A DNA stretch of 64,000 bases, from contig CM057059.1 in the NCBI GenBank assembly GCA_029945375.1, positions 3,410,001-3,474,000 of the forward strand, given 5' to 3'. Position numbers and translations under genes: made by a program. The notes under the pieces were generated by a model. That model was not told where the DNA came from. It ran no database searches and saw only the letters and a list, made by a program, of their open reading frames with translations. Numbering within the stretch: position 1 is the first letter of the stretch; each line of letters begins with the position of its first letter. Below are positions 1 through 64,000 of this stretch, in pieces. The DNA is from Agaricus subrufescens (taxonomy: Eukaryota; Basidiomycota; Agaricomycetes; Agaricales; Agaricaceae).

Positions 1-357
1 GACTTGATCCGTGTTCGAAATGTTACGGAGGCACCAAGCGCACCCACTGATCCTAGTGCAGCCCGTGAGATATCGACTAATGCGGTCAATCAAGTAGATG
101 CTACACAGAGGCTACAGGCACCCGAAAGTAGAACTGTCCCGGATACTGCCCTACCAAATACCCTGAACACAAGCAAAACGAAGGTCCCATTCTGGCGGAA
201 AGTTTTACAACGTACTAGCTACTCCTCTCGCAATGTCTCAGAAAGAGTCGAAGCAAGCCGTGACGCACCTGACACGACTACAACTCCGCCCAGGATCCCG
301 TTCTGGAGAAAGTTGTTCCCTTGGACGACGTGCGTTTCCAAAACACCATTGCGATAG
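1..357 (+). CDS. FWRK-family protein, last exon only (cut by window start)
   Basis: The reading frame is open from the first base to TAG at 355-357. It encodes the C-terminal tail of the FWRK family found complete at 36.2-42.5 kb. Two copies of an aromatic-basic motif are visible, VPFWRK near residue 60 and IPFWRK near residue 98, in a Ser/Thr/Pro-rich, probably disordered chain. It aligns best with the interrupted copy: both share the series D-P-x-x-A then E-I-S-x-N-x-V-N-x-V-D-A-T-Q. Exons 1-3 would lie outside the window, so I cannot say whether the gene is intact. No known domain is recognised and the function is unknown. Confidence 0.6.
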   Translation, partial: DLIRVRNVTEAPSAPTDPSAAREISTNAVNQVDATQRLQAPESRTVPDTALPNTLNTSKTKVPFWRKVLQRTSYSSRNVSERVEASRDAPDTTTTPPRIPFWRKLFPWTTCVSKTPLR

Positions 358-2213
358 AGGACGATTGCATTGAGCGTCTTGTCATCGGGTTTCTGATTGC
401 ACTTTTCAGTCCGAATTAAGGCGAGTACTTCTAGGGATATAGATGAAGTAGTTATAGCCTACGCGCGGGTAGTAGTGTGTTGTAGTTGTTTACTTAACAA
501 AAGCTCACTTGCACTCAGCCGTTCCCAGTCCCCGAATTGCTGGGTAATGTAGGGTAGTATGCAGTCATCCCGAGTAGACCTTGTTTCGACCTCGTGTCAT
601 TCGCAAAATCCTATCTCGTTGTTCAGTTCTGTTGTACTCTCAGAGGTTTGTTGTTCTAGTGTTCTCTCGGCTTCTTTACTACATACCATCATATTTCGGC
701 CTTTGCCTGGCTCGACTAATTCACAATGCTGCTAGCTGCTTGGTTCAGTGAGTGAATAACCGACGTTCTCTAGTCTTCCCACCAACTGGCCTCCACGGAT
801 TGGTCGATGAGATGCGAGTCGAAAAAATCTGACCCGTTAACATGGACGAACCAGACCACTTAGTAATGTTCAAGTTTAGGTGGCCCCACTATTGCTCGCG
901 CCTTTCCCCTGCTCGTAGCACATACACAGAAAAGCTATAGAGTCACTACATAGGGCACAATGAAATTTGCACTTTGTCTAAACCTAGCCAGTCGCGACGG
1001 GTAAGTTCTGTCCTCGTCAATCGGCCTGAATGTTGCGACGAGAACATTGATTAATCTGAGGGTTAATCTGAGGATAAACGTATAGAGTTGACGTCTATAT
1101 GTTGACCCACAAAGGCACGCAACTATAAATCCTGAAGTTGGGCCGGCTTATCAGGCGGGTCCGCCCGCAACCGATATATCTTTGTCGCCCCGAGCCCTTA
1201 TTACCCTGTGAAATGTAGAGATACCCAAAAATACCTCAATGTCGTGTGGAACGTGGTGTCGCTGAGTTTCAACAATTAGCATCAGACTATAAGGGGCTAG
1301 GATACCAAGTTCCTTTTGCAGTATACTTGCTTTGTTGTTGGCTCCGATCAAGGGTTGGTGTGTTGAGCTGACCGGTCATTGGCCCTTGATTCCTCATCGT
1401 GTTGCGCGCACAGCTGTATAGATTACATCTACGAGATTCGATCAACCATGCTATGACTTCCATCAAAAATTTGGACAGCACAGAACAATAAGGAGCTCAG
1501 GATGATGATGAGAATATCCCTTCGATACCAAACCCAATTTCATCGCCAGTCCCCAAATCCAGCGTCGCGGATACCAGTATCATTTCAGGTTCGGCCACTT
1601 CTTTCCTGAATATAAACATGTTATGTGCGGCTGATGGTTCTTCTGCAGGAGAATATGATATGACCAAGGACGCTGTGGAGCAAGACGTTCTGTTCCAGTC
1701 GAAAGTCAAAGATACTGGTATGTAATCTAACTCCCATAAGTAGCTACAGTATTAGTTAAAACAAGAATCCTGACAGTTGCCAATGGTTATAGAACCATCC
1801 TCGGCATTATTCATTGTTCTTGACATTTATAAAGGCTTGAGTCGTAAGTGTCACGTCCTCTTGGGAGCTTGGAATCAGTCGTTTTTCTCAGGGTGTAGAT
1901 CTAAGGCAGTCATGGTCAACCCGCTATTCTTCTTGCTCCCTCAGTATGATGATCGTTGCTCTCACCCGACGATCGGTGAACTAACAAAGAGGCTTAGTTA
2001 TGTGTCTCGTAACTCTTCGTCGCAGTCACTGTATCTTTCAGGCGCAGGCTTTACGAAGTTAAGCTCAATACTGACTCAGCAATTGCTCTGGCGGTAGTCA
2101 AGCATGAGATCGGCGGTAAGGTAGGCGAAGCCTGATCTGAGCACCCCTTACATAAGCCCTGATACACCTCAATAAGAATGGTTTCTCCTCACCACCTCTT
2201 CGAATGAGGGTTC
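358..2213. other. Non-coding 3' flank, paralogous to 28.7-30.1 kb
   Basis: No convincing gene. Blocks at about 1100-1210, 1260-1350 and 1740-1830 resemble 29230-29330, 29340-29450 and 29990-30080. The 3' flanks of the first and third FWRK copies are therefore old duplicates. A stretch at about 1500-1720 is open on the plus strand and ends at a GT; the paralogous site near 29960 also ends at a GT. It might be a decayed exon, but I cannot name it. Confidence 0.45.
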
Positions 2214-2619
2214 TGTTAGAATAATAATAGTATTAGATGCTTGTATAAGCTCGTACTTTATTTAGATAGATATACTTGTATCTCTCCGAGCATTGAGCGA
2301 CTCATAGCTCTGCCTAAATTGTGTATGTGGATACCTGTAGCTCATGCTCTTCTAAGCTGAGCAATTATGCTTATAATATGCGACCCACAGTAAAGGATTT
2401 ACCTGTGGATGGACTAGTAGTTTAGTATATAAACCCCATGTATTCACTGTAATCTATATCGTCTAACAGACATCTTCTACATCTCTACTATCCTCGTCAT
2501 ATACTTCAACTCCTTTGAACTATCTCCTACTACTTCTAGTAAGTACTACTCAACCTGCCACTACGCTAGTTAGCTGCTAGCATGATGAATCCCTGGAGGA
2601 TATCATTATTATCTCAACA
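2214..2619 (+). mobile_element. Solo LTR of a Copia-like retrotransposon
   Basis: A 406-bp segment begins TGTTAGA and ends CTCAACA (5'-TG...CA-3'). It is flanked by a perfect 5-bp duplication GGTTC at 2209-2213 and 2620-2624. A TATATAAACCCC box near 2438 sits in the same relative place as TATATAAACCC in the Copia LTR at 5320-5682. No internal retroelement sequence follows, so it is most simply a solo LTR left by LTR-LTR recombination. Confidence 0.75.
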
Positions 2620-2624
2620 GGTTC

Positions 2625-3193
2625 ATTTTACAACTGAGAATCATTGTATTGTATGTCTTCTTGAATTCTCAGAAGTTGGATTTTAAGAATTTGAAAAGAT
2701 AGTAGTCTTATAGCTTTTTTTGTTTTTGGCTTGCAAACAGCTTTTTTGACCAAGGTGCACCAAAGGACCAAGTTTCTGAAATTTCAAGCGAGGGATTTGG
2801 CGCATCATGTGACTACTTCACGTGATACACAAACAAGAACAAGTAAAGAGTGCCCTGAACATTGCGCCTTACCACCTTCAGTTGTGGCTGAAATCTATGC
2901 TATAGTGCAGCTAAATAATGTATTCTGTAGTTAATTGTTAATCTGACCTCAGTACTCCAACTTCAATTTTTTTTGTTCCTCGAGATGGCATTTTTGGCAG
3001 CTTACTAAGCTTACTAATACGCTTACATAAGGGTGCTCAAATCAGCCTTCACCTACCTTAGGTGAGACAAGATGATATTGACTAAACAAGCATAACTGAT
3101 GTACTCAGGCTAGTTTTCAGCCTTCGGTTTAGGGACTAGCTGAGCTTTTCTTGATACATAGTATAATCTGGAAGAACCAAACACCGTTCCTCC
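2625..3193. other. Intergenic, nothing recognised
   Basis: AT-rich sequence with only short chance frames. I see no repeat ends, RNA gene or conserved exon. Confidence 0.5.
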
Positions 3194-4140
3194 AAGGTCA
3201 CTTCAAAGCCTCTGGCCTGCGCTTCCCTCCATGTACAGCATCCTTAAGTTGATCATAACAATTCTAACGCAACTTCTAGCCATCATCAGGTACACCATTG
3301 AACTTTTTCAATGTATATACAAAACATCCTGGCATATACTGCTTGCATCCAACCTTGATCTCCTCTGGGTTGCCATGGAAGAAATCCAGTTGTAAAATAT
3401 TCAAAGAAACTGTATTGTTCTACTTGAAGAGTCCCTGAAAGTTTACCAGGTATTACTGGCTGCAAGAGATCTGACAAAGTATCTGGTGTTATTGGAGGCC
3501 GTGAGAGAGGAAAACCTGACACATGACATGTTGTATTGTATTGGTCTCAGTGCAGAGATGGTATATGATGTTCCAATGCAGCCAAACAGGTTGAATTAAA
3601 GTTCTAAGCAAATGGAATCACAACTGACATATCTTATGAATCATCTCAGGTTGCTGAAGCACCTGTACCATTCATTTTAATTCAACAATGAATATGGATT
3701 GCAAAAGAAAAATGAGATCGCAATGACAGCAGAATGTTCCCACACAGCCCACCCTTTTCCAAGATGAAGATCAATAGCATTCAGATTGCTCTCGAAATTT
3801 GGGAACACTAAGTGTACCTGCGGATCTTGCAAACTCCCACTGGCTATCAATGAATGTGGACAACCCAGCGGGTGCTACACAGAGGCTGCAGCCATGTTGC
3901 AGACACCCCAAGTTCTGGATACTAATCTGCTAAATGGTCAGACCACAAACAAAATGATGGTGTCATTCTGGCTTTGGGTTCTACAACACACTACCAGTTC
4001 CTCTCCTTGGGATGTCTTATAAGCGACCAAAGCAAGTCATGACACACCTGTCACTAGCTACTGCTCCTCCATGCAAGGTTATATTCTGGACAAAACTCAT
4101 CCACTTGGCTATACATGTTACAATCACACCATTTTGACAG
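3194..4140 (+). pseudogene. Decayed FWRK-family copy
   Basis: Exon 1 is recognisable at 3194-3232, with the same P-L-x-C-x-S-L-H ending as the copy at 4475, but its ATG has become AAG. Exon 2 homology runs at about 3268-3600 (S-W-H-I-L, then V-Y-Q-V-L-L-A-A-R-D-L and E-E-N-L-T-H-D) with indels and stops. Exon 3 is not recognisable. Exon 4 homology covers about 3710-4140 and includes a remnant of the FWRK motif (V-S-F-W-L-W) near 3958. It is the closest relative of the 4475 copy and lies 335 bp upstream of it in the same orientation, so it is a tandem duplicate. No product is expected. Confidence 0.75.
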
Positions 4141-4474
4141 GGTTCAGTTGCATTAAATATTCTCAACAACAACCCTTCTAGATAGTTAGGAAATATTTAT
4201 GGAGCTAGAACATGATAAAATGTTAGCAGGCACCCAATAACTTCTGCTTGTTTTAAAGTGAACAGGCTGAGAAATCTTGAACATGAAACAATAGTTACCA
4301 GTACGAAATGATCATTTGGAACCCCTTCATGCCTAAATGGAGTTACTCCCATTCTCCGTACCTACCCCTATTGTTCTACTTACATTCAAAAAGTTACAAT
4401 TTACAGGCTTTTGTTTGTGCATATTTATTATCCAGAAGAATTAAACCATTGTTTCTTGCTTTCCATCGCCCCCC
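4141..4474. other. Spacer between two FWRK copies
   Basis: AT-rich, with no gene. It would hold the promoter of the 4475 copy. I see no clear TATA or other element to report. Confidence 0.4.
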
Positions 4475-4932
4475 ATGACCACCTCGCAGCCTCTAGTCTG
4501 CACTTCCCTTCATGTAAGGTATCATCAGGTCAGTCATTACAATGCTAAAATAATTTTTAGTTACCACCAGATACACAACCCTTCCAATGCATATATGAGA
4601 TATCTTGGCATATATTTGCACCAAACCTTGACAGCCTCTGGATTGCGGTTGACAGCTTTTCGAACATTACTCCAGAGGCTATCAGAATATTCAATGAGAC
4701 ACGTATCATTCTACATGAGCTTATGAATGTCTACCAGGTGTTACTGGCTGCAAAAGATTTGGCAAGGTGGTACTTGGTGTTATTGGAGGCTGTGGAAGAG
4801 AACAATCTGACACATGACCCTGTGTATCATGTCAGCATTGGTGTGGAGATGGGTATGTGATGTTCCAATGAAGCCAAACAGGCCTTTTTTGCATTTTGTA
4901 AAGAATTGGAGAAGGCAATTGACTGAATAACA

Positions 4933-5319
4933 CATTGGGTGAATAACCCAGGATTAATTGTCCACAGTTCGTGTCGCAAATCAGGATTTGTGACAAATAA
5001 ACAGCTGATATAATAATTTTATTAATATAAACTGATTATCATGCGCTTATCTTATCTACATACGGACTGATAATCATGATTATTTAAGTGTGATTAAATA
5101 GCATGCTGTTACTTCATGCCATAATGAATACAAATAATCACGATAATAAATAATTGTGATTATATTATACACTGTTACCTCATCAGGTAATCAAGATACA
5201 AATAATCATGATTATGGCAACTTCAACTTTCCTGAGTGGCAGAGTGACTCATCAAATGTCCCCCGACACAACAAGGGTCTTTCAAGCCCTGTATAAACTA
5301 AGACCGGGCATCCACCAGA
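4933..5319 (+). repeat. Left arm (outer part) of the long inverted repeat
   Basis: Reverse-complement homology to 19190-19576. It includes ATAATCATGATTAT-type palindromes near 5090, 5140 and 5200. The arm continues beyond the Copia insertion at 18690. Confidence 0.8.
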
Positions 5320-5682
5320 TGTTGACGAAATACCTCGAGTTATACACTCAGTATGACATGTATGAGCAACTACTGTGCATTATGCACTATGCCACACCTT
5401 TTCAATCGTTTTATGCATGTTTACTGCGGACTCCTTCTGCAGACTCCTGTTTTACCTGTATGTTTCACAATACCCTTTACCACTATGAGGTTCTTTGTCA
5501 AGTATATAAACCCTACATGTATTCCATAGAATAACAGTTCAGTTTCCTCTCTCACTTTGCTCTACAAGCTCTCTCAGCTTTACCAACTCTATCTACTACC
5601 CCAATCCGCCTACTGCTTAGGATTATAACAATGTGAGTCTATCCGTCTCCATGCTGCAGGTAGCAGCTCTACTTTATCAACA
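5320..5682 (+). repeat. Copia 5' LTR
   Basis: Starts TGTTGACG and ends TATCAACA. TATATAAACCC at about 5505 is the probable core promoter for the element transcript. Confidence 0.93.
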
Positions 5683-5697
5683 GGTTATGGGCCCCGC
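5683..5697 (+). other. Primer binding site, half-tRNA-iMet type
   Basis: GGTTATGGGCCCCGC follows the 5' LTR directly. It starts like the primer site of Drosophila copia, which pairs with an internal fragment of initiator tRNA-Met rather than the tRNA 3' end. The assignment rests on that resemblance. Confidence 0.5.
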
Positions 5698-5884
5698 AAT
5701 CGCTCTTGCGTTTCCGGCTCGAGAAACGATCTGTGGATCTATTTTAGATCTCGCTTCTCCGAAGCTTGAGTTCTATATTTATCCCAATCGCTCGCTGTTG
5801 AAACGAGTTAATAGCCTTTGTTGGATTCTATATATAACCTTAGATAGAGTTTGTCGTACCCTAGATTACATTTACTGACTGCTG

Positions 5885-6727
5885 GGTTGCAGGGCCGCAA
5901 ACAGAATCTCCATCAACGCTCTCCCCAAACTCACTGGTGTCGACAACTGGGACAGTTGGTCACGCCGTGTTAGGAACGTCCTCATCTTGATGAGGCACCC
6001 TGATACCACCCTTACTGCATGGGAAGTCTCCGGGTCCGAGAAGACTTTACCTAGTCTTCCCATTCCCAAAGGCGAAGACAATGTCAATGGCTTTGAGGCT
6101 CTTGGAAAAGAGTCCGATGCCAGAGACGCTCTCTCCTTGCAGGCAACTGCAGTGATCGAGAGTGCCCTTCCCGATCATATGATCAGGGAAAGCTTCGCTG
6201 ACGCTAAGGCCCTCTGGACCAAGCTCAAAGAGACTTATGGGGTTTGTGGACCTTCCTTTGTCTATTCTAAGATGATGGAAGCCATGACATTTAAAGTTCC
6301 TGATGTAGCCGATCCATCTGGATCCATCGCGCATTTACGCACAATTTTCTCTCAAATCTCCGATGCGGGGGCTCCCATTCATGAGTCCCTTCAAGTGATG
6401 ATGCTACTTAACGCATTGCCACCACGCCTTGAAGGCGTGACTTCAGTCATGCTGGCCTCTGCAAAGAAGGTCACTGATATGGAGTTTGATGCCGCACGAG
6501 ATGCGATTATGGGTGCCTGGCGCAACCCTCATTCTACTGCTAATGCGGCCAAGTTTAGACAACAAGGCCAGCAGAAACCCCAGTGGAACCGTAACAACGG
6601 TCAACCACAAGCTTCTGGGTCGAAGCCTCCGGCTCCCCAACAACAGAAGCAGCAGCAGCAGAAGCCGGCCCAGCAGGGTCCTTCTGGCCAGAACAATGGC
6701 AATGTGAAGAAGCACAAGCGCACATGA
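5885..6727 (+). pseudogene. Copia Gag region
   Basis: The frame is open from about 5885, with L-P-K-L-T-G-V-D-N-W-D-S-W near the start, and stops at TGA 6725-6727. It shows a UBN2/Ty1-Gag-like helical region (A-L-W-T-K-L-K near residue 110). A Gln/Pro-rich, basic tail follows, ending K-K-H-K-R-T. After the TGA the same frame continues with G-R-G-K-G-K-G-K, so the stop probably replaced an Arg codon. No CCHC zinc knuckle is present. No clear initiator ATG in the first 30 codons was identified. Confidence 0.75.
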
Positions 6728-8390
6728 GGCCGAGGCAAAGGCAAGGGCAAGAACCAAGGTGGTGTCGCCCAAATTGAGGAAGTGCCTGCAGATTACAATG
6801 TGGCATCCGCAATCGCCTTCCCCATGGTAGCTGAAGCACTGGCTCCTTCCACATGCTCCCTGGTGGAGCGCATACATCAAGGAAAGGCTGAGAACATGAC
6901 GATGGGATCTACTCCTATCTCCGCTCCTTCCGGTGCGTTTTCTCCCATTCTTACTCCAGAGGAATATCACACTGACGAAATCGTTTATCCTGTTTTTTCA
7001 CCTACGGATTGCAATCGTCATTTCAATTGTGGTCATCTCACACACCCTTACTGCGATGGCCATAATTGTAATCATCTGAATCACTCCAATGACGATGAAC
7101 TTTCTGACCACTCGGACGCATCTAACCAATTTTATAATTGGATTTGCGAATGGCGGAATGATATTCCCCAATACTCGTCACCTACTCCGACCCCTGGAAC
7201 TTCTGTCTCCAATCCCATGGATGATGGAATATGGCTACCCGGTATGGATGGATATCCTGCCTGGACAATCCATGATCATTCCATTCGGGAATCGGAATAT
7301 GCCCATAATCAATGGGAACCCTTGGAACCCATGGATTACAAAATGACTCTGGAACTTCCTTCCGATGTCTATCATGGCTGGGCATTTGATGAAACGCCAC
7401 ATGGCTGGTCCCTGACTTCTGCGGATGTTGCACCTCCTGCCGTCCCACATTGGTCCGTGACTACCTTGGAAATCTATCGGATGTATGAATCTGATGATGA
7501 TGATAACCGCACAATCACATCTTCGGAAATTCGCAATGAACTCTATGGGGTTTGTGCGGATGATTCTATCCCTTATGATCAACAATCATTTGATTCCTGA
7601 CGTGGCTATTTCCGGCGCCTGCACATTCCTTGCGCACCGGAATCATCATATGATGGCGATGTTGATCTGGACTGGTATCATCGAACCAATCGCTGGGTTC
7701 ATGAATGCCGGAAATATTCCTTGATGCATGAATGGGTTCATGTCTACCCCATGAAATGCGAACATCCAGTTACACTTCAGTCTAACCTGGCACCGGATGT
7801 CTGGTCTATTGGGAAATATACCAATGGCCACGTCTTTTCATGGAACCCATATGGGAATTATGTGGACATCATGAAAACCCTATTGGCCATAACAGTTTGT
7901 AGGACAACTGATCCTCGTCTTCGGACTGGCAGGGTCACACCCTACCAAGAAGCCAAGCTGAAAGCCCTGCTTGCATGGGACAAACACTTGGGGGACATAG
8001 TTCTCAACCTCCTGGAAAGCATCGACATTGTCAAATCCGCATTCCCAGATAAAGGAATGGAATCCCCGATCGATCACACGATCGATGGCTTAGGGTCAAT
8101 GGAAGTTGTGGAGCAAGGACCTTCCCTTATCGATGAGAAGAAAGGACAAGATGAAGATTTAATCTCTCTTGGAGATGAAGAAGACGAGTATGATGGCGAT
8201 ATGGATACAAAGGAAGGGTCGTATGCGCAAGTGTCCCCATCCTCTTCACATGCCTCTACTAATCACATGTTTCAGATCTTACATGAATCCCGAGTTGCAA
8301 GCATGGGTCAATGCGCCCATTCGCCCCGAGGATCGACCGGACAAGAGTCAGTTGACGTACATTTGATGGATCGAGTTTTAGCTCTCTCTA
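6728..8390 (+). pseudogene. Copia central region of unknown type, no protease motif
   Basis: The Gag frame runs on through this region to about 8390 apart from TGA at 7598-7600, giving about 550 codons. The protein is acidic and rich in Asp, His, Asn and Tyr. A Cys/His cluster at about 7009-7086 (C-x5-C, then further C and H residues within about 25 residues) is the only motif-like part. The usual Copia protease (DSGA) and integrase zinc finger and first catalytic Asp are expected here and are not seen. It may be a captured or replaced segment; I do not recognise it. Confidence 0.45.
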
Positions 8391-8528
8391 CACTGGGACG
8401 GTGTCACAATAAGGCACCTGCCTTATTGAAACATTATTGATTTTTTTGTGACTTTTTGTGACTTTTGTCACGAATTTTTCAATATTTACTCAATAAGACA
8501 CGTGGCTTATTGTGACACCGGCCCAGTG
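8391..8528. mobile_element. 138-bp MITE inside the Copia
   Basis: The terminal inverted repeats begin CACTGGGACGGTGTCACAAT; the right end, read inverted, is CACTGGGCCGGTGTCACAAT. The direct repeat TCTA at 8387-8390 and 8529-8532 is the likely target duplication; only its TA may be diagnostic. There is no coding capacity. The inner part repeats TTTTTGTGAC. Confidence 0.75.
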
Positions 8529-8644
8529 TCTATGTATAATAGTCCAATTTGTAATATTTATGCAATGGAATCGAGTGCTAGAGGCGCTCTTCTCGATGAT
8601 CTGACACCCTTGTGTGAATCTTTCTTCATAAGTTTGACTAACTC

Positions 8645-9532
8645 TTGGCTACATCCACTGGCCAGAAAGTCATGCGACTACGCACTGATCGAGGAGGAGA
8701 ATACACTAGCAGAGTTCTAAAAGAATACTTAGCCGCAAACGGAATTCAGCATGAAATGTCGTCACCCCATGTTCATCAACAGAACGGTCGTGCGGAACGA
8801 CTTAATAGAACCTTGCATGAGAAATCACAAGCATTATGGTTGCAGGCATGCCTCCCGTATTCTTATTGGGAATTCTCTATGTCGTATGCGGTTTACATCT
8901 ATAATCGCACTCCAATGCAACGGTTAAAGTGGAAAACACCATTCGAATTGTTCTTCGGAACCAAACCAAACTTGTCCTTAATCCGAGTATTTGGATGTGG
9001 TGCACACGTGTATTTACCAGATGAGATCCAGCAGGATAAACTCTCTGCACATTCCGAACTTATGATATTTGTTGGCTATGATGGCACGAATTACAAGTTC
9101 ATCAGACACACTAAAAATAACACTGTGTTTATTGGCCCACATGCCATATTTGACGAATCATACTTTCCTAAATGTTCATCATCTAAACCAAGTAACCTCA
9201 AAAAACAAATTGATGAGGAACTTTCCAGGGATTCATCCCCTGACAAAACAAGTGATGAAACTCCGGACTTACCTAGTCCTTCACATCCTCGTGACCCTCC
9301 ACCGGGTCCTCCACCTGCTGCACCGCAGCAACCTCCTCATAATCCGCCTGATCCTCCGGCATCACCGCCGAGATCACCTCCTCCATCACCTGGTCCTTCC
9401 AGACCACAGCAAATTCCACAACAGGAAAAACCACAATGGAATAGAGGAAAAAGGCGTGCAGAATCACCACCTGATGAATCTGAAAGACCTCCACTCCAAC
9501 AATCGGAAAGAGAATCTCGAGTTCCTAACTGA
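8645..9532 (+). pseudogene. Copia integrase, C-terminal part of catalytic core
   Basis: The sequence enters the integrase core at T-G-Q-K-V-M-R-L-R-T-D-R-G-G-E-Y. This holds the second catalytic Asp, and the Glu follows in H-Q-Q-N-G-R-A-E-R. The GKNxxR-like region and a Pro-rich spacer follow, typical of Copia integrase C-termini. The first catalytic Asp is missing because sequence before about 8640 is not integrase. It stops at TGA 9530-9532 (V-P-N-stop-P-D-N-V-Y-G), and the same frame continues beyond. Confidence 0.85.
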
Positions 9533-10727
9533 CCGGATAATGTCTATGGCAATAAACCGCCAACTAAGATTCTTCGGGATTATGAGAAACAACCCTTCTT
9601 ACCTGAAATGGATGAACGGATCAGAAATAGAGTTCCTTCTAGATCTGATCGTCAGAAAGCCAGACTTCCTAATGATGACGTCACTGAACGTCGCGAAGAA
9701 ATTCGCCGACAATTTGACGAAGCCCAACAAAGGGCTGAAGATTGGGAAAAAGAACATGGCACTGAAATACCCCCCCGTACAATTCGGATCACGCCCTACT
9801 CCAAACCAGGAGGAGGATGACGACGATGACCAAATGGAGGATATTCAAGTTCTTCTCAGAGAAGGAGGAGTGAGGTTAAATAACTTTCTCTTCGAACTTG
9901 CAAACAAAATCCAAACACCGGTCCAATTTAAGGACTTGTCACAATTGCCTGCGGCAACGCGCAAAAAATGGATTGATGCTTGTTTAGAAGAATTAAAAGC
10001 CTTACAACAAAGAGGTGTCTATGAATTAGTGGATCTCCCGAAAGGTCGAAGAACCATTAAAAATAGATGGGTATTTAACGAGAAGAGTGATGGTCGCCTT
10101 CGGGCTCGACTGGTTGCTAAAGGATTCTCCCAAGTTGAGGGAATCAACTATAATGAATTATTCTCTCCAGTAGTCCACTACAAAACTGCTCGTCTTCTTT
10201 TCGGTGTTGTTGCCATGGAAGATTGGGATATGTTCAGTGTTGACGTTAAAACTGCCTATCTTTACGGCAAACTGGATGAAGAAATCTATATGTCACAACC
10301 AGAAGGATTTAAAGTTCCTGGAAAGGAAAATAAAGTCTGGAGACTACGCCATGCCCTATATGGCCTTAAACAAGCTGGATTAAGCTGGTGGAAAGAACTC
10401 ACCGCTAGTATGACAAAAATTGGTTTTACCCGATGTAAGTCCGATGCAGGCATATATTATTATCGACATCCTAAAACTTGTGAATTAGTTATCGCTGTAG
10501 TTTATGTTGATGACGTAGCCTTTTTAGGCAAAAAGAATTCTAAGCTCCTCCAAGAGTTGAAGCTAAAGTTTTCCACCAAATGGGAATGTTGTGATCAAGG
10601 CAAAATGACTGAGTTCCTCGGGATGCAAATCTCTAGAGATAGATCTCGTCGAAAAGTCTTTCTGCACCAGCAGAAGTACCTCCAGAAAGTACTTGATCGA
10701 TTCGGAATTAAATCTGGATCTGAAGAA
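9533..10727 (+). pseudogene. Copia reverse transcriptase, split by Gypsy
   Basis: The frame from 9533 to about 9820 carries a charged linker. RT homology then runs in a shifted frame, with the shift near the C-run at 9771-9778 and the GGAGGAGGATGACG stretch at about 9810. RT landmarks: R-L-R-A-R-L-V-A-K-G-F-S-Q near 10100, D-V-K-T-A-Y-L-Y-G near 10240, and the catalytic Y-V-D-D at 10503-10514, intact. It is interrupted after K-S-G-S-E-E by the Gypsy LTR at 10728. RNase H resumes at 17578. Confidence 0.88.
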
Positions 10728-11019
10728 TGTTACGATCTATTTTCGTCCCTGTCCCCTGACCCAGGACCATATGCCACCACTTCCTTATCTGTGTACTTGT
10801 CTCCCATGTTTACTCAGCACCGTTCTCACCGTTAGTCAGACACCTCGGGTATACTTACTCAGCCTGACTTCTACTTCTATTATTAGGTAGTCGACTTCTA
10901 TAAGTAGCGTAGTTATACTCTGTATTTCCTTACGCTTTACCAACTCGCTATATTCCCTTATTGCTCTCAAGTCTTTGCCTTAAGTTGCAAACTGAGCTAA
11001 TCGCTATAAGGTCGTAACA
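10728..11019 (+). repeat. Gypsy 5' LTR
   Basis: Starts TGTTACGATC and ends GGTCGTAACA. The following TTTGGTAAAGCGTCG may be a primer site (TGG-initial, tRNA 3'-end type). I cannot name the tRNA. Confidence 0.93.
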
Positions 11020-11097
11020 TTTGGTAAAGCGTCGTAAAGCTCACCTTGCAGAAAGACCTCTAGTCATTGAGGCAGGAAACCATGACAGGCTCAGTAT

Positions 11098-12228
11098 ATG
11101 AGCACAGACGACTCAGAAACATTCGGAATCGATTTTGAAACAGTTTTCTTCGAAGGACACCAAAGCGGAAACAGATTTGAAACCCTCAGACACGAGGAAG
11201 ACCAGGAAACAGAACCCCCATCCGAGAACGACGAACAGGAACCAGAAGAACCGGACCCAGAGCAAATACCGAAGAACACACCACTCGACGAAGACTTAAA
11301 CCGACTAGCAAGAGAACTTGAAGAACTAGAACTAAGAGAAATGGCAAACACCAACACCAAAACCAAAACCGCCAATGCAATCAACCACAAGGATGTTATG
11401 GAACCAGGATTTTTCCATGGAGATAGGAACAAATTTAACGACTGGTGGAGAGGAATGGAAATTTTCCTCAAGTTTAGCAAATACGACGACGCAGATTCAA
11501 AGATACTCCTCATCACCAACCGCTTGAGAGGAGAAATCCCAGGATGGTTTGCCAAACAATGGGAGGACAAGATCATCAAAGGAGATGACACCGCGGACTG
11601 GAAAGTCTTTGCCGAAGAAATTGTGGACGCCTTCTCACCCGGAAACGAACAACAGATCACCAAAGATAAGATTGAATCTTTCAAACAAGGAAATCTCCAC
11701 ACCAACGACTTCCTTGTCAAGTTCACCACCCTTGTCCATCAATCCAGATCTAGCAAAGACCACGCACTCTACCTCTTGAAACAACACACCAGATCAGACG
11801 TCATCCACCCCATTTTGGGATACCCCCTGAACACCATCCCCACTACCCTTAAAGGATGGATCGCTGCCATAGGATCTGTAGGAAAGGGATGGGAAGACAC
11901 CGAAAAATGACGAAACGATCATCGCACCGCTACAGGAGTCACTTACGGAGGAAACGGGCAACCCATGGAAATCGGAGCCAGAAAGCTGGAATGGTCCCCA
12001 GATGGGAAGCCCAAATGTCTCAAATGTGGCAAATTTGGCCACATAAAGAAGGAATGCCGAAACCAAGGATTTAGATCCAACATTGAATGCTACAATTGTG
12101 GCAAACCAGGCCACATCGCCAAAGTCTGCCGAAGCCCCAAGAAACAAACCAAGATCTGTGCCATCACCACCGGAGAAGAAGGGACCGTCGAAGAAGCCCA
12201 ACAGGATTTTCCCAAAGGTTCGGAGTAG
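11098..12228 (+). pseudogene. Gypsy Gag, two CCHC zinc knuckles
   Basis: ATG at 11098. An acidic N-terminal region is followed by a retrotransposon Gag domain (P-G-F-F-H-G-D, then W-F-A-K-Q-W-E and F-L-V-K-F-T-T-L). TGA at 11908-11910 interrupts, and the same frame continues with R-N-D-H-R. Two zinc knuckles follow, C-L-K-C-G-K-F-G-H-I-K-K-E-C and C-Y-N-C-G-K-P-G-H-I-A-K-V-C, so nucleic-acid binding is the expected role. It ends at TAG 12226-12228. Confidence 0.88.
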
Positions 12229-12299
12229 GCACGAACTCACGAACCAATGTATCTAGCCGTATGAGAAATCGATATGTTTGCCCTCAGAAACGACTAGGA

Positions 12300-12927
12300 G
12301 TGCAGGGGTTGATACTCAAACCAGAAATCACCAAACCCAACGGAGAAACGTTCCAAGCTAAAACCATGCTCGACTCTGGATGCACCCACACCTGCATCGA
12401 CAAGTGAACCGTCCATAAACAAAGAATTCCCACTCATAAACTCAACCACCCCATTCTGGCAACCAACACCGACGGAACCCCAAGCGGAAAGGAACCTATC
12501 ACCAAATTTGTCAATCTGGACCTAAACATAGAAGGACACCAAGAAACCATCGACGCAGTAGTAGCCGAACTAGACTCGGCAGATATCTTTATCGGACACG
12601 ACTGGCTAACCAAACACAACCCGGAAATCGACTGGAACAGAGGAACCATAACATTCTCAAGATGCCCGCCCGAATGCTCAATCAAACACACCAATTTCTC
12701 ACTCCCGGAACACCTACGACGGCTCCAAACCAAATGGGAAGACTTCGAAGAAGAAAAAGAACCCGACCCAACCAACCCTCTCGACCTACCAGACTACATG
12801 AGACCCTACATACACCCACCTCTTTAACAAAAAGAACTTCAACAAACTACCCAAACAAACCCAATGGGACCACGAGGTCAACCTACTACCGGACGCCCCT
12901 AATGAAATTGACGCAAAAGTCTACGAA
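12300..12927 (+). pseudogene. Gypsy aspartic protease region
   Basis: The active-site motif L-D-S-G-C-T-H-T-C-I-D lies at 12369-12401, followed by TGA at 12405. Beyond it, I-F-I-G-H-D-W-L near 12588 is the second conserved protease block. The region is broken by stops and frame changes relative to RT. Confidence 0.75.
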
Positions 12928-14574
12928 ATGACCCCAAAAGAGGAAATCAAACTCAATAAATTCCTGGACGAAAACCTTGCCACCAAGCGCATCCGACCAT
13001 CCAAAAGCCCCTACGCCGCTCCATGCTTCTTTGTACCAAAAAAGGACGGCTCACTAAGGTTGTGCCAAGATTATCACAAACTCAACACGGTTACCATAAA
13101 GGACAAAACCCCTCTGCCACTAATCAGCGAAGTCATCGGAAAACTGAAACACGCCAAATACTTCAATAAACTCGACATCATTTGGGGATACAACAATGTC
13201 CGAATCAAAGAAGGAGACAAATGGAAAGGTGCCATCCTCACTAATTGCGGACTTTTCGAACCAATGGTAATGTTTTTCGGAATGTGCAACTCACCAGCTA
13301 CCTTCTCTCGTTGGATGACCACCATCTTCCGAGAAATGATCCAAGACAGTTCACTAGTCAACTACATAGACAATTTCGCCATTCCTGCCAACTCCCTACC
13401 CGGACTGGAAGAACAAACATTACGATTTCTAAAAATAGCGGACGAAAACAACCTGTGTTTCAAACGAACCAAATGTGAATTCAATGCAACCAAGATCTCG
13501 ATGCTCGGAACGGTCATTGGAGACGGCCAAGCAAGCATGGAAACCAAAAAGGTTGAATCGGTTCGAAACTGGAAAACGCCAACCTGCGTAAAGGACATCG
13601 AACGGTTCATTGGTTTCGCAAACTTCTATCGACAATTTATCCAGGACTTTAGCACTCTCGCTGCACCGCTCAATGCCTTGAAGGGAGGTAAAACACCAAA
13701 ACCCTGGAAATGGACTGCCGAGGAGCAAAATGCCTTCGAAGCCATCAAAACCGCCATCACCAATGAACCCGTCCTAGCCCTACCAGACAACGAAGGAAAA
13801 TTCAGACTCGAAACCGATGCATCTACTGTGGGAATTGGAGCAGTCCTATCTCAAGAACAAGAAGGAAAATGGCACCCAGTCGCCTTCATGTCCAAGGCTC
13901 TCACCGACACAGAAAAGAACTACGAAATCTACAACAAAGAGCTCCTCGCCATAATCAAGGCAATCAAGAACTGGAGACATTACCTGCTAGACGCCAAACA
14001 TCAATTCGAAATCTGGACCGACCACGAAAACCTCAAATACTTCCACGAACCACAAAAGCTAAATGCCTGCCAAGCCCGATGGTATCTCATGCTCCAAGAA
14101 TACGACTACTTACTCCGACACATTCCCGGCAAAACAAATGTCAAAGCTGACATCCTATCCAGACTTTTCCAACATGAAACCCCTGAAGAAGAAACCCAAA
14201 TCGAGATGTTCAAGGACCGCATTATCCTACGAACCCTATCCGAAATTCCCACCTCACTAGAAACCACCATGCTACTAAATCGAAACTTCTCCATCTCCGC
14301 AGACTCCAACATCCTGAAACAGATCTGTAACTCCGACCAACAAGAACACCACGTCACACAAGAAAGAAGCAAAAGACCCGACCAATTCTGGGAAGAAAAT
14401 GGCATAACCTACCGAAACGGAAAAATCTATGTTCCAGATGAACCCAAACTCAGAGAATCCATACTTTCGGACCACCACGACCCACCCAATATCGGACACC
14501 CCGGATCCTACTGCATGCTCGGACTCGTGAAACGAACTTTCTGGTGGCCCACAATCAAAACGGACATCAAATGA
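12928..14574 (+). pseudogene. Gypsy RT-RNase H with altered catalytic box
   Basis: An open frame of 548 codons. RT landmarks: R-I-R-P-S-K-S-P-Y-A-A-P near residue 25, F-F-G-M-C-N-S-P-A-T-F near 115 and Y-I-D-N at 13363-13374, where active Gypsy RTs have Y-x-D-D. The second catalytic Asp is Asn here (AAT). RNase H follows, with the catalytic region E-T-D-A-S near residue 295 and W-T-D-H-E-N-L near 365. The H2C2 integrase finger starts before TGA 14572-14574, and the same frame continues as F-V-K-G-C-T-E-C. Confidence 0.9.
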
Positions 14575-15720
14575 TTCGTGAAAGGATGTACCGAATGCCA
14601 GAAAAATAAAATCAATCGACAACCCAGTCACACACCCCTCAAACCGCTACCCATCCCCGAAGCACCATGGCAAGAAATATCCATAGACATGATCAGCCCC
14701 CTACCCAAGTCCGAGGACCATGACGCCATACTCATAGTAGTCGACCGATTCTCCAAAATGATCCACCTCATCCCCACTGAAACCTCTCTCATGTCGAGAC
14801 AACTGGCTGAGATCTACAAGAAAGATATCTGGCGCATACACAGAATACCCAAGCGCGTTATCAGTGACAGAGGCCCCCAATTCGCCTCCAAATTCATGAA
14901 AGAGTTATGCTCCGCTCTAGGAATTGAAAGGAATCTATCCACTGCCTACCACCCCCAAACCGATGGCCAAACCGAAAGGATCAACCAGGAAGTCGAATCC
15001 TACCTACGAAACTTTGTCAACTACAAGCAGAATGACTGGGCAAAATGGCTTCCCACTGTGGAATTCCAATACAATGACAAAACCCACACCGCAACCAAGC
15101 AAACCCCATTCTTCCTCACATATGGTACCCACCCGTGGAAGGGAAACCTAACCGTTAACTCGGATAACCCCTTGGCCAACGAATTCACCGCAGAATTAGA
15201 AAAAGCCCGAATTGAAGCACGAGCAGCTCTAGAAGAATACAACTCCATCATGTCCGAATGCGGAAGTCTGAAATGGCAAAAGAACCCTTTATCCAAAGGA
15301 GACTTGGTCTTCCTAGAAGCAACAAACATACGATCAAATCGACCTTCAGGAAAATTCGACAACAAAAGATACGGACCCTTCGAAATTCTAGAACCCATTG
15401 GAGAAACCTCGTTCCGTCTAAAATTACCTGAAACCTGGGCTATACACGACGTTTTCCACTCATCGCTTCTCACCAAATTCAATGAACCCAAATTCAACTG
15501 TCAAAAAACTCCACCTCCACCCCCTCCGGATATTATTAACAATGAAGAAGAATACGAAGTAGAGGAAATCTGTGGACATAGGAAGAAAGGCCGTGGAACT
15601 CAATACTTGGTACATTGGAAAGGCTATGACAACTCCGAGGATACGTGGCAATCCGCAGTAGACCTTGAGAACGCACAGGACCTTCTATCCGAATATAGAA
15701 AACACAACAACCTCCTGTGA
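14575..15720 (+). CDS. Gypsy integrase with C-terminal chromodomain
   Basis: Continues the polymerase frame after the stop at 14572. C-T-E-C-Q-K-N-K completes the H2C2 finger. The core has D-R-F-S-K-M near 14743, S-D-R-G-P-Q-F near 14863 and Q-T-E-R-I-N-Q-E near 14970, so all three acidic residues are present. The chromodomain lies at about 15550-15710 (E-V-E-E-I, Y-L-V-H-W-K-G-Y, E-D-T-W). This marks a chromovirus-type integrase, likely steered to heterochromatin marks. It ends with TGA at 15718. Confidence 0.88.
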   Translation, partial: FVKGCTECQKNKINRQPSHTPLKPLPIPEAPWQEISIDMISPLPKSEDHDAILIVVDRFSKMIHLIPTETSLMSRQLAEIYKKDIWRIHRIPKRVISDRGPQFASKFMKELCSALGIERNLSTAYHPQTDGQTERINQEVESYLRNFVNYKQNDWAKWLPTVEFQYNDKTHTATKQTPFFLTYGTHPWKGNLTVNSDNPLANEFTAELEKARIEARAALEEYNSIMSECGSLKWQKNPLSKGDLVFLEATNIRSNRPSGKFDNKRYGPFEILEPIGETSFRLKLPETWAIHDVFHSSLLTKFNEPKFNCQKTPPPPPPDIINNEEEYEVEEICGHRKKGRGTQYLVHWKGYDNSEDTWQSAVDLENAQDLLSEYRKHNNLL

Positions 15721-15785
15721 ATATAAAAGGAAACCCACCACACAACTACCAGTATAGCATCGTCTATTGGTTTGAAGAAGACATC

Positions 15786-16190
15786 ATGAGCACCCAAAAC
15801 ACTGCCAAAACCCTCACCACCCCCGAACAAGAGGCCTACCACAACCTCATCATCGACTCATTCCGGAGCTCTGCCAAGCGAGAGCTCATTGAAATCTACA
15901 GCGCAGTAATGGACGTGGACAACTGTTACGCCCACACCTATGTCCCCCTCATCTACGATCGACCAAAAGGGGTAAATCCCGCAACCGACAAAGAAAAGGA
16001 GCACATGGTGAAGGTCATGAGGAAAGAGAGACAGATGATCAAGAAGATCATAAGGAAGTTACAGATGATGGAGGACGAGCTGAAAGATCTCACCGAGGAG
16101 ATAAACCCGAATGCCCATGGATGGGCCACAAATGGAACATGGGGAGATGGATGGGAAGCACCGGCTGAAGAAAACAACCAGCAACAGTAG
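15786..16190 (+). CDS. Extra Gypsy ORF 1 (unknown, coiled-coil-like)
   Basis: ATG at 15786 gives about 134 aa; the frame is also open upstream to 15717. It lies between the integrase stop and the 3' LTR, in sense. The middle is strongly charged and helical (K-E-H-M-V-K-V-M-R-K-E-R-Q-M-I-K-K, then M-E-D-E-L-K-D-L-T-E-E). The tail is W-, G- and Q-rich. No membrane segment or signal peptide is seen, so it is not env-like. Function is unknown. Confidence 0.55.
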   Translation: MSTQNTAKTLTTPEQEAYHNLIIDSFRSSAKRELIEIYSAVMDVDNCYAHTYVPLIYDRPKGVNPATDKEKEHMVKVMRKERQMIKKIIRKLQMMEDELKDLTEEINPNAHGWATNGTWGDGWEAPAEENNQQQ

Positions 16191-16319
16191 GAGTTGCCTA
16201 ATAGGGGGGAGGAAATTAATATAAAAACAGACTGTCTTTTCTTCGTCTTTCCCTATCTCAATCTGCCCACCATTGCACTCACTGCTCAATATGCCCCTCT
16301 GCTTGAACTTCTAGCAAAC

Positions 16320-17243
16320 ATGAATCCCAGCACCAACCCGACCATGCGCACCATTGCCATCCCCGTCGACGAAGCAATGCATGTCGAATATATCCAATGC
16401 AGGCACTCGACCATTTCACGACGCCGCTACCTCCTCAGAATTCTGCACGCCATGGCACAACTCCGAGAAATTGGAGCTCCAATCATCCAACTCAACAACA
16501 ACACCCAGAACATCACAGGAAGTGTAATCACCCCCATTAGACTCTGCAGAGGAGATGAAGGAATTGTAGGAGAACATTTCAACAAACTTCTCACCGAAAT
16601 TACCAAGATCACCACCACCCATATCAAATTCAACGCCCATTCCATCGCATGTCACTCTGTCAGAATGCTCGATGTCCTGGACTGAGTCGGAACTGCTGAA
16701 GAACTTGCCGCTGCAGACGCCATTTGTAAACCTTATCGCTTGGAACCCGAAACCAGACCCAACACCCCGCCAGTCGAAATCAACCCTATCCCTGACCCCA
16801 CACCCCTACCTATCCCAAAGCAAGAAGACAACCCCATGGACAAAGACTCTGAGAAAGAAAATAAACCCCCGGGACTGGACCGCATCTCTAACCTCCACTC
16901 ACCTGAACTAGCCAAAGAAGCCGACTGCCTTTTCCGTTATCTGAACTTTATCCCACCTGCCACCACGCCTGCCGAAATCAAAGTCCCCACCACCTACTCA
17001 TTCACCCACAACAACAATCGATACAACACTCCCAGAGAAAGGACCGTGTACTGGAACGTTATCCTTACCGTCTTGCTTATGAAGAAAGGAAAAGATGAAA
17101 TGTTCAAAGGACTACCCGCGCGTATTATCATCGGAGGACGCGACAACGCCCCTCACTTTATCGGTTTCAACAAAAGGACCGACCAGTGGGTCATGGCCGA
17201 CACCAAGAGGAAACTCTTGAACAACCTCTTCGCACATGTTTAA
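16320..17243 (+). pseudogene. Extra Gypsy ORF 2 (unknown) with one in-frame stop
   Basis: ATG at 16320. The frame runs to TAA 17241-17243 with a single TGA at 16683-16685 (M-L-D-V-L-D-stop-V-G-T). That is 307 codons excluding the terminal stop. The N-terminal half is helical. A Pro-rich linker follows (P-N-T-P-P-V-E and P-D-P-T-P-L-P-I-P). The C-terminal part has R-E-R-T-V-Y-W-N-V and a basic end. No transmembrane segment or known retroelement domain is recognised. Near-complete openness in a defective element suggests it was functional recently. Confidence 0.55.
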
Positions 17244-17283
17244 TCTTGCTTCGATCAGAATCTGAAGCCTGAATGGAGGGTGA

Positions 17284-17577
17284 TGTTACGATCTATTTTC
17301 GTCCCTGTCCCCTGACCCAGGACCATATGCCACCACTTCCTTATCTGTGTACTTGTCTCCCATGTTTACTCAGCACCGTTCTCACCGTTAGTCAGACACC
17401 TCGGGTATACTTACTCAGCCTGACTTCTACTTCTATTATTAGGTAGTCGACTCTTCTATAAGTAGCGTAGTTATACTCTGTATTTCCTTACGCTTTACCA
17501 ACTCGCTATATTCCCTTATTGCTCTCAAGTCTTTGCCTTAAGTTGCAACCTGAGCTAATCGCTATAAGGTTGTAACA
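17284..17577 (+). repeat. Gypsy 3' LTR
   Basis: Nearly identical to 10728-11019. It differs by a 2-bp insertion (TCGACTCTTC), one A/C change and one CG/TG change. A purine-rich tract (GAATGGAGGGTGA) precedes it. Confidence 0.93.
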
Positions 17578-18310
17578 AAGAAACACCATTACCGAAAGGT
17601 TTTGTGTTCTCTACTTCCGACAAAATGCCTAAAACTGAATTCAGGCAAAAATACCAGCAATTAGTTGGATCCTTGATGTATCTTATGATCGGATCTCGAC
17701 CAGACATTGCATTTGCGGTTGTAAAATTATCGCAACAGATGGTAAAACCTAACAAAGAACATTATACCACTGGAATGCATTTGCTACAGTATCTTAACAG
17801 TACCAAAAATAGAGTTCTTGAGTTTGTGGTAACTCGAATTCTGGTATAATTGCTTATTCAGATTCTGATTGGGCATCTGATCCCGAAGACTGGAAATCAA
17901 TCACCGGCAACTTTTGCACACTCGCTGATGGTCTAGTATCTTGGTTAAGTCGCAAACAAAAAACTGTTGCACTTTCATCGACGGAAGCCGAATATATGGC
18001 TCTCTCTGATTGTTCATGACAACTTGTCTGGATGTCCCAACTTCTTACCGAAGTAGGTTTTGATATCGACACACCCCTTCTCTATGGAGATAATTTGGGA
18101 AGCCTATTTTGGGCCACCTCAGAAGTCCAAGAAAAGCGATCTAAACATATCGATATTCGCTTTCACTATGTTCGGAACCTTCTTGAGGAAAAGCAGATCA
18201 AAATTGACTGGATTGACGGTCAAGAAAATCCTGCTGACATCATGACCAAAAATCTCGAGAAAAACAAGTTCAATACATTCTGCCCTATGTTAGGATTGCG
18301 TGAACAGTAG
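17578..18310 (+). pseudogene. Copia RNase H (continues RT after Gypsy)
   Basis: Resumes the Copia polymerase after the duplicated AAGAA. It shows G-S-L-M-Y-L, R-P-D-I-A-F-A-V near 17700, S-D-S-D-W-A near 17860, S-S-T-E-A-E-Y-M near 17980 and D-I-R-F-H-Y near 18155. A frame change occurs near 17840. TGA at 18017-18019 falls in D-C-S-stop-Q-L-V-W, where Copia elements normally have Arg. It ends with TAG at 18308-18310, followed by a purine tract AAGGAGGAG at 18318-18326. Confidence 0.88.
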
Positions 18311-18326
18311 TCTACTCAAGGAGGAG

Positions 18327-18689
18327 TGTTGATGAAATACCTCGAGTTATACACTCGGTATGACGTGTATGAGCAACTACTGTGCATTATGCACTATGCC
18401 ACACCTTTTCAATCGTTTTATGCATGTTTACTGTGGACTCCTTCTGCGGACTCCTGTTTTACCTGTATGTTTCACAATACCCTTTACAACTATGAGGTTC
18501 TTTGTCGAGTATATAAACCCTACATGTATTCCATAGAATAACAGTTCAGTTTCCTCTCTCACTTTGCTCTACAAGCTCTCTCAGCTTTACCAACTCTATC
18601 TACTACCCCAATCCACCTACTGCTTAGGATTATAACAATGTGAGTCTATCCGTCTCCATGCTGCAGGTAGCAGCTCTACTTTATCAACA
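18327..18689 (+). repeat. Copia 3' LTR
   Basis: 363 bp. It differs from the 5' LTR at 8 sites, 7 of them CpG versus TpG or CpA. Confidence 0.93.
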
Positions 18690-18888
18690 CCAGAGCCATC
18701 CCCAATTTTCATGTATGAATGTGGGATGTATGTGTGTGCAAGTGCATGTGTGTGTGTGTGCATATGCATGTGGTAGAGAGAAAAGAGGGACTGTAATGTG
18801 TGACATAGCCGCTGTCATCATTCATTAAGTCACTCTTATGAGACATTTCCCACGCTTTTGTCATCAAGACAATTCCAAGATTTTGTGA
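18690..18888 (+). repeat. Left arm (inner part) of the long inverted repeat
   Basis: Continues the left arm after the Copia (shared CCAGA). It pairs with about 18975-19190. A TG-rich microsatellite lies at 18720-18775. Confidence 0.75.
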
Positions 18889-18974
18889 ATTGTAGGTGAC
18901 AATTTGCAGTTCAATTGAACCAAATGTTAAGGATTTAATTAGCCCACCTGGCTACTGAAATTCTTCACTGTTAA

Positions 18975-19576
18975 TCGCAAAAATCTTTGTTGGGAATACT
19001 TGATGACAATGGTGTGGGAACTGTCTCATAAGAGTGACTTAACAAATGATGACAGCAGCTATGTCACACGTTACAGTCCCTCTTTTCTCTCTACCACACA
19101 CATATGCACACACACACACATGCACTCACACACACATGCACCCTATGTTCATACATGAACATTGGGGCTGGCTCTGGTGGATCCCCAGTCTTAGTTTATA
19201 CAGGGCTTGAAAGACCCTCATCATGTCGGGGGACAGCTGGGTATTTGGTGAGTCACTCTGCTACTCAGGAAAGTTAGAGTTACCATAATCATGATTATGA
19301 TAACCACAATTATGTTAATCACGATTATTTATTATCGTGATTATTTGTATCTGGGATGAGGTAATAATATATAACCATGCTTGATAATCGTGATTCATTG
19401 TATCTTGATTACCCGATGAGGTAACAGTGTAATACATAATCATGCTTAAATAATCGTGATTATCAGTATTGTGATTAGCTTATATTAATAAAATAGTATT
19501 ATATCAGCCGATTATTTGTCGTAAATCATGATTTGCGACATGAACCGCTGCTGATAATCCCCGGTTATTCCATCCC
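18975..19576 (-). repeat. Right arm of the long inverted repeat
   Basis: Inverted counterpart of 4933-5319 plus 18690-18888. It has the complementary AC-rich microsatellite at 19078-19140 and palindromic AATCATGATT/AATCGTGATT units at 19285-19470. Confidence 0.8.
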
Positions 19577-20169
19577 TGAATAACAACAGTCACGGGCACT
19601 AGTAAGCAGATTACATTTTTCTAGAGAAACTTAGCATGCTGAAGAACGATTTCAGAACATAGAAAAGGCTCCAAATCCTTGTTGACCTCTTCCCAGAATA
19701 CTCAATTAGTCTCGGAGATCTATAGTGCCATCAATGAATGTAATGGATTATTGCAACAATGTCATGCCCATTTTGCGCAAGTATTAGAGCAGACTCGAAA
19801 TGAACATTCTGTCGACACTGACCCACCATCCAAAGAAGAGACACAAGTGATGCGTGCAAAATGGCAAACGTTCTTCGATACGATAGGAGAACTAAAGGTA
19901 CACGCGTACAGAATTGCTGATGGCATACTATATGAATCATCATGAGTCTTTAAAACATCAGGGTATTCATTGTCTTAACAATGAGCAGGGATACTGGGTG
20001 ACTTGCCGCAGGATTTAGAAAATCTAAACTTGCTGTAAACCTTATTTAGTTTCGTACTCCGACGACTACATAAATTATGTGAAACCGCAGGCCATGTTCT
20101 AAAATATAAATACATAAATGATAGTGATGTAATCGGCTTTTACTTACAGCCGATCTTATCTTTCTCTAA

Positions 20170-21553
20170 ATGGCCGACTCCCGATTTTATGAAGACGACG
20201 AAGAGGACATGGAGGAACTTCTGCAGATGCAGGAGGTGATACACCAACTGTGCATGATGGAGGAAGAAGACGAGGACGAGCTTGTAATGATTGCAGTGGC
20301 GGCATTAGCATTGGTAGATCAGATGGCCAGGGATACTCGGAATGCACAACGATCACAACGTCGTCAAGGTCTTCTACGCTCCGACTTGATTGACAATCCG
20401 AGAGCAGAGACTCCTTGGCAGGTGCTTTATCGAGCACAGAATCCCCCCAGTTTCATCACCACAATGGGCTTCGATCCCATCACATTTCAACGTATACTCG
20501 ATGCAGGGTTTAATCATTTATGGGAAAGTACAACTATTGCCCGTACTGGCACCAATGTCAATGGAATTCCGCGCCCAACCCGACGTTCATTAGATGGTGC
20601 TGGAGGGCTTGGCTTGCTCTTGCATTATCTAAACTCGACGATGAATGAGATAAGTCTGTGCGAGATCTTTGCCCTGATCCCCTCTTCAGTCAATCGATAT
20701 CTTACCTTTTCCTTACCAATTCTGGTTAAAACACTCCGCCATATGCCAGACGCTCGTGTCGTCTTTCCAAAAGGAGATGAATTCGATCATCTCAATCAAC
20801 TTATCCTCCAAAGGCACCCTCTCTTGGTAGGCGCTTTTGGAAGTATGGATGGGTTAAACCTACCTGTCCAAACAGCAGCTGACGAAGATCTTGAAAATGC
20901 AACATACAATGGATGGCTACATTCACACTTTGTGAGCTGTGTGTATGCATTCGCAGCTGATGGTAAGCATTTATCTATTCGGGGTTTTTTATCTATTGAA
21001 GTATAAGCTATCAGGAACTATAATAGCGTGTAGCCTGAATGCACCAGGCAGTTGGCACGACAGCCGCATAGCCAAACCAATTTATAAAAAACTGATCAAT
21101 GATACTCCTGCCGGTTACTACCTTGTAACTGACACTGCCTTCCCACGCGGAGCAGGATTACTTGAAGGAAAAATTCAGTCACCTCTCAAGCAAAAGGAGA
21201 AGTTGCCGGATGATGAAGAAGAATGAAATAACCTGCTTTCATTTAATAGACAACTTCTTTCATATAGACAGACAGCCGAGTGGGGTATGCGAGCCCTACA
21301 AGGCTCATTCAGCAGGCTCCGTATACCCCTCCCAATCAACCACCAGGAACGCCGATCATGGATTCTTGAAGCGATCACACGTCTCCACAATCTTCGCACT
21401 CGAGCTATTGGCATCAATCAAATACGGTCCGTGTATATGCCAATGTGGAATGATGATGAAGACTTTTTGCTCACCTTTCAAAATATGGCATTCTCTGCTT
21501 TGAGAAAAAATGACTGTGTTACACGGTTTCATGTGGAGGCGGTCAGAATGTAG
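20170..21553 (+). pseudogene. Harbinger transposase with in-frame TGA (copy 1)
   Basis: ATG at 20170. Exon 1 runs to 20962 and a 52-nt intron spans 20963-21014 (GTAAGC...TATCAG). Exon 2 continues from 21015. Catalytic residues: Asp in F-G-S-M-D-G (codon 20848) and Asp in P-G-S-W-H-D-S (codon 21059). The Glu in Q-T-A-E-W-G (codon 21278) lies after TGA 21224-21226. The frame stays open after the TGA to TAG 21551-21553 and contains conserved family sequence (F-N-R-Q-L-L-S-Y-R-Q). The truncated product therefore lacks the third catalytic residue. An alternative in-frame intron at 21202-21249 would remove the stop, but also conserved residues, and has a poor donor. Confidence 0.9.
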
Positions 21554-21708
21554 CAGCCATGTAACATTAGTAAGATAGTAGAGTAAACAAATGATGTGAA
21601 ATGTGAACTAGATCAAGCCGTAATGACAGGGGGTACTGTAGATAAAAAGTCCGGTCATTTAGATTAGATGAAAGTAAATTAGTGAACGACTAGTGAGCGA
21701 AAAAATGA

Positions 21709-23389
21709 TTACAATTCTTGGCTAACTTCAGAGAACGCCTCCTCAACCTCCCCTTGTGCTGGTTGGGATCCTGAAGCGATGCCTGTCGACCTCGGGTCAG
21801 GGTAAGTGAATCTCCGTGTCCCGGGGCTATCATTGAGCCCCAGGTACTCATTATTATCGGTATCACTATCATTTTGACTGATCCATTGAGTAGACCTTCC
21901 ACCACAGGAGTAATAAATATCTTGCCTGATAGGACTCCTCCGGCGTGGGGGTGAGCTTGGAGCGAAGGGGTTGGGAGATCTTCTGCGAGAAGCTCTCACT
22001 TCCCTCTCATATGAACGCTGCATCTCGAACATTCGGGCACAAAAATTGTCAGCCCGGCGATTCGCTTCAATGAGCTGACGATTGGATTCACGAAGCTGAG
22101 AGGTCAGCGCAAAGATCTGCTGAGTCTGCGAGATCTGGCTAGCGATTTCATTGTGGCGAGTTTGACGAGAAGAGGGGTCGAGGGCCAGCCCGATGGTATT
22201 GAGTAAGGCCTGGCTGGTATTGCGAGAAGACACACAGCTAGCGGGAGGTGGAACAGACCGGGCACACCTGCGCTTAGCGACCCATTTCCCCTCAGCTGGG
22301 GCCTCTTCCTTTACAGCCACAATCTCCTCATTTGTAACCTCTTCAATCTCGTCGAGAACCTTGGTGTCTTCATCGGCATCCTCGATCTCATCATCCAACT
22401 CCATAGTCCCAGCCTTCCCATTAATATCTTCATTGATTTCTAAGGCGTGCTCGACGTTCTGAGGGACTTTCGGATTTCCTGTAGGCTTCGTCGTATTACA
22501 GAGCTACCAGACATCTGTTAGATATCTACTCGAATATTTCAATAAACACATACCTGTTTGAACTTCGCTTCCAGCGCTCGAGCACCACGTATGGTGCGCC
22601 CATTCTCCTTACAGTAAGCCGTAAACTCCTCTTCAACCTTCTCCCATTCATTATTACAGATCGGAAGGTACTTCTCTATGAGATCAAGCAAGAGATCTAA
22701 CTCGGCCTTTGTATATCCCAAGCACCCCTGTTGACGGCCGCGTCGACCTGACTTAGCACGCTTCGGTGCTGGTTCCTTCGCTGTAGTGCACTTTGACGTT
22801 TGTTCATTCGCCTTAGCGTGCTTGGGGGCGGGCTCCTCAGGCGCTGCTGAGGACGCTTTACGCTTGGTTGAAGAACTCGAAGCGGCCGGCTCAACAGCCT
22901 TCACCTTTCCTTTACCTTTTATAGGGTGGCGTGCGCCTGCAATTTTTGCTACTGGCTGAGCGGTGCGAGCCCGCAATGCACGTTTGACGATAGTATCGGC
23001 GGATGGTAAGTCATCGGAGTCCTGATCGGTGGGTAATGAAGGCGGCCCAGAGTTGGCGGATTGGTGGGATGCGCTCAGTTGCACAGGGGGTTGTGACAAT
23101 GGATAATGTGTGGGCGGATTCTCCTGTAGACCCTGCGATGGAAAGGAATGATAAGAAAACCCCTGAGCCAACTGGCTAGGGGCTGGGAAATTATAGGCAG
23201 GTGGAGCCGATAGGTTATATGGCGGGAGAGCCTATATATATCTGATGTGAAATTTGATAATCACACTTATTTAAGAACACATACTGATTGACTTGGGGTG
23301 TGAACGCCCGAAGGGGGAATGATTTGACTCTGGGTAGCGAAGGCGGCACTAGATGGAGCACCAGCCATCGGAGCAGTGTACTGAGCCAT
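21709..23389 (-). CDS. Harbinger SANT/Myb-like DNA-binding protein (copy 1)
   Basis: Three exons: 23285-23389, 22554-23231 and 21709-22503, giving 525 aa. ATG is at 23389. The middle holds a Myb/SANT-like domain (G-Y-T-K-A-E-L-D-L-L-L, N-E-W-E-K-V-E, then K-F-K-Q joined across the intron to L-C-N-T). Upstream is a Lys/Ala-rich basic stretch; downstream is a coiled-coil-like segment (Q-T-Q-Q-I-F-A-L-T-S-Q-L-R-E-S-N). Such partner proteins bind terminal repeats and help the transposase reach the nucleus and the ends. The frame is intact. Splice sites are inferred from consensus and frame. Confidence 0.85.
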
Positions 23390-25101
23390 AGGATAAATAA
23401 AAGTTAGAGTGAGTGATAAATACGCAAACGAAAGTTGAGGTTGTTGAGGTGGGCTCCTCTGTCCTGCTTGCTTAAATAGATCTGTTTTTGTGCTTTGTGC
23501 TCAACATGTGCAGACCTCGGATTGTCAAGACGTAGTTGATTACTCTTCCATTATATTAATTGCACTTCATTAAGGATCCCTATGGATGTGAGATTGATTG
23601 ATGTGCCATGGTGGTAGATCAATCATACTTGAAATAGGGCAATTTACGTCTATAGCTATATGTAAACTCATGGGATTGTCGAGCATGAGGCTGTTTCTAT
23701 TGTGAAATAACAACAATCCCTGGCAGTAGTTACTCGTGAAACACTTTCATTCCGCAGAGGCAACGAACGGCTGGCGCTACATTATCTTTCAACTGTAATA
23801 TCAAATATCACAAACCGAATATAGATGTTATCACACGACCCAAACCAAATATAGGTGTTATCACACGACACCCTGAGGACGATGGATCTTACACGTGGGC
23901 ATTTAGTGTGTGAAACTACGATTAGCCGAGTTTGCAGCGTCTAGAATTCTGGAAGGGGGGGGGCCTCCTCTAGATTTAAGGTTTGAAAAGTAGCTGTTTT
24001 CAAGACCAGCTCAGGGTGAGGCTCAATTTGGGGAGCGGATAGTTCCGCCGTACGAAATATTTCCATTTAAGTAATTTAGAAATTTGAAATTTAGAAACTT
24101 GGCTCTGCGGCAAGTCACCCACTCATAAAGATACATCGGGAAGCCCCAAAAAACAACCTAATGTTCCCTTATGGCATATCATTTTTCCACGCAAAGATCA
24201 GCAAGATTCGGTCCGCTCTCAAGATGGAGTGGGGGTACCGAGGCAATTCACTGATCCTGGTGTGGCCACGCTTACTCCTGGTAGCTTTCAGGAGATATCG
24301 ATGAATGGGGTCAATCTAGTAGACGCCACACAGTGGCAGCAGGTACTTGAGGGTAGACCTATTGGGTGACTTGCCGCAGAGCCAAGTTTCTAAATTTCAA
24401 ATTTCTAAATTACTTAAATGGAAATATTTCGTACGGCGGAACTATCCACTCCCCAAATTGAGCCTCACCCTGAGCTGGTCTTGAAAACAGCTACTTTTCA
24501 AACCTTAAATCTAGAGGAGGCCCCCCCCCCCCCCCCTTCCAGAATTCTAGACGCTGCAAACTCGGCTAATCGTAGTTTCACACACTAAATGCCCACGTGT
24601 AAGATCCATCGTCCTCAGGGTGTCGTGTGATAACACCTATATTTGGTTTGGGTCGTGTGATAACATCTATATTCGGTTTGTGATATTTGATATTACAGTT
24701 GAAAGATAATGTAGCGCCAGCCGTTCGTTGCCTCTGCGGAATGAAAGTGTTTCACGAGTAACTACTGCCAGGGATTGTTGTTATTTCACAATAGAAACAG
24801 CCTCATGCTCGACAATCCCATGAGTTTACATATAGCTATAGACGTAAATTGCCCTATTTCAAGTATGATTGATCTACCACCATGGCACATCAATCAATCT
24901 CACATCCATAGGGATCCTTAATGAAGTGCAATTAATATAATGGAAGAGTAATCAACTACGTCTTGACAATCCGAGGTCTGCACATGTTGAGCACAAAGCA
25001 CAAAAACAGATCTATTTAAGCAAGCAGGACAGAGGAGCCCACCTCAACAACCTCAACTTTCGTTTGCGTATTTATCACTCACTCTAACTTTTATTTATCC
25101 T

Positions 25102-26782
25102 ATGGCTCAGTACACTGCTCCGATGGCTGGTGCTCCATCTAGTGCCGCCTTCGCTACCCAGAGTCAAATCATTCCCCCTTCGGGCGTTCACACCCCAAGT
25201 CAATCAGTATGTGTTCTTAAATAAGTGTGATTATCAAATTTCACATCAGATATATATAGGCTCTCCCGCCATATAACCTATCGGCTCCACCTGCCTATAA
25301 TTTCCCAGCCCCTAGCCAGTTGGCTCAGGGGTTTTCTTATCATTCCTTTCCATCGCAGGGTCTACAGGAGAATCCGCCCACACATTATCCATTGTCACAA
25401 CCCCCTGTGCAACTGAGCGCATCCCACCAATCCGCCAACTCTGGGCCGCCTTCATTACCCACCGATCAGGACTCCGATGACTTACCATCCGCCGATACTA
25501 TCGTCAAACGTGCATTGCGGGCTCGCACCGCTCAGCCAGTAGCAAAAATTGCAGGCGCACGCCACCCTATAAAAGGTAAAGGAAAGGTGAAGGCTGTTGA
25601 GCCGGCCGCTTCGAGTTCTTCAACCAAGCGTAAAGCGTCCTCAGCAGCGCCTGAGGAGCCCGCCCCCAAGCACGCTAAGGCGAATGAACAAACGTCAAAG
25701 TGCACTACAGCGAAGGAACCAGCACCGAAGCGTGCTAAGTCAGGTCGACGCGGCCGTCAACAGGGGTGCTTGGGATATACAAAGGCCGAGTTAGATCTCT
25801 TGCTTGATCTCATAGAGAAGTACCTTCCGATCTGTAATAATGAATGGGAGAAGGTTGAAGAGGAGTTTACGGCTTACTGTAAGGAGAATGGGCGCACCAT
25901 ACGTGGTGCTCGAGCGCTGGAAGCGAAGTTCAAACAGGTATGTGTTTATTGAAATATTCGAGTAGATATCTAACAGATGTCTGGTAGCTCTGTAATACGA
26001 CGAAGCCTACAGGAAATCCGAAAGTCCCTCAGAACGTCGAGCACGCCTTAGAAATCAATGAAGATATTAATGGGAAGGCTGGGACTATGGAGTTGGATGA
26101 TGAGATCGAGGATGCCGATGAAGACACCAAGGTTCTCGACGAGATTGAAGAGGTTACAAATGAGGAGATTGTGGCTGTAAAGGAAGAGGCCCCAGCTGAG
26201 GGGAAATGGGTCGCTAAGCGCAGGTGTGCCCGGTCTGTTCCACCTCCCGCTAGCTGTGTGTCTTCTCGCAATACCAGCCAGGCCTTACTCAATACCATCG
26301 GGCTGGCCCTCGACCCCTCTTCTCGTCAAACTCGCCACAATGAAATCGCTAGCCAGATCTCGCAGACTCAGCAGATCTTTGCGCTGACCTCTCAGCTTCG
26401 TGAATCCAATCGTCAGCTCATTGAAGCGAATCGCCGGGCTGACAATTTTTGTGCCCGAATGTTCGAGATGCAGCGTTCATATGAGAGGGAAGTGAGAGCT
26501 TCTCGCAGAAGATCTCCCAACCCCTTCGCTCCAAGCTCACCCCCACGCCGGAGGAGTCCTATCAGGCAAGATATTTATTACTCCTGTGGTGGAAGGTCTA
26601 CTCAATGGATCAGTCAAAATGATAGTGATACCGATAATAATGAGTACCTGGGGCTCAATGATAGCCCCGGGACACGGAGATTCACTTACCCTGACCCGAG
26701 GTCGACAGGCATCGCTTCAGGATCCCAACCAGCACAAGGGGAGGTTGAGGAGGCGTTCTCTGAAGTTAGCCAAGAATTGTAA
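25102..26782 (+). CDS. Harbinger SANT/Myb-like DNA-binding protein (copy 2)
   Basis: Exons 25102-25206, 25260-25937 and 25988-26782. The product appears identical to that of copy 1 (525 aa). See copy 1 for domains. Confidence 0.85.
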
Positions 26783-26937
26783 TCATTTTTTCGCTCACTA
26801 GTCGTTCACTAATTTACTTTCATCTAATCTAAATGACCGGACTTTTTATCTACAGTACCCCCTGTCATTACGGCTTGATCTAGTTCACATTTCACATCAT
26901 TTGTTTACTCTACTATCTTACTAATGTTACATGGCTG

Positions 26938-28321
26938 CTACATTCTGACCGCCTCCACATGAAACCGTGTAACACAGTCATTTTTTCTCAAAGCAGAGAA
27001 TGCCATATTTTGAAAGGTGAGCAAAAAGTCTTCATCATCATTCCACATTGGCATATACACGGACCGTATTTGATTGATGCCAATAGCTCGAGTGCGAAGA
27101 TTGTGGAGACGTGTGATCGCTTCAAGAATCCATGATCGGCGTTCCTGGTGGTTGATTGGGAGGGGTATACGGAGCCTGCTGAATGAGCCTTGTAGGGCTC
27201 GCATACCCCACTCGGCTGTCTGTCTATATGAAAGAAGTTGTCTATTAAATGAAAGCAGGTTATTTCATTCTTCTTCATCATCCGGCAACTTCTCCTTTTG
27301 CTTGAGAGGTGACTGAATTTTTCCTTCAAGTAATCCTGCTCCGCGTGGGAAGGCAGTGTCAGTTACAAGGTAGTAACCGGCAGGAGTATCATTGATCAGT
27401 TTTTTATAAATTGGTTTGGCTATGCGGCTGTCGTGCCAACTGCCTGGTGCATTCAGGCTACACGCTATTATAGTTCCTGATAGCTTATACTTCAATAGAT
27501 AAAAAACCCCGAATAGATAAATGCTTACCATCAGCTGCGAATGCATACACACAGCTCACAAAGTGTGAATGTAGCCATCCATTGTATGTTGCATTTTCAA
27601 GATCTTCGTCAGCTGCTGTTTGGACAGGTAGGTTTAACCCATCCATACTTCCAAAAGCGCCTACCAAGAGAGGGTGCCTTTGGAGGATAAGTTGATTGAG
27701 ATGATCGAATTCATCTCCTTTTGGAAAGACGACACGAGCGTCTGGCATATGGCGGAGTGTTTTAACCAGAATTGGTAAGGAAAAGGTAAGATATCGATTG
27801 ACTGAAGAGGGGATCAGGGCAAAGATCTCGCACAGACTTATCTCATTCATCGTCGAGTTTAGATAATGCAAGAGCAAGCCAAGCCCTCCAGCACCATCTA
27901 ATGAACGTCGGGTTGGGCGCGGAATTCCATTGACATTGGTGCCAGTACGGGCAATAGTTGTACTTTCCCATAAATGATTAAACCCTGCATCGAGTATACG
28001 TTGAAATGTGATGGGATCGAAGCCCATTGTGGTGATGAAACTGGGGGGATTCTGTGCTCGATAAAGCACCTGCCAAGGAGTCTCTGCTCTCGGATTGTCA
28101 ATCAAGTCGGAGCGTAGAAGACCTTGACGACGTTGTGATCGTTGTGCATTCCGAGTATCCCTGGCCATCTGATCTACCAATGCTAATGCCGCCACTGCAA
28201 TCATTACAAGCTCGTCCTCGTCTTCTTCCTCCATCATGCACAGTTGGTGTATCACCTCCTGCATCTGCAGAAGTTCCTCCATGTCCTCTTCGTCGTCTTC
28301 ATAAAATCGGGAGTCGGCCAT
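26938..28321 (-). pseudogene. Harbinger transposase with in-frame TGA (copy 2)
   Basis: Mirror of copy 1: ATG at 28321, intron 27477-27528, and the same TGA at 27265-27267 before the catalytic Glu. The shared lesion shows that the stop existed before at least one of the two insertions. The transposase was therefore supplied in trans, or the stop is bypassed. Confidence 0.9.
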
Positions 28322-28720
28322 TTAGAGAAAGATAAGATCGGCTGTAAGTAAAAGCCGATTACATCACTATCATTTATGTATTTATATTTTAGAACATGGC
28401 CTGCGGTTTCACATAATTTATGTAGTCGTCGGAGTACGAAACTAAATAAGGTTTACAGCAAGTTTAGATTTTCTAAATCCTGCGGCAAGTCACCCATTAC
28501 AAATAGTGCTCCATCAAATATTGGGACAAGAAACAAAGTGACGGTCCTGTTCCGGCGGGGGGTCCTCCGACACATCAATAGTTCAACCTCTCCTCGGGAT
28601 GTCTCAGGAAGACCCGACACAAGTGACAGTACACCTGTCACTACTGCACCTGTATCTAAGGTCTCGTTCTGGAGAAAGATCTTCCGCTGGACCGGATGCG
28701 GTTCAAGTACGCCATTCTGA

Positions 28721-30510
28721 TGCAGCCTCATTGCATCGAAAGCACTGTTATTGAGTTTTCGATTACATTTTATTTTATTTTATGTAGGGAGTCTTCGGAA
28801 ATATCGATGGACTTAGAATATTATAACATGTTAGTGCGTAGCAAGTAGCAGTCGTATTTCAGTCGCCCCAAAATACCTCTAGTCCCAGCAACTACTCGAC
28901 CAGGAAATTGAACGTGAGAGGCCATGATACGACGGTTCTCCCTTACCTGGCATATGAGTCCGTAATCATCTTTGCATTTACATTTGTTAGGTTTCTAGTC
29001 GCGTATCACAGATAATTACCAAGTATTCTATAATCCGCCCCTTGTCTAGTAGTATGAGCACAGGTAAAGCATTTGAGGCACCTCCTTAGCCGTCGTATGA
29101 CGCCGAATTTGCCCAGTCTGGCAGCTCACAAGCGGTAAATCGAGTCGTTCTTATAAATCGGCCTAAATATTGTGGCCGTTCATTAGTTCGGGGATAATAG
29201 CTCAGACAGTACAGGTTTGACGTCTGGTGTTGACCCACAAAGCAACACTGGCTACAAGTCTTAGAGCTGAATCGATCGACTAGCGGGCGGTACCTCGGGC
29301 CATGTCTTTGTCGTAGCAACCAGCCCTTGTTGGATTCCCGGAATTACATTGTACTATGTCACTTTAACATCAGTTAGAACATAATGCCGCTGACTTTCAA
29401 CTACAGGGAGTTGTGATTGCTTCCTTTTAGAATCTACTTTATTGTCGGTTGGGTTCGATCAATTGATATGATTACGTGCACACACCTTGTTGCCTGACGC
29501 TTACGACTGGGAAGCATCGAGTGACAATAAAACATTTCTCAGCGTACCTACCTTCGTCGCTGAGTTGCAAAGTCATCCTGTGCCCCGGTTGCCAGGTCGG
29601 CTTAGTGAAGCCAGTTCACTATGACCCTTGTTGCCTGACGCTTACGACTGGGAAGCATCGAGTGACAATAAAACATTTCTCAGCGTACCTTCGTCGCTGA
29701 GTTGCAAAGTCATCCTGTGCCCCGGTTGCCAGGTCGGCTTAGTGAAGCCAGTTCACTATGACCCTCGACTTACTGTGAACCAGGTCCCTTGTGACCCTGG
29801 TCGCGGAATTCCAATCCACTGATCTTGGCCTAGTAAGATCAATTGATCTGATTGAAGTTCCGTTATGCTGTCTCGCTGCCGTCCCGGTGTATTGTAAAGG
29901 CGGACATCCAACCCTACTTCTGTGAATAATAATTCCAGTGTCCAAGTTCAGGAAAATACATGTGGTAAGTTCTAAAAGTAGCCACCGAAAAAAAAAGCAT
30001 TCCAGAGTACTGATTATTGCCAACGGTTATAGACTATTCTCCGGCAGTTCCATTGTTCTTTGTTCTGAGCCAAGAGCGTGACGACATTTCGTATCTGTCA
30101 CCGCACCAACGCTCCCGAGCATTCTACTGTGGAGCCCGAGAGCCTAGCAAAATGAAATCTGCCAGTCCGTTGTAGATGGCAGATGAAAGGCAGCACCGCA
30201 CACTCACCGTCCCCCCTGACTGAACCATGGTTCACCAGAGGTCACTTGTTCACATCCCTCACTGAAGCCCGGACGAATCTGCTTTTTCTCTCTATCGCTT
30301 ACTGACGAACAACACACATTGGCCATGCTTTGCCCACAAGCATATTGAGAATCTTTACATGCAGATCTGCATGGCAAGATCAATAATCCCTGATACGATT
30401 CTGGAACTAACCGGATTGATGGGTCAGCCGTGGGAATGATTGACCGCCGCCTCCCGACGTCTACCCAGCGGGTCGTATGATGGTGTACATATTCATCTTG
30501 TACCTCAACC
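28721..30510. other. Non-coding flank, paralogous to 0.4-1.8 kb
   Basis: Contains blocks homologous to the flank of the first FWRK copy (for example TGTTGACCCACAAAG near 29232 and 1102), and the tandem repeat at 29485. No gene is recognised. The last few hundred bases hold the promoter of the oxidoreductase gene at 30511. Confidence 0.45.
29485..29762. repeat. Tandem duplication of about 140 bp, two units
   Basis: 29485-29625 is repeated at 29626-29762 almost perfectly. The second unit lacks 4 bp (ACCTACCTTCG versus ACCTTCG). It looks like a recent local duplication. Confidence 0.85.
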
Positions 30511-32687
30511 ATGAAGGTAGCTGTCATTGGTTCAGGCGTCTCCGGACTTGCCGCGACATGGCTCTTGAATGAATATAGTGACCACGAGGTGCACCTCTAC
30601 GAAGCGGACGACAGGCCTGGTGGCCATGCAAACACAGTCAGGTTCAAGCCTAGAGGAGCGTCCCAGGAGGATGGTGTGGACGTCGATACGTAGGTCCCAT
30701 ACCTTACTTCAGAGGTTATTCTCTAATCATGTCCAACACAGTGGTTTTGTATGCATTTGAAATCATTTCTATGCGAGATATTCATTTCTATATCCTAGAT
30801 TGTATTCAATCCACCTACGTACCCCAATTTCTTGCGTTTCCTCAAACTTCATCCTCCTCTCGAAAATGGACCAGCGAAGTCATCTTCCCAAGCACTTCTT
30901 GATTCTACTCCCGTCCCGAAGAAAGGCATTCGCATACTACAAACCGAAATGTCTTTCAGTGTTTCTCGGGATGCTGGTAGTTTTGAATGGGCAGGGAAAA
31001 AAGACGTGTTGGCGATTTTTTGCCAACCCCGCCGCGTCTTTGACCCAGGCATGTGGCGAATGCTTTACGATGTCGGCCGTTTTAACGCCTGTGCGCCTCA
31101 AAGTCTTACAAAGTCTAACCATCGTGGTATCAGTATTGGACAATATCTTGATCAGGAGGGGTATTCGAACGCCTTCAGAGATAATTATTTAATGGTATAA
31201 CGCCAACCGAGATGGTGTTCCTTTTTATTGACACGTTCTCTTGTTAGCCGATGACTGCGGCCGTTTGGAGTACTCCGCCCGATAAATGTTTTGACGATTT
31301 TCCTGCTCAAACTCTGGTATGTGGTCAATTTCGAAGTCTCTTTCGCGAGTTGACAATATCCAAAATAGATCAAATTCATGTATAATCATAGTCTGCTCCA
31401 GATTTTTGGTAAACCGAAATGGATGACCATCTGTGGAGGCAGGTCCGTTGATCATATATCATCGTTTGTGCTGCCACTTAATGCTTCTAGTCATCATTAC
31501 GTAAATCAAATCTTGCAACGCCTCCCCAAATCCCAACTACATCTCTCAAGTAAAGTTAACTGTGTTTCCTCCCTACACTCAGAAAACTCCGGCTCCAAAC
31601 TTGAACTCGTTACCGACGCTGACGAAAAGTTTCTCTATGACCACGTTATCTTTGCTTGTCACTCGGACGATGCTCTTCGAATACTTCAAGCAGGGGATGG
31701 CTTCGAAGAAGAGGAAGCTCGTATCCTTGAATCTTTCGATTGGAATAGAAACGAGGTTTTACTCCATAGCGACACTCGCGTTCGTGTACTTTCTCCCAGA
31801 GCACAAATCAACTACTTAAAACGTATATTACAGCTCATGCCCAAGAGTCGTCTTGCATGGTCTTGTTGGAATTATCTGACCTATTCGGATACTCACAAAG
31901 CAAACATTGACCGCGTGTCTTTGTAAGGGTCTCATTCAATTATCCCTTGTATCGGCTGACTTCTTATAAGAACTTGTCAGTCATTTTGATTATGGCCATT
32001 TCCAAGTTTTCTGATAGTCCGCTCCAAGATGGCATGAACGAATTACAGCACATACCCGAGGACAGATATGGTCCTGTGCTTGCGACTCTCAACCCTCCAC
32101 CTCACATATTAGTGGACAAGAGCAAAATACAAGGAAGGTGGAATTACGACCACCCGGTCATTGATGACAAGGTAGGGACTGCACATCGAGTGATCGCTTG
32201 ATGTTCTGACGACAAGTTATAGGCAGTTAGAGCTCAAGGAGAAATGCATAAGATACAAAACAAGCGTTCCATTTCGTTTGCGGGCGCATACTTGAAGTAT
32301 GGCTTCCACGAAGACGGCTTCACGTCAGGACTATTGGCTGCTTGCTCGGTGGAAGATAAAGGCTTATATGATCGGATCCACAATCAATTTTCGTCTTCTT
32401 CGTCACTGCACAAACCCGGCAACAGAGTCATTCAAACTAAAAACGCAACCGTCAGACCTCCTTTCGAGATTGAGCATGCTGACCATCACTTATTCTTCCA
32501 ACAAAGCACACTAGATAAAATTATGGCCGGTGCTTTCAGGGTGTTGGAGGCATCTGGATTGAGAGCGATGATTGGAAGTTCCGGAACCCTGGTTCTGGTA
32601 GTTTGCGGTGTTTTGGTCGCTGGACCGGTCTCACTCGTTCTTCGGTTGATGGGATGGGGAGGGTACGCGAAGGATAAGAGAGTCTAA
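30511..32687 (+). CDS. FAD-dependent oxidoreductase (amine-oxidase-like)
   Basis: About 573 aa in nine exons: 30511-30689, 30742-30748, 30799-31194, 31248-31316, 31369-31442, 31491-31779, 31834-31922, 32018-32171 and 32223-32687. The N-terminus [12 protein letters not shown] is a dinucleotide-binding G-x-G-x-x-G, followed by the E-A-D-D-R-P-G-G-H flavin motif. D-T-G-F-I-V-F-N is assembled across a 7-nt exon. The family resembles the bacterial predicted NAD/FAD-binding proteins often found near cyclopropane-fatty-acid synthases; its substrate is unknown. A hydrophobic segment near the C-terminus ([11 protein letters not shown]) may anchor it. The exon 7/8 junction is the least certain. It is convergent with the P450 gene, 155 bp apart. 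Confidence 0.85.
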
Positions 32688-32842
32688 TATGAAGATGAAA
32701 ACCGGGGATGATTGTAAATAGTGAATTCTTAGAATGTTGCAATAGAACCGGGTGAAGCTTGCCCCTTCATCCTTGCGCGAAACAATATGTACGCTCATTG
32801 TATTGGCGCCGCAGGAAATGATTGATATACCTCAGACTATTT

Positions 32843-35547
32843 TTAATCGCATTCACTTTCATGGACTTCTTTCATCCTTACCCACAGACCACCCTTCACA
32901 TACATCGTCAAATGTAATTTCGGCCGAATTCTGTCCTTGCCTTGAGGTCCCTCTATGCCAGCCCAGTCCGGATTCGGGAAGGAATCGAGTGGTTGAGCAG
33001 CCTCATCTAAACTGAACGAGTCGAACTGCTGTAGCAAACGAACGAGAAAAAATGAAGCTTCGTTGTACGCAAACTAAACGCATTGTAATGAGTGCGAAAG
33101 CAAAGGCAGTCAAAATAAGCTCCTCACCTGTTGTCCCAAGCAGATCCTTGGTCCGGCGTTGAAGGGGCAAAATATGAAAGGGTTTGGCACGAGATATTTC
33201 CTGACACGGTCATCCAGAAACCTGTCAGGGTCAAATTCGAGTGCTGCGCTTGATGAGTCTTTGAACCCGGAAGGCAGTCATATCATAGTAGCTCACCGTC
33301 AGGACCCCAGAGATCTTTTCGTCGATGCATGAGGAGAACGGAATATATAACCCTGCGGTGAGGAGCAATATAGTATAGGCAATTGAAAGCAGATATTGAG
33401 ACGTACCTTTGCCCCGCAGGAACGTATAACGGAGTATCAGAACTAGACGATGGAGGCAGTGTAGTCGATTTAATAGCTTCTCTACATGAAGTACCAGAGG
33501 CCTTATTCTCTTTGTGATCACTGTTCGTATGTAATAACCACATACCGCCCATTTATAGGCCTGCTTTCGTTTGAGAAAAACTAGAAAATAATGATAGATA
33601 TACCACATACACCGTAGCATAAAGTCTTAACACCTCTAATCATGTAAATTATTAAGTAACTGACACATGCGTAAGTGAGCTTAAGTCATACCATTAAGAA
33701 ACGACCGAAGATATTTCATCTTGCGAAAATCTTCACTTGTTGGGTTGCGCCTGGAACCTACAGTGTTCAGAATCTCCTGACGCAAGCGACGCTCAATGTC
33801 GGGGTGCTCAATAATCATGTAAAGTGAAAACGTCAAAAGTGACGAGGTCTAACATAATACATATCGGTCATCCTTTATTTCCAAAGGAAGACAATACTCA
33901 CTGTGTCACGGCCAGCCACCAGGAGGTTGACAAGCTAGTTACTCCAACGAGATGAGCTGCTTGTATTCAACTTGTCGCGAGTGAAGACAAACCTCGTCCA
34001 TGATGATAGTTCGGTCTAAGTATGTTTGAGTTGTGGTCTGACGATTTCGCTTGACGAAGCTCACCTGTGGTTTGGCTCACGAGGTGATCTAGCAAAGTAT
34101 TTGCTTCCTTTGCGTTCTGCTTGTTGAGACATGCTTTAATGAATGGTTCTACAAATTCGTCAAGTGCCCTGCGGTGTTCCCCGACCAGGTCTTTCCGCAA
34201 TTCAAAAAATGCCCATATTGGCCCACGATCAAGCCGTAGTGCAGTAGCATCCTGAGCTGCCACGAATGCCTTTACGAATCGATTTGACGGGTGGTTATAA
34301 AACGAGGGTGGGTTTGTTTTGGATAGAGGCAAAGGATGGGTTGGATAAGGCAACCCGGCACTCAAGGAATCTACGTCGTTGTTGAAAAGATATTCAGTTG
34401 CGCTGTCCAGTGTGAAACGGGCTACCAGATCCTAAGATATCTTCAGCTTCGACCACAAGCCGTAATCATTGATAAGTATACCTGAAAATCGATAGGATAA
34501 CCTTCCACGAGGCGCATCCTTGCCATCTTCAATGCCTCATCCGAATGCCGTGCAAATATCTCGAAATCGGACACACGTTCTCTGCTAAAGAACGGCCGAG
34601 TAATAGAACGATGGAATCTAACATAGGGAATGAATCAACTCCTAAAGGAAAAGTCGGCCACACTGCTCACTTCCACATTTCTCCTACATTTGGCGATTTC
34701 CATCTGAGTTGCATATTGAAAGACATAAGAACGTACCATCAGCATTAAACACCCCATTTCCTAACAGAGATTTGAATTTTGAGTGCACTTGAGGACCTTT
34801 ACGTATGATAGGAACGGTCAGATTTGGAAGCTCGCGAAAGTTGACTTTAGCCACCTTTGGCGAAACTCTCAAAGTTGGTTGCCAAGATAGTTTTGATGTG
34901 CTCTGGCTCACTGGTGAATAACTGGAAAGTAACAGAGGAGAGGTTGGCTTGAAAAGTGACACGTATCACTGCAATCCACCCACCGGTTGTGTAGACCCAC
35001 GGCCAATTCTCCAGATATTTCCATACTTGTTGCATAACGCTCGGAAAGTCATTGCTGTTCAATGGCATTAGGGTAAATTATTTCGACAAGTCAAATCAAT
35101 GTACGCACCAGGATAACCATTAGACGTCTCGTCAATGAAAAGTGCCACCAGTTGTCTTCGACTTTCTTTAACTCTCGGAGCGAGTGTTACCCCTCGCGCA
35201 TGAGCAGCTCTAATATTACTGAGCTCATAGATCCAGGGCTTTGTGGCTGTATATCCGAGTCCCGTTACGAGACTAAAAGTTACCAGTACCCAATGAGGCA
35301 AAACAAATCCTGAGTAACTAGTACTGAGAGAGGAGGCAACATAGAGTATTCCACACAGGAACAGGACTGGGGCACACGAAAGCAGGAGGGATTCGATCCC
35401 TGGTGAGAGGAACATCGAGAGAGGAACAGTCGTGGCATCGTGAATATATATACTTAGGCTTCTGTTCATGATAGAAATTGGATGACACAGAGCCGCGTAC
35501 ACAACGGCATAGATTGATATCTGTCTGTCCAAAAACACGTGCGGCAT
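32843..35547 (-). CDS. Cytochrome P450 (CYP63-like), membrane anchored
   Basis: A multi-exon gene from ATG 35547 to TAA 32843. Two or three hydrophobic N-terminal segments come first. Then: F-T-S-E-P-E-H-I-K near 34900; R-S-I-T-R-P-F-F-S near 34600; the I-helix motif L-V-A-G-R-D-T near 33910; H-P-D-I-E-R-R-L-R near 33790; E-V-L-R (the ExxR pair) near 33630; and heme-binding [11 protein letters not shown] near 33150. The C-terminus matches the basidiomycete CYP63-like pattern ([12 protein letters not shown]). It is expected to be a haem monooxygenase of the ER with unknown substrate. Exon borders between ExxR and R-E-A-I-K-S (33560-33680) are unclear, so a defect there cannot be excluded. Confidence 0.8.
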
Positions 35548-36214
35548 TATCAGGCCGCTCTGTGACTAGTCTCCTGACCAGCTGCGTTCCATCCTGGCGC
35601 AGCAGCGCCCAAGACCTCGAAAAGATCTCCGGTTATCTCCAAGAACTCATAAGTGAGCGTGCGGGGTAACAGCACCCTTTGGGCTTCTTGGCTAGTTTCT
35701 CTGCCGAATCGTTGGGTTGAAATGATAGGCACGCTATTAATACACTTTCCGCAGCGGTTGAGAGAATAATGCTATCGCAGATCACGAGTAGTACCAATGG
35801 GTATGTCTGATAGTCATCGTTCGGAACGTTCGGTTATCTCTATCGAACGTATTAACTTGTTGTTTAAGTTTGTGGTGGGCACGTGTATTTGGAGTGATTG
35901 TTACCCAGCTGTTATTTCTCTAACGCTGGGCGCTTCAAGCTTGAAGACTAGCATTTTCACACGTATATCTCACCACAGCAACCAACAATTGTTGATAAAC
36001 GTCCACTGTGTCCACATCTCAGGAATGTCCGGTGAGAAATATAATCATAATGTGGTACATTTTTCCATCCTATCTAGCTAACTGGGCCGCGGTGCCTATT
36101 GTTGTTGGCTCTGCCAAACGCATGCCTATGAAGCTGATTGATTAGAGTACAGTTCTTTGAGCTGAATATAATTCTAGACAATCGGGAGTATCTGTACCCT
36201 GTTAGTAATGTAGG
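35548..36214. other. Spacer; 3' flank of FWRK copy A
   Basis: From about 35850 it is homologous to 38150-38530 and 40810-41120, the 3' flanks of copies B and C. No gene is seen. Confidence 0.5.
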
Positions 36215-37544
36215 TTATGAAAAAGAAAAGCAAGAGATCAGTCCCCAGAAAATGAAGTTGGTACCGGATGCGTCAGGTCGGACATCGCTTGTCTGGTTCT
36301 TGCCTGACTCATCTGGAGGAGGCATGAAATCCGTGCCATTGATGCGTCGGAAGACCTTGCGCCAGAATGGGATTTTAGAGCCTTTTAATGTTGGTCCATC
36401 TGAAAGACCAACATCTAGTCCAGTTGGATGTGCAGCTACCCCATGTCCCTTGGTGGCATCTCCTGACACGCTGACATTCGCCCTCATTTCATGCGATCCG
36501 CAAGGAGTGACTACCACTGCATCCGATCCAATGGCCTCCCCAGCTATCCCCATAACATTTTTGGAGCGGACTAAGTCTCGCGTATCTTGCTGTTGAAAGA
36601 TGGCTCGGCATAATGGAATTTTCTGTCTCGGTTCGCGATTTTCTGGCGTGTAGTATTGAGGTGTATCCCTAGTCGTAGTGAAGATTTAACGGGTATTCCG
36701 AGTGTTTCATAAATTACTTACGATGTTGACATTGATATCTCGGTCGCAATCTCAAATCCTTGTTCATATACATCTTTTATAGCCTCGAGAAATATATCCC
36801 ATTTTTCGTGTATCAATTGTGTCTCTTCTTCAGTAGGTGGATCAGAATCAATGGCATCGTTATTTCGCGTCCGCTTTTCAAGATCCCCAAAGTGGTCTTG
36901 ACATCGTTGTAACAGTTCATCACATTCATCAATTGCTAAAAGGATCTCTAAGATCCGTTGGCTATTCTTGGCCGAGTTTAACAGAGGTTCACGACTTTTC
37001 TTATCTTCTGATACCTTTTTTGAGCGCGCCACAGCCTTACAGAGGGACAGAGTCTACTTACTGGCAGCAGGGGTGGTTCTCGCTCGCTCTATCCCTCTCT
37101 CAAACTCCCTTCGAAATTCGGATAATGACTCTTGTCCACTTTTCGCATGAAAGACCGTTGCCCCTGCGCTGAGATTGACTCTGAACAAGGCTTCGTCCGT
37201 TGGTAAATTCTTTTTCAGAGTGTCCAGTACTTTGTGGTACCGTTCCGCCATAATTTGAGCTATTTGTAGAGTCCTGAAGACATTTACTAGCTCAAAGGTC
37301 AGAGTACTTAGTGTTTCATGAAAATCTATATAGGCATTGGGATAGATGTCTTGAGCCGTTTTGAGATCATGTTGCAGGCGCTCCAAGTTTGGCAGAAATA
37401 TATACAAGGATATTTCGTGTATGCGTAATAAAGGTTGTGGATCTGGGGGAAGCTAGGATACTCATCAGCAACGCAGCTCCGGAATATACTGATATCTGGA
37501 CGCACATGTAGCGAGGTGCAAATCACGGGCCGTGAGACTGCCAT
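36215..37544 (-). CDS. FWRK-family protein, copy A
   Basis: 389 aa from four exons: 37506-37544, 37062-37452, 36722-37007 and 36215-36668. Introns are 53, 54 and 53 nt. Exon 1 encodes 13 residues ending C-T-S-L-H. Exons 2 and 3 encode a largely helical region of about 225 residues (I-F-L-P-N-L-E-R-L, F-R-R-E-F-E-R-G-I-E; then A-I-D-E-C-D-E-L-L-Q-R-C and D-S-D-P-P-T-E-E-E). Exon 4 is a basic Ser/Pro-rich tail with I-P-F-W-R-K-V-F and the terminus F-I-F-W-G-L-I-S-C-F. There is no signal peptide or clear membrane span, and no known domain. Conserved exon lengths and phases in three intact tandem copies argue that it is a real gene. Function is unknown. Confidence 0.8.
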
Positions 37545-38533
37545 GGCTGAGATGCACGTGGATGTTGATAAGTGAAGGAGGTTGGTTTTTACTCCTCTTG
37601 CGCAGCAGGCAATTATAGCGAATTACAATTGCGCGATGTGTGGCACTAAAAGAGGCCCAATAAAGAGGCTCCGAGCCTGTTGTTTGTGCTACAAGCTCCC
37701 ACCCAGCCGACTCGGCAAGTCCGCATGTCTGACAATCTTTAAACAATAAACCTCAGTCCCACTGCCAATCTTCAAAAATTTGTGTTCATCTATACACATC
37801 ATCTTCCTTAGTCTCATATAGCAAGAGATGCAATCTTGCCGTTAAAATGGGTATCGACCTACATCATAATTGTATGATGTGGTTGATCCCCAGAATCAAT
37901 AGTGATGCGTGTGCTCTCTCTAGGGGGCGCCACAAGTAGACAGTGTCCTGCTATTAATATAACAAAGAACAGCTAACACACAGGCAACACACTCGATCGA
38001 TGTATTTGTTTCAGATAAGGTTATAGCGCATCAACGGAGCTTTAATTGACGAAACTCTATTGTTGCACCATAATTCTCTCGAACAGGATGGGATAAAGCT
38101 GCTAAGCGACGTTCGGAAAGCTCGCAACAACCATCAACAGTATCAACTTATTGTTTAAGTTTGTAGTGGGCACGGAGTGGCCATGTGTATTTGGAGCGAG
38201 TGTTATCCAGTTGTGATTCCGCAAACACTCGGCGCTTCAAGCTTCAAGCGTCAAGCCCAACATTTTCACACATCTCACTGTGGAAACCAACAGCTGTTCA
38301 TAGACGTCCACTGTGTCATGTACATCCAGGAATATCCGGTGAGGTAGTTCAAATACAATGATGATGTTCCAGTACATTTTCTCCATCCATCCAGTCTATC
38401 ATGTTGCAGGGATAATTTGGCCGCAGTGCCTATTCTTGTCAGCTCCGCCAAACGCATTAGTATGAAGCTGATTGATTAGAGTATAATTCCAGGAAATCGG
38501 AGGTATTCGTGCCCTGATAGTAATTTGATGTTA
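37545..38533. other. Spacer between FWRK copies A and B
   Basis: Both halves are repeated in the B-C spacer: 5' flank at about 37560-37800 and 3' flank at 37850-38530. This marks the tandem duplication unit (about 2.3-2.6 kb). No gene is seen. It lacks the MITE found at the matching place in the B-C spacer. Confidence 0.6.
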
Positions 38534-39837
38534 TCAAACAGAAAAGCAAGAGATCAGTCCCCAGAAAATGAACTTGGTACCAGAGGCATCTGGTTGGACA
38601 TCGTTTGTCTGGTGCTTGCCTAACTTATCAGAAGGAGGCGTGAAATCAATGTCATTGATGCGTCGGGATATCTTGCGCCAGAATGGGATTTCGGAGCTGT
38701 TTGACATTGGTGGTGCAGCTGTATGTTCTGCTACCCCATGTCCCTTGGTGGCATCTCCTGACATGCCGACATCCGTCCTTATTTCATACGATCTGCCAGA
38801 AGTGGCTGCCACTGCACCTGACTGAGTGACTTCTCCAACTATCCTCATACCGCGTTCAGAATGGACTGAGTCTCGCTTATCTTGATGTTGAAAGAAGGCT
38901 CGCCATAATGAAGTTTTCGGTCTCGGTTTGTGATTTTCGGGCGTATAATATTGAGACGGATCCCTAGTCATAGTTGAGATAACAGGTGTTCTGATTTCTT
39001 CATTAATTTCTTACGATGTTGACATTGATATCTCGTTTGCGATCTCAAACCCCTGTGCATATACATCCTTTATGGCCTCGAGAAATATATCCCATTTTGC
39101 CCGCATCACTTTTATCTCTTCTTCAGCAGGTGGATCAGAATCAATGGCGTTCTTATTTCCAGTCCGCTTTTCAAAATCCCCAAAGTGGTCTTGACATTGT
39201 TGTAACAGTTCATCGCATTCATCAATTGCCGCAAGGATCTCCAAGATCCATTGGCTATTCTTGGCGGAGTTTAACAAAGATTCTTGATTCTTCTTATCTT
39301 CTAAGACCTTTCTTCAGTACGCCGCGGCATTACAGAAGCACTAAATATACTTACTGGCAGCAGTGGTATTTCTCGCTCGGTCTATCCCTCTCTCAAACTC
39401 CCTTCGAAATACACATAATGCCTCTTGACCAGCTTTCGCATACAACACCGTCGTTCCTGCACTAGCATTGACTTTGAACAGGGCTTCGCCCGTTGGCAAA
39501 TTCTGTCTCAGTGCCTCTAGTACTATGTGGTACCGTTCTGCCATAAGTTGAGCTATTTGTAGAGTTTTGAAGACATTGATTAGCTCAGGGGTCAAAACTG
39601 ACAGTGTTCGATGGAAGTCGATATAAGCTTCCGGATAGACGTCCCGAGCCGCTTCCAGATCATGTTGCAGGCGCTCCAGGTTTGGCAGAAATATATACAA
39701 GGATATTTCGTGTATGCGTAATAAAGGCTGTGTATCTGGGGGAAGCTGGAATACTCATCAGCAATGCAGCTCCGGAATACGCTGATAGCTGAACGTACAT
39801 GTAGCGAGGTGCAAATTACGGGCCGTGAGGCTGCCAT
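38534..39837 (-). CDS. FWRK-family protein, copy B
   Basis: 381 aa; exons 39799-39837, 39355-39745, 39015-39300 and 38534-38963. Exons 1-3 have exactly the lengths of copies A and C. Exon 2 starts L-P-P-D-T-Q and ends G-I-D-R-A-R-N. Exon 4 begins with the split Ser codon, then D-P-S-Q-Y-Y-T-P-E-N, and is shorter than in A because of a small deletion after H-T-A-A-P. F-W-R-K and the F-W-G-L-I-S-C-F terminus are retained. All frames are open and all introns have GT-AG ends. Confidence 0.8.
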
Positions 39838-41120
39838 GGCGGAAATGTAGGTGGATATAGATAGGTAAAGGAAATTGGTTTTAGGTCCCTTCACGCAGCA
39901 GATAATTATAGCGAATTACAATTGCGTGATGTGTGGCACTGAAAAGGGCCCAATAAACAGGCTCCTACCCAGCCGACTCGGCAAGTCCGCAAGTCTGACG
40001 GTCTTCAAACAATAAGCCTCAGTGTTACCGACCTTCCAAACTTATTCCTAATTTGTGTCCCTCGATCCGCATCATCTTCCTGAGTCTCATATGGGAAGAA
40101 AGAAATGGAATATTGCCCGTACATGGAGTATCAACTTCCATCATAATTGTGCAATGTTGTTGATCCCCAGACTTAATAATTAATTATACACGGCGGACAA
40201 ACAGTTGTCAAATGGAGGTAGCGGGTTTGATGTCAAGTGGTACAATACTGATGCGTCAAATCAGGAGTCAGTTACCTCATCTGTCACGCTTCACAAGTCG
40301 GGTGATATGAATGAGCTAATGTATGGCCTTATGGCTGTTACAAGGACTTCCAGATACGAGACAAGCACTGATGCCTGTTGTCTTTCCTATACCAACTCTA
40401 GGTAAGCCTAGTAAGTAGTCTAATATATGCTAGGAGGATCCACGTCACACATGTGACATGGCGCATCAACAGTTGCCAACGATCCGACAAACCGTTTGAC
40501 ATCAAAACCCTTATCTCCATTTGACAGCTAATTGTCCGCCGTCTAATGGTATGTACTCTCTCTAGAGGACGCCATAAATGGATACTGTCTCGCTATTAAT
40601 ATAACTATGACCAGCTTATATATAAATTCAAGAACAAAGAGGCAACACACTCGATCGATGTGTTTATTTCAGAGAAGGTTATAGCACATCGGCGGAGCTT
40701 TAATTAACGGAAACTCTATTGTTGTACTGCAATTCTCTCAAACGGGGTGGGCTAAAGCTTTCAAGCAACGTTATTGGGAAAGCCTGCGACACCCATCCAC
40801 AGTATTAACTTATTGTTTTGAGTTGTAGTGGGCATGCGTATTTGGAGCGATTGTTACTCAGTTGTTATTTCGCTAACACCCGGCACTTCTAGCTTCAAGC
40901 CTAGCATTTTCACACCATGACTATCTCACCGCAGAAACCAACAGCTGTTCATAAACGTCAAGTATGTTCACATCCCTGGAGTTTCCGGTGAGGTGGTTTA
41001 AGTATAATTATAATGTAGTACATTTTCTCCATCTATCCTGTTTAGCATCGCATTGCGGGGCTAACTAGGCTGCGGTGTCTATTCTTGTCGGCTCCGTTCC
41101 CTGTTATTAATGTAATGACA
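39838..41120. other. Spacer between FWRK copies B and C
   Basis: Duplicated flank sequence as in the A-B spacer, plus a MITE at 40190-40542. No gene is seen. Confidence 0.6.
40190..40542. mobile_element. 353-bp MITE, possibly Tc1/mariner-type
   Basis: Terminal inverted repeats of about 45 bp start ACGGCGGACAA (CGGCGGACAA at 40191, TTGTCCGCCG at 40532-40541). The flanks read TA-C before and C-TA after, so a TA target site is possible. The paralogous A-B spacer near 37895 gives the empty site. It therefore inserted after the FWRK duplication. Confidence 0.7.
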
Positions 41121-42454
41121 TCAAACAGAAAAGCAAGATATCAGTCCCCAGAAAGTGAAGTTGGTACCGGAGGCGTCTGATTGGACATCGCTTGTCAGCG
41201 ACTTGCCTAACCCATCTGGAGGAGGTATAGAATTATTGCTACTGATGCATGGGAAGACTTTGCGCCAGAATGGGATTTTCAAACTGTTTGATGTTGGGTT
41301 GTTTGAAAGACAAGCGGCTGGTGCAGCTGTATGTTCTGTTAACCCGTATCCCTTAGTGATATCTCCTGTCACGCTGACACTCGTTCTTGTTTCGCTCGAT
41401 CCGCCAGGAGTGACTACCACTGCACCTGACTGATTGGCATCCCCAGCTATCCTCAGAACGTTTCCAGAGCATATTGGGTCTCGCTTATCTTGATGCTGAA
41501 AGAGGGCTCGCCATAATGGAGTTTTCTGTCTTGGCTCCCGATTTTCTGGCGTATAGTATTTAGGTCCATCCCTAGTCATAGTGAAAGATAACAGGTATTC
41601 CGATTGTTTTATAGTAGATTTCTTACGATATTGACATTGATATCTCGTTCGCGATCTCAAATCCTTGCGCATATACGCCCTTTACAGCCTCGAGAAAGAT
41701 ATCCCATTTTGCGTGCATCAATTGTGTCTCTTCTTCGGTAGGTGGATCAGAAGCAATGCTATCTTTATTCGCTGTCCGTTTTGCAAAATTCCCAAACTGG
41801 TCTTGACATTGCTGTAACAATCCATCACATTCATCAATTGCTGCAAGGATCTCTAAGATCCATTGGTTATTCTTAACCGATTTTAACAAAGATTCCTGAC
41901 TTTTCTTGTTTTCTGAGACCTTTTTTCAGCACGCCGCAGCCCTACAGAGGCACAGAGTCTACTTACTGGCAGCAGTGGTAGTTCTCGCTCGCTCGATCCC
42001 TCTCTCAAACTCCCTTCGAAATACAGATAATGACTCTTGACCACTTTTCGCGTACAACACCGTCGCTCCTGCACTGAGATTGACTTTGAACAAGGCTTCG
42101 TCCGTTGGTGAATTCTGTACCAGTGCGTCTAGTACTATGTGGTACCGTTCCGCCATGAGTTGAGCTAATTGTAGAGTCTTGAAGACATTTATTAACTGAG
42201 AGGTCAAAACCCTCAGTGTTTGATGGAAATCTTTATAAGCTCTCGGATAGACATCTTGAGCCGCTTTCAGATCATGTTGCAGGCGTTCCAGGTTTGGCAG
42301 AAATATATACAAGGATATTTCGTGTATGCGTAATAAAGGCTGTGTATCTGGGGGAAGCTGGAATACTCATCAGCGACGCAGACCACGGAGATACTATGCT
42401 CATATCTGAACGTACATGTAGCGAGGTGCAAACTACGGGCCGAGAGGCTGCCAT
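41121..42454 (-). CDS. FWRK-family protein, copy C
   Basis: 388 aa; exons 42416-42454, 41967-42357, 41627-41912 and 41121-41571; introns 58, 54 and 55 nt. Same architecture as copies A and B. Exon 4 keeps D-G-P-K-Y-Y-T-P-E-N-R-E-P-R near its start, I-P-F-W-R-K-V-F and the F-W-G-L-I-S-C-F-S-V end. Frames are open throughout. It is the last complete member; a partial flank copy lies beyond it at about 43140-43330. Confidence 0.8.
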
Positions 42455-44381
42455 GGTGGAGAAATGCAGGTGGATATTGGTAGGTGAAGGAAGTCGATAT
42501 TCAATCCCCTTAAACAGCAGGCAATTATAGTGAACTACAATTGTGTGAGGCGTGGCGATAGAATTGAGAAAGCAGCCCAAACAACAGAATCTTTACCCGG
42601 CCAACTCGGCAAGTCCGCATGTCTGAGAATCTTCAAACAACAATTGTATGTTTTTGCCTGTTGAGGGGCATCAAACAATAAACCTCAGTGCCACTGACCT
42701 TCAGAAATCTAGTGCCTTGCCATTAATATCGCGGGAGTCAAGAATATTGAGGTTGCTTCAATATCAGGTCCGTTTTAACATGATACTTCTATTTTTAACA
42801 AATATCCTTTTTTATCTTTCTAACTTCGAACACTACATTCTTAAGTTTCCGTTTTTCTCTACTATCGTTCCCCTATCCCAAACCTACTTTCAAAACTATA
42901 CATATTTCTATTCGGTACTATATAGTTCCTCTCGGCTTGGCTTGCCGACGTACATATAGCTAGAACCTTACTATGTAACCTCAGTGGACACATTACTTTC
43001 GTCTCACTGAGGTATGTCAATCTTTATTCTTAGTATACTTTATACTTATGTCCGTTAGCTTGTTACATCTTTAGGTATATCAATATATAGTGGACACATT
43101 ACTTTCGTCTCACTGAGCTTGTTACATCTTTAAAGAACGAACAGGCAAGACAACTCGATCGATCCGTTTGTTTCACATAAGGTTATTGCACAACAGCGGA
43201 GCCGGAAACTCTATTAATGCGAAGTGGGATAAAGCTGTTTATAAGCGACACCGTCTGCGCAAAGCGCGCAACAACAATCAACACCCGCAAGGTGGTCCGA
43301 CTTGCTATCAGACCATTTTCCCAAGCCGCAAAAATGAGTTCACTGAGCTTTCCCATGAATATTTTTCTGAAGGGAACCGTTTTTGTCTTTGAGAGTTGTT
43401 GTAGCGTTGACTGGGGATTGTCGCTGCCCTGACCCTCACCATGAACCAAGACAAATCCCGTACGCCAAGACAATGCCCATATCAAAGAATCGCTGGAAAT
43501 ATACATTTCAAAATGCAAACATAGGCGAGGGAACAATCCCAGCCATCAGGCGCATCAGAGTCACTTCCTCCATGAGTGGAACCCTCACTCAGCTTATCGT
43601 TCGACTATTAGCTTGATCGCGCAAGATTTGGAGAAAAAAAAGCTGTATTCTGACTATTCTCGGGTTTTTCTCAGTCGCTCTGTAGTCTCCACCGATCTTG
43701 ATAGCCTCTACCCGTATCTCCTCAGTACCGCTAGCAAGTAACCGTAACTGCATGCCGCCTCCCGGATCAGTAGACCTCTCCGGTTCTTTCGGAACATTTT
43801 CAGAGTAGGTCAAGGGTTGATCGATGATCTTGATGACCCGTGGAACAGAGCGTGGATCAGTGTAACACCCTACTCCAGCCCTACCCCATCAATTCGGAGT
43901 TAAACAAACCTCAAAAACATTCAATCAAACCTACCCTGAAGGAAACCCTTTCTCCCCAATAGACTCATGATTCTCCGCATTCCTTAACCTGAATGATCAA
44001 GGGAGCGCAGATCGGGAATCGTCAGGCTGGCACATTCGAAAATCACAAAAAAAAAAGGAAATAGAGATATAGGTTTCTTGACATCAACTCTCGTTCGACG
44101 ACATAAATATATAATGAGGAATGTAACGTACAAATAAGATGAAGTTTTTTTCTTGTATCGATCCTCCCTCTGTTGTTTCAATAAATATATACCAAATGCA
44201 GCGTTCAACGCAAACAGAAATAAAAAAAAACCAACCTACCAACCACCCACATACCGGTTCAAAAACATGCCAAATCCATAAATTCAATCGATGCATCATA
44301 AAAAATCGCACTCGACACAAACAAAGAAAAAAAGGGCTAAAAGCATAAAAAAAGAAAAGAGGGACAAAGGGAAACACATAT
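42455..44381. other. Intergenic; relic of a fourth duplication flank
   Basis: About 43140-43330 (CTCGATCGAT...AAAGCTG) resembles 38000-38110 and 40650-40760. This is a duplicated flank without its FWRK gene. A 29-bp direct repeat starting AGTGGACACATTAC lies at 42983 and 43089. The part after 43370 shows no gene; the end holds the 3' region of the F-box gene. Confidence 0.5.
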
Positions 44382-47300
44382 TCACTCATAACACAAAATA
44401 TAAATCTTCCCATCCCTATCTGAAAGTATAACCGCCCCCTGGCTCTGATCAATATTAATCGTCTCCACATTCCCCAAATCCAATTCCTGAGGTACAGCCA
44501 AAGTCCGAACAGTCCCCTCCGTCTCTCTTCGCCTTTTTGGCTTTTTCGGGCGCCTTTGTTGTTGCTGTTTCTGTTTTTGTTTCTGTTGTTGAGGGAGGGG
44601 ATGAGAAGCATGTTGGGGGTGAAGCTGAGTCGGGGGTTTCCTTCGTTTCCTTCTCGGTTCTTGTTGTTGTTGGCTTTGAGTAGCCGTATTTTTCGATGAC
44701 CCATTCATACCGACTCGATTTTTACCTTTACCATTTCCAGCATCGCAACTACCTGCGTCCATATCCTCACCCATGTCCTCGTCTTCGCCACCCACAGCTC
44801 TCTCCTTCCCCTTCCCTTTTGCACTTCTCGTATCTTCCTCATCATACCCCCTAATCCAGTCATTCACATCAAACTCGTCATCATCATCATCGTCGTCATC
44901 ATCGTCATAATAGTCTCCAGTTCCATCATCATACCCCGGAAACGTCACAAACTTTAAAACCTTGGGTTCCTGTTCCGGTTCATGCATCCCCTGCGACTGT
45001 CCTTGTGGTAGGTGATGCGAAGTCGCCGTCGACGACCCCAACACCGGTGCCGAAGGCAAAGCCATCATGCTCGTATCCGTAGACGAAGTCGAAGTCGTCA
45101 TAGGGACGAGAAGATGATGACCAGTTCCAACTGAATCACCATCACCGTCTTCTTCTCCTTCCGAAGAATCAGCAAAAGACACGACCAACCCACTCGGGGT
45201 GTTCACCCCATTCTGGATGTTGATGTTACCCGATCCCGAGAGCGGTAGCGAAGACGAGGCGCGATTTTGTTGAGAATACAAGGGACTTGGAGTTTGTATC
45301 CCTCCTCCCTCGCCATTTTTCACTTCCTCCTCATCACAATACTCGATCCAAACCGCATGTCCAAAGTCGACAGCTACAAGCGGCCTAGGTCTCTCTACCA
45401 CTTGTTGGTCCTCATCCTCCCTCTCATCCAGAACGCGTACAACTTCGAACGGTGTACTCACATACCACATTTTCATCAGATCCTCATCTCCCTCCCGCTC
45501 CTCTGCCTCCTGTCTTTTTGTGCTCTCATTTTCCTTTGTGTTTTTCTTAGTGCTCTTCCTCGTATCATCACTCTCCTCATCTTCATCGTCATCTTCCTCG
45601 TCACCATCACCCTCCATTTCTCCCCCTCGAATCCACATACCCCAGTCAATCGGAACTTTGAAGTAATGTTGAGCGAGCACAAACCGGTTTCTATGCGTCT
45701 CCTGATCATGCATAGCCAACAACACGACCGTACAACTGACTCTTGGTATTCCAGGTAGCGTCGGCCACCACTGGCGGACGAAATGCGCCGATTCGGGATA
45801 CCAAGTTGGGAATGAGAACGGATTGGGTTGAGGGGGCTGGGGCTGGGGCTGTTGATGGTGGTGAGGGTGGGGTGCGTTGGGGGCTTGAGGTTGGTGGTGG
45901 TGGTGATGGTGGTACGGGGGCGGGTGTTGGTGAGGGGTGTAGATGAATGCGTTTGGAGGAGTAGGTGTAGCAGCATTCGTCGTCGAGGAAGACGACGAAG
46001 AGTTGGAGGACGAAATTGTGTTATTATTGATCGAATTGGTCATGAGCGGATGATGGTGGTGGGGATGATGGTTCAAAGTGGCCATATGCGCGTTGGCATA
46101 AGTTGGAAGTGTGCTGTGCGAGAGTAATGGTGCACCAGGGGGTGCCTGTATCAAACTAGACGAGGTCGATTCCGAGGAGGATTGTGTGGATTGGGGTGGG
46201 GGGGATGAACCCGGATCTGGCTCGGCCAGAACAACACCCGAATCATCAAAGGGGGAAGAAGAAGAGGAACCTGCCCCTCCTGGAGTAGTCATCCCGCCAG
46301 CGGTGGCGGCTGTGATGGAGGCCGAGGACGAAGACGAGGAAGCGGTAGGCGCAGCGGCAGGCAACGGACCGTTGTTTTGTGTGGGCGATGTCGAGGGGAG
46401 CAAAAGAACCATATGGGGAGAGAGCGAGGGGGAGACGGCGTTGAGCCACAGGAGATCTTCATCCCAAAAGGTAGGTGTCGGGTGATGATGGGGATGGTGA
46501 TGCACAGGGACAACGGGATTGGTGGGGTTGTTGCTGTGTTGAAGGGGCTCGGGGGGAGGGAGAGCGGGAAAGACGAATTTTTTGGTAATGGTTCTTGCCG
46601 GGGGTACGCGACCGATGAGTTGCGGGTGTGATAGGCGATGGGGCAGCTCGGCTACGTGAGCACGAAGGAGAGAGAAAGGGTAAAAGTACTGATGGGCCCA
46701 CTCGGGTTCTTCGCAGTGGATCACAATGTGCTGATCAAAAAGAATGCAGGACCAGTTAGCCGAGGCAGCCTGCACGGGAAACGTGGGTGAGCAGATGGTG
46801 AGGGAAAGAGGGAAGATGGGGACGCACATAGTCGATGCCGGTATCGATAAAGGCATATTCGGGCTCGTTCCAATCGAGCAGGGCATAGAGGCCGATCGTG
46901 TTTGTGCGGGCGACCCAGACAAAGGCAGAGAGGAGGCGCTCGGAAGGATCCAAGAGGAAGATGTTCATGACGACTCCGGTTGTTCTGAATTCGGTGACAG
47001 AGGAGAAGACGGGGGCCTGTGCCGAGCTCTCGCCAGAGGGGGGATCGGAGAAGGTGAGGCGCATGAGGACAAACTCCATGACGCGGCCATCGTCCTGGCT
47101 GGAAAGGGGGTGAGTAGGCGGACAAGGAGCAGGGGGCGACGCACGATGGATGGAGGATCTTGGCCATGGTAAAGTAGACGGTGCGCTCGTCAAACTCGAC
47201 GCGGCACTTCCAGAGCTCCCACCGCTGGCCGGGGTTCCACTCGGCGAGACAGGAGTCGGACTGGACGTCCCAGCAGACGACCTTGCCGCTCTTGGTGGCG

Positions 47301-47792
47301 CAGAGGGTGTAGCTGGAGGTGATGGGGGAGAGCCAGTCGACCTCTTCGGCAGGGGGGGCGCTGACGACCTTGTACCAGGTGCGGTAGGGGTGGGCGGCGA
47401 GGGCGGCGGCGGCGGCGGGGCCGTCCATGTAGTGGGAGGAGCCGTGGCGGGCGGTGAGGGGCCCGATGGGGCGGGGGGCGCGGTGGCGCCAGGCGGAGTC
47501 GAAGCGGGCGGCCTGGTTGACGGCGCGGATGAGCTGGGCGGTGGAGAGGTCGGGGAGGCGCTGGAAACCCTTGAGGGGCAGGGCGCGGCATTTGCGGAGG
47601 AGATCGGTGGCGAGCTTGCGGTAGACGGGCCTGGTGGTCGTGAAGTCGTGCAGGGACTTGCACGTCTGCGCGGGTCAGCGGGGCCCCTGGCGCCGGGGGG
47701 ACACTCACGAGGTGCAGCGCGTGGATGTCGCGCAGATCCAGGAAGCAGGCAATGTTCAGCAGCAGGTCGTACGGCAGCCGGCTCAGCCCCAT
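44382..47792 (-). CDS. F-box protein with long low-complexity region
   Basis: 1087 aa; exons 47709-47792, 47145-47665, 46828-47098 and 44382-46769. The N-terminal F-box reads L-P-Y-D-L-L-L-N-I-A-C-F-L-D-L-R-D-I-H-A-L. It is followed by the basidiomycete-type region (W-Y-K-V, then S-G-K-V-V-C-W-D-V, a propeller-like repeat). The middle is rich in His, Ser, Gln and Pro, with acidic Asp runs near 44880-44910 and Lys/Arg/Gln runs near 44520-44580. The conserved C-terminus reads I-D-Q-S-Q-G-A-V-I-L-S, G-K-I-Y-I-L-C-Y-E. It is expected to be an SCF ubiquitin-ligase substrate adaptor; the target is unknown. It is head to head with the SDR gene. Confidence 0.85.
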
Positions 47793-47833
47793 CGCAGCGG
47801 GAAGAGAGCTGCCCTGTTGTGCCCTGTTTGGCC
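47793..47833. promoter_or_regulatory. 41-bp divergent intergenic gap (F-box / SDR)
   Basis: Only 41 bp separate the two start codons. Either the promoters lie within the opposite gene or the 5' ends overlap. The same head-to-head order is kept in the decayed copy at 57.0 kb. Confidence 0.6.
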
Positions 47834-49040
47834 ATGCTCCAGCTCGTCCCCACAGCCCGGCTCGGCTCGCTCGTCGCCGTCCTCGTCGCCGCCGCCGTCG
47901 TCCGCGCGCTCGCCCATGGCCGCAGCACGCCCCGCGACCGCGACCTCCACGCGCGCACTGTCCTCCTCACCGGCGCCTTTTCGCCCCTCGGCCTCGCCCT
48001 CCTCCGCGCCCTCGCCCTCCGGGGCGCCACCGTCATCGCCCTCGACCCGGCCCCCGTCCCCGTCCTCGTCGACCTCCTCCGCACCACCTGCCGCAACGAG
48101 CGCATCTATGCCGAGGAGTGCAACCTCGCCGACCCTGCCGACATCCGCAGGGTCTGCACCCAGTTTCTCTCCCGGGACGACACCCGGCTGGACGGCCTCG
48201 TCTTTGCCCACGAGTACCCGCACACTACCAGTGCTGACGAGCGGGACTCCAAGTCTCTCGCCACCTTTCTGATCACCACGCTCCTCCTCCCCGTCCTTCT
48301 TGTTGCCCCTGCCGAGCGCGACATACGCATCATCAACGTCGTCAACCCCTTTTACGCCGCCGCGGTCAAGCGCTTCACCCCCGCCTTTGGCTCCAAAAAT
48401 GCATCCACGCTCCTCTCAGAGGGCCTTCGTTCTCTCCGCACCATCGTCCTCACACGCCACCTCCAGCGCATCCTGGACGCCCTTCCCAAGCCACAGGTGC
48501 CGAAACCAGAAGACGGGTCAAGCGCGGTCCCCGTCACCAGCTCTAGGATGCAGAAGAGCAACATTGTTGCGGTCAGCGTGTCCCCCGGCATCAGTCGCTT
48601 GGACACTGTCTCGCGGCTGCTGAACGCTGACTGGAGCTTGTCTGGAACGTCTTTTTCTTGGTTCGGTGTCTTATTGTATGCTGGTTCCCATTTGCATAAC
48701 AAAATATTAATCTTTACCTAGATATATACTCTTTTCACCGCTGCTTTACATCCTCACCAAATCCCCCACAGCATCCATCCAATCTGTGTTGCACGCCCTC
48801 TTCCTGCCAACCCCCTTCAAAGCCCTCTCAGCCGAACCCACTTCCAAAACAGAACTTCTCAAGCCTGGTGCACTATATGCCAGCTGTGCCACCATCAAAC
48901 TCGACATCCCCGTACCCGATGACGACAACACCACAGAAAATGACGATGGCGAATACGGTGGCCAGGCTGTGGGAACATTGGTTTGGGAAGCTTACGAGGC
49001 TGCTCTGAAACTCTGGGAGAAGGAGCATGTAGCGCATTAA
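47834..49040 (+). CDS. SDR-like NAD(P)-binding protein, membrane anchored
   Basis: 386 aa; exons 47834-48675 and 48722-49040. A hydrophobic segment (L-G-S-L-V-A-V-L-V-A-A-A-V-V) at residues 10-25 suggests a membrane anchor. A Rossmann start follows (T-V-L-L-T-G-A-F-S-P-L-G), then D-G-L-V-F-A-H-E and I-R-I-I-N-V-V-N. V-S-P-G-I-S follows near residue 255. I do not see the classical Y-x-x-x-K clearly, so it may be a non-catalytic or divergent SDR, perhaps of the fungal DUF1776 type (inference). It is very GC- and CpG-rich, unlike its decayed copies. Its end is 34 bp from the end of the convergent NACHT copy 1. Confidence 0.75.
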
Positions 49041-49074
49041 TTCTTGTACACAATATTGCGCCAATGAAGCTACA

Positions 49075-51852
49075 TTACACATCATCGGAATATGGAATAA
49101 AGTAATAACCATGATATCGATATTCCTCAAAATTCAGTTCCTCATAACCGATTTTCTTAGCATGGAGCGGCCGCTCTGTGAAATCATCTTTAGTGTATTC
49201 GTATATAAATACCGCAAACTGGTTCCCTCGATTTCCACAAATTAATACTGGAAGCGTCGGATGGTGCTGTTGGAAATACTTGACGCCTGAAATATATTCG
49301 TCGAGTTCATCTCTACCGCAAGAGACGTCCAATTCTCTAAGTTTCTTACTAGGGTGTCGACCTGAAATCATTATAGTGTGTCTTTGACCTTCCTCTAGCC
49401 ACCTTAGGTGATTCAATTGGAGCTGTTCCAATCGGATCTCATGAACAATTCCCTTGTCAGAGAGATCTGTGTAACGTATCTAGAAAAGTAGATGTCGAAA
49501 CCGTAGTTAAGATTGTGAAATGCCAAACTCACTTTCCAAACGTCAAACCAAGCAGAGGCAATGTCATAGACAGTTGGCGAGTGCAGCAAAAAAGTATCAG
49601 GTTCTACCTGACACAGTATCTCGACAACTCCATCCCAGTGTTCTGGCGAAGTTTCCTTCAGGGCAAGACCTTTCTTTCTATTCAGTGACCGCCGTAGCAC
49701 TGCATGAATCCAACTAGCCAGATGTTTAGATAATTCCATTGACATCTCGTTAAGGACGTTAATGTCGGAATGAAACCATAGAATACATTCATGCCACCTG
49801 TCCCAGTACTCTCAGGTCGAAATCGTAAATAGTTGAATTCGAGACAGATGTAGCAACTCACTTTGTCCTCGAGGTGATTGCTTCTGAAAGTCTAACCACA
49901 TTCTAGTGCCACAGTCCAAGATGTGTGCCCCAATATCGTCAAAGGACACATAAAATTCTCTCGACCGAGTAGGATCCCGTAGGAAATCGACAAACGAAGC
50001 ATGGTGAAAGCGCAACCCAGAATAGACGTCATCGGGTGATATGTTGAGTATTGAATATAAATCATTGATTGCGGTGTAAATCCTGCCCAACTCGACGCCA
50101 AGAATTACTGAAAGCACCATTGCACAACGTAGTACATAAAACGGTAGTTTAACGATGGCAACGAGGACCTGTTGGGTTAGCGGCCATGTCTTGCGTGGGA
50201 TAGAACCAAGGATGCCCCTATACAATGCATCCAGATTCGCAAAAGGTTGCTCTTCGCCAGAATCGACTCTGGAACGCTCAATAACAGCTAGAACATCATC
50301 CAGACGTGGGACTGGGTCAGCGTGTCTGGCATCCCCAATAAAGCGGACTGCAATCTCGGCAAATGCGAATAGTCCGGATGCAGCATGAGCGAGCTGTGTG
50401 AGTTTTGTCTCCTTGGGCCAATCTGGCGGGGTAATATGAGGAAATTCTTCGCGAATGGTGTCGAAGCTGCTCCTTAGATATCGTTCAACGTCCTGGCAAG
50501 CTTCTGGTGAGTCTACAGGAATATACTCCTCCCGATAAATGGACGCTAATTGCTTCGCCTTGAAAGTGGTGAGAATATGTGGTTCTGGGCGGCTAGAAAT
50601 GACCCAGACGAGAGGGACACTGGGATGTTCACGAGCAAAGTGTGTGACCAAGCGGATGATCTCACGCTGCCAAGTCTTTTCATCGAGTTCATCAAGCCCA
50701 TCCAATAATATACCCCACGTCTTGCCACCTGCTCCTATCTTCTTCTCCGCAAAGGGTTCGACAATGAACGTCGTGAACTGCGCCTTCATGCCCTTATTTA
50801 CCAACTCAGGATCAGAAGCGAGCCTTTCACTGATGAAGGTGCAGTAAGCCGGGATGTGAACCGCAAGCTGATAAGCAATGGTGATAAAGACGGAGCGAGA
50901 GTTGTTGCGGCCGTTTGGGCGTGAAAAGAAGACAGAAGCACCTAGACACTTGGCAGCAGCAAGAGTGTCGGCAATGGTCTGAACGATGGCTGATTTGCCA
51001 ACCCCGGCAGGCCCGTAGATCCAAAGGATCAACTCCTTCTTTATATGGTCGTAGAACCAGACTAGTATCCGGGCGTTAATATTGATTCGGGTGCCTGGGT
51101 GACATTGCGGGGGAGGATCACGAGCGGATGAGTCGTGGGCAGCGCCCTGGATAATATGTTTTGACAGGAGTTCTTTCGCTACATATTCTTTTAGCAAGTG
51201 ATAAATTTGTACAGCTAGCACGCCCACCTTTGATTTCCTTATCACCTGCTACTTGATTAAATATATTCGTGGTGTCCACCATGGTAGGATTTGCGACAAC
51301 AAAATTGTGCGCTTGATGAAAAAAACCTCTTGACTGTCCCGTATTAATGTTGAGAGCTAGTTGATGGATGTTTGATTCATATATTATGGCACATTAGAAT
51401 ATCAGCTAACCTTCAAAATCGCTCTCAACAATATTCGGGGTGTCGCTACGATGTGTGCTGCTTGTGGTAATTTGAGCATCTGATTATTATTAAAAAATAT
51501 TCAAGACTAAGATTTGGGGTTTTACCAGCATTCAATGTATCTTGTCCGTCATTCCTCGCGTTCTGGCTCGCTCCAGCTACTAGCGATATATTAGTAAAGA
51601 ATTTCCACATACTGACAGTGATGCCAGCTTTTCATGACTCACGGTTAAAAGCAATGCTCAACGGGATGCTCAGCCCTGTTTCACTTGACGTATCTTGATT
51701 GCATATGAGTGGACTCTGTATTAGAATTTCAAGGAGACCTTACCACCAAGTCGACCACTCTGATTACTTTCTCGACCAACAAGTGTTGAGGGAGGCCCGG
51801 TATGAATCTTCTTTCCCTTGGATTTTGCCTTTCTTTTGTTGCGCGGAGGCAT
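49075..51852 (-). CDS. NACHT-domain STAND NTPase, copy 1 (apparently intact)
   Basis: About 800 aa. ATG at 51852 starts a basic N-terminus (K-R-K-A-K-S-K-G-K-K, possibly a nuclear signal). Several short exons follow, then the main exon 49862-51187 and two C-terminal exons 49533-49810 and 49075-49479. Motifs: G-A-A-H-D-S-S-A-R-D-P-P before the NTPase; Walker A G-P-A-G-V-G-K-S; Walker B L-L-D-G-L-D-E-L; sensor-like W-V-I-S-S-R-P-E-P; and F-H-H-A-S-F-V-D-F-L-R-D. This is the fungal NLR-like pattern. The C-terminal part (Y-F-Q-Q-H-H-P-T-L-P-V-L-I-C-G-N-R-G-N) is not a repeat domain I recognise. Similar proteins act in non-self recognition; the role here is inference. It has no stops or frameshifts in the exons I could follow. 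Confidence 0.8.
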
Positions 51853-52228
51853 TGTAATAGACAAGGAGATGGCAGATGGGGGAAGGAAGCACAGGCGTGA
51901 GAGGCCGATGTTTTAAACGATAATATTGAGCGCTTATCAGTGCATTGCCCTCTGCACGTGTAAATGGTATGGCTATTTCAGTTTCACAAATGGCTCCGAG
52001 AGGAAACAGCATGGGATACACTAGAACTGGTGATGCGAAACTCCTGCAAGTGGCATCCACATTCATAACCTTGTAGTTCACTGAGAGCTGAGAAATATGA
52101 TGATTGAGAGAGCGGACATACTTGTTGACATTTTGAATCAGTTCTGTATGATTAGACCGATTTAATGCACAGGATAGCAAGCATTTGAGCGCCCTCACAA
52201 GGCATTGCCCGAGTTGTATCTCAGGTGT
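51853..52228. other. NACHT 5' flank, duplicated
   Basis: Highly similar to 55572-55946. At about 52228 the sequence jumps into the SDR gene, which marks a duplication junction. Confidence 0.7.
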
Positions 52229-52725
52229 CAGATAGGCAGAAGAGCAACATTGTTGCGGTCAGCGTGTCCCCTGGCATCAGTCGCTTGGACACTGTCTCAC
52301 GGCTGCTGAACGCCAACTGGAGCTTGTCCGGAATGCCTTTTTCTTGGTTCTGTGTCTTGTTGTATGACGATTCTCACTTTCATAACAAAATACTAATCTT
52401 TACCTAGATATATACTCCTCTCACCGCTGCTATACATCCTCACCAAATCCCCCACAGCATCCATTCAATCAGTGTTGCACGCCCTCTTCCTGCCAACCCC
52501 CTTCAAAGCCCTCTCAGCCGAACCCACTTCCAAAACAGAACTCCTCAAGCCGGCGCACTATATGCCAACTGTGCCACCATCAAACTTGACATTCCCGCAC
52601 CTGATGACGACAACACCACAGAAAATGATGATGGTGAATTCGGTGGTCAAGTCGCGGGAACATTGGTTTGGGAGGCTTACGAGGCCGCTCTGAAATTCTG
52701 GGAGAAGGAACATGTAGCACATTAA
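52229..52725 (+). pseudogene. SDR 3' fragment (duplicate 2)
   Basis: Starts inside SDR exon 1 at a point matching 48550 and keeps the intron and exon 2 to TAA 52723-52725. It lacks the first three-fifths of the gene and has a 1-nt deletion near 52552 (AAGCCGGCG versus AAGCCTGGTG). It was carried along by the segmental duplication. Confidence 0.85.
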
Positions 52726-52760
52726 TTTATGTAGGTGTACATTATATTATGCCAATGAAG

Positions 52761-55571
52761 CTACATTACACCACCGGAATATGGAATACAGTAATAGCCC
52801 TGATACCTGTACTTGTCAAAATCTAGTTTATGATATTTATCGTTTTCAGCATGAAGCGGCCGCTCTGTGAAATCATCTTCAGTGTACTCGTATGTAAATA
52901 CTGCAAACTGATTCCCTCGATTTCCACAAATCAATACTGGAAGCGTCGGATGGTGCTGTTGGAAATACTTGACGCCTGAAATATATTCGTCGAGTTCATT
53001 TCTCCTGCAAGAGGCCTTCGACGTTCTAGGTTTCTCACTAGAGTGGCGAGCAGAAATGTCTATACCATGTGTTATATAGTTCCCTGCAAACCTAAGGTAA
53101 TCCAGTTGGAGCTGTTCCAATCGGATCTGACGAACAACTCCCCGGTCCAAAAGATCTTTGTGATGTATCTAGAAAAGCAGATGTCGAAAGTGTAGTTAAG
53201 ATTGTGAAATGCCAAACTCACTTTCCAAACATCAAACCAAGCAGAGACAACGTCATAGACTCTTAGCCAGTGCAGCAAAAAAGTATCAGGTTCTACATGA
53301 CACATTATCTCGACAACTTCATCCCAGTGTTCTGGCAAAGTTGCCTTCAGGGCAAGACCTTTCCTTCTCCTCAGTGACAACGTTACCGCCACATGAATCC
53401 AATCAGCCAAATATTCAGACAATTTCATTGACATCTCGTCAAGGATGTTAATGTCGGAATGAAACCATAAGATACATTCCTTCCACCTGTCCCAGTACTC
53501 TCAGGTCGAAATCATAAATAGTTGGATTCAAGACAGATGTAGCAACTCACTTTGTCCTCGAGGTGATTGCTTCTGGAAGTCTAACCACATTCTAGTGCCA
53601 CGGTGGCATATGTGCGCCTCAGTATCGTCAAAGGACGTATAAAATTCTCTCGACCGAGTAGGATCCCGTAGAAAATCGACAAACGAAGCATGGTGAAAGT
53701 GCAATGGAGAATAGACGTTGTCAGGAGATATGTTGAGTATTGAATATAAATCATTGATTGCAGTGTAAATCCTGCCCAACTCGACGCCAAGAATTACTGA
53801 AAGTGCCATTGCACAATGTAGTTTAGAAGACGGTAGTTGAGCGATGGCAACGAGGACCTGTTGGGTTAGCGGCCATGTCTTGCATGGGATAGAGCCCAGG
53901 ATGCACATATACAATGCATCCAGATGCGCATATACAATGCATCCAGATGCGCAAAAGGCTGGTCCTCACCAGAAACGACTCTGGAACGCTCAATAACAGC
54001 TAGAACATCATCCAGGCGTGTGACTGGGTCAGCGTGTCTGGCATCCCCAATGAAGCGAACCGCGACATCGGCAAATGCAAATAGTCCGGATGCAGCATGA
54101 GCGAGCTGTGTGAGTTTTGTCTCCTTGGGCCAATCTGGCGGGGTAATATGAGGAAAATCTTCACGAATGGTGTCAAAGCTGCTCCTTAGATATCGTTCAA
54201 CGTCCTGGCAAGCTTCTGGTGAGTCTACAGGAATATACTCTTCCCGATAAATGGACGCTAATTGCTTCGCCTTGAACGTGGTGACAATATGTGGTTCTGG
54301 GCGGCTAGAAATGACCCAGATGAGAGGGACATCGGGATGTTCGCGAGCAAAATTTGTGACCAAGCGAATGATCTCACGCTGCCAACTCTTTTCATCGAGT
54401 TCATCAAGCCCATCCAATAATATACCCCACGTCTTGCCACCTGCTCCTATCTTCTTCTCCGCAAAGGGTTCGACAATGAACATCGTGAACTGCACCTTCA
54501 TGCCCTTATTTACCAACTCAGGATCAGAAGCGAGCCTTTCACTGATGAAGGTGCAGTAAGCCGGGACGTGGACAGCAAGCTGATAGGCGATGGTGATAAA
54601 GACGGAGCGAGAGTTGTTGCGGCCGTTTGGGCGTGAAAAGAAGACAGAAGCACCGAGACATTTGGCGCTGGCAAGAGTGTCGGCAATGGTCTGAACGATG
54701 GCTGATTTACCAACCCCGGCAGGCCCGTAGATCCAAAGGATCAACTCCTTCTTTTTATGGTCATAGAACCAGACTAGTATCCGGGCATTAATATTGATTC
54801 GGGTGCCTGGGTGACACTGCGGGGGAGGATCACGAGCGGATGAGTCGTGGGCAGCACCCTGGATAATGTGTTTTGACAGGAGTTCTTTCGCTACATCTTT
54901 TTTTTAGCAAGTGATAAATTTGTACAGCTAGCACGCCCACCTTTGACTTCCCTATCACCTGCTACCTGATTAAATATATTCGTGGTGGGCTTGTCCACCA
55001 TGGTAGGATTTGTGACGACAACATTACGGGCTTGATGGAAAAAACCTCTTGACTGTTCCGCACTAATGTTGAGAGCTAGTTGATGGATGTTTGATTCATA
55101 TATTATGGCACATTAAAATATCAGCTAACCTTCAAAATCGCTCTCAACAATATTCGGGGTATCGCTACGATGTGTGCTACTTGTGGTAATTCGAGCATCT
55201 GAATATTATCAAAAAATGATCAAGATTACGATTTGGAGTTTTACCAGCATTGAAGATATTTTGTCCACCATTCCTCGCGTTCTGGCTCGCTCCAGCTACT
55301 AGCAATGTATTAATAAAGATTTTCCACATACTGACAGTGATGCCAGCTTTTCATGACTCACGGTTAAAAGCACTGCTCAATGGGACGCTCGGCCCTGCTT
55401 CACTTGACGTATCTTGATTGCATGTGAGTGGACTGTTTATTAGAATTTCAAGAAGACTTTACCACCAAGTCGACCACTCTGATTACTTTCTCGACCAACA
55501 AACGCCGAGGGAGGCCCGGTATGAATCTTCTTTCCCTTGGATTTTGCCTTTCTTTTGTTGCGCGGAGGCAT
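52761..55571 (-). pseudogene. NACHT STAND NTPase, copy 2 (frameshifted)
   Basis: Same exon pattern and motifs as copy 1 (Walker A and L-L-D-G-L-D-E-L intact). A 23-bp tandem duplication at about 53909-53954 (ATATACAATGCATCCAGATG... twice) shifts the frame after D-A-L-Y-M-R-I. It leads to an early stop at 53866-53868. Downstream exons are otherwise conserved, with the C-terminus ending S-G-G-V-M. The longer A/T run near 54900 falls inside a predicted intron and is not a lesion. A truncated protein retaining the NTPase core could still be made. Confidence 0.85.
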
Positions 55572-56948
55572 TGTAATAGACAAGGAGATGGCAGATGGGG
55601 GAAGGAAGCACAGGTGTGAGAGGCCGGTGTTTTAAACGATAATATTGAGCGCTTATCAGTGCATTGCCCTCTGCACGTGTAGATGGTATGGCTGTTTCAG
55701 TTTCACAGATGCCTCCGAGACGGAACAGCATGGGATACACTAGAACTGGTGATGCAAAACTCCTGCAAGTGGCATCCACATTCATAACCTTGCAATTCAC
55801 CAAGAGCTGAGAAGTATGATGATTGAGAGAGCGGACATACTTGTTGACATTTTGAATCAGTTGTGTATGAATAGACCGATTCGGTGCACAGAATAGCAAG
55901 CATTTAAGTACCCTCACAAGGTATTGCCCGAGTTGTATGTCAGGTGAGAGACAGGTGGCTTGTGCGTTAAGGGCATTGGCCTTATCTCTTTGGTGCAGTG
56001 GCAGAGTCGGGACTTGGATTGGCAGGCATGAGGCAGAGATAAGATAAGATTGTGAATGTTCGTTTGTTGGCCGATGATGGGCTCTATAAAGCTCTTCTCC
56101 GTGTCCTTGATGCACGCCTCCCTCACGACTATTCCACTATGGATTTGACAAACAGGTCAGTAGCATACTCTGTGTATCCTCACCGTGTGCTCACACTCGC
56201 ACAGTGCAACTTCAGCCCTTGACTTAAGGCTCCACTCGCCGTCCCCAAGTAGGGCCTTGTCCACCTTCCACCCTTGTCTGCCTCCTCAATTCAGCCAGTT
56301 GTACAAGCAGCCCCAACTCGCTTCACCCTTCTCGAGGTGTAGTCTATGTTCTTCAGCTCCAGCACCAATCCTGTTGTCGCCCCGGATGCACCACTTCTAC
56401 GTCCCTCTCCCTGCCTTTGACTCTATGCCGGCGCCTCCACTACATACCAGTACGATGACTATTAAGTCATATTTTTAAACCAAGTTGTATCTATCGCTCT
56501 CTAATCCTCATACATCGACAGCCACCTACACTAGGTGATGTCACAATGATGCTGTCGCCTGACGCTCTATCCTCCAATATTACATCAACGCCTCTTCTTG
56601 GGACCCATACTAGTTCCAGCCCCTCATCTTCTATGACATTGCCAAGTCAGTACTGGCTTTCTCTTAACTCACGTTCACCTCATAATTCTTCTGCGGCAGG
56701 GTGTGTTCCTGACCACGAGAGATGTTGGCTTCTCCTTGTGACACTCGGGCATCAAATCCTGATTTGGCAGTTGACTGCCATCTGTTGTCATCTGTTCAAG
56801 AGCAATATGATATGTGACTTATACCAATGCTGTCTCCCTTAGCCTCATGGCCCCCCCCCCCCTCATTCTACACAGAAGGGCCATTTGAGCAACCTTGGGC
56901 AACGGGGCACCGGGACGCTGGATATACCTTGGCTGCTGATGGGGGCAC
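55572..56948. other. NACHT copy 2 flank, then unique sequence
   Basis: 55572-55946 repeats the flank of copy 1. About 56120-56830 has no counterpart in the window and no recognisable gene. A C-run lies at 56850-56861. Confidence 0.5.
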
Positions 56949-57036
56949 TTATGAGGTGCAGGGCGTGGATGCCGCGCAGATCGGGAAAGCAGGCAATGTT
57001 CAGCAGCAGATCATACGGTAGCCAGCTCAGCCCCAT
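56949..57036 (-). pseudogene. F-box gene exon 1 relic
   Basis: Matches exon 1 of the F-box gene (M-G-L-S-W-L-P-Y-D-L-L-L-N-I-A-C-F). Weak intron similarity follows and then the copy ends. It shows that duplicate 3 included the divergent promoter. Confidence 0.8.
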
Positions 57037-57076
57037 TGTGGCGAGAGAGAAGAGCTGCGGCCTGTTGTGCCCTGTT

Positions 57077-58205
57077 TGGCCACGCTCCTCCAGGCCCGGC
57101 TTGGCTCGCTCGTCGCCATCCTCGTTGCCGCCGCCGTTGTCTGTGCCCTCGCCCATGGCCACAGCACTCTCTGCAACCATGACTTCCACGGTTGCACCAT
57201 TCTCCTCACCAGCGCCTTTTCTCCCTCTGCCTCACCTTCCTCCACACCACCGTCATCGCCCTCAACCCAGCCCCCATGCCCGTCCTTGTTGACTCTGCAT
57301 GACCTGTTGCAACGAGCGCATCTACACCAAGCATTGCAACTTCACTGACCCTGCTAACATTTGCTGGGTCTGCACCCGGGTCCTCTCCCCGACGACACCC
57401 GGCTGGATGGCCTCGTCCCTGTCCACGAGTACCCGCACATCACCAGCACTGACGAGCGGGGCTCCAAGTCTCTCGTCACGTTTCTGGTCACCCCGCATCA
57501 TCAATGTCGTCAACCCCTTTTATGCTGCCGCGGTCAAGCGCTTCACCTCCGCCTTTGTCGCCAAAAATGCGTCCACGCTCCTCTCAGAGGGTCTCCAGTC
57601 TCTCCGGACCATTGTCCTGACACACCACCTCCAGTGAATCCTAGATGCCCTTCCCAAGCCACAGGTGCCGAAACCAGAAGATGGGTCAAGTGCGGTTCCC
57701 GTTGCCGGCTTCAGGATGCAGAAGAACAACATCGTGGCCGTCAGTGTCTCCCCTGGTATCAGTCATCTGGACACTGTCTTGCGGCTGCTGAACGCCGACT
57801 GGAGCTTGTCTGGAATGTCTTTTTCTTGGTTCGGTGCCTTGTTGTATGACGATCCTCATATTCATAACAAAATACTAATCTCGGTCTAGATATCTACTCT
57901 CACCGCTGCTATACATCCTCACCAAATCCCCCACAGCATCCATCCAATCTATGTTGCATGCCCTCTTCCTGCCAACCCCCTTCAAAGCCCTCTCAGCTGA
58001 ACCCACTTCCAAAACAGAACTCCTCAAACCTGGCGCTCTATATGCCAACTGTGCTACTATCAAACTCGATATCCCCGTAGCCGATGACGACAACACCACA
58101 GAAAAGGACGATGGCGAATACGGTGGCCAAGCTGTGGGAACATTGGTTTGGGAAGCTTACGAGGCTGCTCTGAAACTCTGGGAGAAGGAGCATGTAGCGC
58201 ATTAA
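57077..58205 (+). pseudogene. SDR-like gene, decayed full-length duplicate 3
   Basis: Covers the whole SDR gene, but the start is ACG instead of ATG. Several deletions are present (for example in the Rossmann region at 57220-57300 and near 57490), and there is TGA at 57636. The 3' exon (57896-58205) is nearly intact and ends at the same TAA. Changes relative to 47834-49040 are dominated by C-to-T and G-to-A at CpG. Confidence 0.88.
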
Positions 58206-58252
58206 TTCATGTAGGTATACATCATATTACGCCAACAGTCAATGAAACTACA

Positions 58253-61016
58253 TTACACATCATCAGAATATGCAATGTAGTAGTAACCCTGATACCGATA
58301 TTCTTCAAAGTTCAGTTCACCATATACCCTAGCATGAAGCGGCCGCTCCGTGGAATCATTTTCAGTGTACTCGTGTATAAATACCGCAAACCGATTCCCT
58401 CGATTTCCACAAATTAATACTGGAACCGTCGGATGGTGCTGTTGGAAATACTTGATGCCTGAAAAATATTCATCGAGTTCATCTCTACTGCAGGAGGAGT
58501 CCGACTCTCTATGTCTCCCACTAGAGTGCCGATTTAGAACCATTACACCATGCTTTATGTTCTCTGGCCACCTAAGGTAATCCAGTTGGAGCTGTTCCAA
58601 TCGGATTTCATGAACAATTCCCCTGTCAGAGAGATCTGTGTGACGTATCTAGAAAAGTAGATGTCGAAAGCATAGTTAAGATTGTGAAATGCCAAACTCA
58701 CTTTCCAAACATCAAACCAAGCAGAGGCGACGTCATAGACAAAAGGCAAACCCAGCAAAAAAGTATCAGATTCTACGTGACACAGTATCTCGACAACTTC
58801 ATCCCAGTGTTCTGGCGAAGTTTCCTTCAGGGCAAGACCTTGCATTCTCCTCAGTGACGACGTTAGCGCCAGATGAATCCAACTAGCCAGATGTCTAGAT
58901 AACTCCATTGACATCTCGTCAAGGACATTAACGTCGGAATGAAACCATAGAATACATTCATGCCACCTGCCCCAGTACTCTCAGGTTGAAATCGTAAATA
59001 GTTGGATTCAAGACAGATGTAGCAACTCACTTTGTCCTCGAGGTGATTGCTTCTGGAAGTCTAACCACAGTCTAGTGCCACAGTCCAAGATGTGCGCCCC
59101 AATATCATCAAAGGGCGCATAAAATTCTATCGACCGAGTAGGATCCCGTAAAAAATCGACAAATGAAGCATGGTGAAAGCGCAACTGAGAATAGACATCA
59201 TCGGGTGATATGTTGAGTATTGAATATAAATCATTGATTGCGGTGTAAATCCTGCCCAACTCGACGCCAAGAATTACTGAAAGCACCATTACACAATGTA
59301 GTTCAGAAAATGGTAGTTCAACGATGGCAACGAGGACCCGTTGGGTTAGCGGCCATGTCTTGGGTGGGATAGGGCCCAGGATGCGCATATACAATGCATC
59401 CAGATGCGCAAAAGGCTGGTCCTCACCAGAAACGACTCTGGAACGCTCAATAACAGCTAGAACATCATCCAGGCGTGTGACTGGGTCAGCGTGTCTGGCA
59501 TCCCCAATGAAGCGAACCGCGACGTCGGCAAATGCAAATAGTCCGGATGCAGCATGAGCAAGCCTTGTGACTTTGATCTCCTCGGGCCAATTCTGCGATG
59601 TAATACGAGGAAATTCTTTACGAATTGTCTCAAAGCTGCTCCTTAGATATCATTCAACGTCCTGGCAGGCTTCTGGTGAGTCCACAGGAATATACTCTTC
59701 CCGGTAGCTAGACGCTATTTTCTCCGCCTTGAAAGTGTCAAGGATATGTGGTTCTGGACGACTGGAGATAACCCAGATGAGAGGGACATCGGGATGTTCG
59801 CGAGCAAAATTTGTGACCAAGCGGATGATCTCACGCTGCCAATGCTTTTCATCAAGTTCATCAAGCCCATCCAATAATATACCCCATGATTTTCCATCTG
59901 CTCCTATCTTCTTCTCTGCGAAGGGCTCGATAATGAATGCCTTGAACTGCTCTTTCATGCTCTTGTTCACTAGTTCAGGATCAGAAGCAAGTTTTTCACT
60001 GATGAAGGCACAGTAAGCCGGGATGCGGACAGCAAGCTGATATGCAACGGTGATGAAGACAGAACGAGAATTGTTGCGGCTGTTTGGGCGTGAAAAGAAG
60101 ACGGAAGCACCTAGACATTTGGCGGTGGCAAGAGTGTCGGCAATAGTCTGAACGATGGCTGATTTGCCAACCCCAGCAGGCCCGTAGATCCAAAGGATCA
60201 ACTCCTGTTTTTTATTGTCGTAGAACCAGACCATTATCCGGTCGTTGATACTAATTCTGGTACCCGGGTGACATTGTGGGGGAGGATCACGAGCGGATGA
60301 GTCGTGGGCGGCACCCTGGATAATGTGTTTTGACAGGAGTTCTTTCGCTACATATTCTTTTAGCTAGTGAGAAATTTGTACAGCTAGCACGCCCACCTTT
60401 GACTTCCTTATCACCTGATAACTGATTAAATATATTTGTGGTGGGCTTGTCCACCATGGTAGAATTTGTGACGACGCAATTGCGGGCTTGATGAAAAAAA
60501 CTACTTGACTCCCCTGTATTTATATTAAAAGCTAGCTTGTGGATTGATTACTGGTTGATTAAATGTCAGCTAACCTTCATGACTACCCTTCACAACGTTG
60601 CGAGTGCTTCTGCGATGCATGTTGTTCATGGCGCTTCGGGTATCTAATCAATGTGAGGAAATATTCAGGCTTCTAATTCGTAAAATCTTTTACCATAAGA
60701 CGCTTCTTGTTTGTAATTTCTCGTGTTCTGGCCCGTTCCAGTTGCTACTGGTGTATTAGCAACAAATTCCTACATACTGACAATGAGGCGGACCTTTAGA
60801 TGACTCGCCCTCTATAGAAGTACTTTGTGGAACGCTTAATACTGTGCCGATTGAATTATCTTGACTATATGTGAGTACGCTATTCTATCGGCAGCTCAAG
60901 AAGGCTTTACCAGCGGGTTGACGGCTAGATTTCTTTCTTCTACTAACCACCGCCGGAGGAGGGGTATAGACCTTCTTTCCCCTGGATTTTGCCTTCTTTT
61001 TGGTGTGTGGAGGCAT
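58253..61016 (-). pseudogene. NACHT STAND NTPase, copy 3 (nonsense mutation)
   Basis: ATG at 61016. Walker A and L-L-D-G-L-D-E-L are intact. TGA at 59650-59652 stands where copies 1 and 2 have CGA (E-R-Y-L-R-S-S-F). The frame then stays open to the end of the main exon. Sequence around 59560-59640 is more diverged (S-Q-N-W-P-E-E-I-K). C-terminal exons are conserved and end P-Y-x-D-D-V-like at 58253. TAG at about 60363 falls in the same predicted intron as in copies 1 and 2. The truncated product would retain most of the NACHT domain. Confidence 0.85.
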
Positions 61017-61939
61017 TGTAACAAAGAACGGAGATGGAGGTCAGAGAAAAGAAGCAGAGGCGTGAGAGGCTAATTTTTAAATTATAGCATCCAGTGCTTG
61101 TCGGTGCATTGCCCATTACAGGTGTAGATGCGATAGACATTTCAGTTCATTGCCTACAACAAGTGAGGCGAAGCTCCTCCAGTGGCACCCACATTCACAA
61201 TTTGGCGATACACTCAAGCGCGAAATATGAGTATTAGGTGGGTAGAAAGTTTGCTTGTTGACACAAGCTAATTCTACTGGTTCACTTGGGAAAACATACG
61301 GAATAGAGGACGTAGGTGAAAGCAAATGTCGTCTTCGACAGAATCGTGAGTAATGGTTGTAGATATTATGGAGGCGGTGACGGTGCTGTGCACGTACACA
61401 TTTGGTTCGAGACAAATCAAAATATGATGCATGTGTGCTCGAATAAGGTCAGATGCACACGCGACTCACACAGGTGGATCTTGAGAACATTCTGCTGGGT
61501 ATATACTGGGATAACCCGAGGCAAAGACAAAGAGCCCAGAAGCCGCATCGAGAAGTTCTCCGAGCTGAGCCTGCGATGGTCAACCATCAAGTGTAATATC
61601 TGTATATGTAACTTTGATTTCGACTTCTTTGTCCGATCAATGATGAAATGGGGCAAGAAAAGAAAGAGAAAGCGGGGAGGCGGTGGCAGGTTTTCTCGTA
61701 CAATCACAGGCTATTTTTGCCCTCTCACAGCACTTGTTGTAGCAATTTCGCCCGCGTGAAATTATAACGCAGAAGAACAAATACATCCTGTATTCGTCCT
61801 CTCCCAATGGTACCAATGACACACCTACGGTCCAACCCTCCATTACCCTGATTTTCGATAACAGCACTTGTGGGATAACAGGCTACACTTTACGCACAAT
61901 CATTTGAGTATCTGATTGACATAAGTGAATGTCGAAATT
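61017..61939. other. Intergenic, part NACHT flank
   Basis: 61017-61200 is a diverged version of the NACHT 5' flank. The rest shows no gene. Confidence 0.45.
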
Positions 61940-62275
61940 TAACATTTATAGGTTTTTACCAGCATTGATGCCATCTTGTTCCTCATTCCTGGTGTCCTGG
62001 CTGTTCCCGGTAGCTAGTAACGTATGAGTTCAAAATACACTCATATAGCTGCCGAGACTGACCTTCAGATGACTCGTCCCAAATAATAATACTTAGTGAA
62101 ACATGTGTCGCCCTGCCGCTCAAGTTATCTTGATCATGCATAAGTTAGCTATTCTGCCAGAAGCTCAGTGAAATTTTACCAGTGAGAGTCCTTTCTTCGA
62201 CTGCACAACGCAGAAATAGACGCATTTATCTTCCTTCCCTTGAACTTTAATTTCATTCTGCTGTGTGGAAGCAAC
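61940..62275 (-). pseudogene. NACHT gene, relic of a fourth copy (5' exons only)
   Basis: Similar to the first exons and introns of NACHT copies 1-3 (compare 60660-61016): a lysine-rich N-terminal exon at 62220-62270, then blocks at 62040-62180 and 61960-62020. The ATG is changed, and the NTPase part is absent. Confidence 0.65.
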
Positions 62276-62447
62276 ACAGCAAACGAGGCGATGTGTGATA
62301 GAAGAATGAGTGACAGGTGTGAGATGCCTAGCTATTAAATCATGACATTCAACGCTTCCTGTTGTATCGCCCAGTGCACGTGCAGTCTCCCGTTCTGATT
62401 AGCTTTCTTGTGAATATATTCTTATCACGCAACTACTATACCTGGCT

Positions 62448-62526
62448 CAGGCTCCTACCCAGCCCCTTTTGCGCTCATGTTTTGACATGTTTGCCTGCGC
62501 GTGGGAGTGGGCTGGGTAGGAGCCTG
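62448..62526. mobile_element. 79-bp miniature inverted-repeat element
   Basis: Perfect 18-bp inverted ends CAGGCTCCTACCCAGCCC at 62448-62465 and 62509-62526. A perfect 9-bp duplication TACCTGGCT lies at 62439-62447 and 62527-62535. The 43-bp loop is non-coding. A 9-bp duplication suggests a Mutator-like mobiliser. Confidence 0.85.
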
Positions 62527-62740
62527 TACCTGGCTAAGAAATCATCAAAGTGATCTATACAATCATTATTGTACGCCTTCTTACCAGCTCCCTCCCAAGT
62601 CGTACCTGCTGAAATCAACAAAAGAATTATTATCTTAACCTGGAGCGTTGTATACTAACTACTTAAATATGAAATACAATTCCTATTCTTCCAAAAAATT
62701 CATCAAGCGCATCTACCAATTCCCGCTCTAACATGACGGG

Positions 62741-64000
62741 TCAAGTTCCTACGGCCTTTTGCAGCAGATCATCCCTCCCTCCCGAAAATTGCAGCAACCT
62801 ACTACTACCCCAAGTAATTTCTATCTGACGTGTACCCACAATGGACACCAATTCCTCTCGTAGTTCCTGAGGCCAATCTTGAGGACCGAGTTCATTTCCT
62901 TTGACCTTCAAATAGAAACACGATGTTTCCCCGACTCTCCATTTCTCCAACAAGGCCAAGATCCAGCGAGGCTCCACTCCCTCCTGGTAGCAACGCAACC
63001 TTAAAGTCGTAAGAGTAGACAGGTAATGAGGCTTGGTGTTGCCACACTCCTCAGCTCGCTCCGCCAGCGCATGAATGAACCTCTGTATACCATCTTGAGT
63101 GAGAAATGCGAATGCCAGTTTTTTGAGTTTGGGAAATGAACATCCGAACAGTTCATCCAGCTCCAATCTATGTTCTGTGTCTAGGTCAATTTTGAGGGAT
63201 GTGAGAGTTGCCGATACGTTGCCACAGAATAGGAAAAACTCGCAGAACATATTGTAAATGTCTTCGTACATCTTGAAATGCAGATACTCGAGTGAGGGTA
63301 GGTTGAACTTTTCGACTGATGAAGGATTGCAAGTTAGAGGGTAACTGAGTGTCAGGCGTTTAAGATGGGTGAGAGTGAGGGGTTTGTTGAATTGAGCATT
63401 CGCCTGTGAGACGGCCGTGAATTGACCGAAGAAGGGATAGCCACTGAGGAAACATTCCTCGAGGTTGGGACACTGATAAAGGATAGGCACCAGTACCTGC
63501 TCTGGCACGTCGTGGAGGAATAAAAATCGCACAGATGTGGGCATGAGAACATGACAGTCTGGATGGGGACGGGATATTTCGAGTCGGGTCGTAGTGCTGA
63601 GTGTTCGCAAGTCAAGGCTGGGGTTCATTTTATTGCATGAGATACCAAAAGTGTCAAGCAGAGGAAAGGAGGAGCTGTAGAGTTTTTGTATCCAGAGACG
63701 AGTTGCGTGGGTAGAGCCAGATAGTCTGAAAGCTTTGACGCTCCGCATTAGATCAGGAGTGAGAAGCGTATCGATTGCTAAGCAGGCCCCCTTTGCATCG
63801 AGTTTGTCGAGCACAGCAATGTTGACATTGAGGGCGAGAGGCCTGTTGCCAGTGTAATGCTGAAGCAAAGACGAGGCCCGCGCTATATCACTGTGGCTTT
63901 TTAGCGACAGTGGTATCTTCCTCCACAAGGCTGGAGTAGCAAAAGCAACTTGGCGAAAATAAACCGACACGGAGGTCAACACGGATGCCTGGCGAAAGCA
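62741..64000 (-). CDS. Probable F-box/LRR-type protein (N-terminus outside window)
   Basis: The frame is open from the window end to the stop at 62741-62743, 419 codons seen. It has features of the large basidiomycete F-box-like family: V-Y-F-R-Q-V-A-F-A-T-P-A-L-W-R-K-I near the start, then leucine-rich stretches (F-P-L-L-D-T-F, C-P-N-L-E-E-C-F, L-P-S-L-E-Y-L-H-F, F-P-K-L-K-K-L-A-F). No intron is evident. The F-box itself would lie upstream of the visible part. Its partner or target is unknown. Confidence 0.7.
   Translation of the reverse strand, partial: CFRQASVLTSVSVYFRQVAFATPALWRKIPLSLKSHSDIARASSLLQHYTGNRPLALNVNIAVLDKLDAKGACLAIDTLLTPDLMRSVKAFRLSGSTHATRLWIQKLYSSSFPLLDTFGISCNKMNPSLDLRTLSTTTRLEISRPHPDCHVLMPTSVRFLFLHDVPEQVLVPILYQCPNLEECFLSGYPFFGQFTAVSQANAQFNKPLTLTHLKRLTLSYPLTCNPSSVEKFNLPSLEYLHFKMYEDIYNMFCEFFLFCGNVSATLTSLKIDLDTEHRLELDELFGCSFPKLKKLAFAFLTQDGIQRFIHALAERAEECGNTKPHYLSTLTTLRLRCYQEGVEPRWILALLEKWRVGETSCFYLKVKGNELGPQDWPQELREELVSIVGTRQIEITWGSSRLLQFSGGRDDLLQKAVGT

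What the first reader, a model, noticed from the sequence alone, without database searches (positions are those of the whole stretch)
4475..28720. One gene exploded over 24 kb by nested insertions, with exons and reading frame still traceable
Exons 1-4 of a FWRK-family gene lie in order at 4475-4513, 4561-4932 + 19586-19601, 19656-19941, and 19989-19995 + 24124-24363 + 28499-28720. Removing a long-TIR element (with Copia, Gypsy and a MITE nested inside) and two Harbingers, with one copy of each TSD, rejoins 394 codons. Intron phases match three intact paralogs. The nesting is host exon > TIR element > Copia > Gypsy/MITE. An automatic annotator would miss this gene.
Basis: seen in the sequence. 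Interest (0 to 1): 0.85.

Follow-up and report, generated by a model that had tools for sequence, protein, structure and literature searches.

The report
Mushroom pseudogene split by nested transposons
A mushroom gene of unknown function has been broken into pieces spread over 24 kb by six jumping elements, some nested inside others, and it also carries ordinary disabling mutations, so it is a well-preserved dead gene rather than a hidden working one.

Summary
The anatomy is real and accurately placed. Each piece over 15 nt, aligned on its own, falls on consecutive stretches of an intact relative (C4b) in the same genome: CDS 1-39, 40-414, 415-430, 431-716, 724-963, 966-1182. The breaks coincide with elements flanked by target duplications: a ~1.3-kb foldback TIR element (7 bp) holding Copia (5 bp), which holds Gypsy (5 bp) and a MITE; and two Harbinger-like elements (3 bp each). 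It is a pseudogene. Its nearest relatives are two genes on contig 4, not the window's three. A second decayed copy lies upstream at about 3.2-4.06 kb. Left of the TIR element the copy keeps 2 of 13 CpGs (intact relatives 10 of 12, 10 of 11); right of it 4 of 11 in all three. Both stops lie on the left and fit decay of methylated CpG, though methylation was not measured. Whether stops or insertion came first is unresolved. New member of a known kind.

The parts
4475..4513 (+). exon 1 of the broken copy (13 codons)
   Evidence: 87% to C4b CDS 1-39; GT donor follows
4561..4932 (+). exon 2, first part; in-frame TGA at 4858-4860 and 4924-4926
   Evidence: 76% to C4b CDS 40-414; stops
4933..19578 (.). 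TIR (foldback) element, about 1.3 kb without its guests; 7-bp duplication AATAACA on both sides
   Evidence: six other copies found, their ends printed; duplication
5320..18689 (+). Copia-type LTR retrotransposon inside the TIR element; 363-bp LTRs 97.8% identical; duplication CCAGA
8390..8529 (.). 140-bp hairpin MITE inside Copia
   Evidence: arms; 21 other places in the genome, some partial
10728..17577 (+). Gypsy-type LTR retrotransposon with chromodomain inside Copia; LTRs 99.3% identical; duplication AAGAA
18690..19578 (.). right part of the TIR element; with the hairpin 18688-19179
   Evidence: 18688-19200 collinear with the uninterrupted C7 copy, 93% over 513 columns
19586..19601 (+). 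exon 2, last 16 nt
   Evidence: maps to C4b CDS 415-430, directly after 414; not significant by itself
19656..19941 (+). exon 3; followed by ATGAGT in place of a GT donor
   Evidence: 81% to C4b CDS 431-716
19989..19995 (+). exon 4, first 7 nt
   Evidence: position only
19996..24120 (+). Harbinger-like element 1, duplication ACT
24124..24363 (+). exon 4, middle part
   Evidence: 73% to C4b CDS 724-963
24364..28495 (-). Harbinger-like element 2, inverted, 99.98% identical to element 1, duplication ATT
28499..28720 (+). exon 4, last part with the end stop codon
   Evidence: 79% to C4b CDS 966-1182
36215..37544 (-). intact relative pC, 4 exons, 389 aa
38534..39837 (-). intact relative pB, 381 aa
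41121..42454 (-). intact relative pA, 388 aa

Best explanation
A member of a duplicated, fast-diverging gene family, whose only database relatives found are Agaricus bisporus proteins, was destroyed in stages. A ~1.3-kb foldback TIR element inserted near the end of exon 2; Copia later inserted into that element, and Gypsy and a MITE into Copia; two near-identical Harbinger-like elements inserted in exon 4 (all shown by structure), the second probably a local hop of the first (inferred). In addition the part left of the TIR element, like a neighbouring decayed copy and the TIR element itself, is poor in CpG. Both nonsense codons lie in this zone and fit deamination of methylated CpG in a silenced repeat domain (inferred). 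The result is a non-functional pseudogene.
For: Pieces abut on C4b. Target duplications and the same element ends in other TIR copies. The C7 TIR copy is continuous across the Copia site. Stops and donor. CpG observed/expected 0.20 in 4475-4932 and 0.21 in 3199-4060 against 0.57-0.82 in exons 3-4. Left-part CpGs kept: 2/13 against 10/12 (p=0.0012) and 10/11 (p=0.0006) in intact C4a and C4b, whose reference pairs include gene D; right part 4/11 in all three. [quoted passage not shown] three basidiomycetes of one survey show only CpG transition signatures in TEs, very weak in two (PMC4352252, passages seen).
Against: The left-right contrast within the broken copy itself is weak: p=0.36, 0.05 and 0.025 with three reference sets. 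CpG transitions are also over-represented in intact C4a as a whole (9/46 against 12/230, p=0.003) and in the right part of C4a and C4b. No methylation data exist for this organism. The assembly could not be checked against reads.
Confidence: 0.88

Rival explanations
1. Insertion first (a sub-case of the best explanation): the TIR element broke a working gene; methylation of the element and of the neighbouring decayed copy then eroded exons 1-2, producing the stops.
For: CpG loss beyond that of intact relatives is seen left of the insertion point and not right of it, so its border coincides with the element. Exon 3 and the two large exon 4 pieces (748 nt) hold no internal stop. Two of five other TIR copies have CpG-poor sequence on one side only: L046 0.89/0.19, L054 0.38/0.91.
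Against: The 4858 TGA is also present at the aligned place in psi1. Intron 3 lost its donor although it lies outside the eroded zone. The other three TIR copies have similar values on both sides (0.65/0.53, 0.24/0.32, 0.00/0.08), and flanks may themselves be repeats.
Confidence: 0.45
2. Stop first (the other sub-case): the gene was already a pseudogene, perhaps before it and psi1 duplicated, and the elements landed in dead DNA.
For: psi1 and the broken copy share the TGATGTTCC stretch where C4a and C4b read otherwise, and group together with support 89.
Against: Without CpG-touching columns the grouping falls to 67, and the informative non-CpG sites split 5 (psi1 with the broken copy), 7 and 4 among the three groupings. 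CpG sites can mutate in parallel. Codon changes on this branch are 53 replacement to 36 silent, below the neutral ratio of 1.9-3.1 computed per piece under assumed weights, which suggests constraint over much of the branch, but intact branches range from 0.80 to 3.38.
Confidence: 0.35
3. The gene still works, with the elements removed as very long introns.
For: Introns 1 and 2 keep GT-AG; the lengths of the pieces keep the phase.
Against: Two in-frame stops in host sequence, no GT donor at intron 3, and the element borders fall at target duplications and not at splice sites.
Confidence: 0.02
4. A mosaic: pieces of different family members brought together by recombination between elements, or an assembly error.
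For: Two 4.1-kb near-identical inverted elements are a hazard for assembly; the left and right parts differ in CpG content.
Against: All five larger pieces have a C4 gene as best match among the five references tried, and the pieces abut without overlap on C4b; the five insertions into the gene, the TIR element and Copia have matching target duplications.
Confidence: 0.04

Closest known systems
Pseudogenes made by transposon insertion, with nested (layered) insertions (known kind, from recall)
   Same: host exons split at target duplications; younger elements inside older ones
   Different: here six elements in one short gene, with exon order and phase still traceable; not different in kind
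C4b, intact gene on contig 4 of the same genome (393 aa)
   Same: same four exons and phases; 73-87% nucleotide identity to the five larger pieces
   Different: open frame, no insertions
Agaricus bisporus uncharacterised proteins such as AGABI2DRAFT_119063 and 119064
   Same: homologous, 41-51% identity over 60-84% of C4b (11 hits)
CpG transition decay of methylated repeats in basidiomycetes (PMC4352252, passages)
   Same: loss of CpG as TG and CA
   Different: methylation is not measured here

Membership tests
pseudogene | homology to intact genes over the coding length | tested here: met
pseudogene | disabling lesions independent of the insertions | tested here: met
   two in-frame TGA and a non-GT donor
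pseudogene | no transcript or product | not testable with these tools
   no expression data
Copia LTR retrotransposon | paired LTRs, 5-bp duplication, gag_2, integrase and RVT_2 domains (features recalled) | tested here: met
   the rve hit is below the Pfam cut-off, gag_2, SH3_retrovirus and RVT_2 are above
Gypsy LTR retrotransposon | paired LTRs, 5-bp duplication, RT-RNaseH before integrase (features recalled) | tested here: met
PIF/Harbinger | short TIRs and 3-bp duplication (features recalled) | tested here: met
   16 matching bases GGGTGACTTGCCGCAG at both ends; ACT and ATT
PIF/Harbinger | DDE transposase and Myb-like protein (features recalled) | tested here: inconclusive
   no Pfam hit for the single ORF 20170-21003 scanned, later exons not scanned; Myb-like hit E=0.0094 below cut-off
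hAT (for the TIR element) | 8-bp target duplication (recalled) | tested here: not met
   7 bp in the window; read by eye from the flanks: 7 bp in four of five independent other copies, one of the four with a mismatch, none in the fifth
MITE | short hairpin in many copies | tested here: met
   140 bp; 21 other places, some partial
ClyA-type helical pore-forming fold (for the gene family) | same fold | tested here: inconclusive

The most novel reading that the evidence does not exclude
A TIR insertion acts as a one-sided border of a CpG-mutating, presumably methylated domain, so that the exons on one side of the element are eroded to nonsense while those on the other side of the same gene, a few tens of bases away before the insertion, stay at the level of intact relatives. 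The element would then kill a gene twice: by insertion and by local mutation.
Probability: 0.3. Interest if true: 0.45.

Novelty: new member of a known kind. Interest (0 to 1): 0.28.

Why it matters
It is a clean, layered record of gene death in a mushroom: order of insertions, paralogous empty sites and point decay can be read at one place. The CpG contrast across the element makes it a possible test case for whether transposon methylation spreads mutations into neighbouring exons. It adds no new kind of system.

Tried and rejected
Dating the second stop by the target duplication: at first the duplication looked like TGAATAACA, which would have put the stop before the insertion (note). The flanks of other copies show that the right-hand TG belongs to the element and the duplication is 7 bp, so the argument was dropped.

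Dating the first stop by its presence in psi1: inconclusive once CpG-touching sites are removed.

A CpG excess specific to the whole broken gene: not found; intact C4a shows a similar ratio, 3.8 against 3.1. Only the left part differs from intact relatives.

Function of the family: Pfam gave no hit above its cut-off for nine proteins over two calls; a profile search of solved structures gave one weak match, E=0.1; the fold search gave helical-bundle matches near the level expected without true relatives. PMC12543289 was searched for four terms and two passages were seen, none on CpG. The paper searches were seen as listings with starts of abstracts; three papers were then opened for passages. 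No listed title deals with this gene family; that is not proof of absence.

Full report
What is there. The window is C3:3410001-3474000 of a 44.65-Mb genome in 44 contigs. Three intact genes, pA, pB and pC, lie on the minus strand at 36.2-42.5 kb, each with four exons and phases 0, 1, 2.

The exploded copy. Each piece was aligned on its own to the coding sequence of five intact relatives (C4b, C4a, D, pA, pC; pB was left out). On C4b, a 393-aa gene on contig 4, the pieces fall at 1-39, 40-414, 415-430, 431-716, 724-963 and 966-1182; the 7-nt piece fits 717-723 by position only, and as tried (9 nt) it aligned elsewhere. Scores against the best of 100 shuffles: exon 1 60.5/36.0, exon 2a 422/64.5, exon 3 386.5/66.5, exon 4b 252.5/60.5, exon 4c 239.5/46.0; the 16-nt piece (18/18) and the start of exon 4 (11/14.5) are not significant by themselves. 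C4b and C4a are nearer to each of the five larger pieces than pA or pC, save that C4a, which is shorter in exon 4, gives 61% for exon 4b against 65% for pC.

The insertions. The TIR element spans 4933-19578 with AATAACA on both sides. Six other copies of about 1.2-1.3 kb were found, of which two (C10, C28) have identical flanks; of the five independent ones four show a 7-bp duplication, one of them with a mismatch, and one does not (read from the printed flanks). Copia lies at 5320-18689 (CCAGA; LTRs 355 of 363 identical), Gypsy at 10728-17577 (AAGAA; LTRs 290 of 292 aligned bases identical, 2 gap bases), both with typical domains. The sequence left and right of Copia is continuous in the uninterrupted C7 copy, which also shows that the hairpin at 18.69-19.18 kb is part of the TIR element. 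The MITE in Copia is 8390-8529, with 21 other places in the genome, some partial. The two Harbinger-like elements, 19996-24120 and 24364-28495, agree at 4124 of 4125 aligned bases with 7 gap bases and point in opposite directions; for the first 209 bases, the only part searched, the next best matches are 97%.

Lesions. Exon 2 has in-frame TGA at 4858-4860 and 4924-4926; intron 3 begins ATGAGT; introns 1 and 2 are GT-AG. Exon 3 and the two large exon 4 pieces have no internal stop in the family frame. On the branch of the broken copy, at codons where C4a and C4b agree, there are 53 replacement, 36 silent and 1 nonsense differences (14 of these codons differ at more than one base); neutral ratios computed per piece with weights that I assumed (transitions 3, CpG transitions 15) are 1.9-3.1. 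This points to a gene that was constrained for much of its separate life, with low power, since intact branches range from 0.80 to 3.38.

CpG. In 212 windows of 600 bp the median CpG observed/expected is 0.81; all ten below 0.4 lie at 2.4-5.1 kb and 18.3-19.5 kb. Left of the TIR element the broken copy keeps 2 of 13 CpGs shared by C4a and C4b; intact C4a keeps 10 of 12 CpGs shared by C4b and D, and C4b 10 of 11 shared by C4a and D; right of it all three keep 4 of 11. With those same pairs that include D the broken copy keeps 1 of 11 and 1 of 10 on the left and 5 of 12 and 5 of 11 on the right. The direct left-right comparison within the broken copy is weaker (p=0.36, 0.05, 0.025). CpG transitions are also in excess in the right part of intact C4a and C4b (p=0.001 and 0.04). 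In A. bisporus CpG methylation matches annotated repeats nearly perfectly (PMC7473861, passages), and the three basidiomycetes of one survey showed only CpG transition signatures, very weak in two (PMC4352252, passages).

Neighbourhood. A second decayed copy, psi1, lies at about 3196-4060; an intact gene D ends at window position 357, and further family members or fragments sit upstream on C3 and on C1, C2, C4 and C22, with weaker matches on C7, C8 and C13.

The protein family. No Pfam family passes its cut-off. A model of A. bisporus P0001 shows long helices over residues 19-235 and a disordered tail; matches to solved helical bundles, among them ClyA-type proteins and a pink Pleurotus protein, are weak. 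Function is not inferred from this.

Order of events. The nesting fixes TIR before Copia before Gypsy and MITE. LTR identities and the near-identity of the Harbingers suggest that Copia is older than Gypsy and the Harbingers (inference; no rate is known). Whether the stops came before or after the TIR insertion is open: the shared TGA in psi1 argues for before, the CpG border at the element for after, and both arguments are weak.

Verdict. A correct and careful observation of structure; the claim of a surviving reading frame fails. It is an ordinary kind of gene death, unusually legible.

Noticed in passing
window 3196-4060: A second decayed copy of the same family, CpG observed/expected 0.21, with indels, directly upstream.
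   Followed up: yes
window 19996-28495: Two Harbinger-like elements 99.98% identical and inverted, 241 bp apart; over the 209 bases searched, nearer to each other than to any other copy found, as in a local hop.
   Followed up: partly
window 2400-5100 and 18300-19500: CpG-poor island covering psi1, exons 1-2 of the broken copy and the TIR element.
   Followed up: yes
L043 (C8:2573391-2574666): A TIR element copy lies inside another cluster of distant members of the same gene family (C8:2534861-2577737).
   Followed up: no
L018, L019, L020: Nearly identical copies of another family member on C22, C1 and C2; the C22 copy seems to lack one base in exon 2 and its match is split.
   Followed up: no
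window 49812-60363: Three related genes with a GPAGVGKSA P-loop, minus strand, two of them apparently interrupted; NACHT-like by recall, no domain search run.
   Followed up: no
window 29480-29780: A direct repeat of roughly 140 bp in two copies downstream of the broken gene (seen by eye).
   Followed up: no
P0001 (A. bisporus homologue), model: The family is predicted as a bundle of long helices with a disordered tail; weak fold matches include ClyA-type proteins and a pink Pleurotus protein (8ii8).
   Followed up: partly
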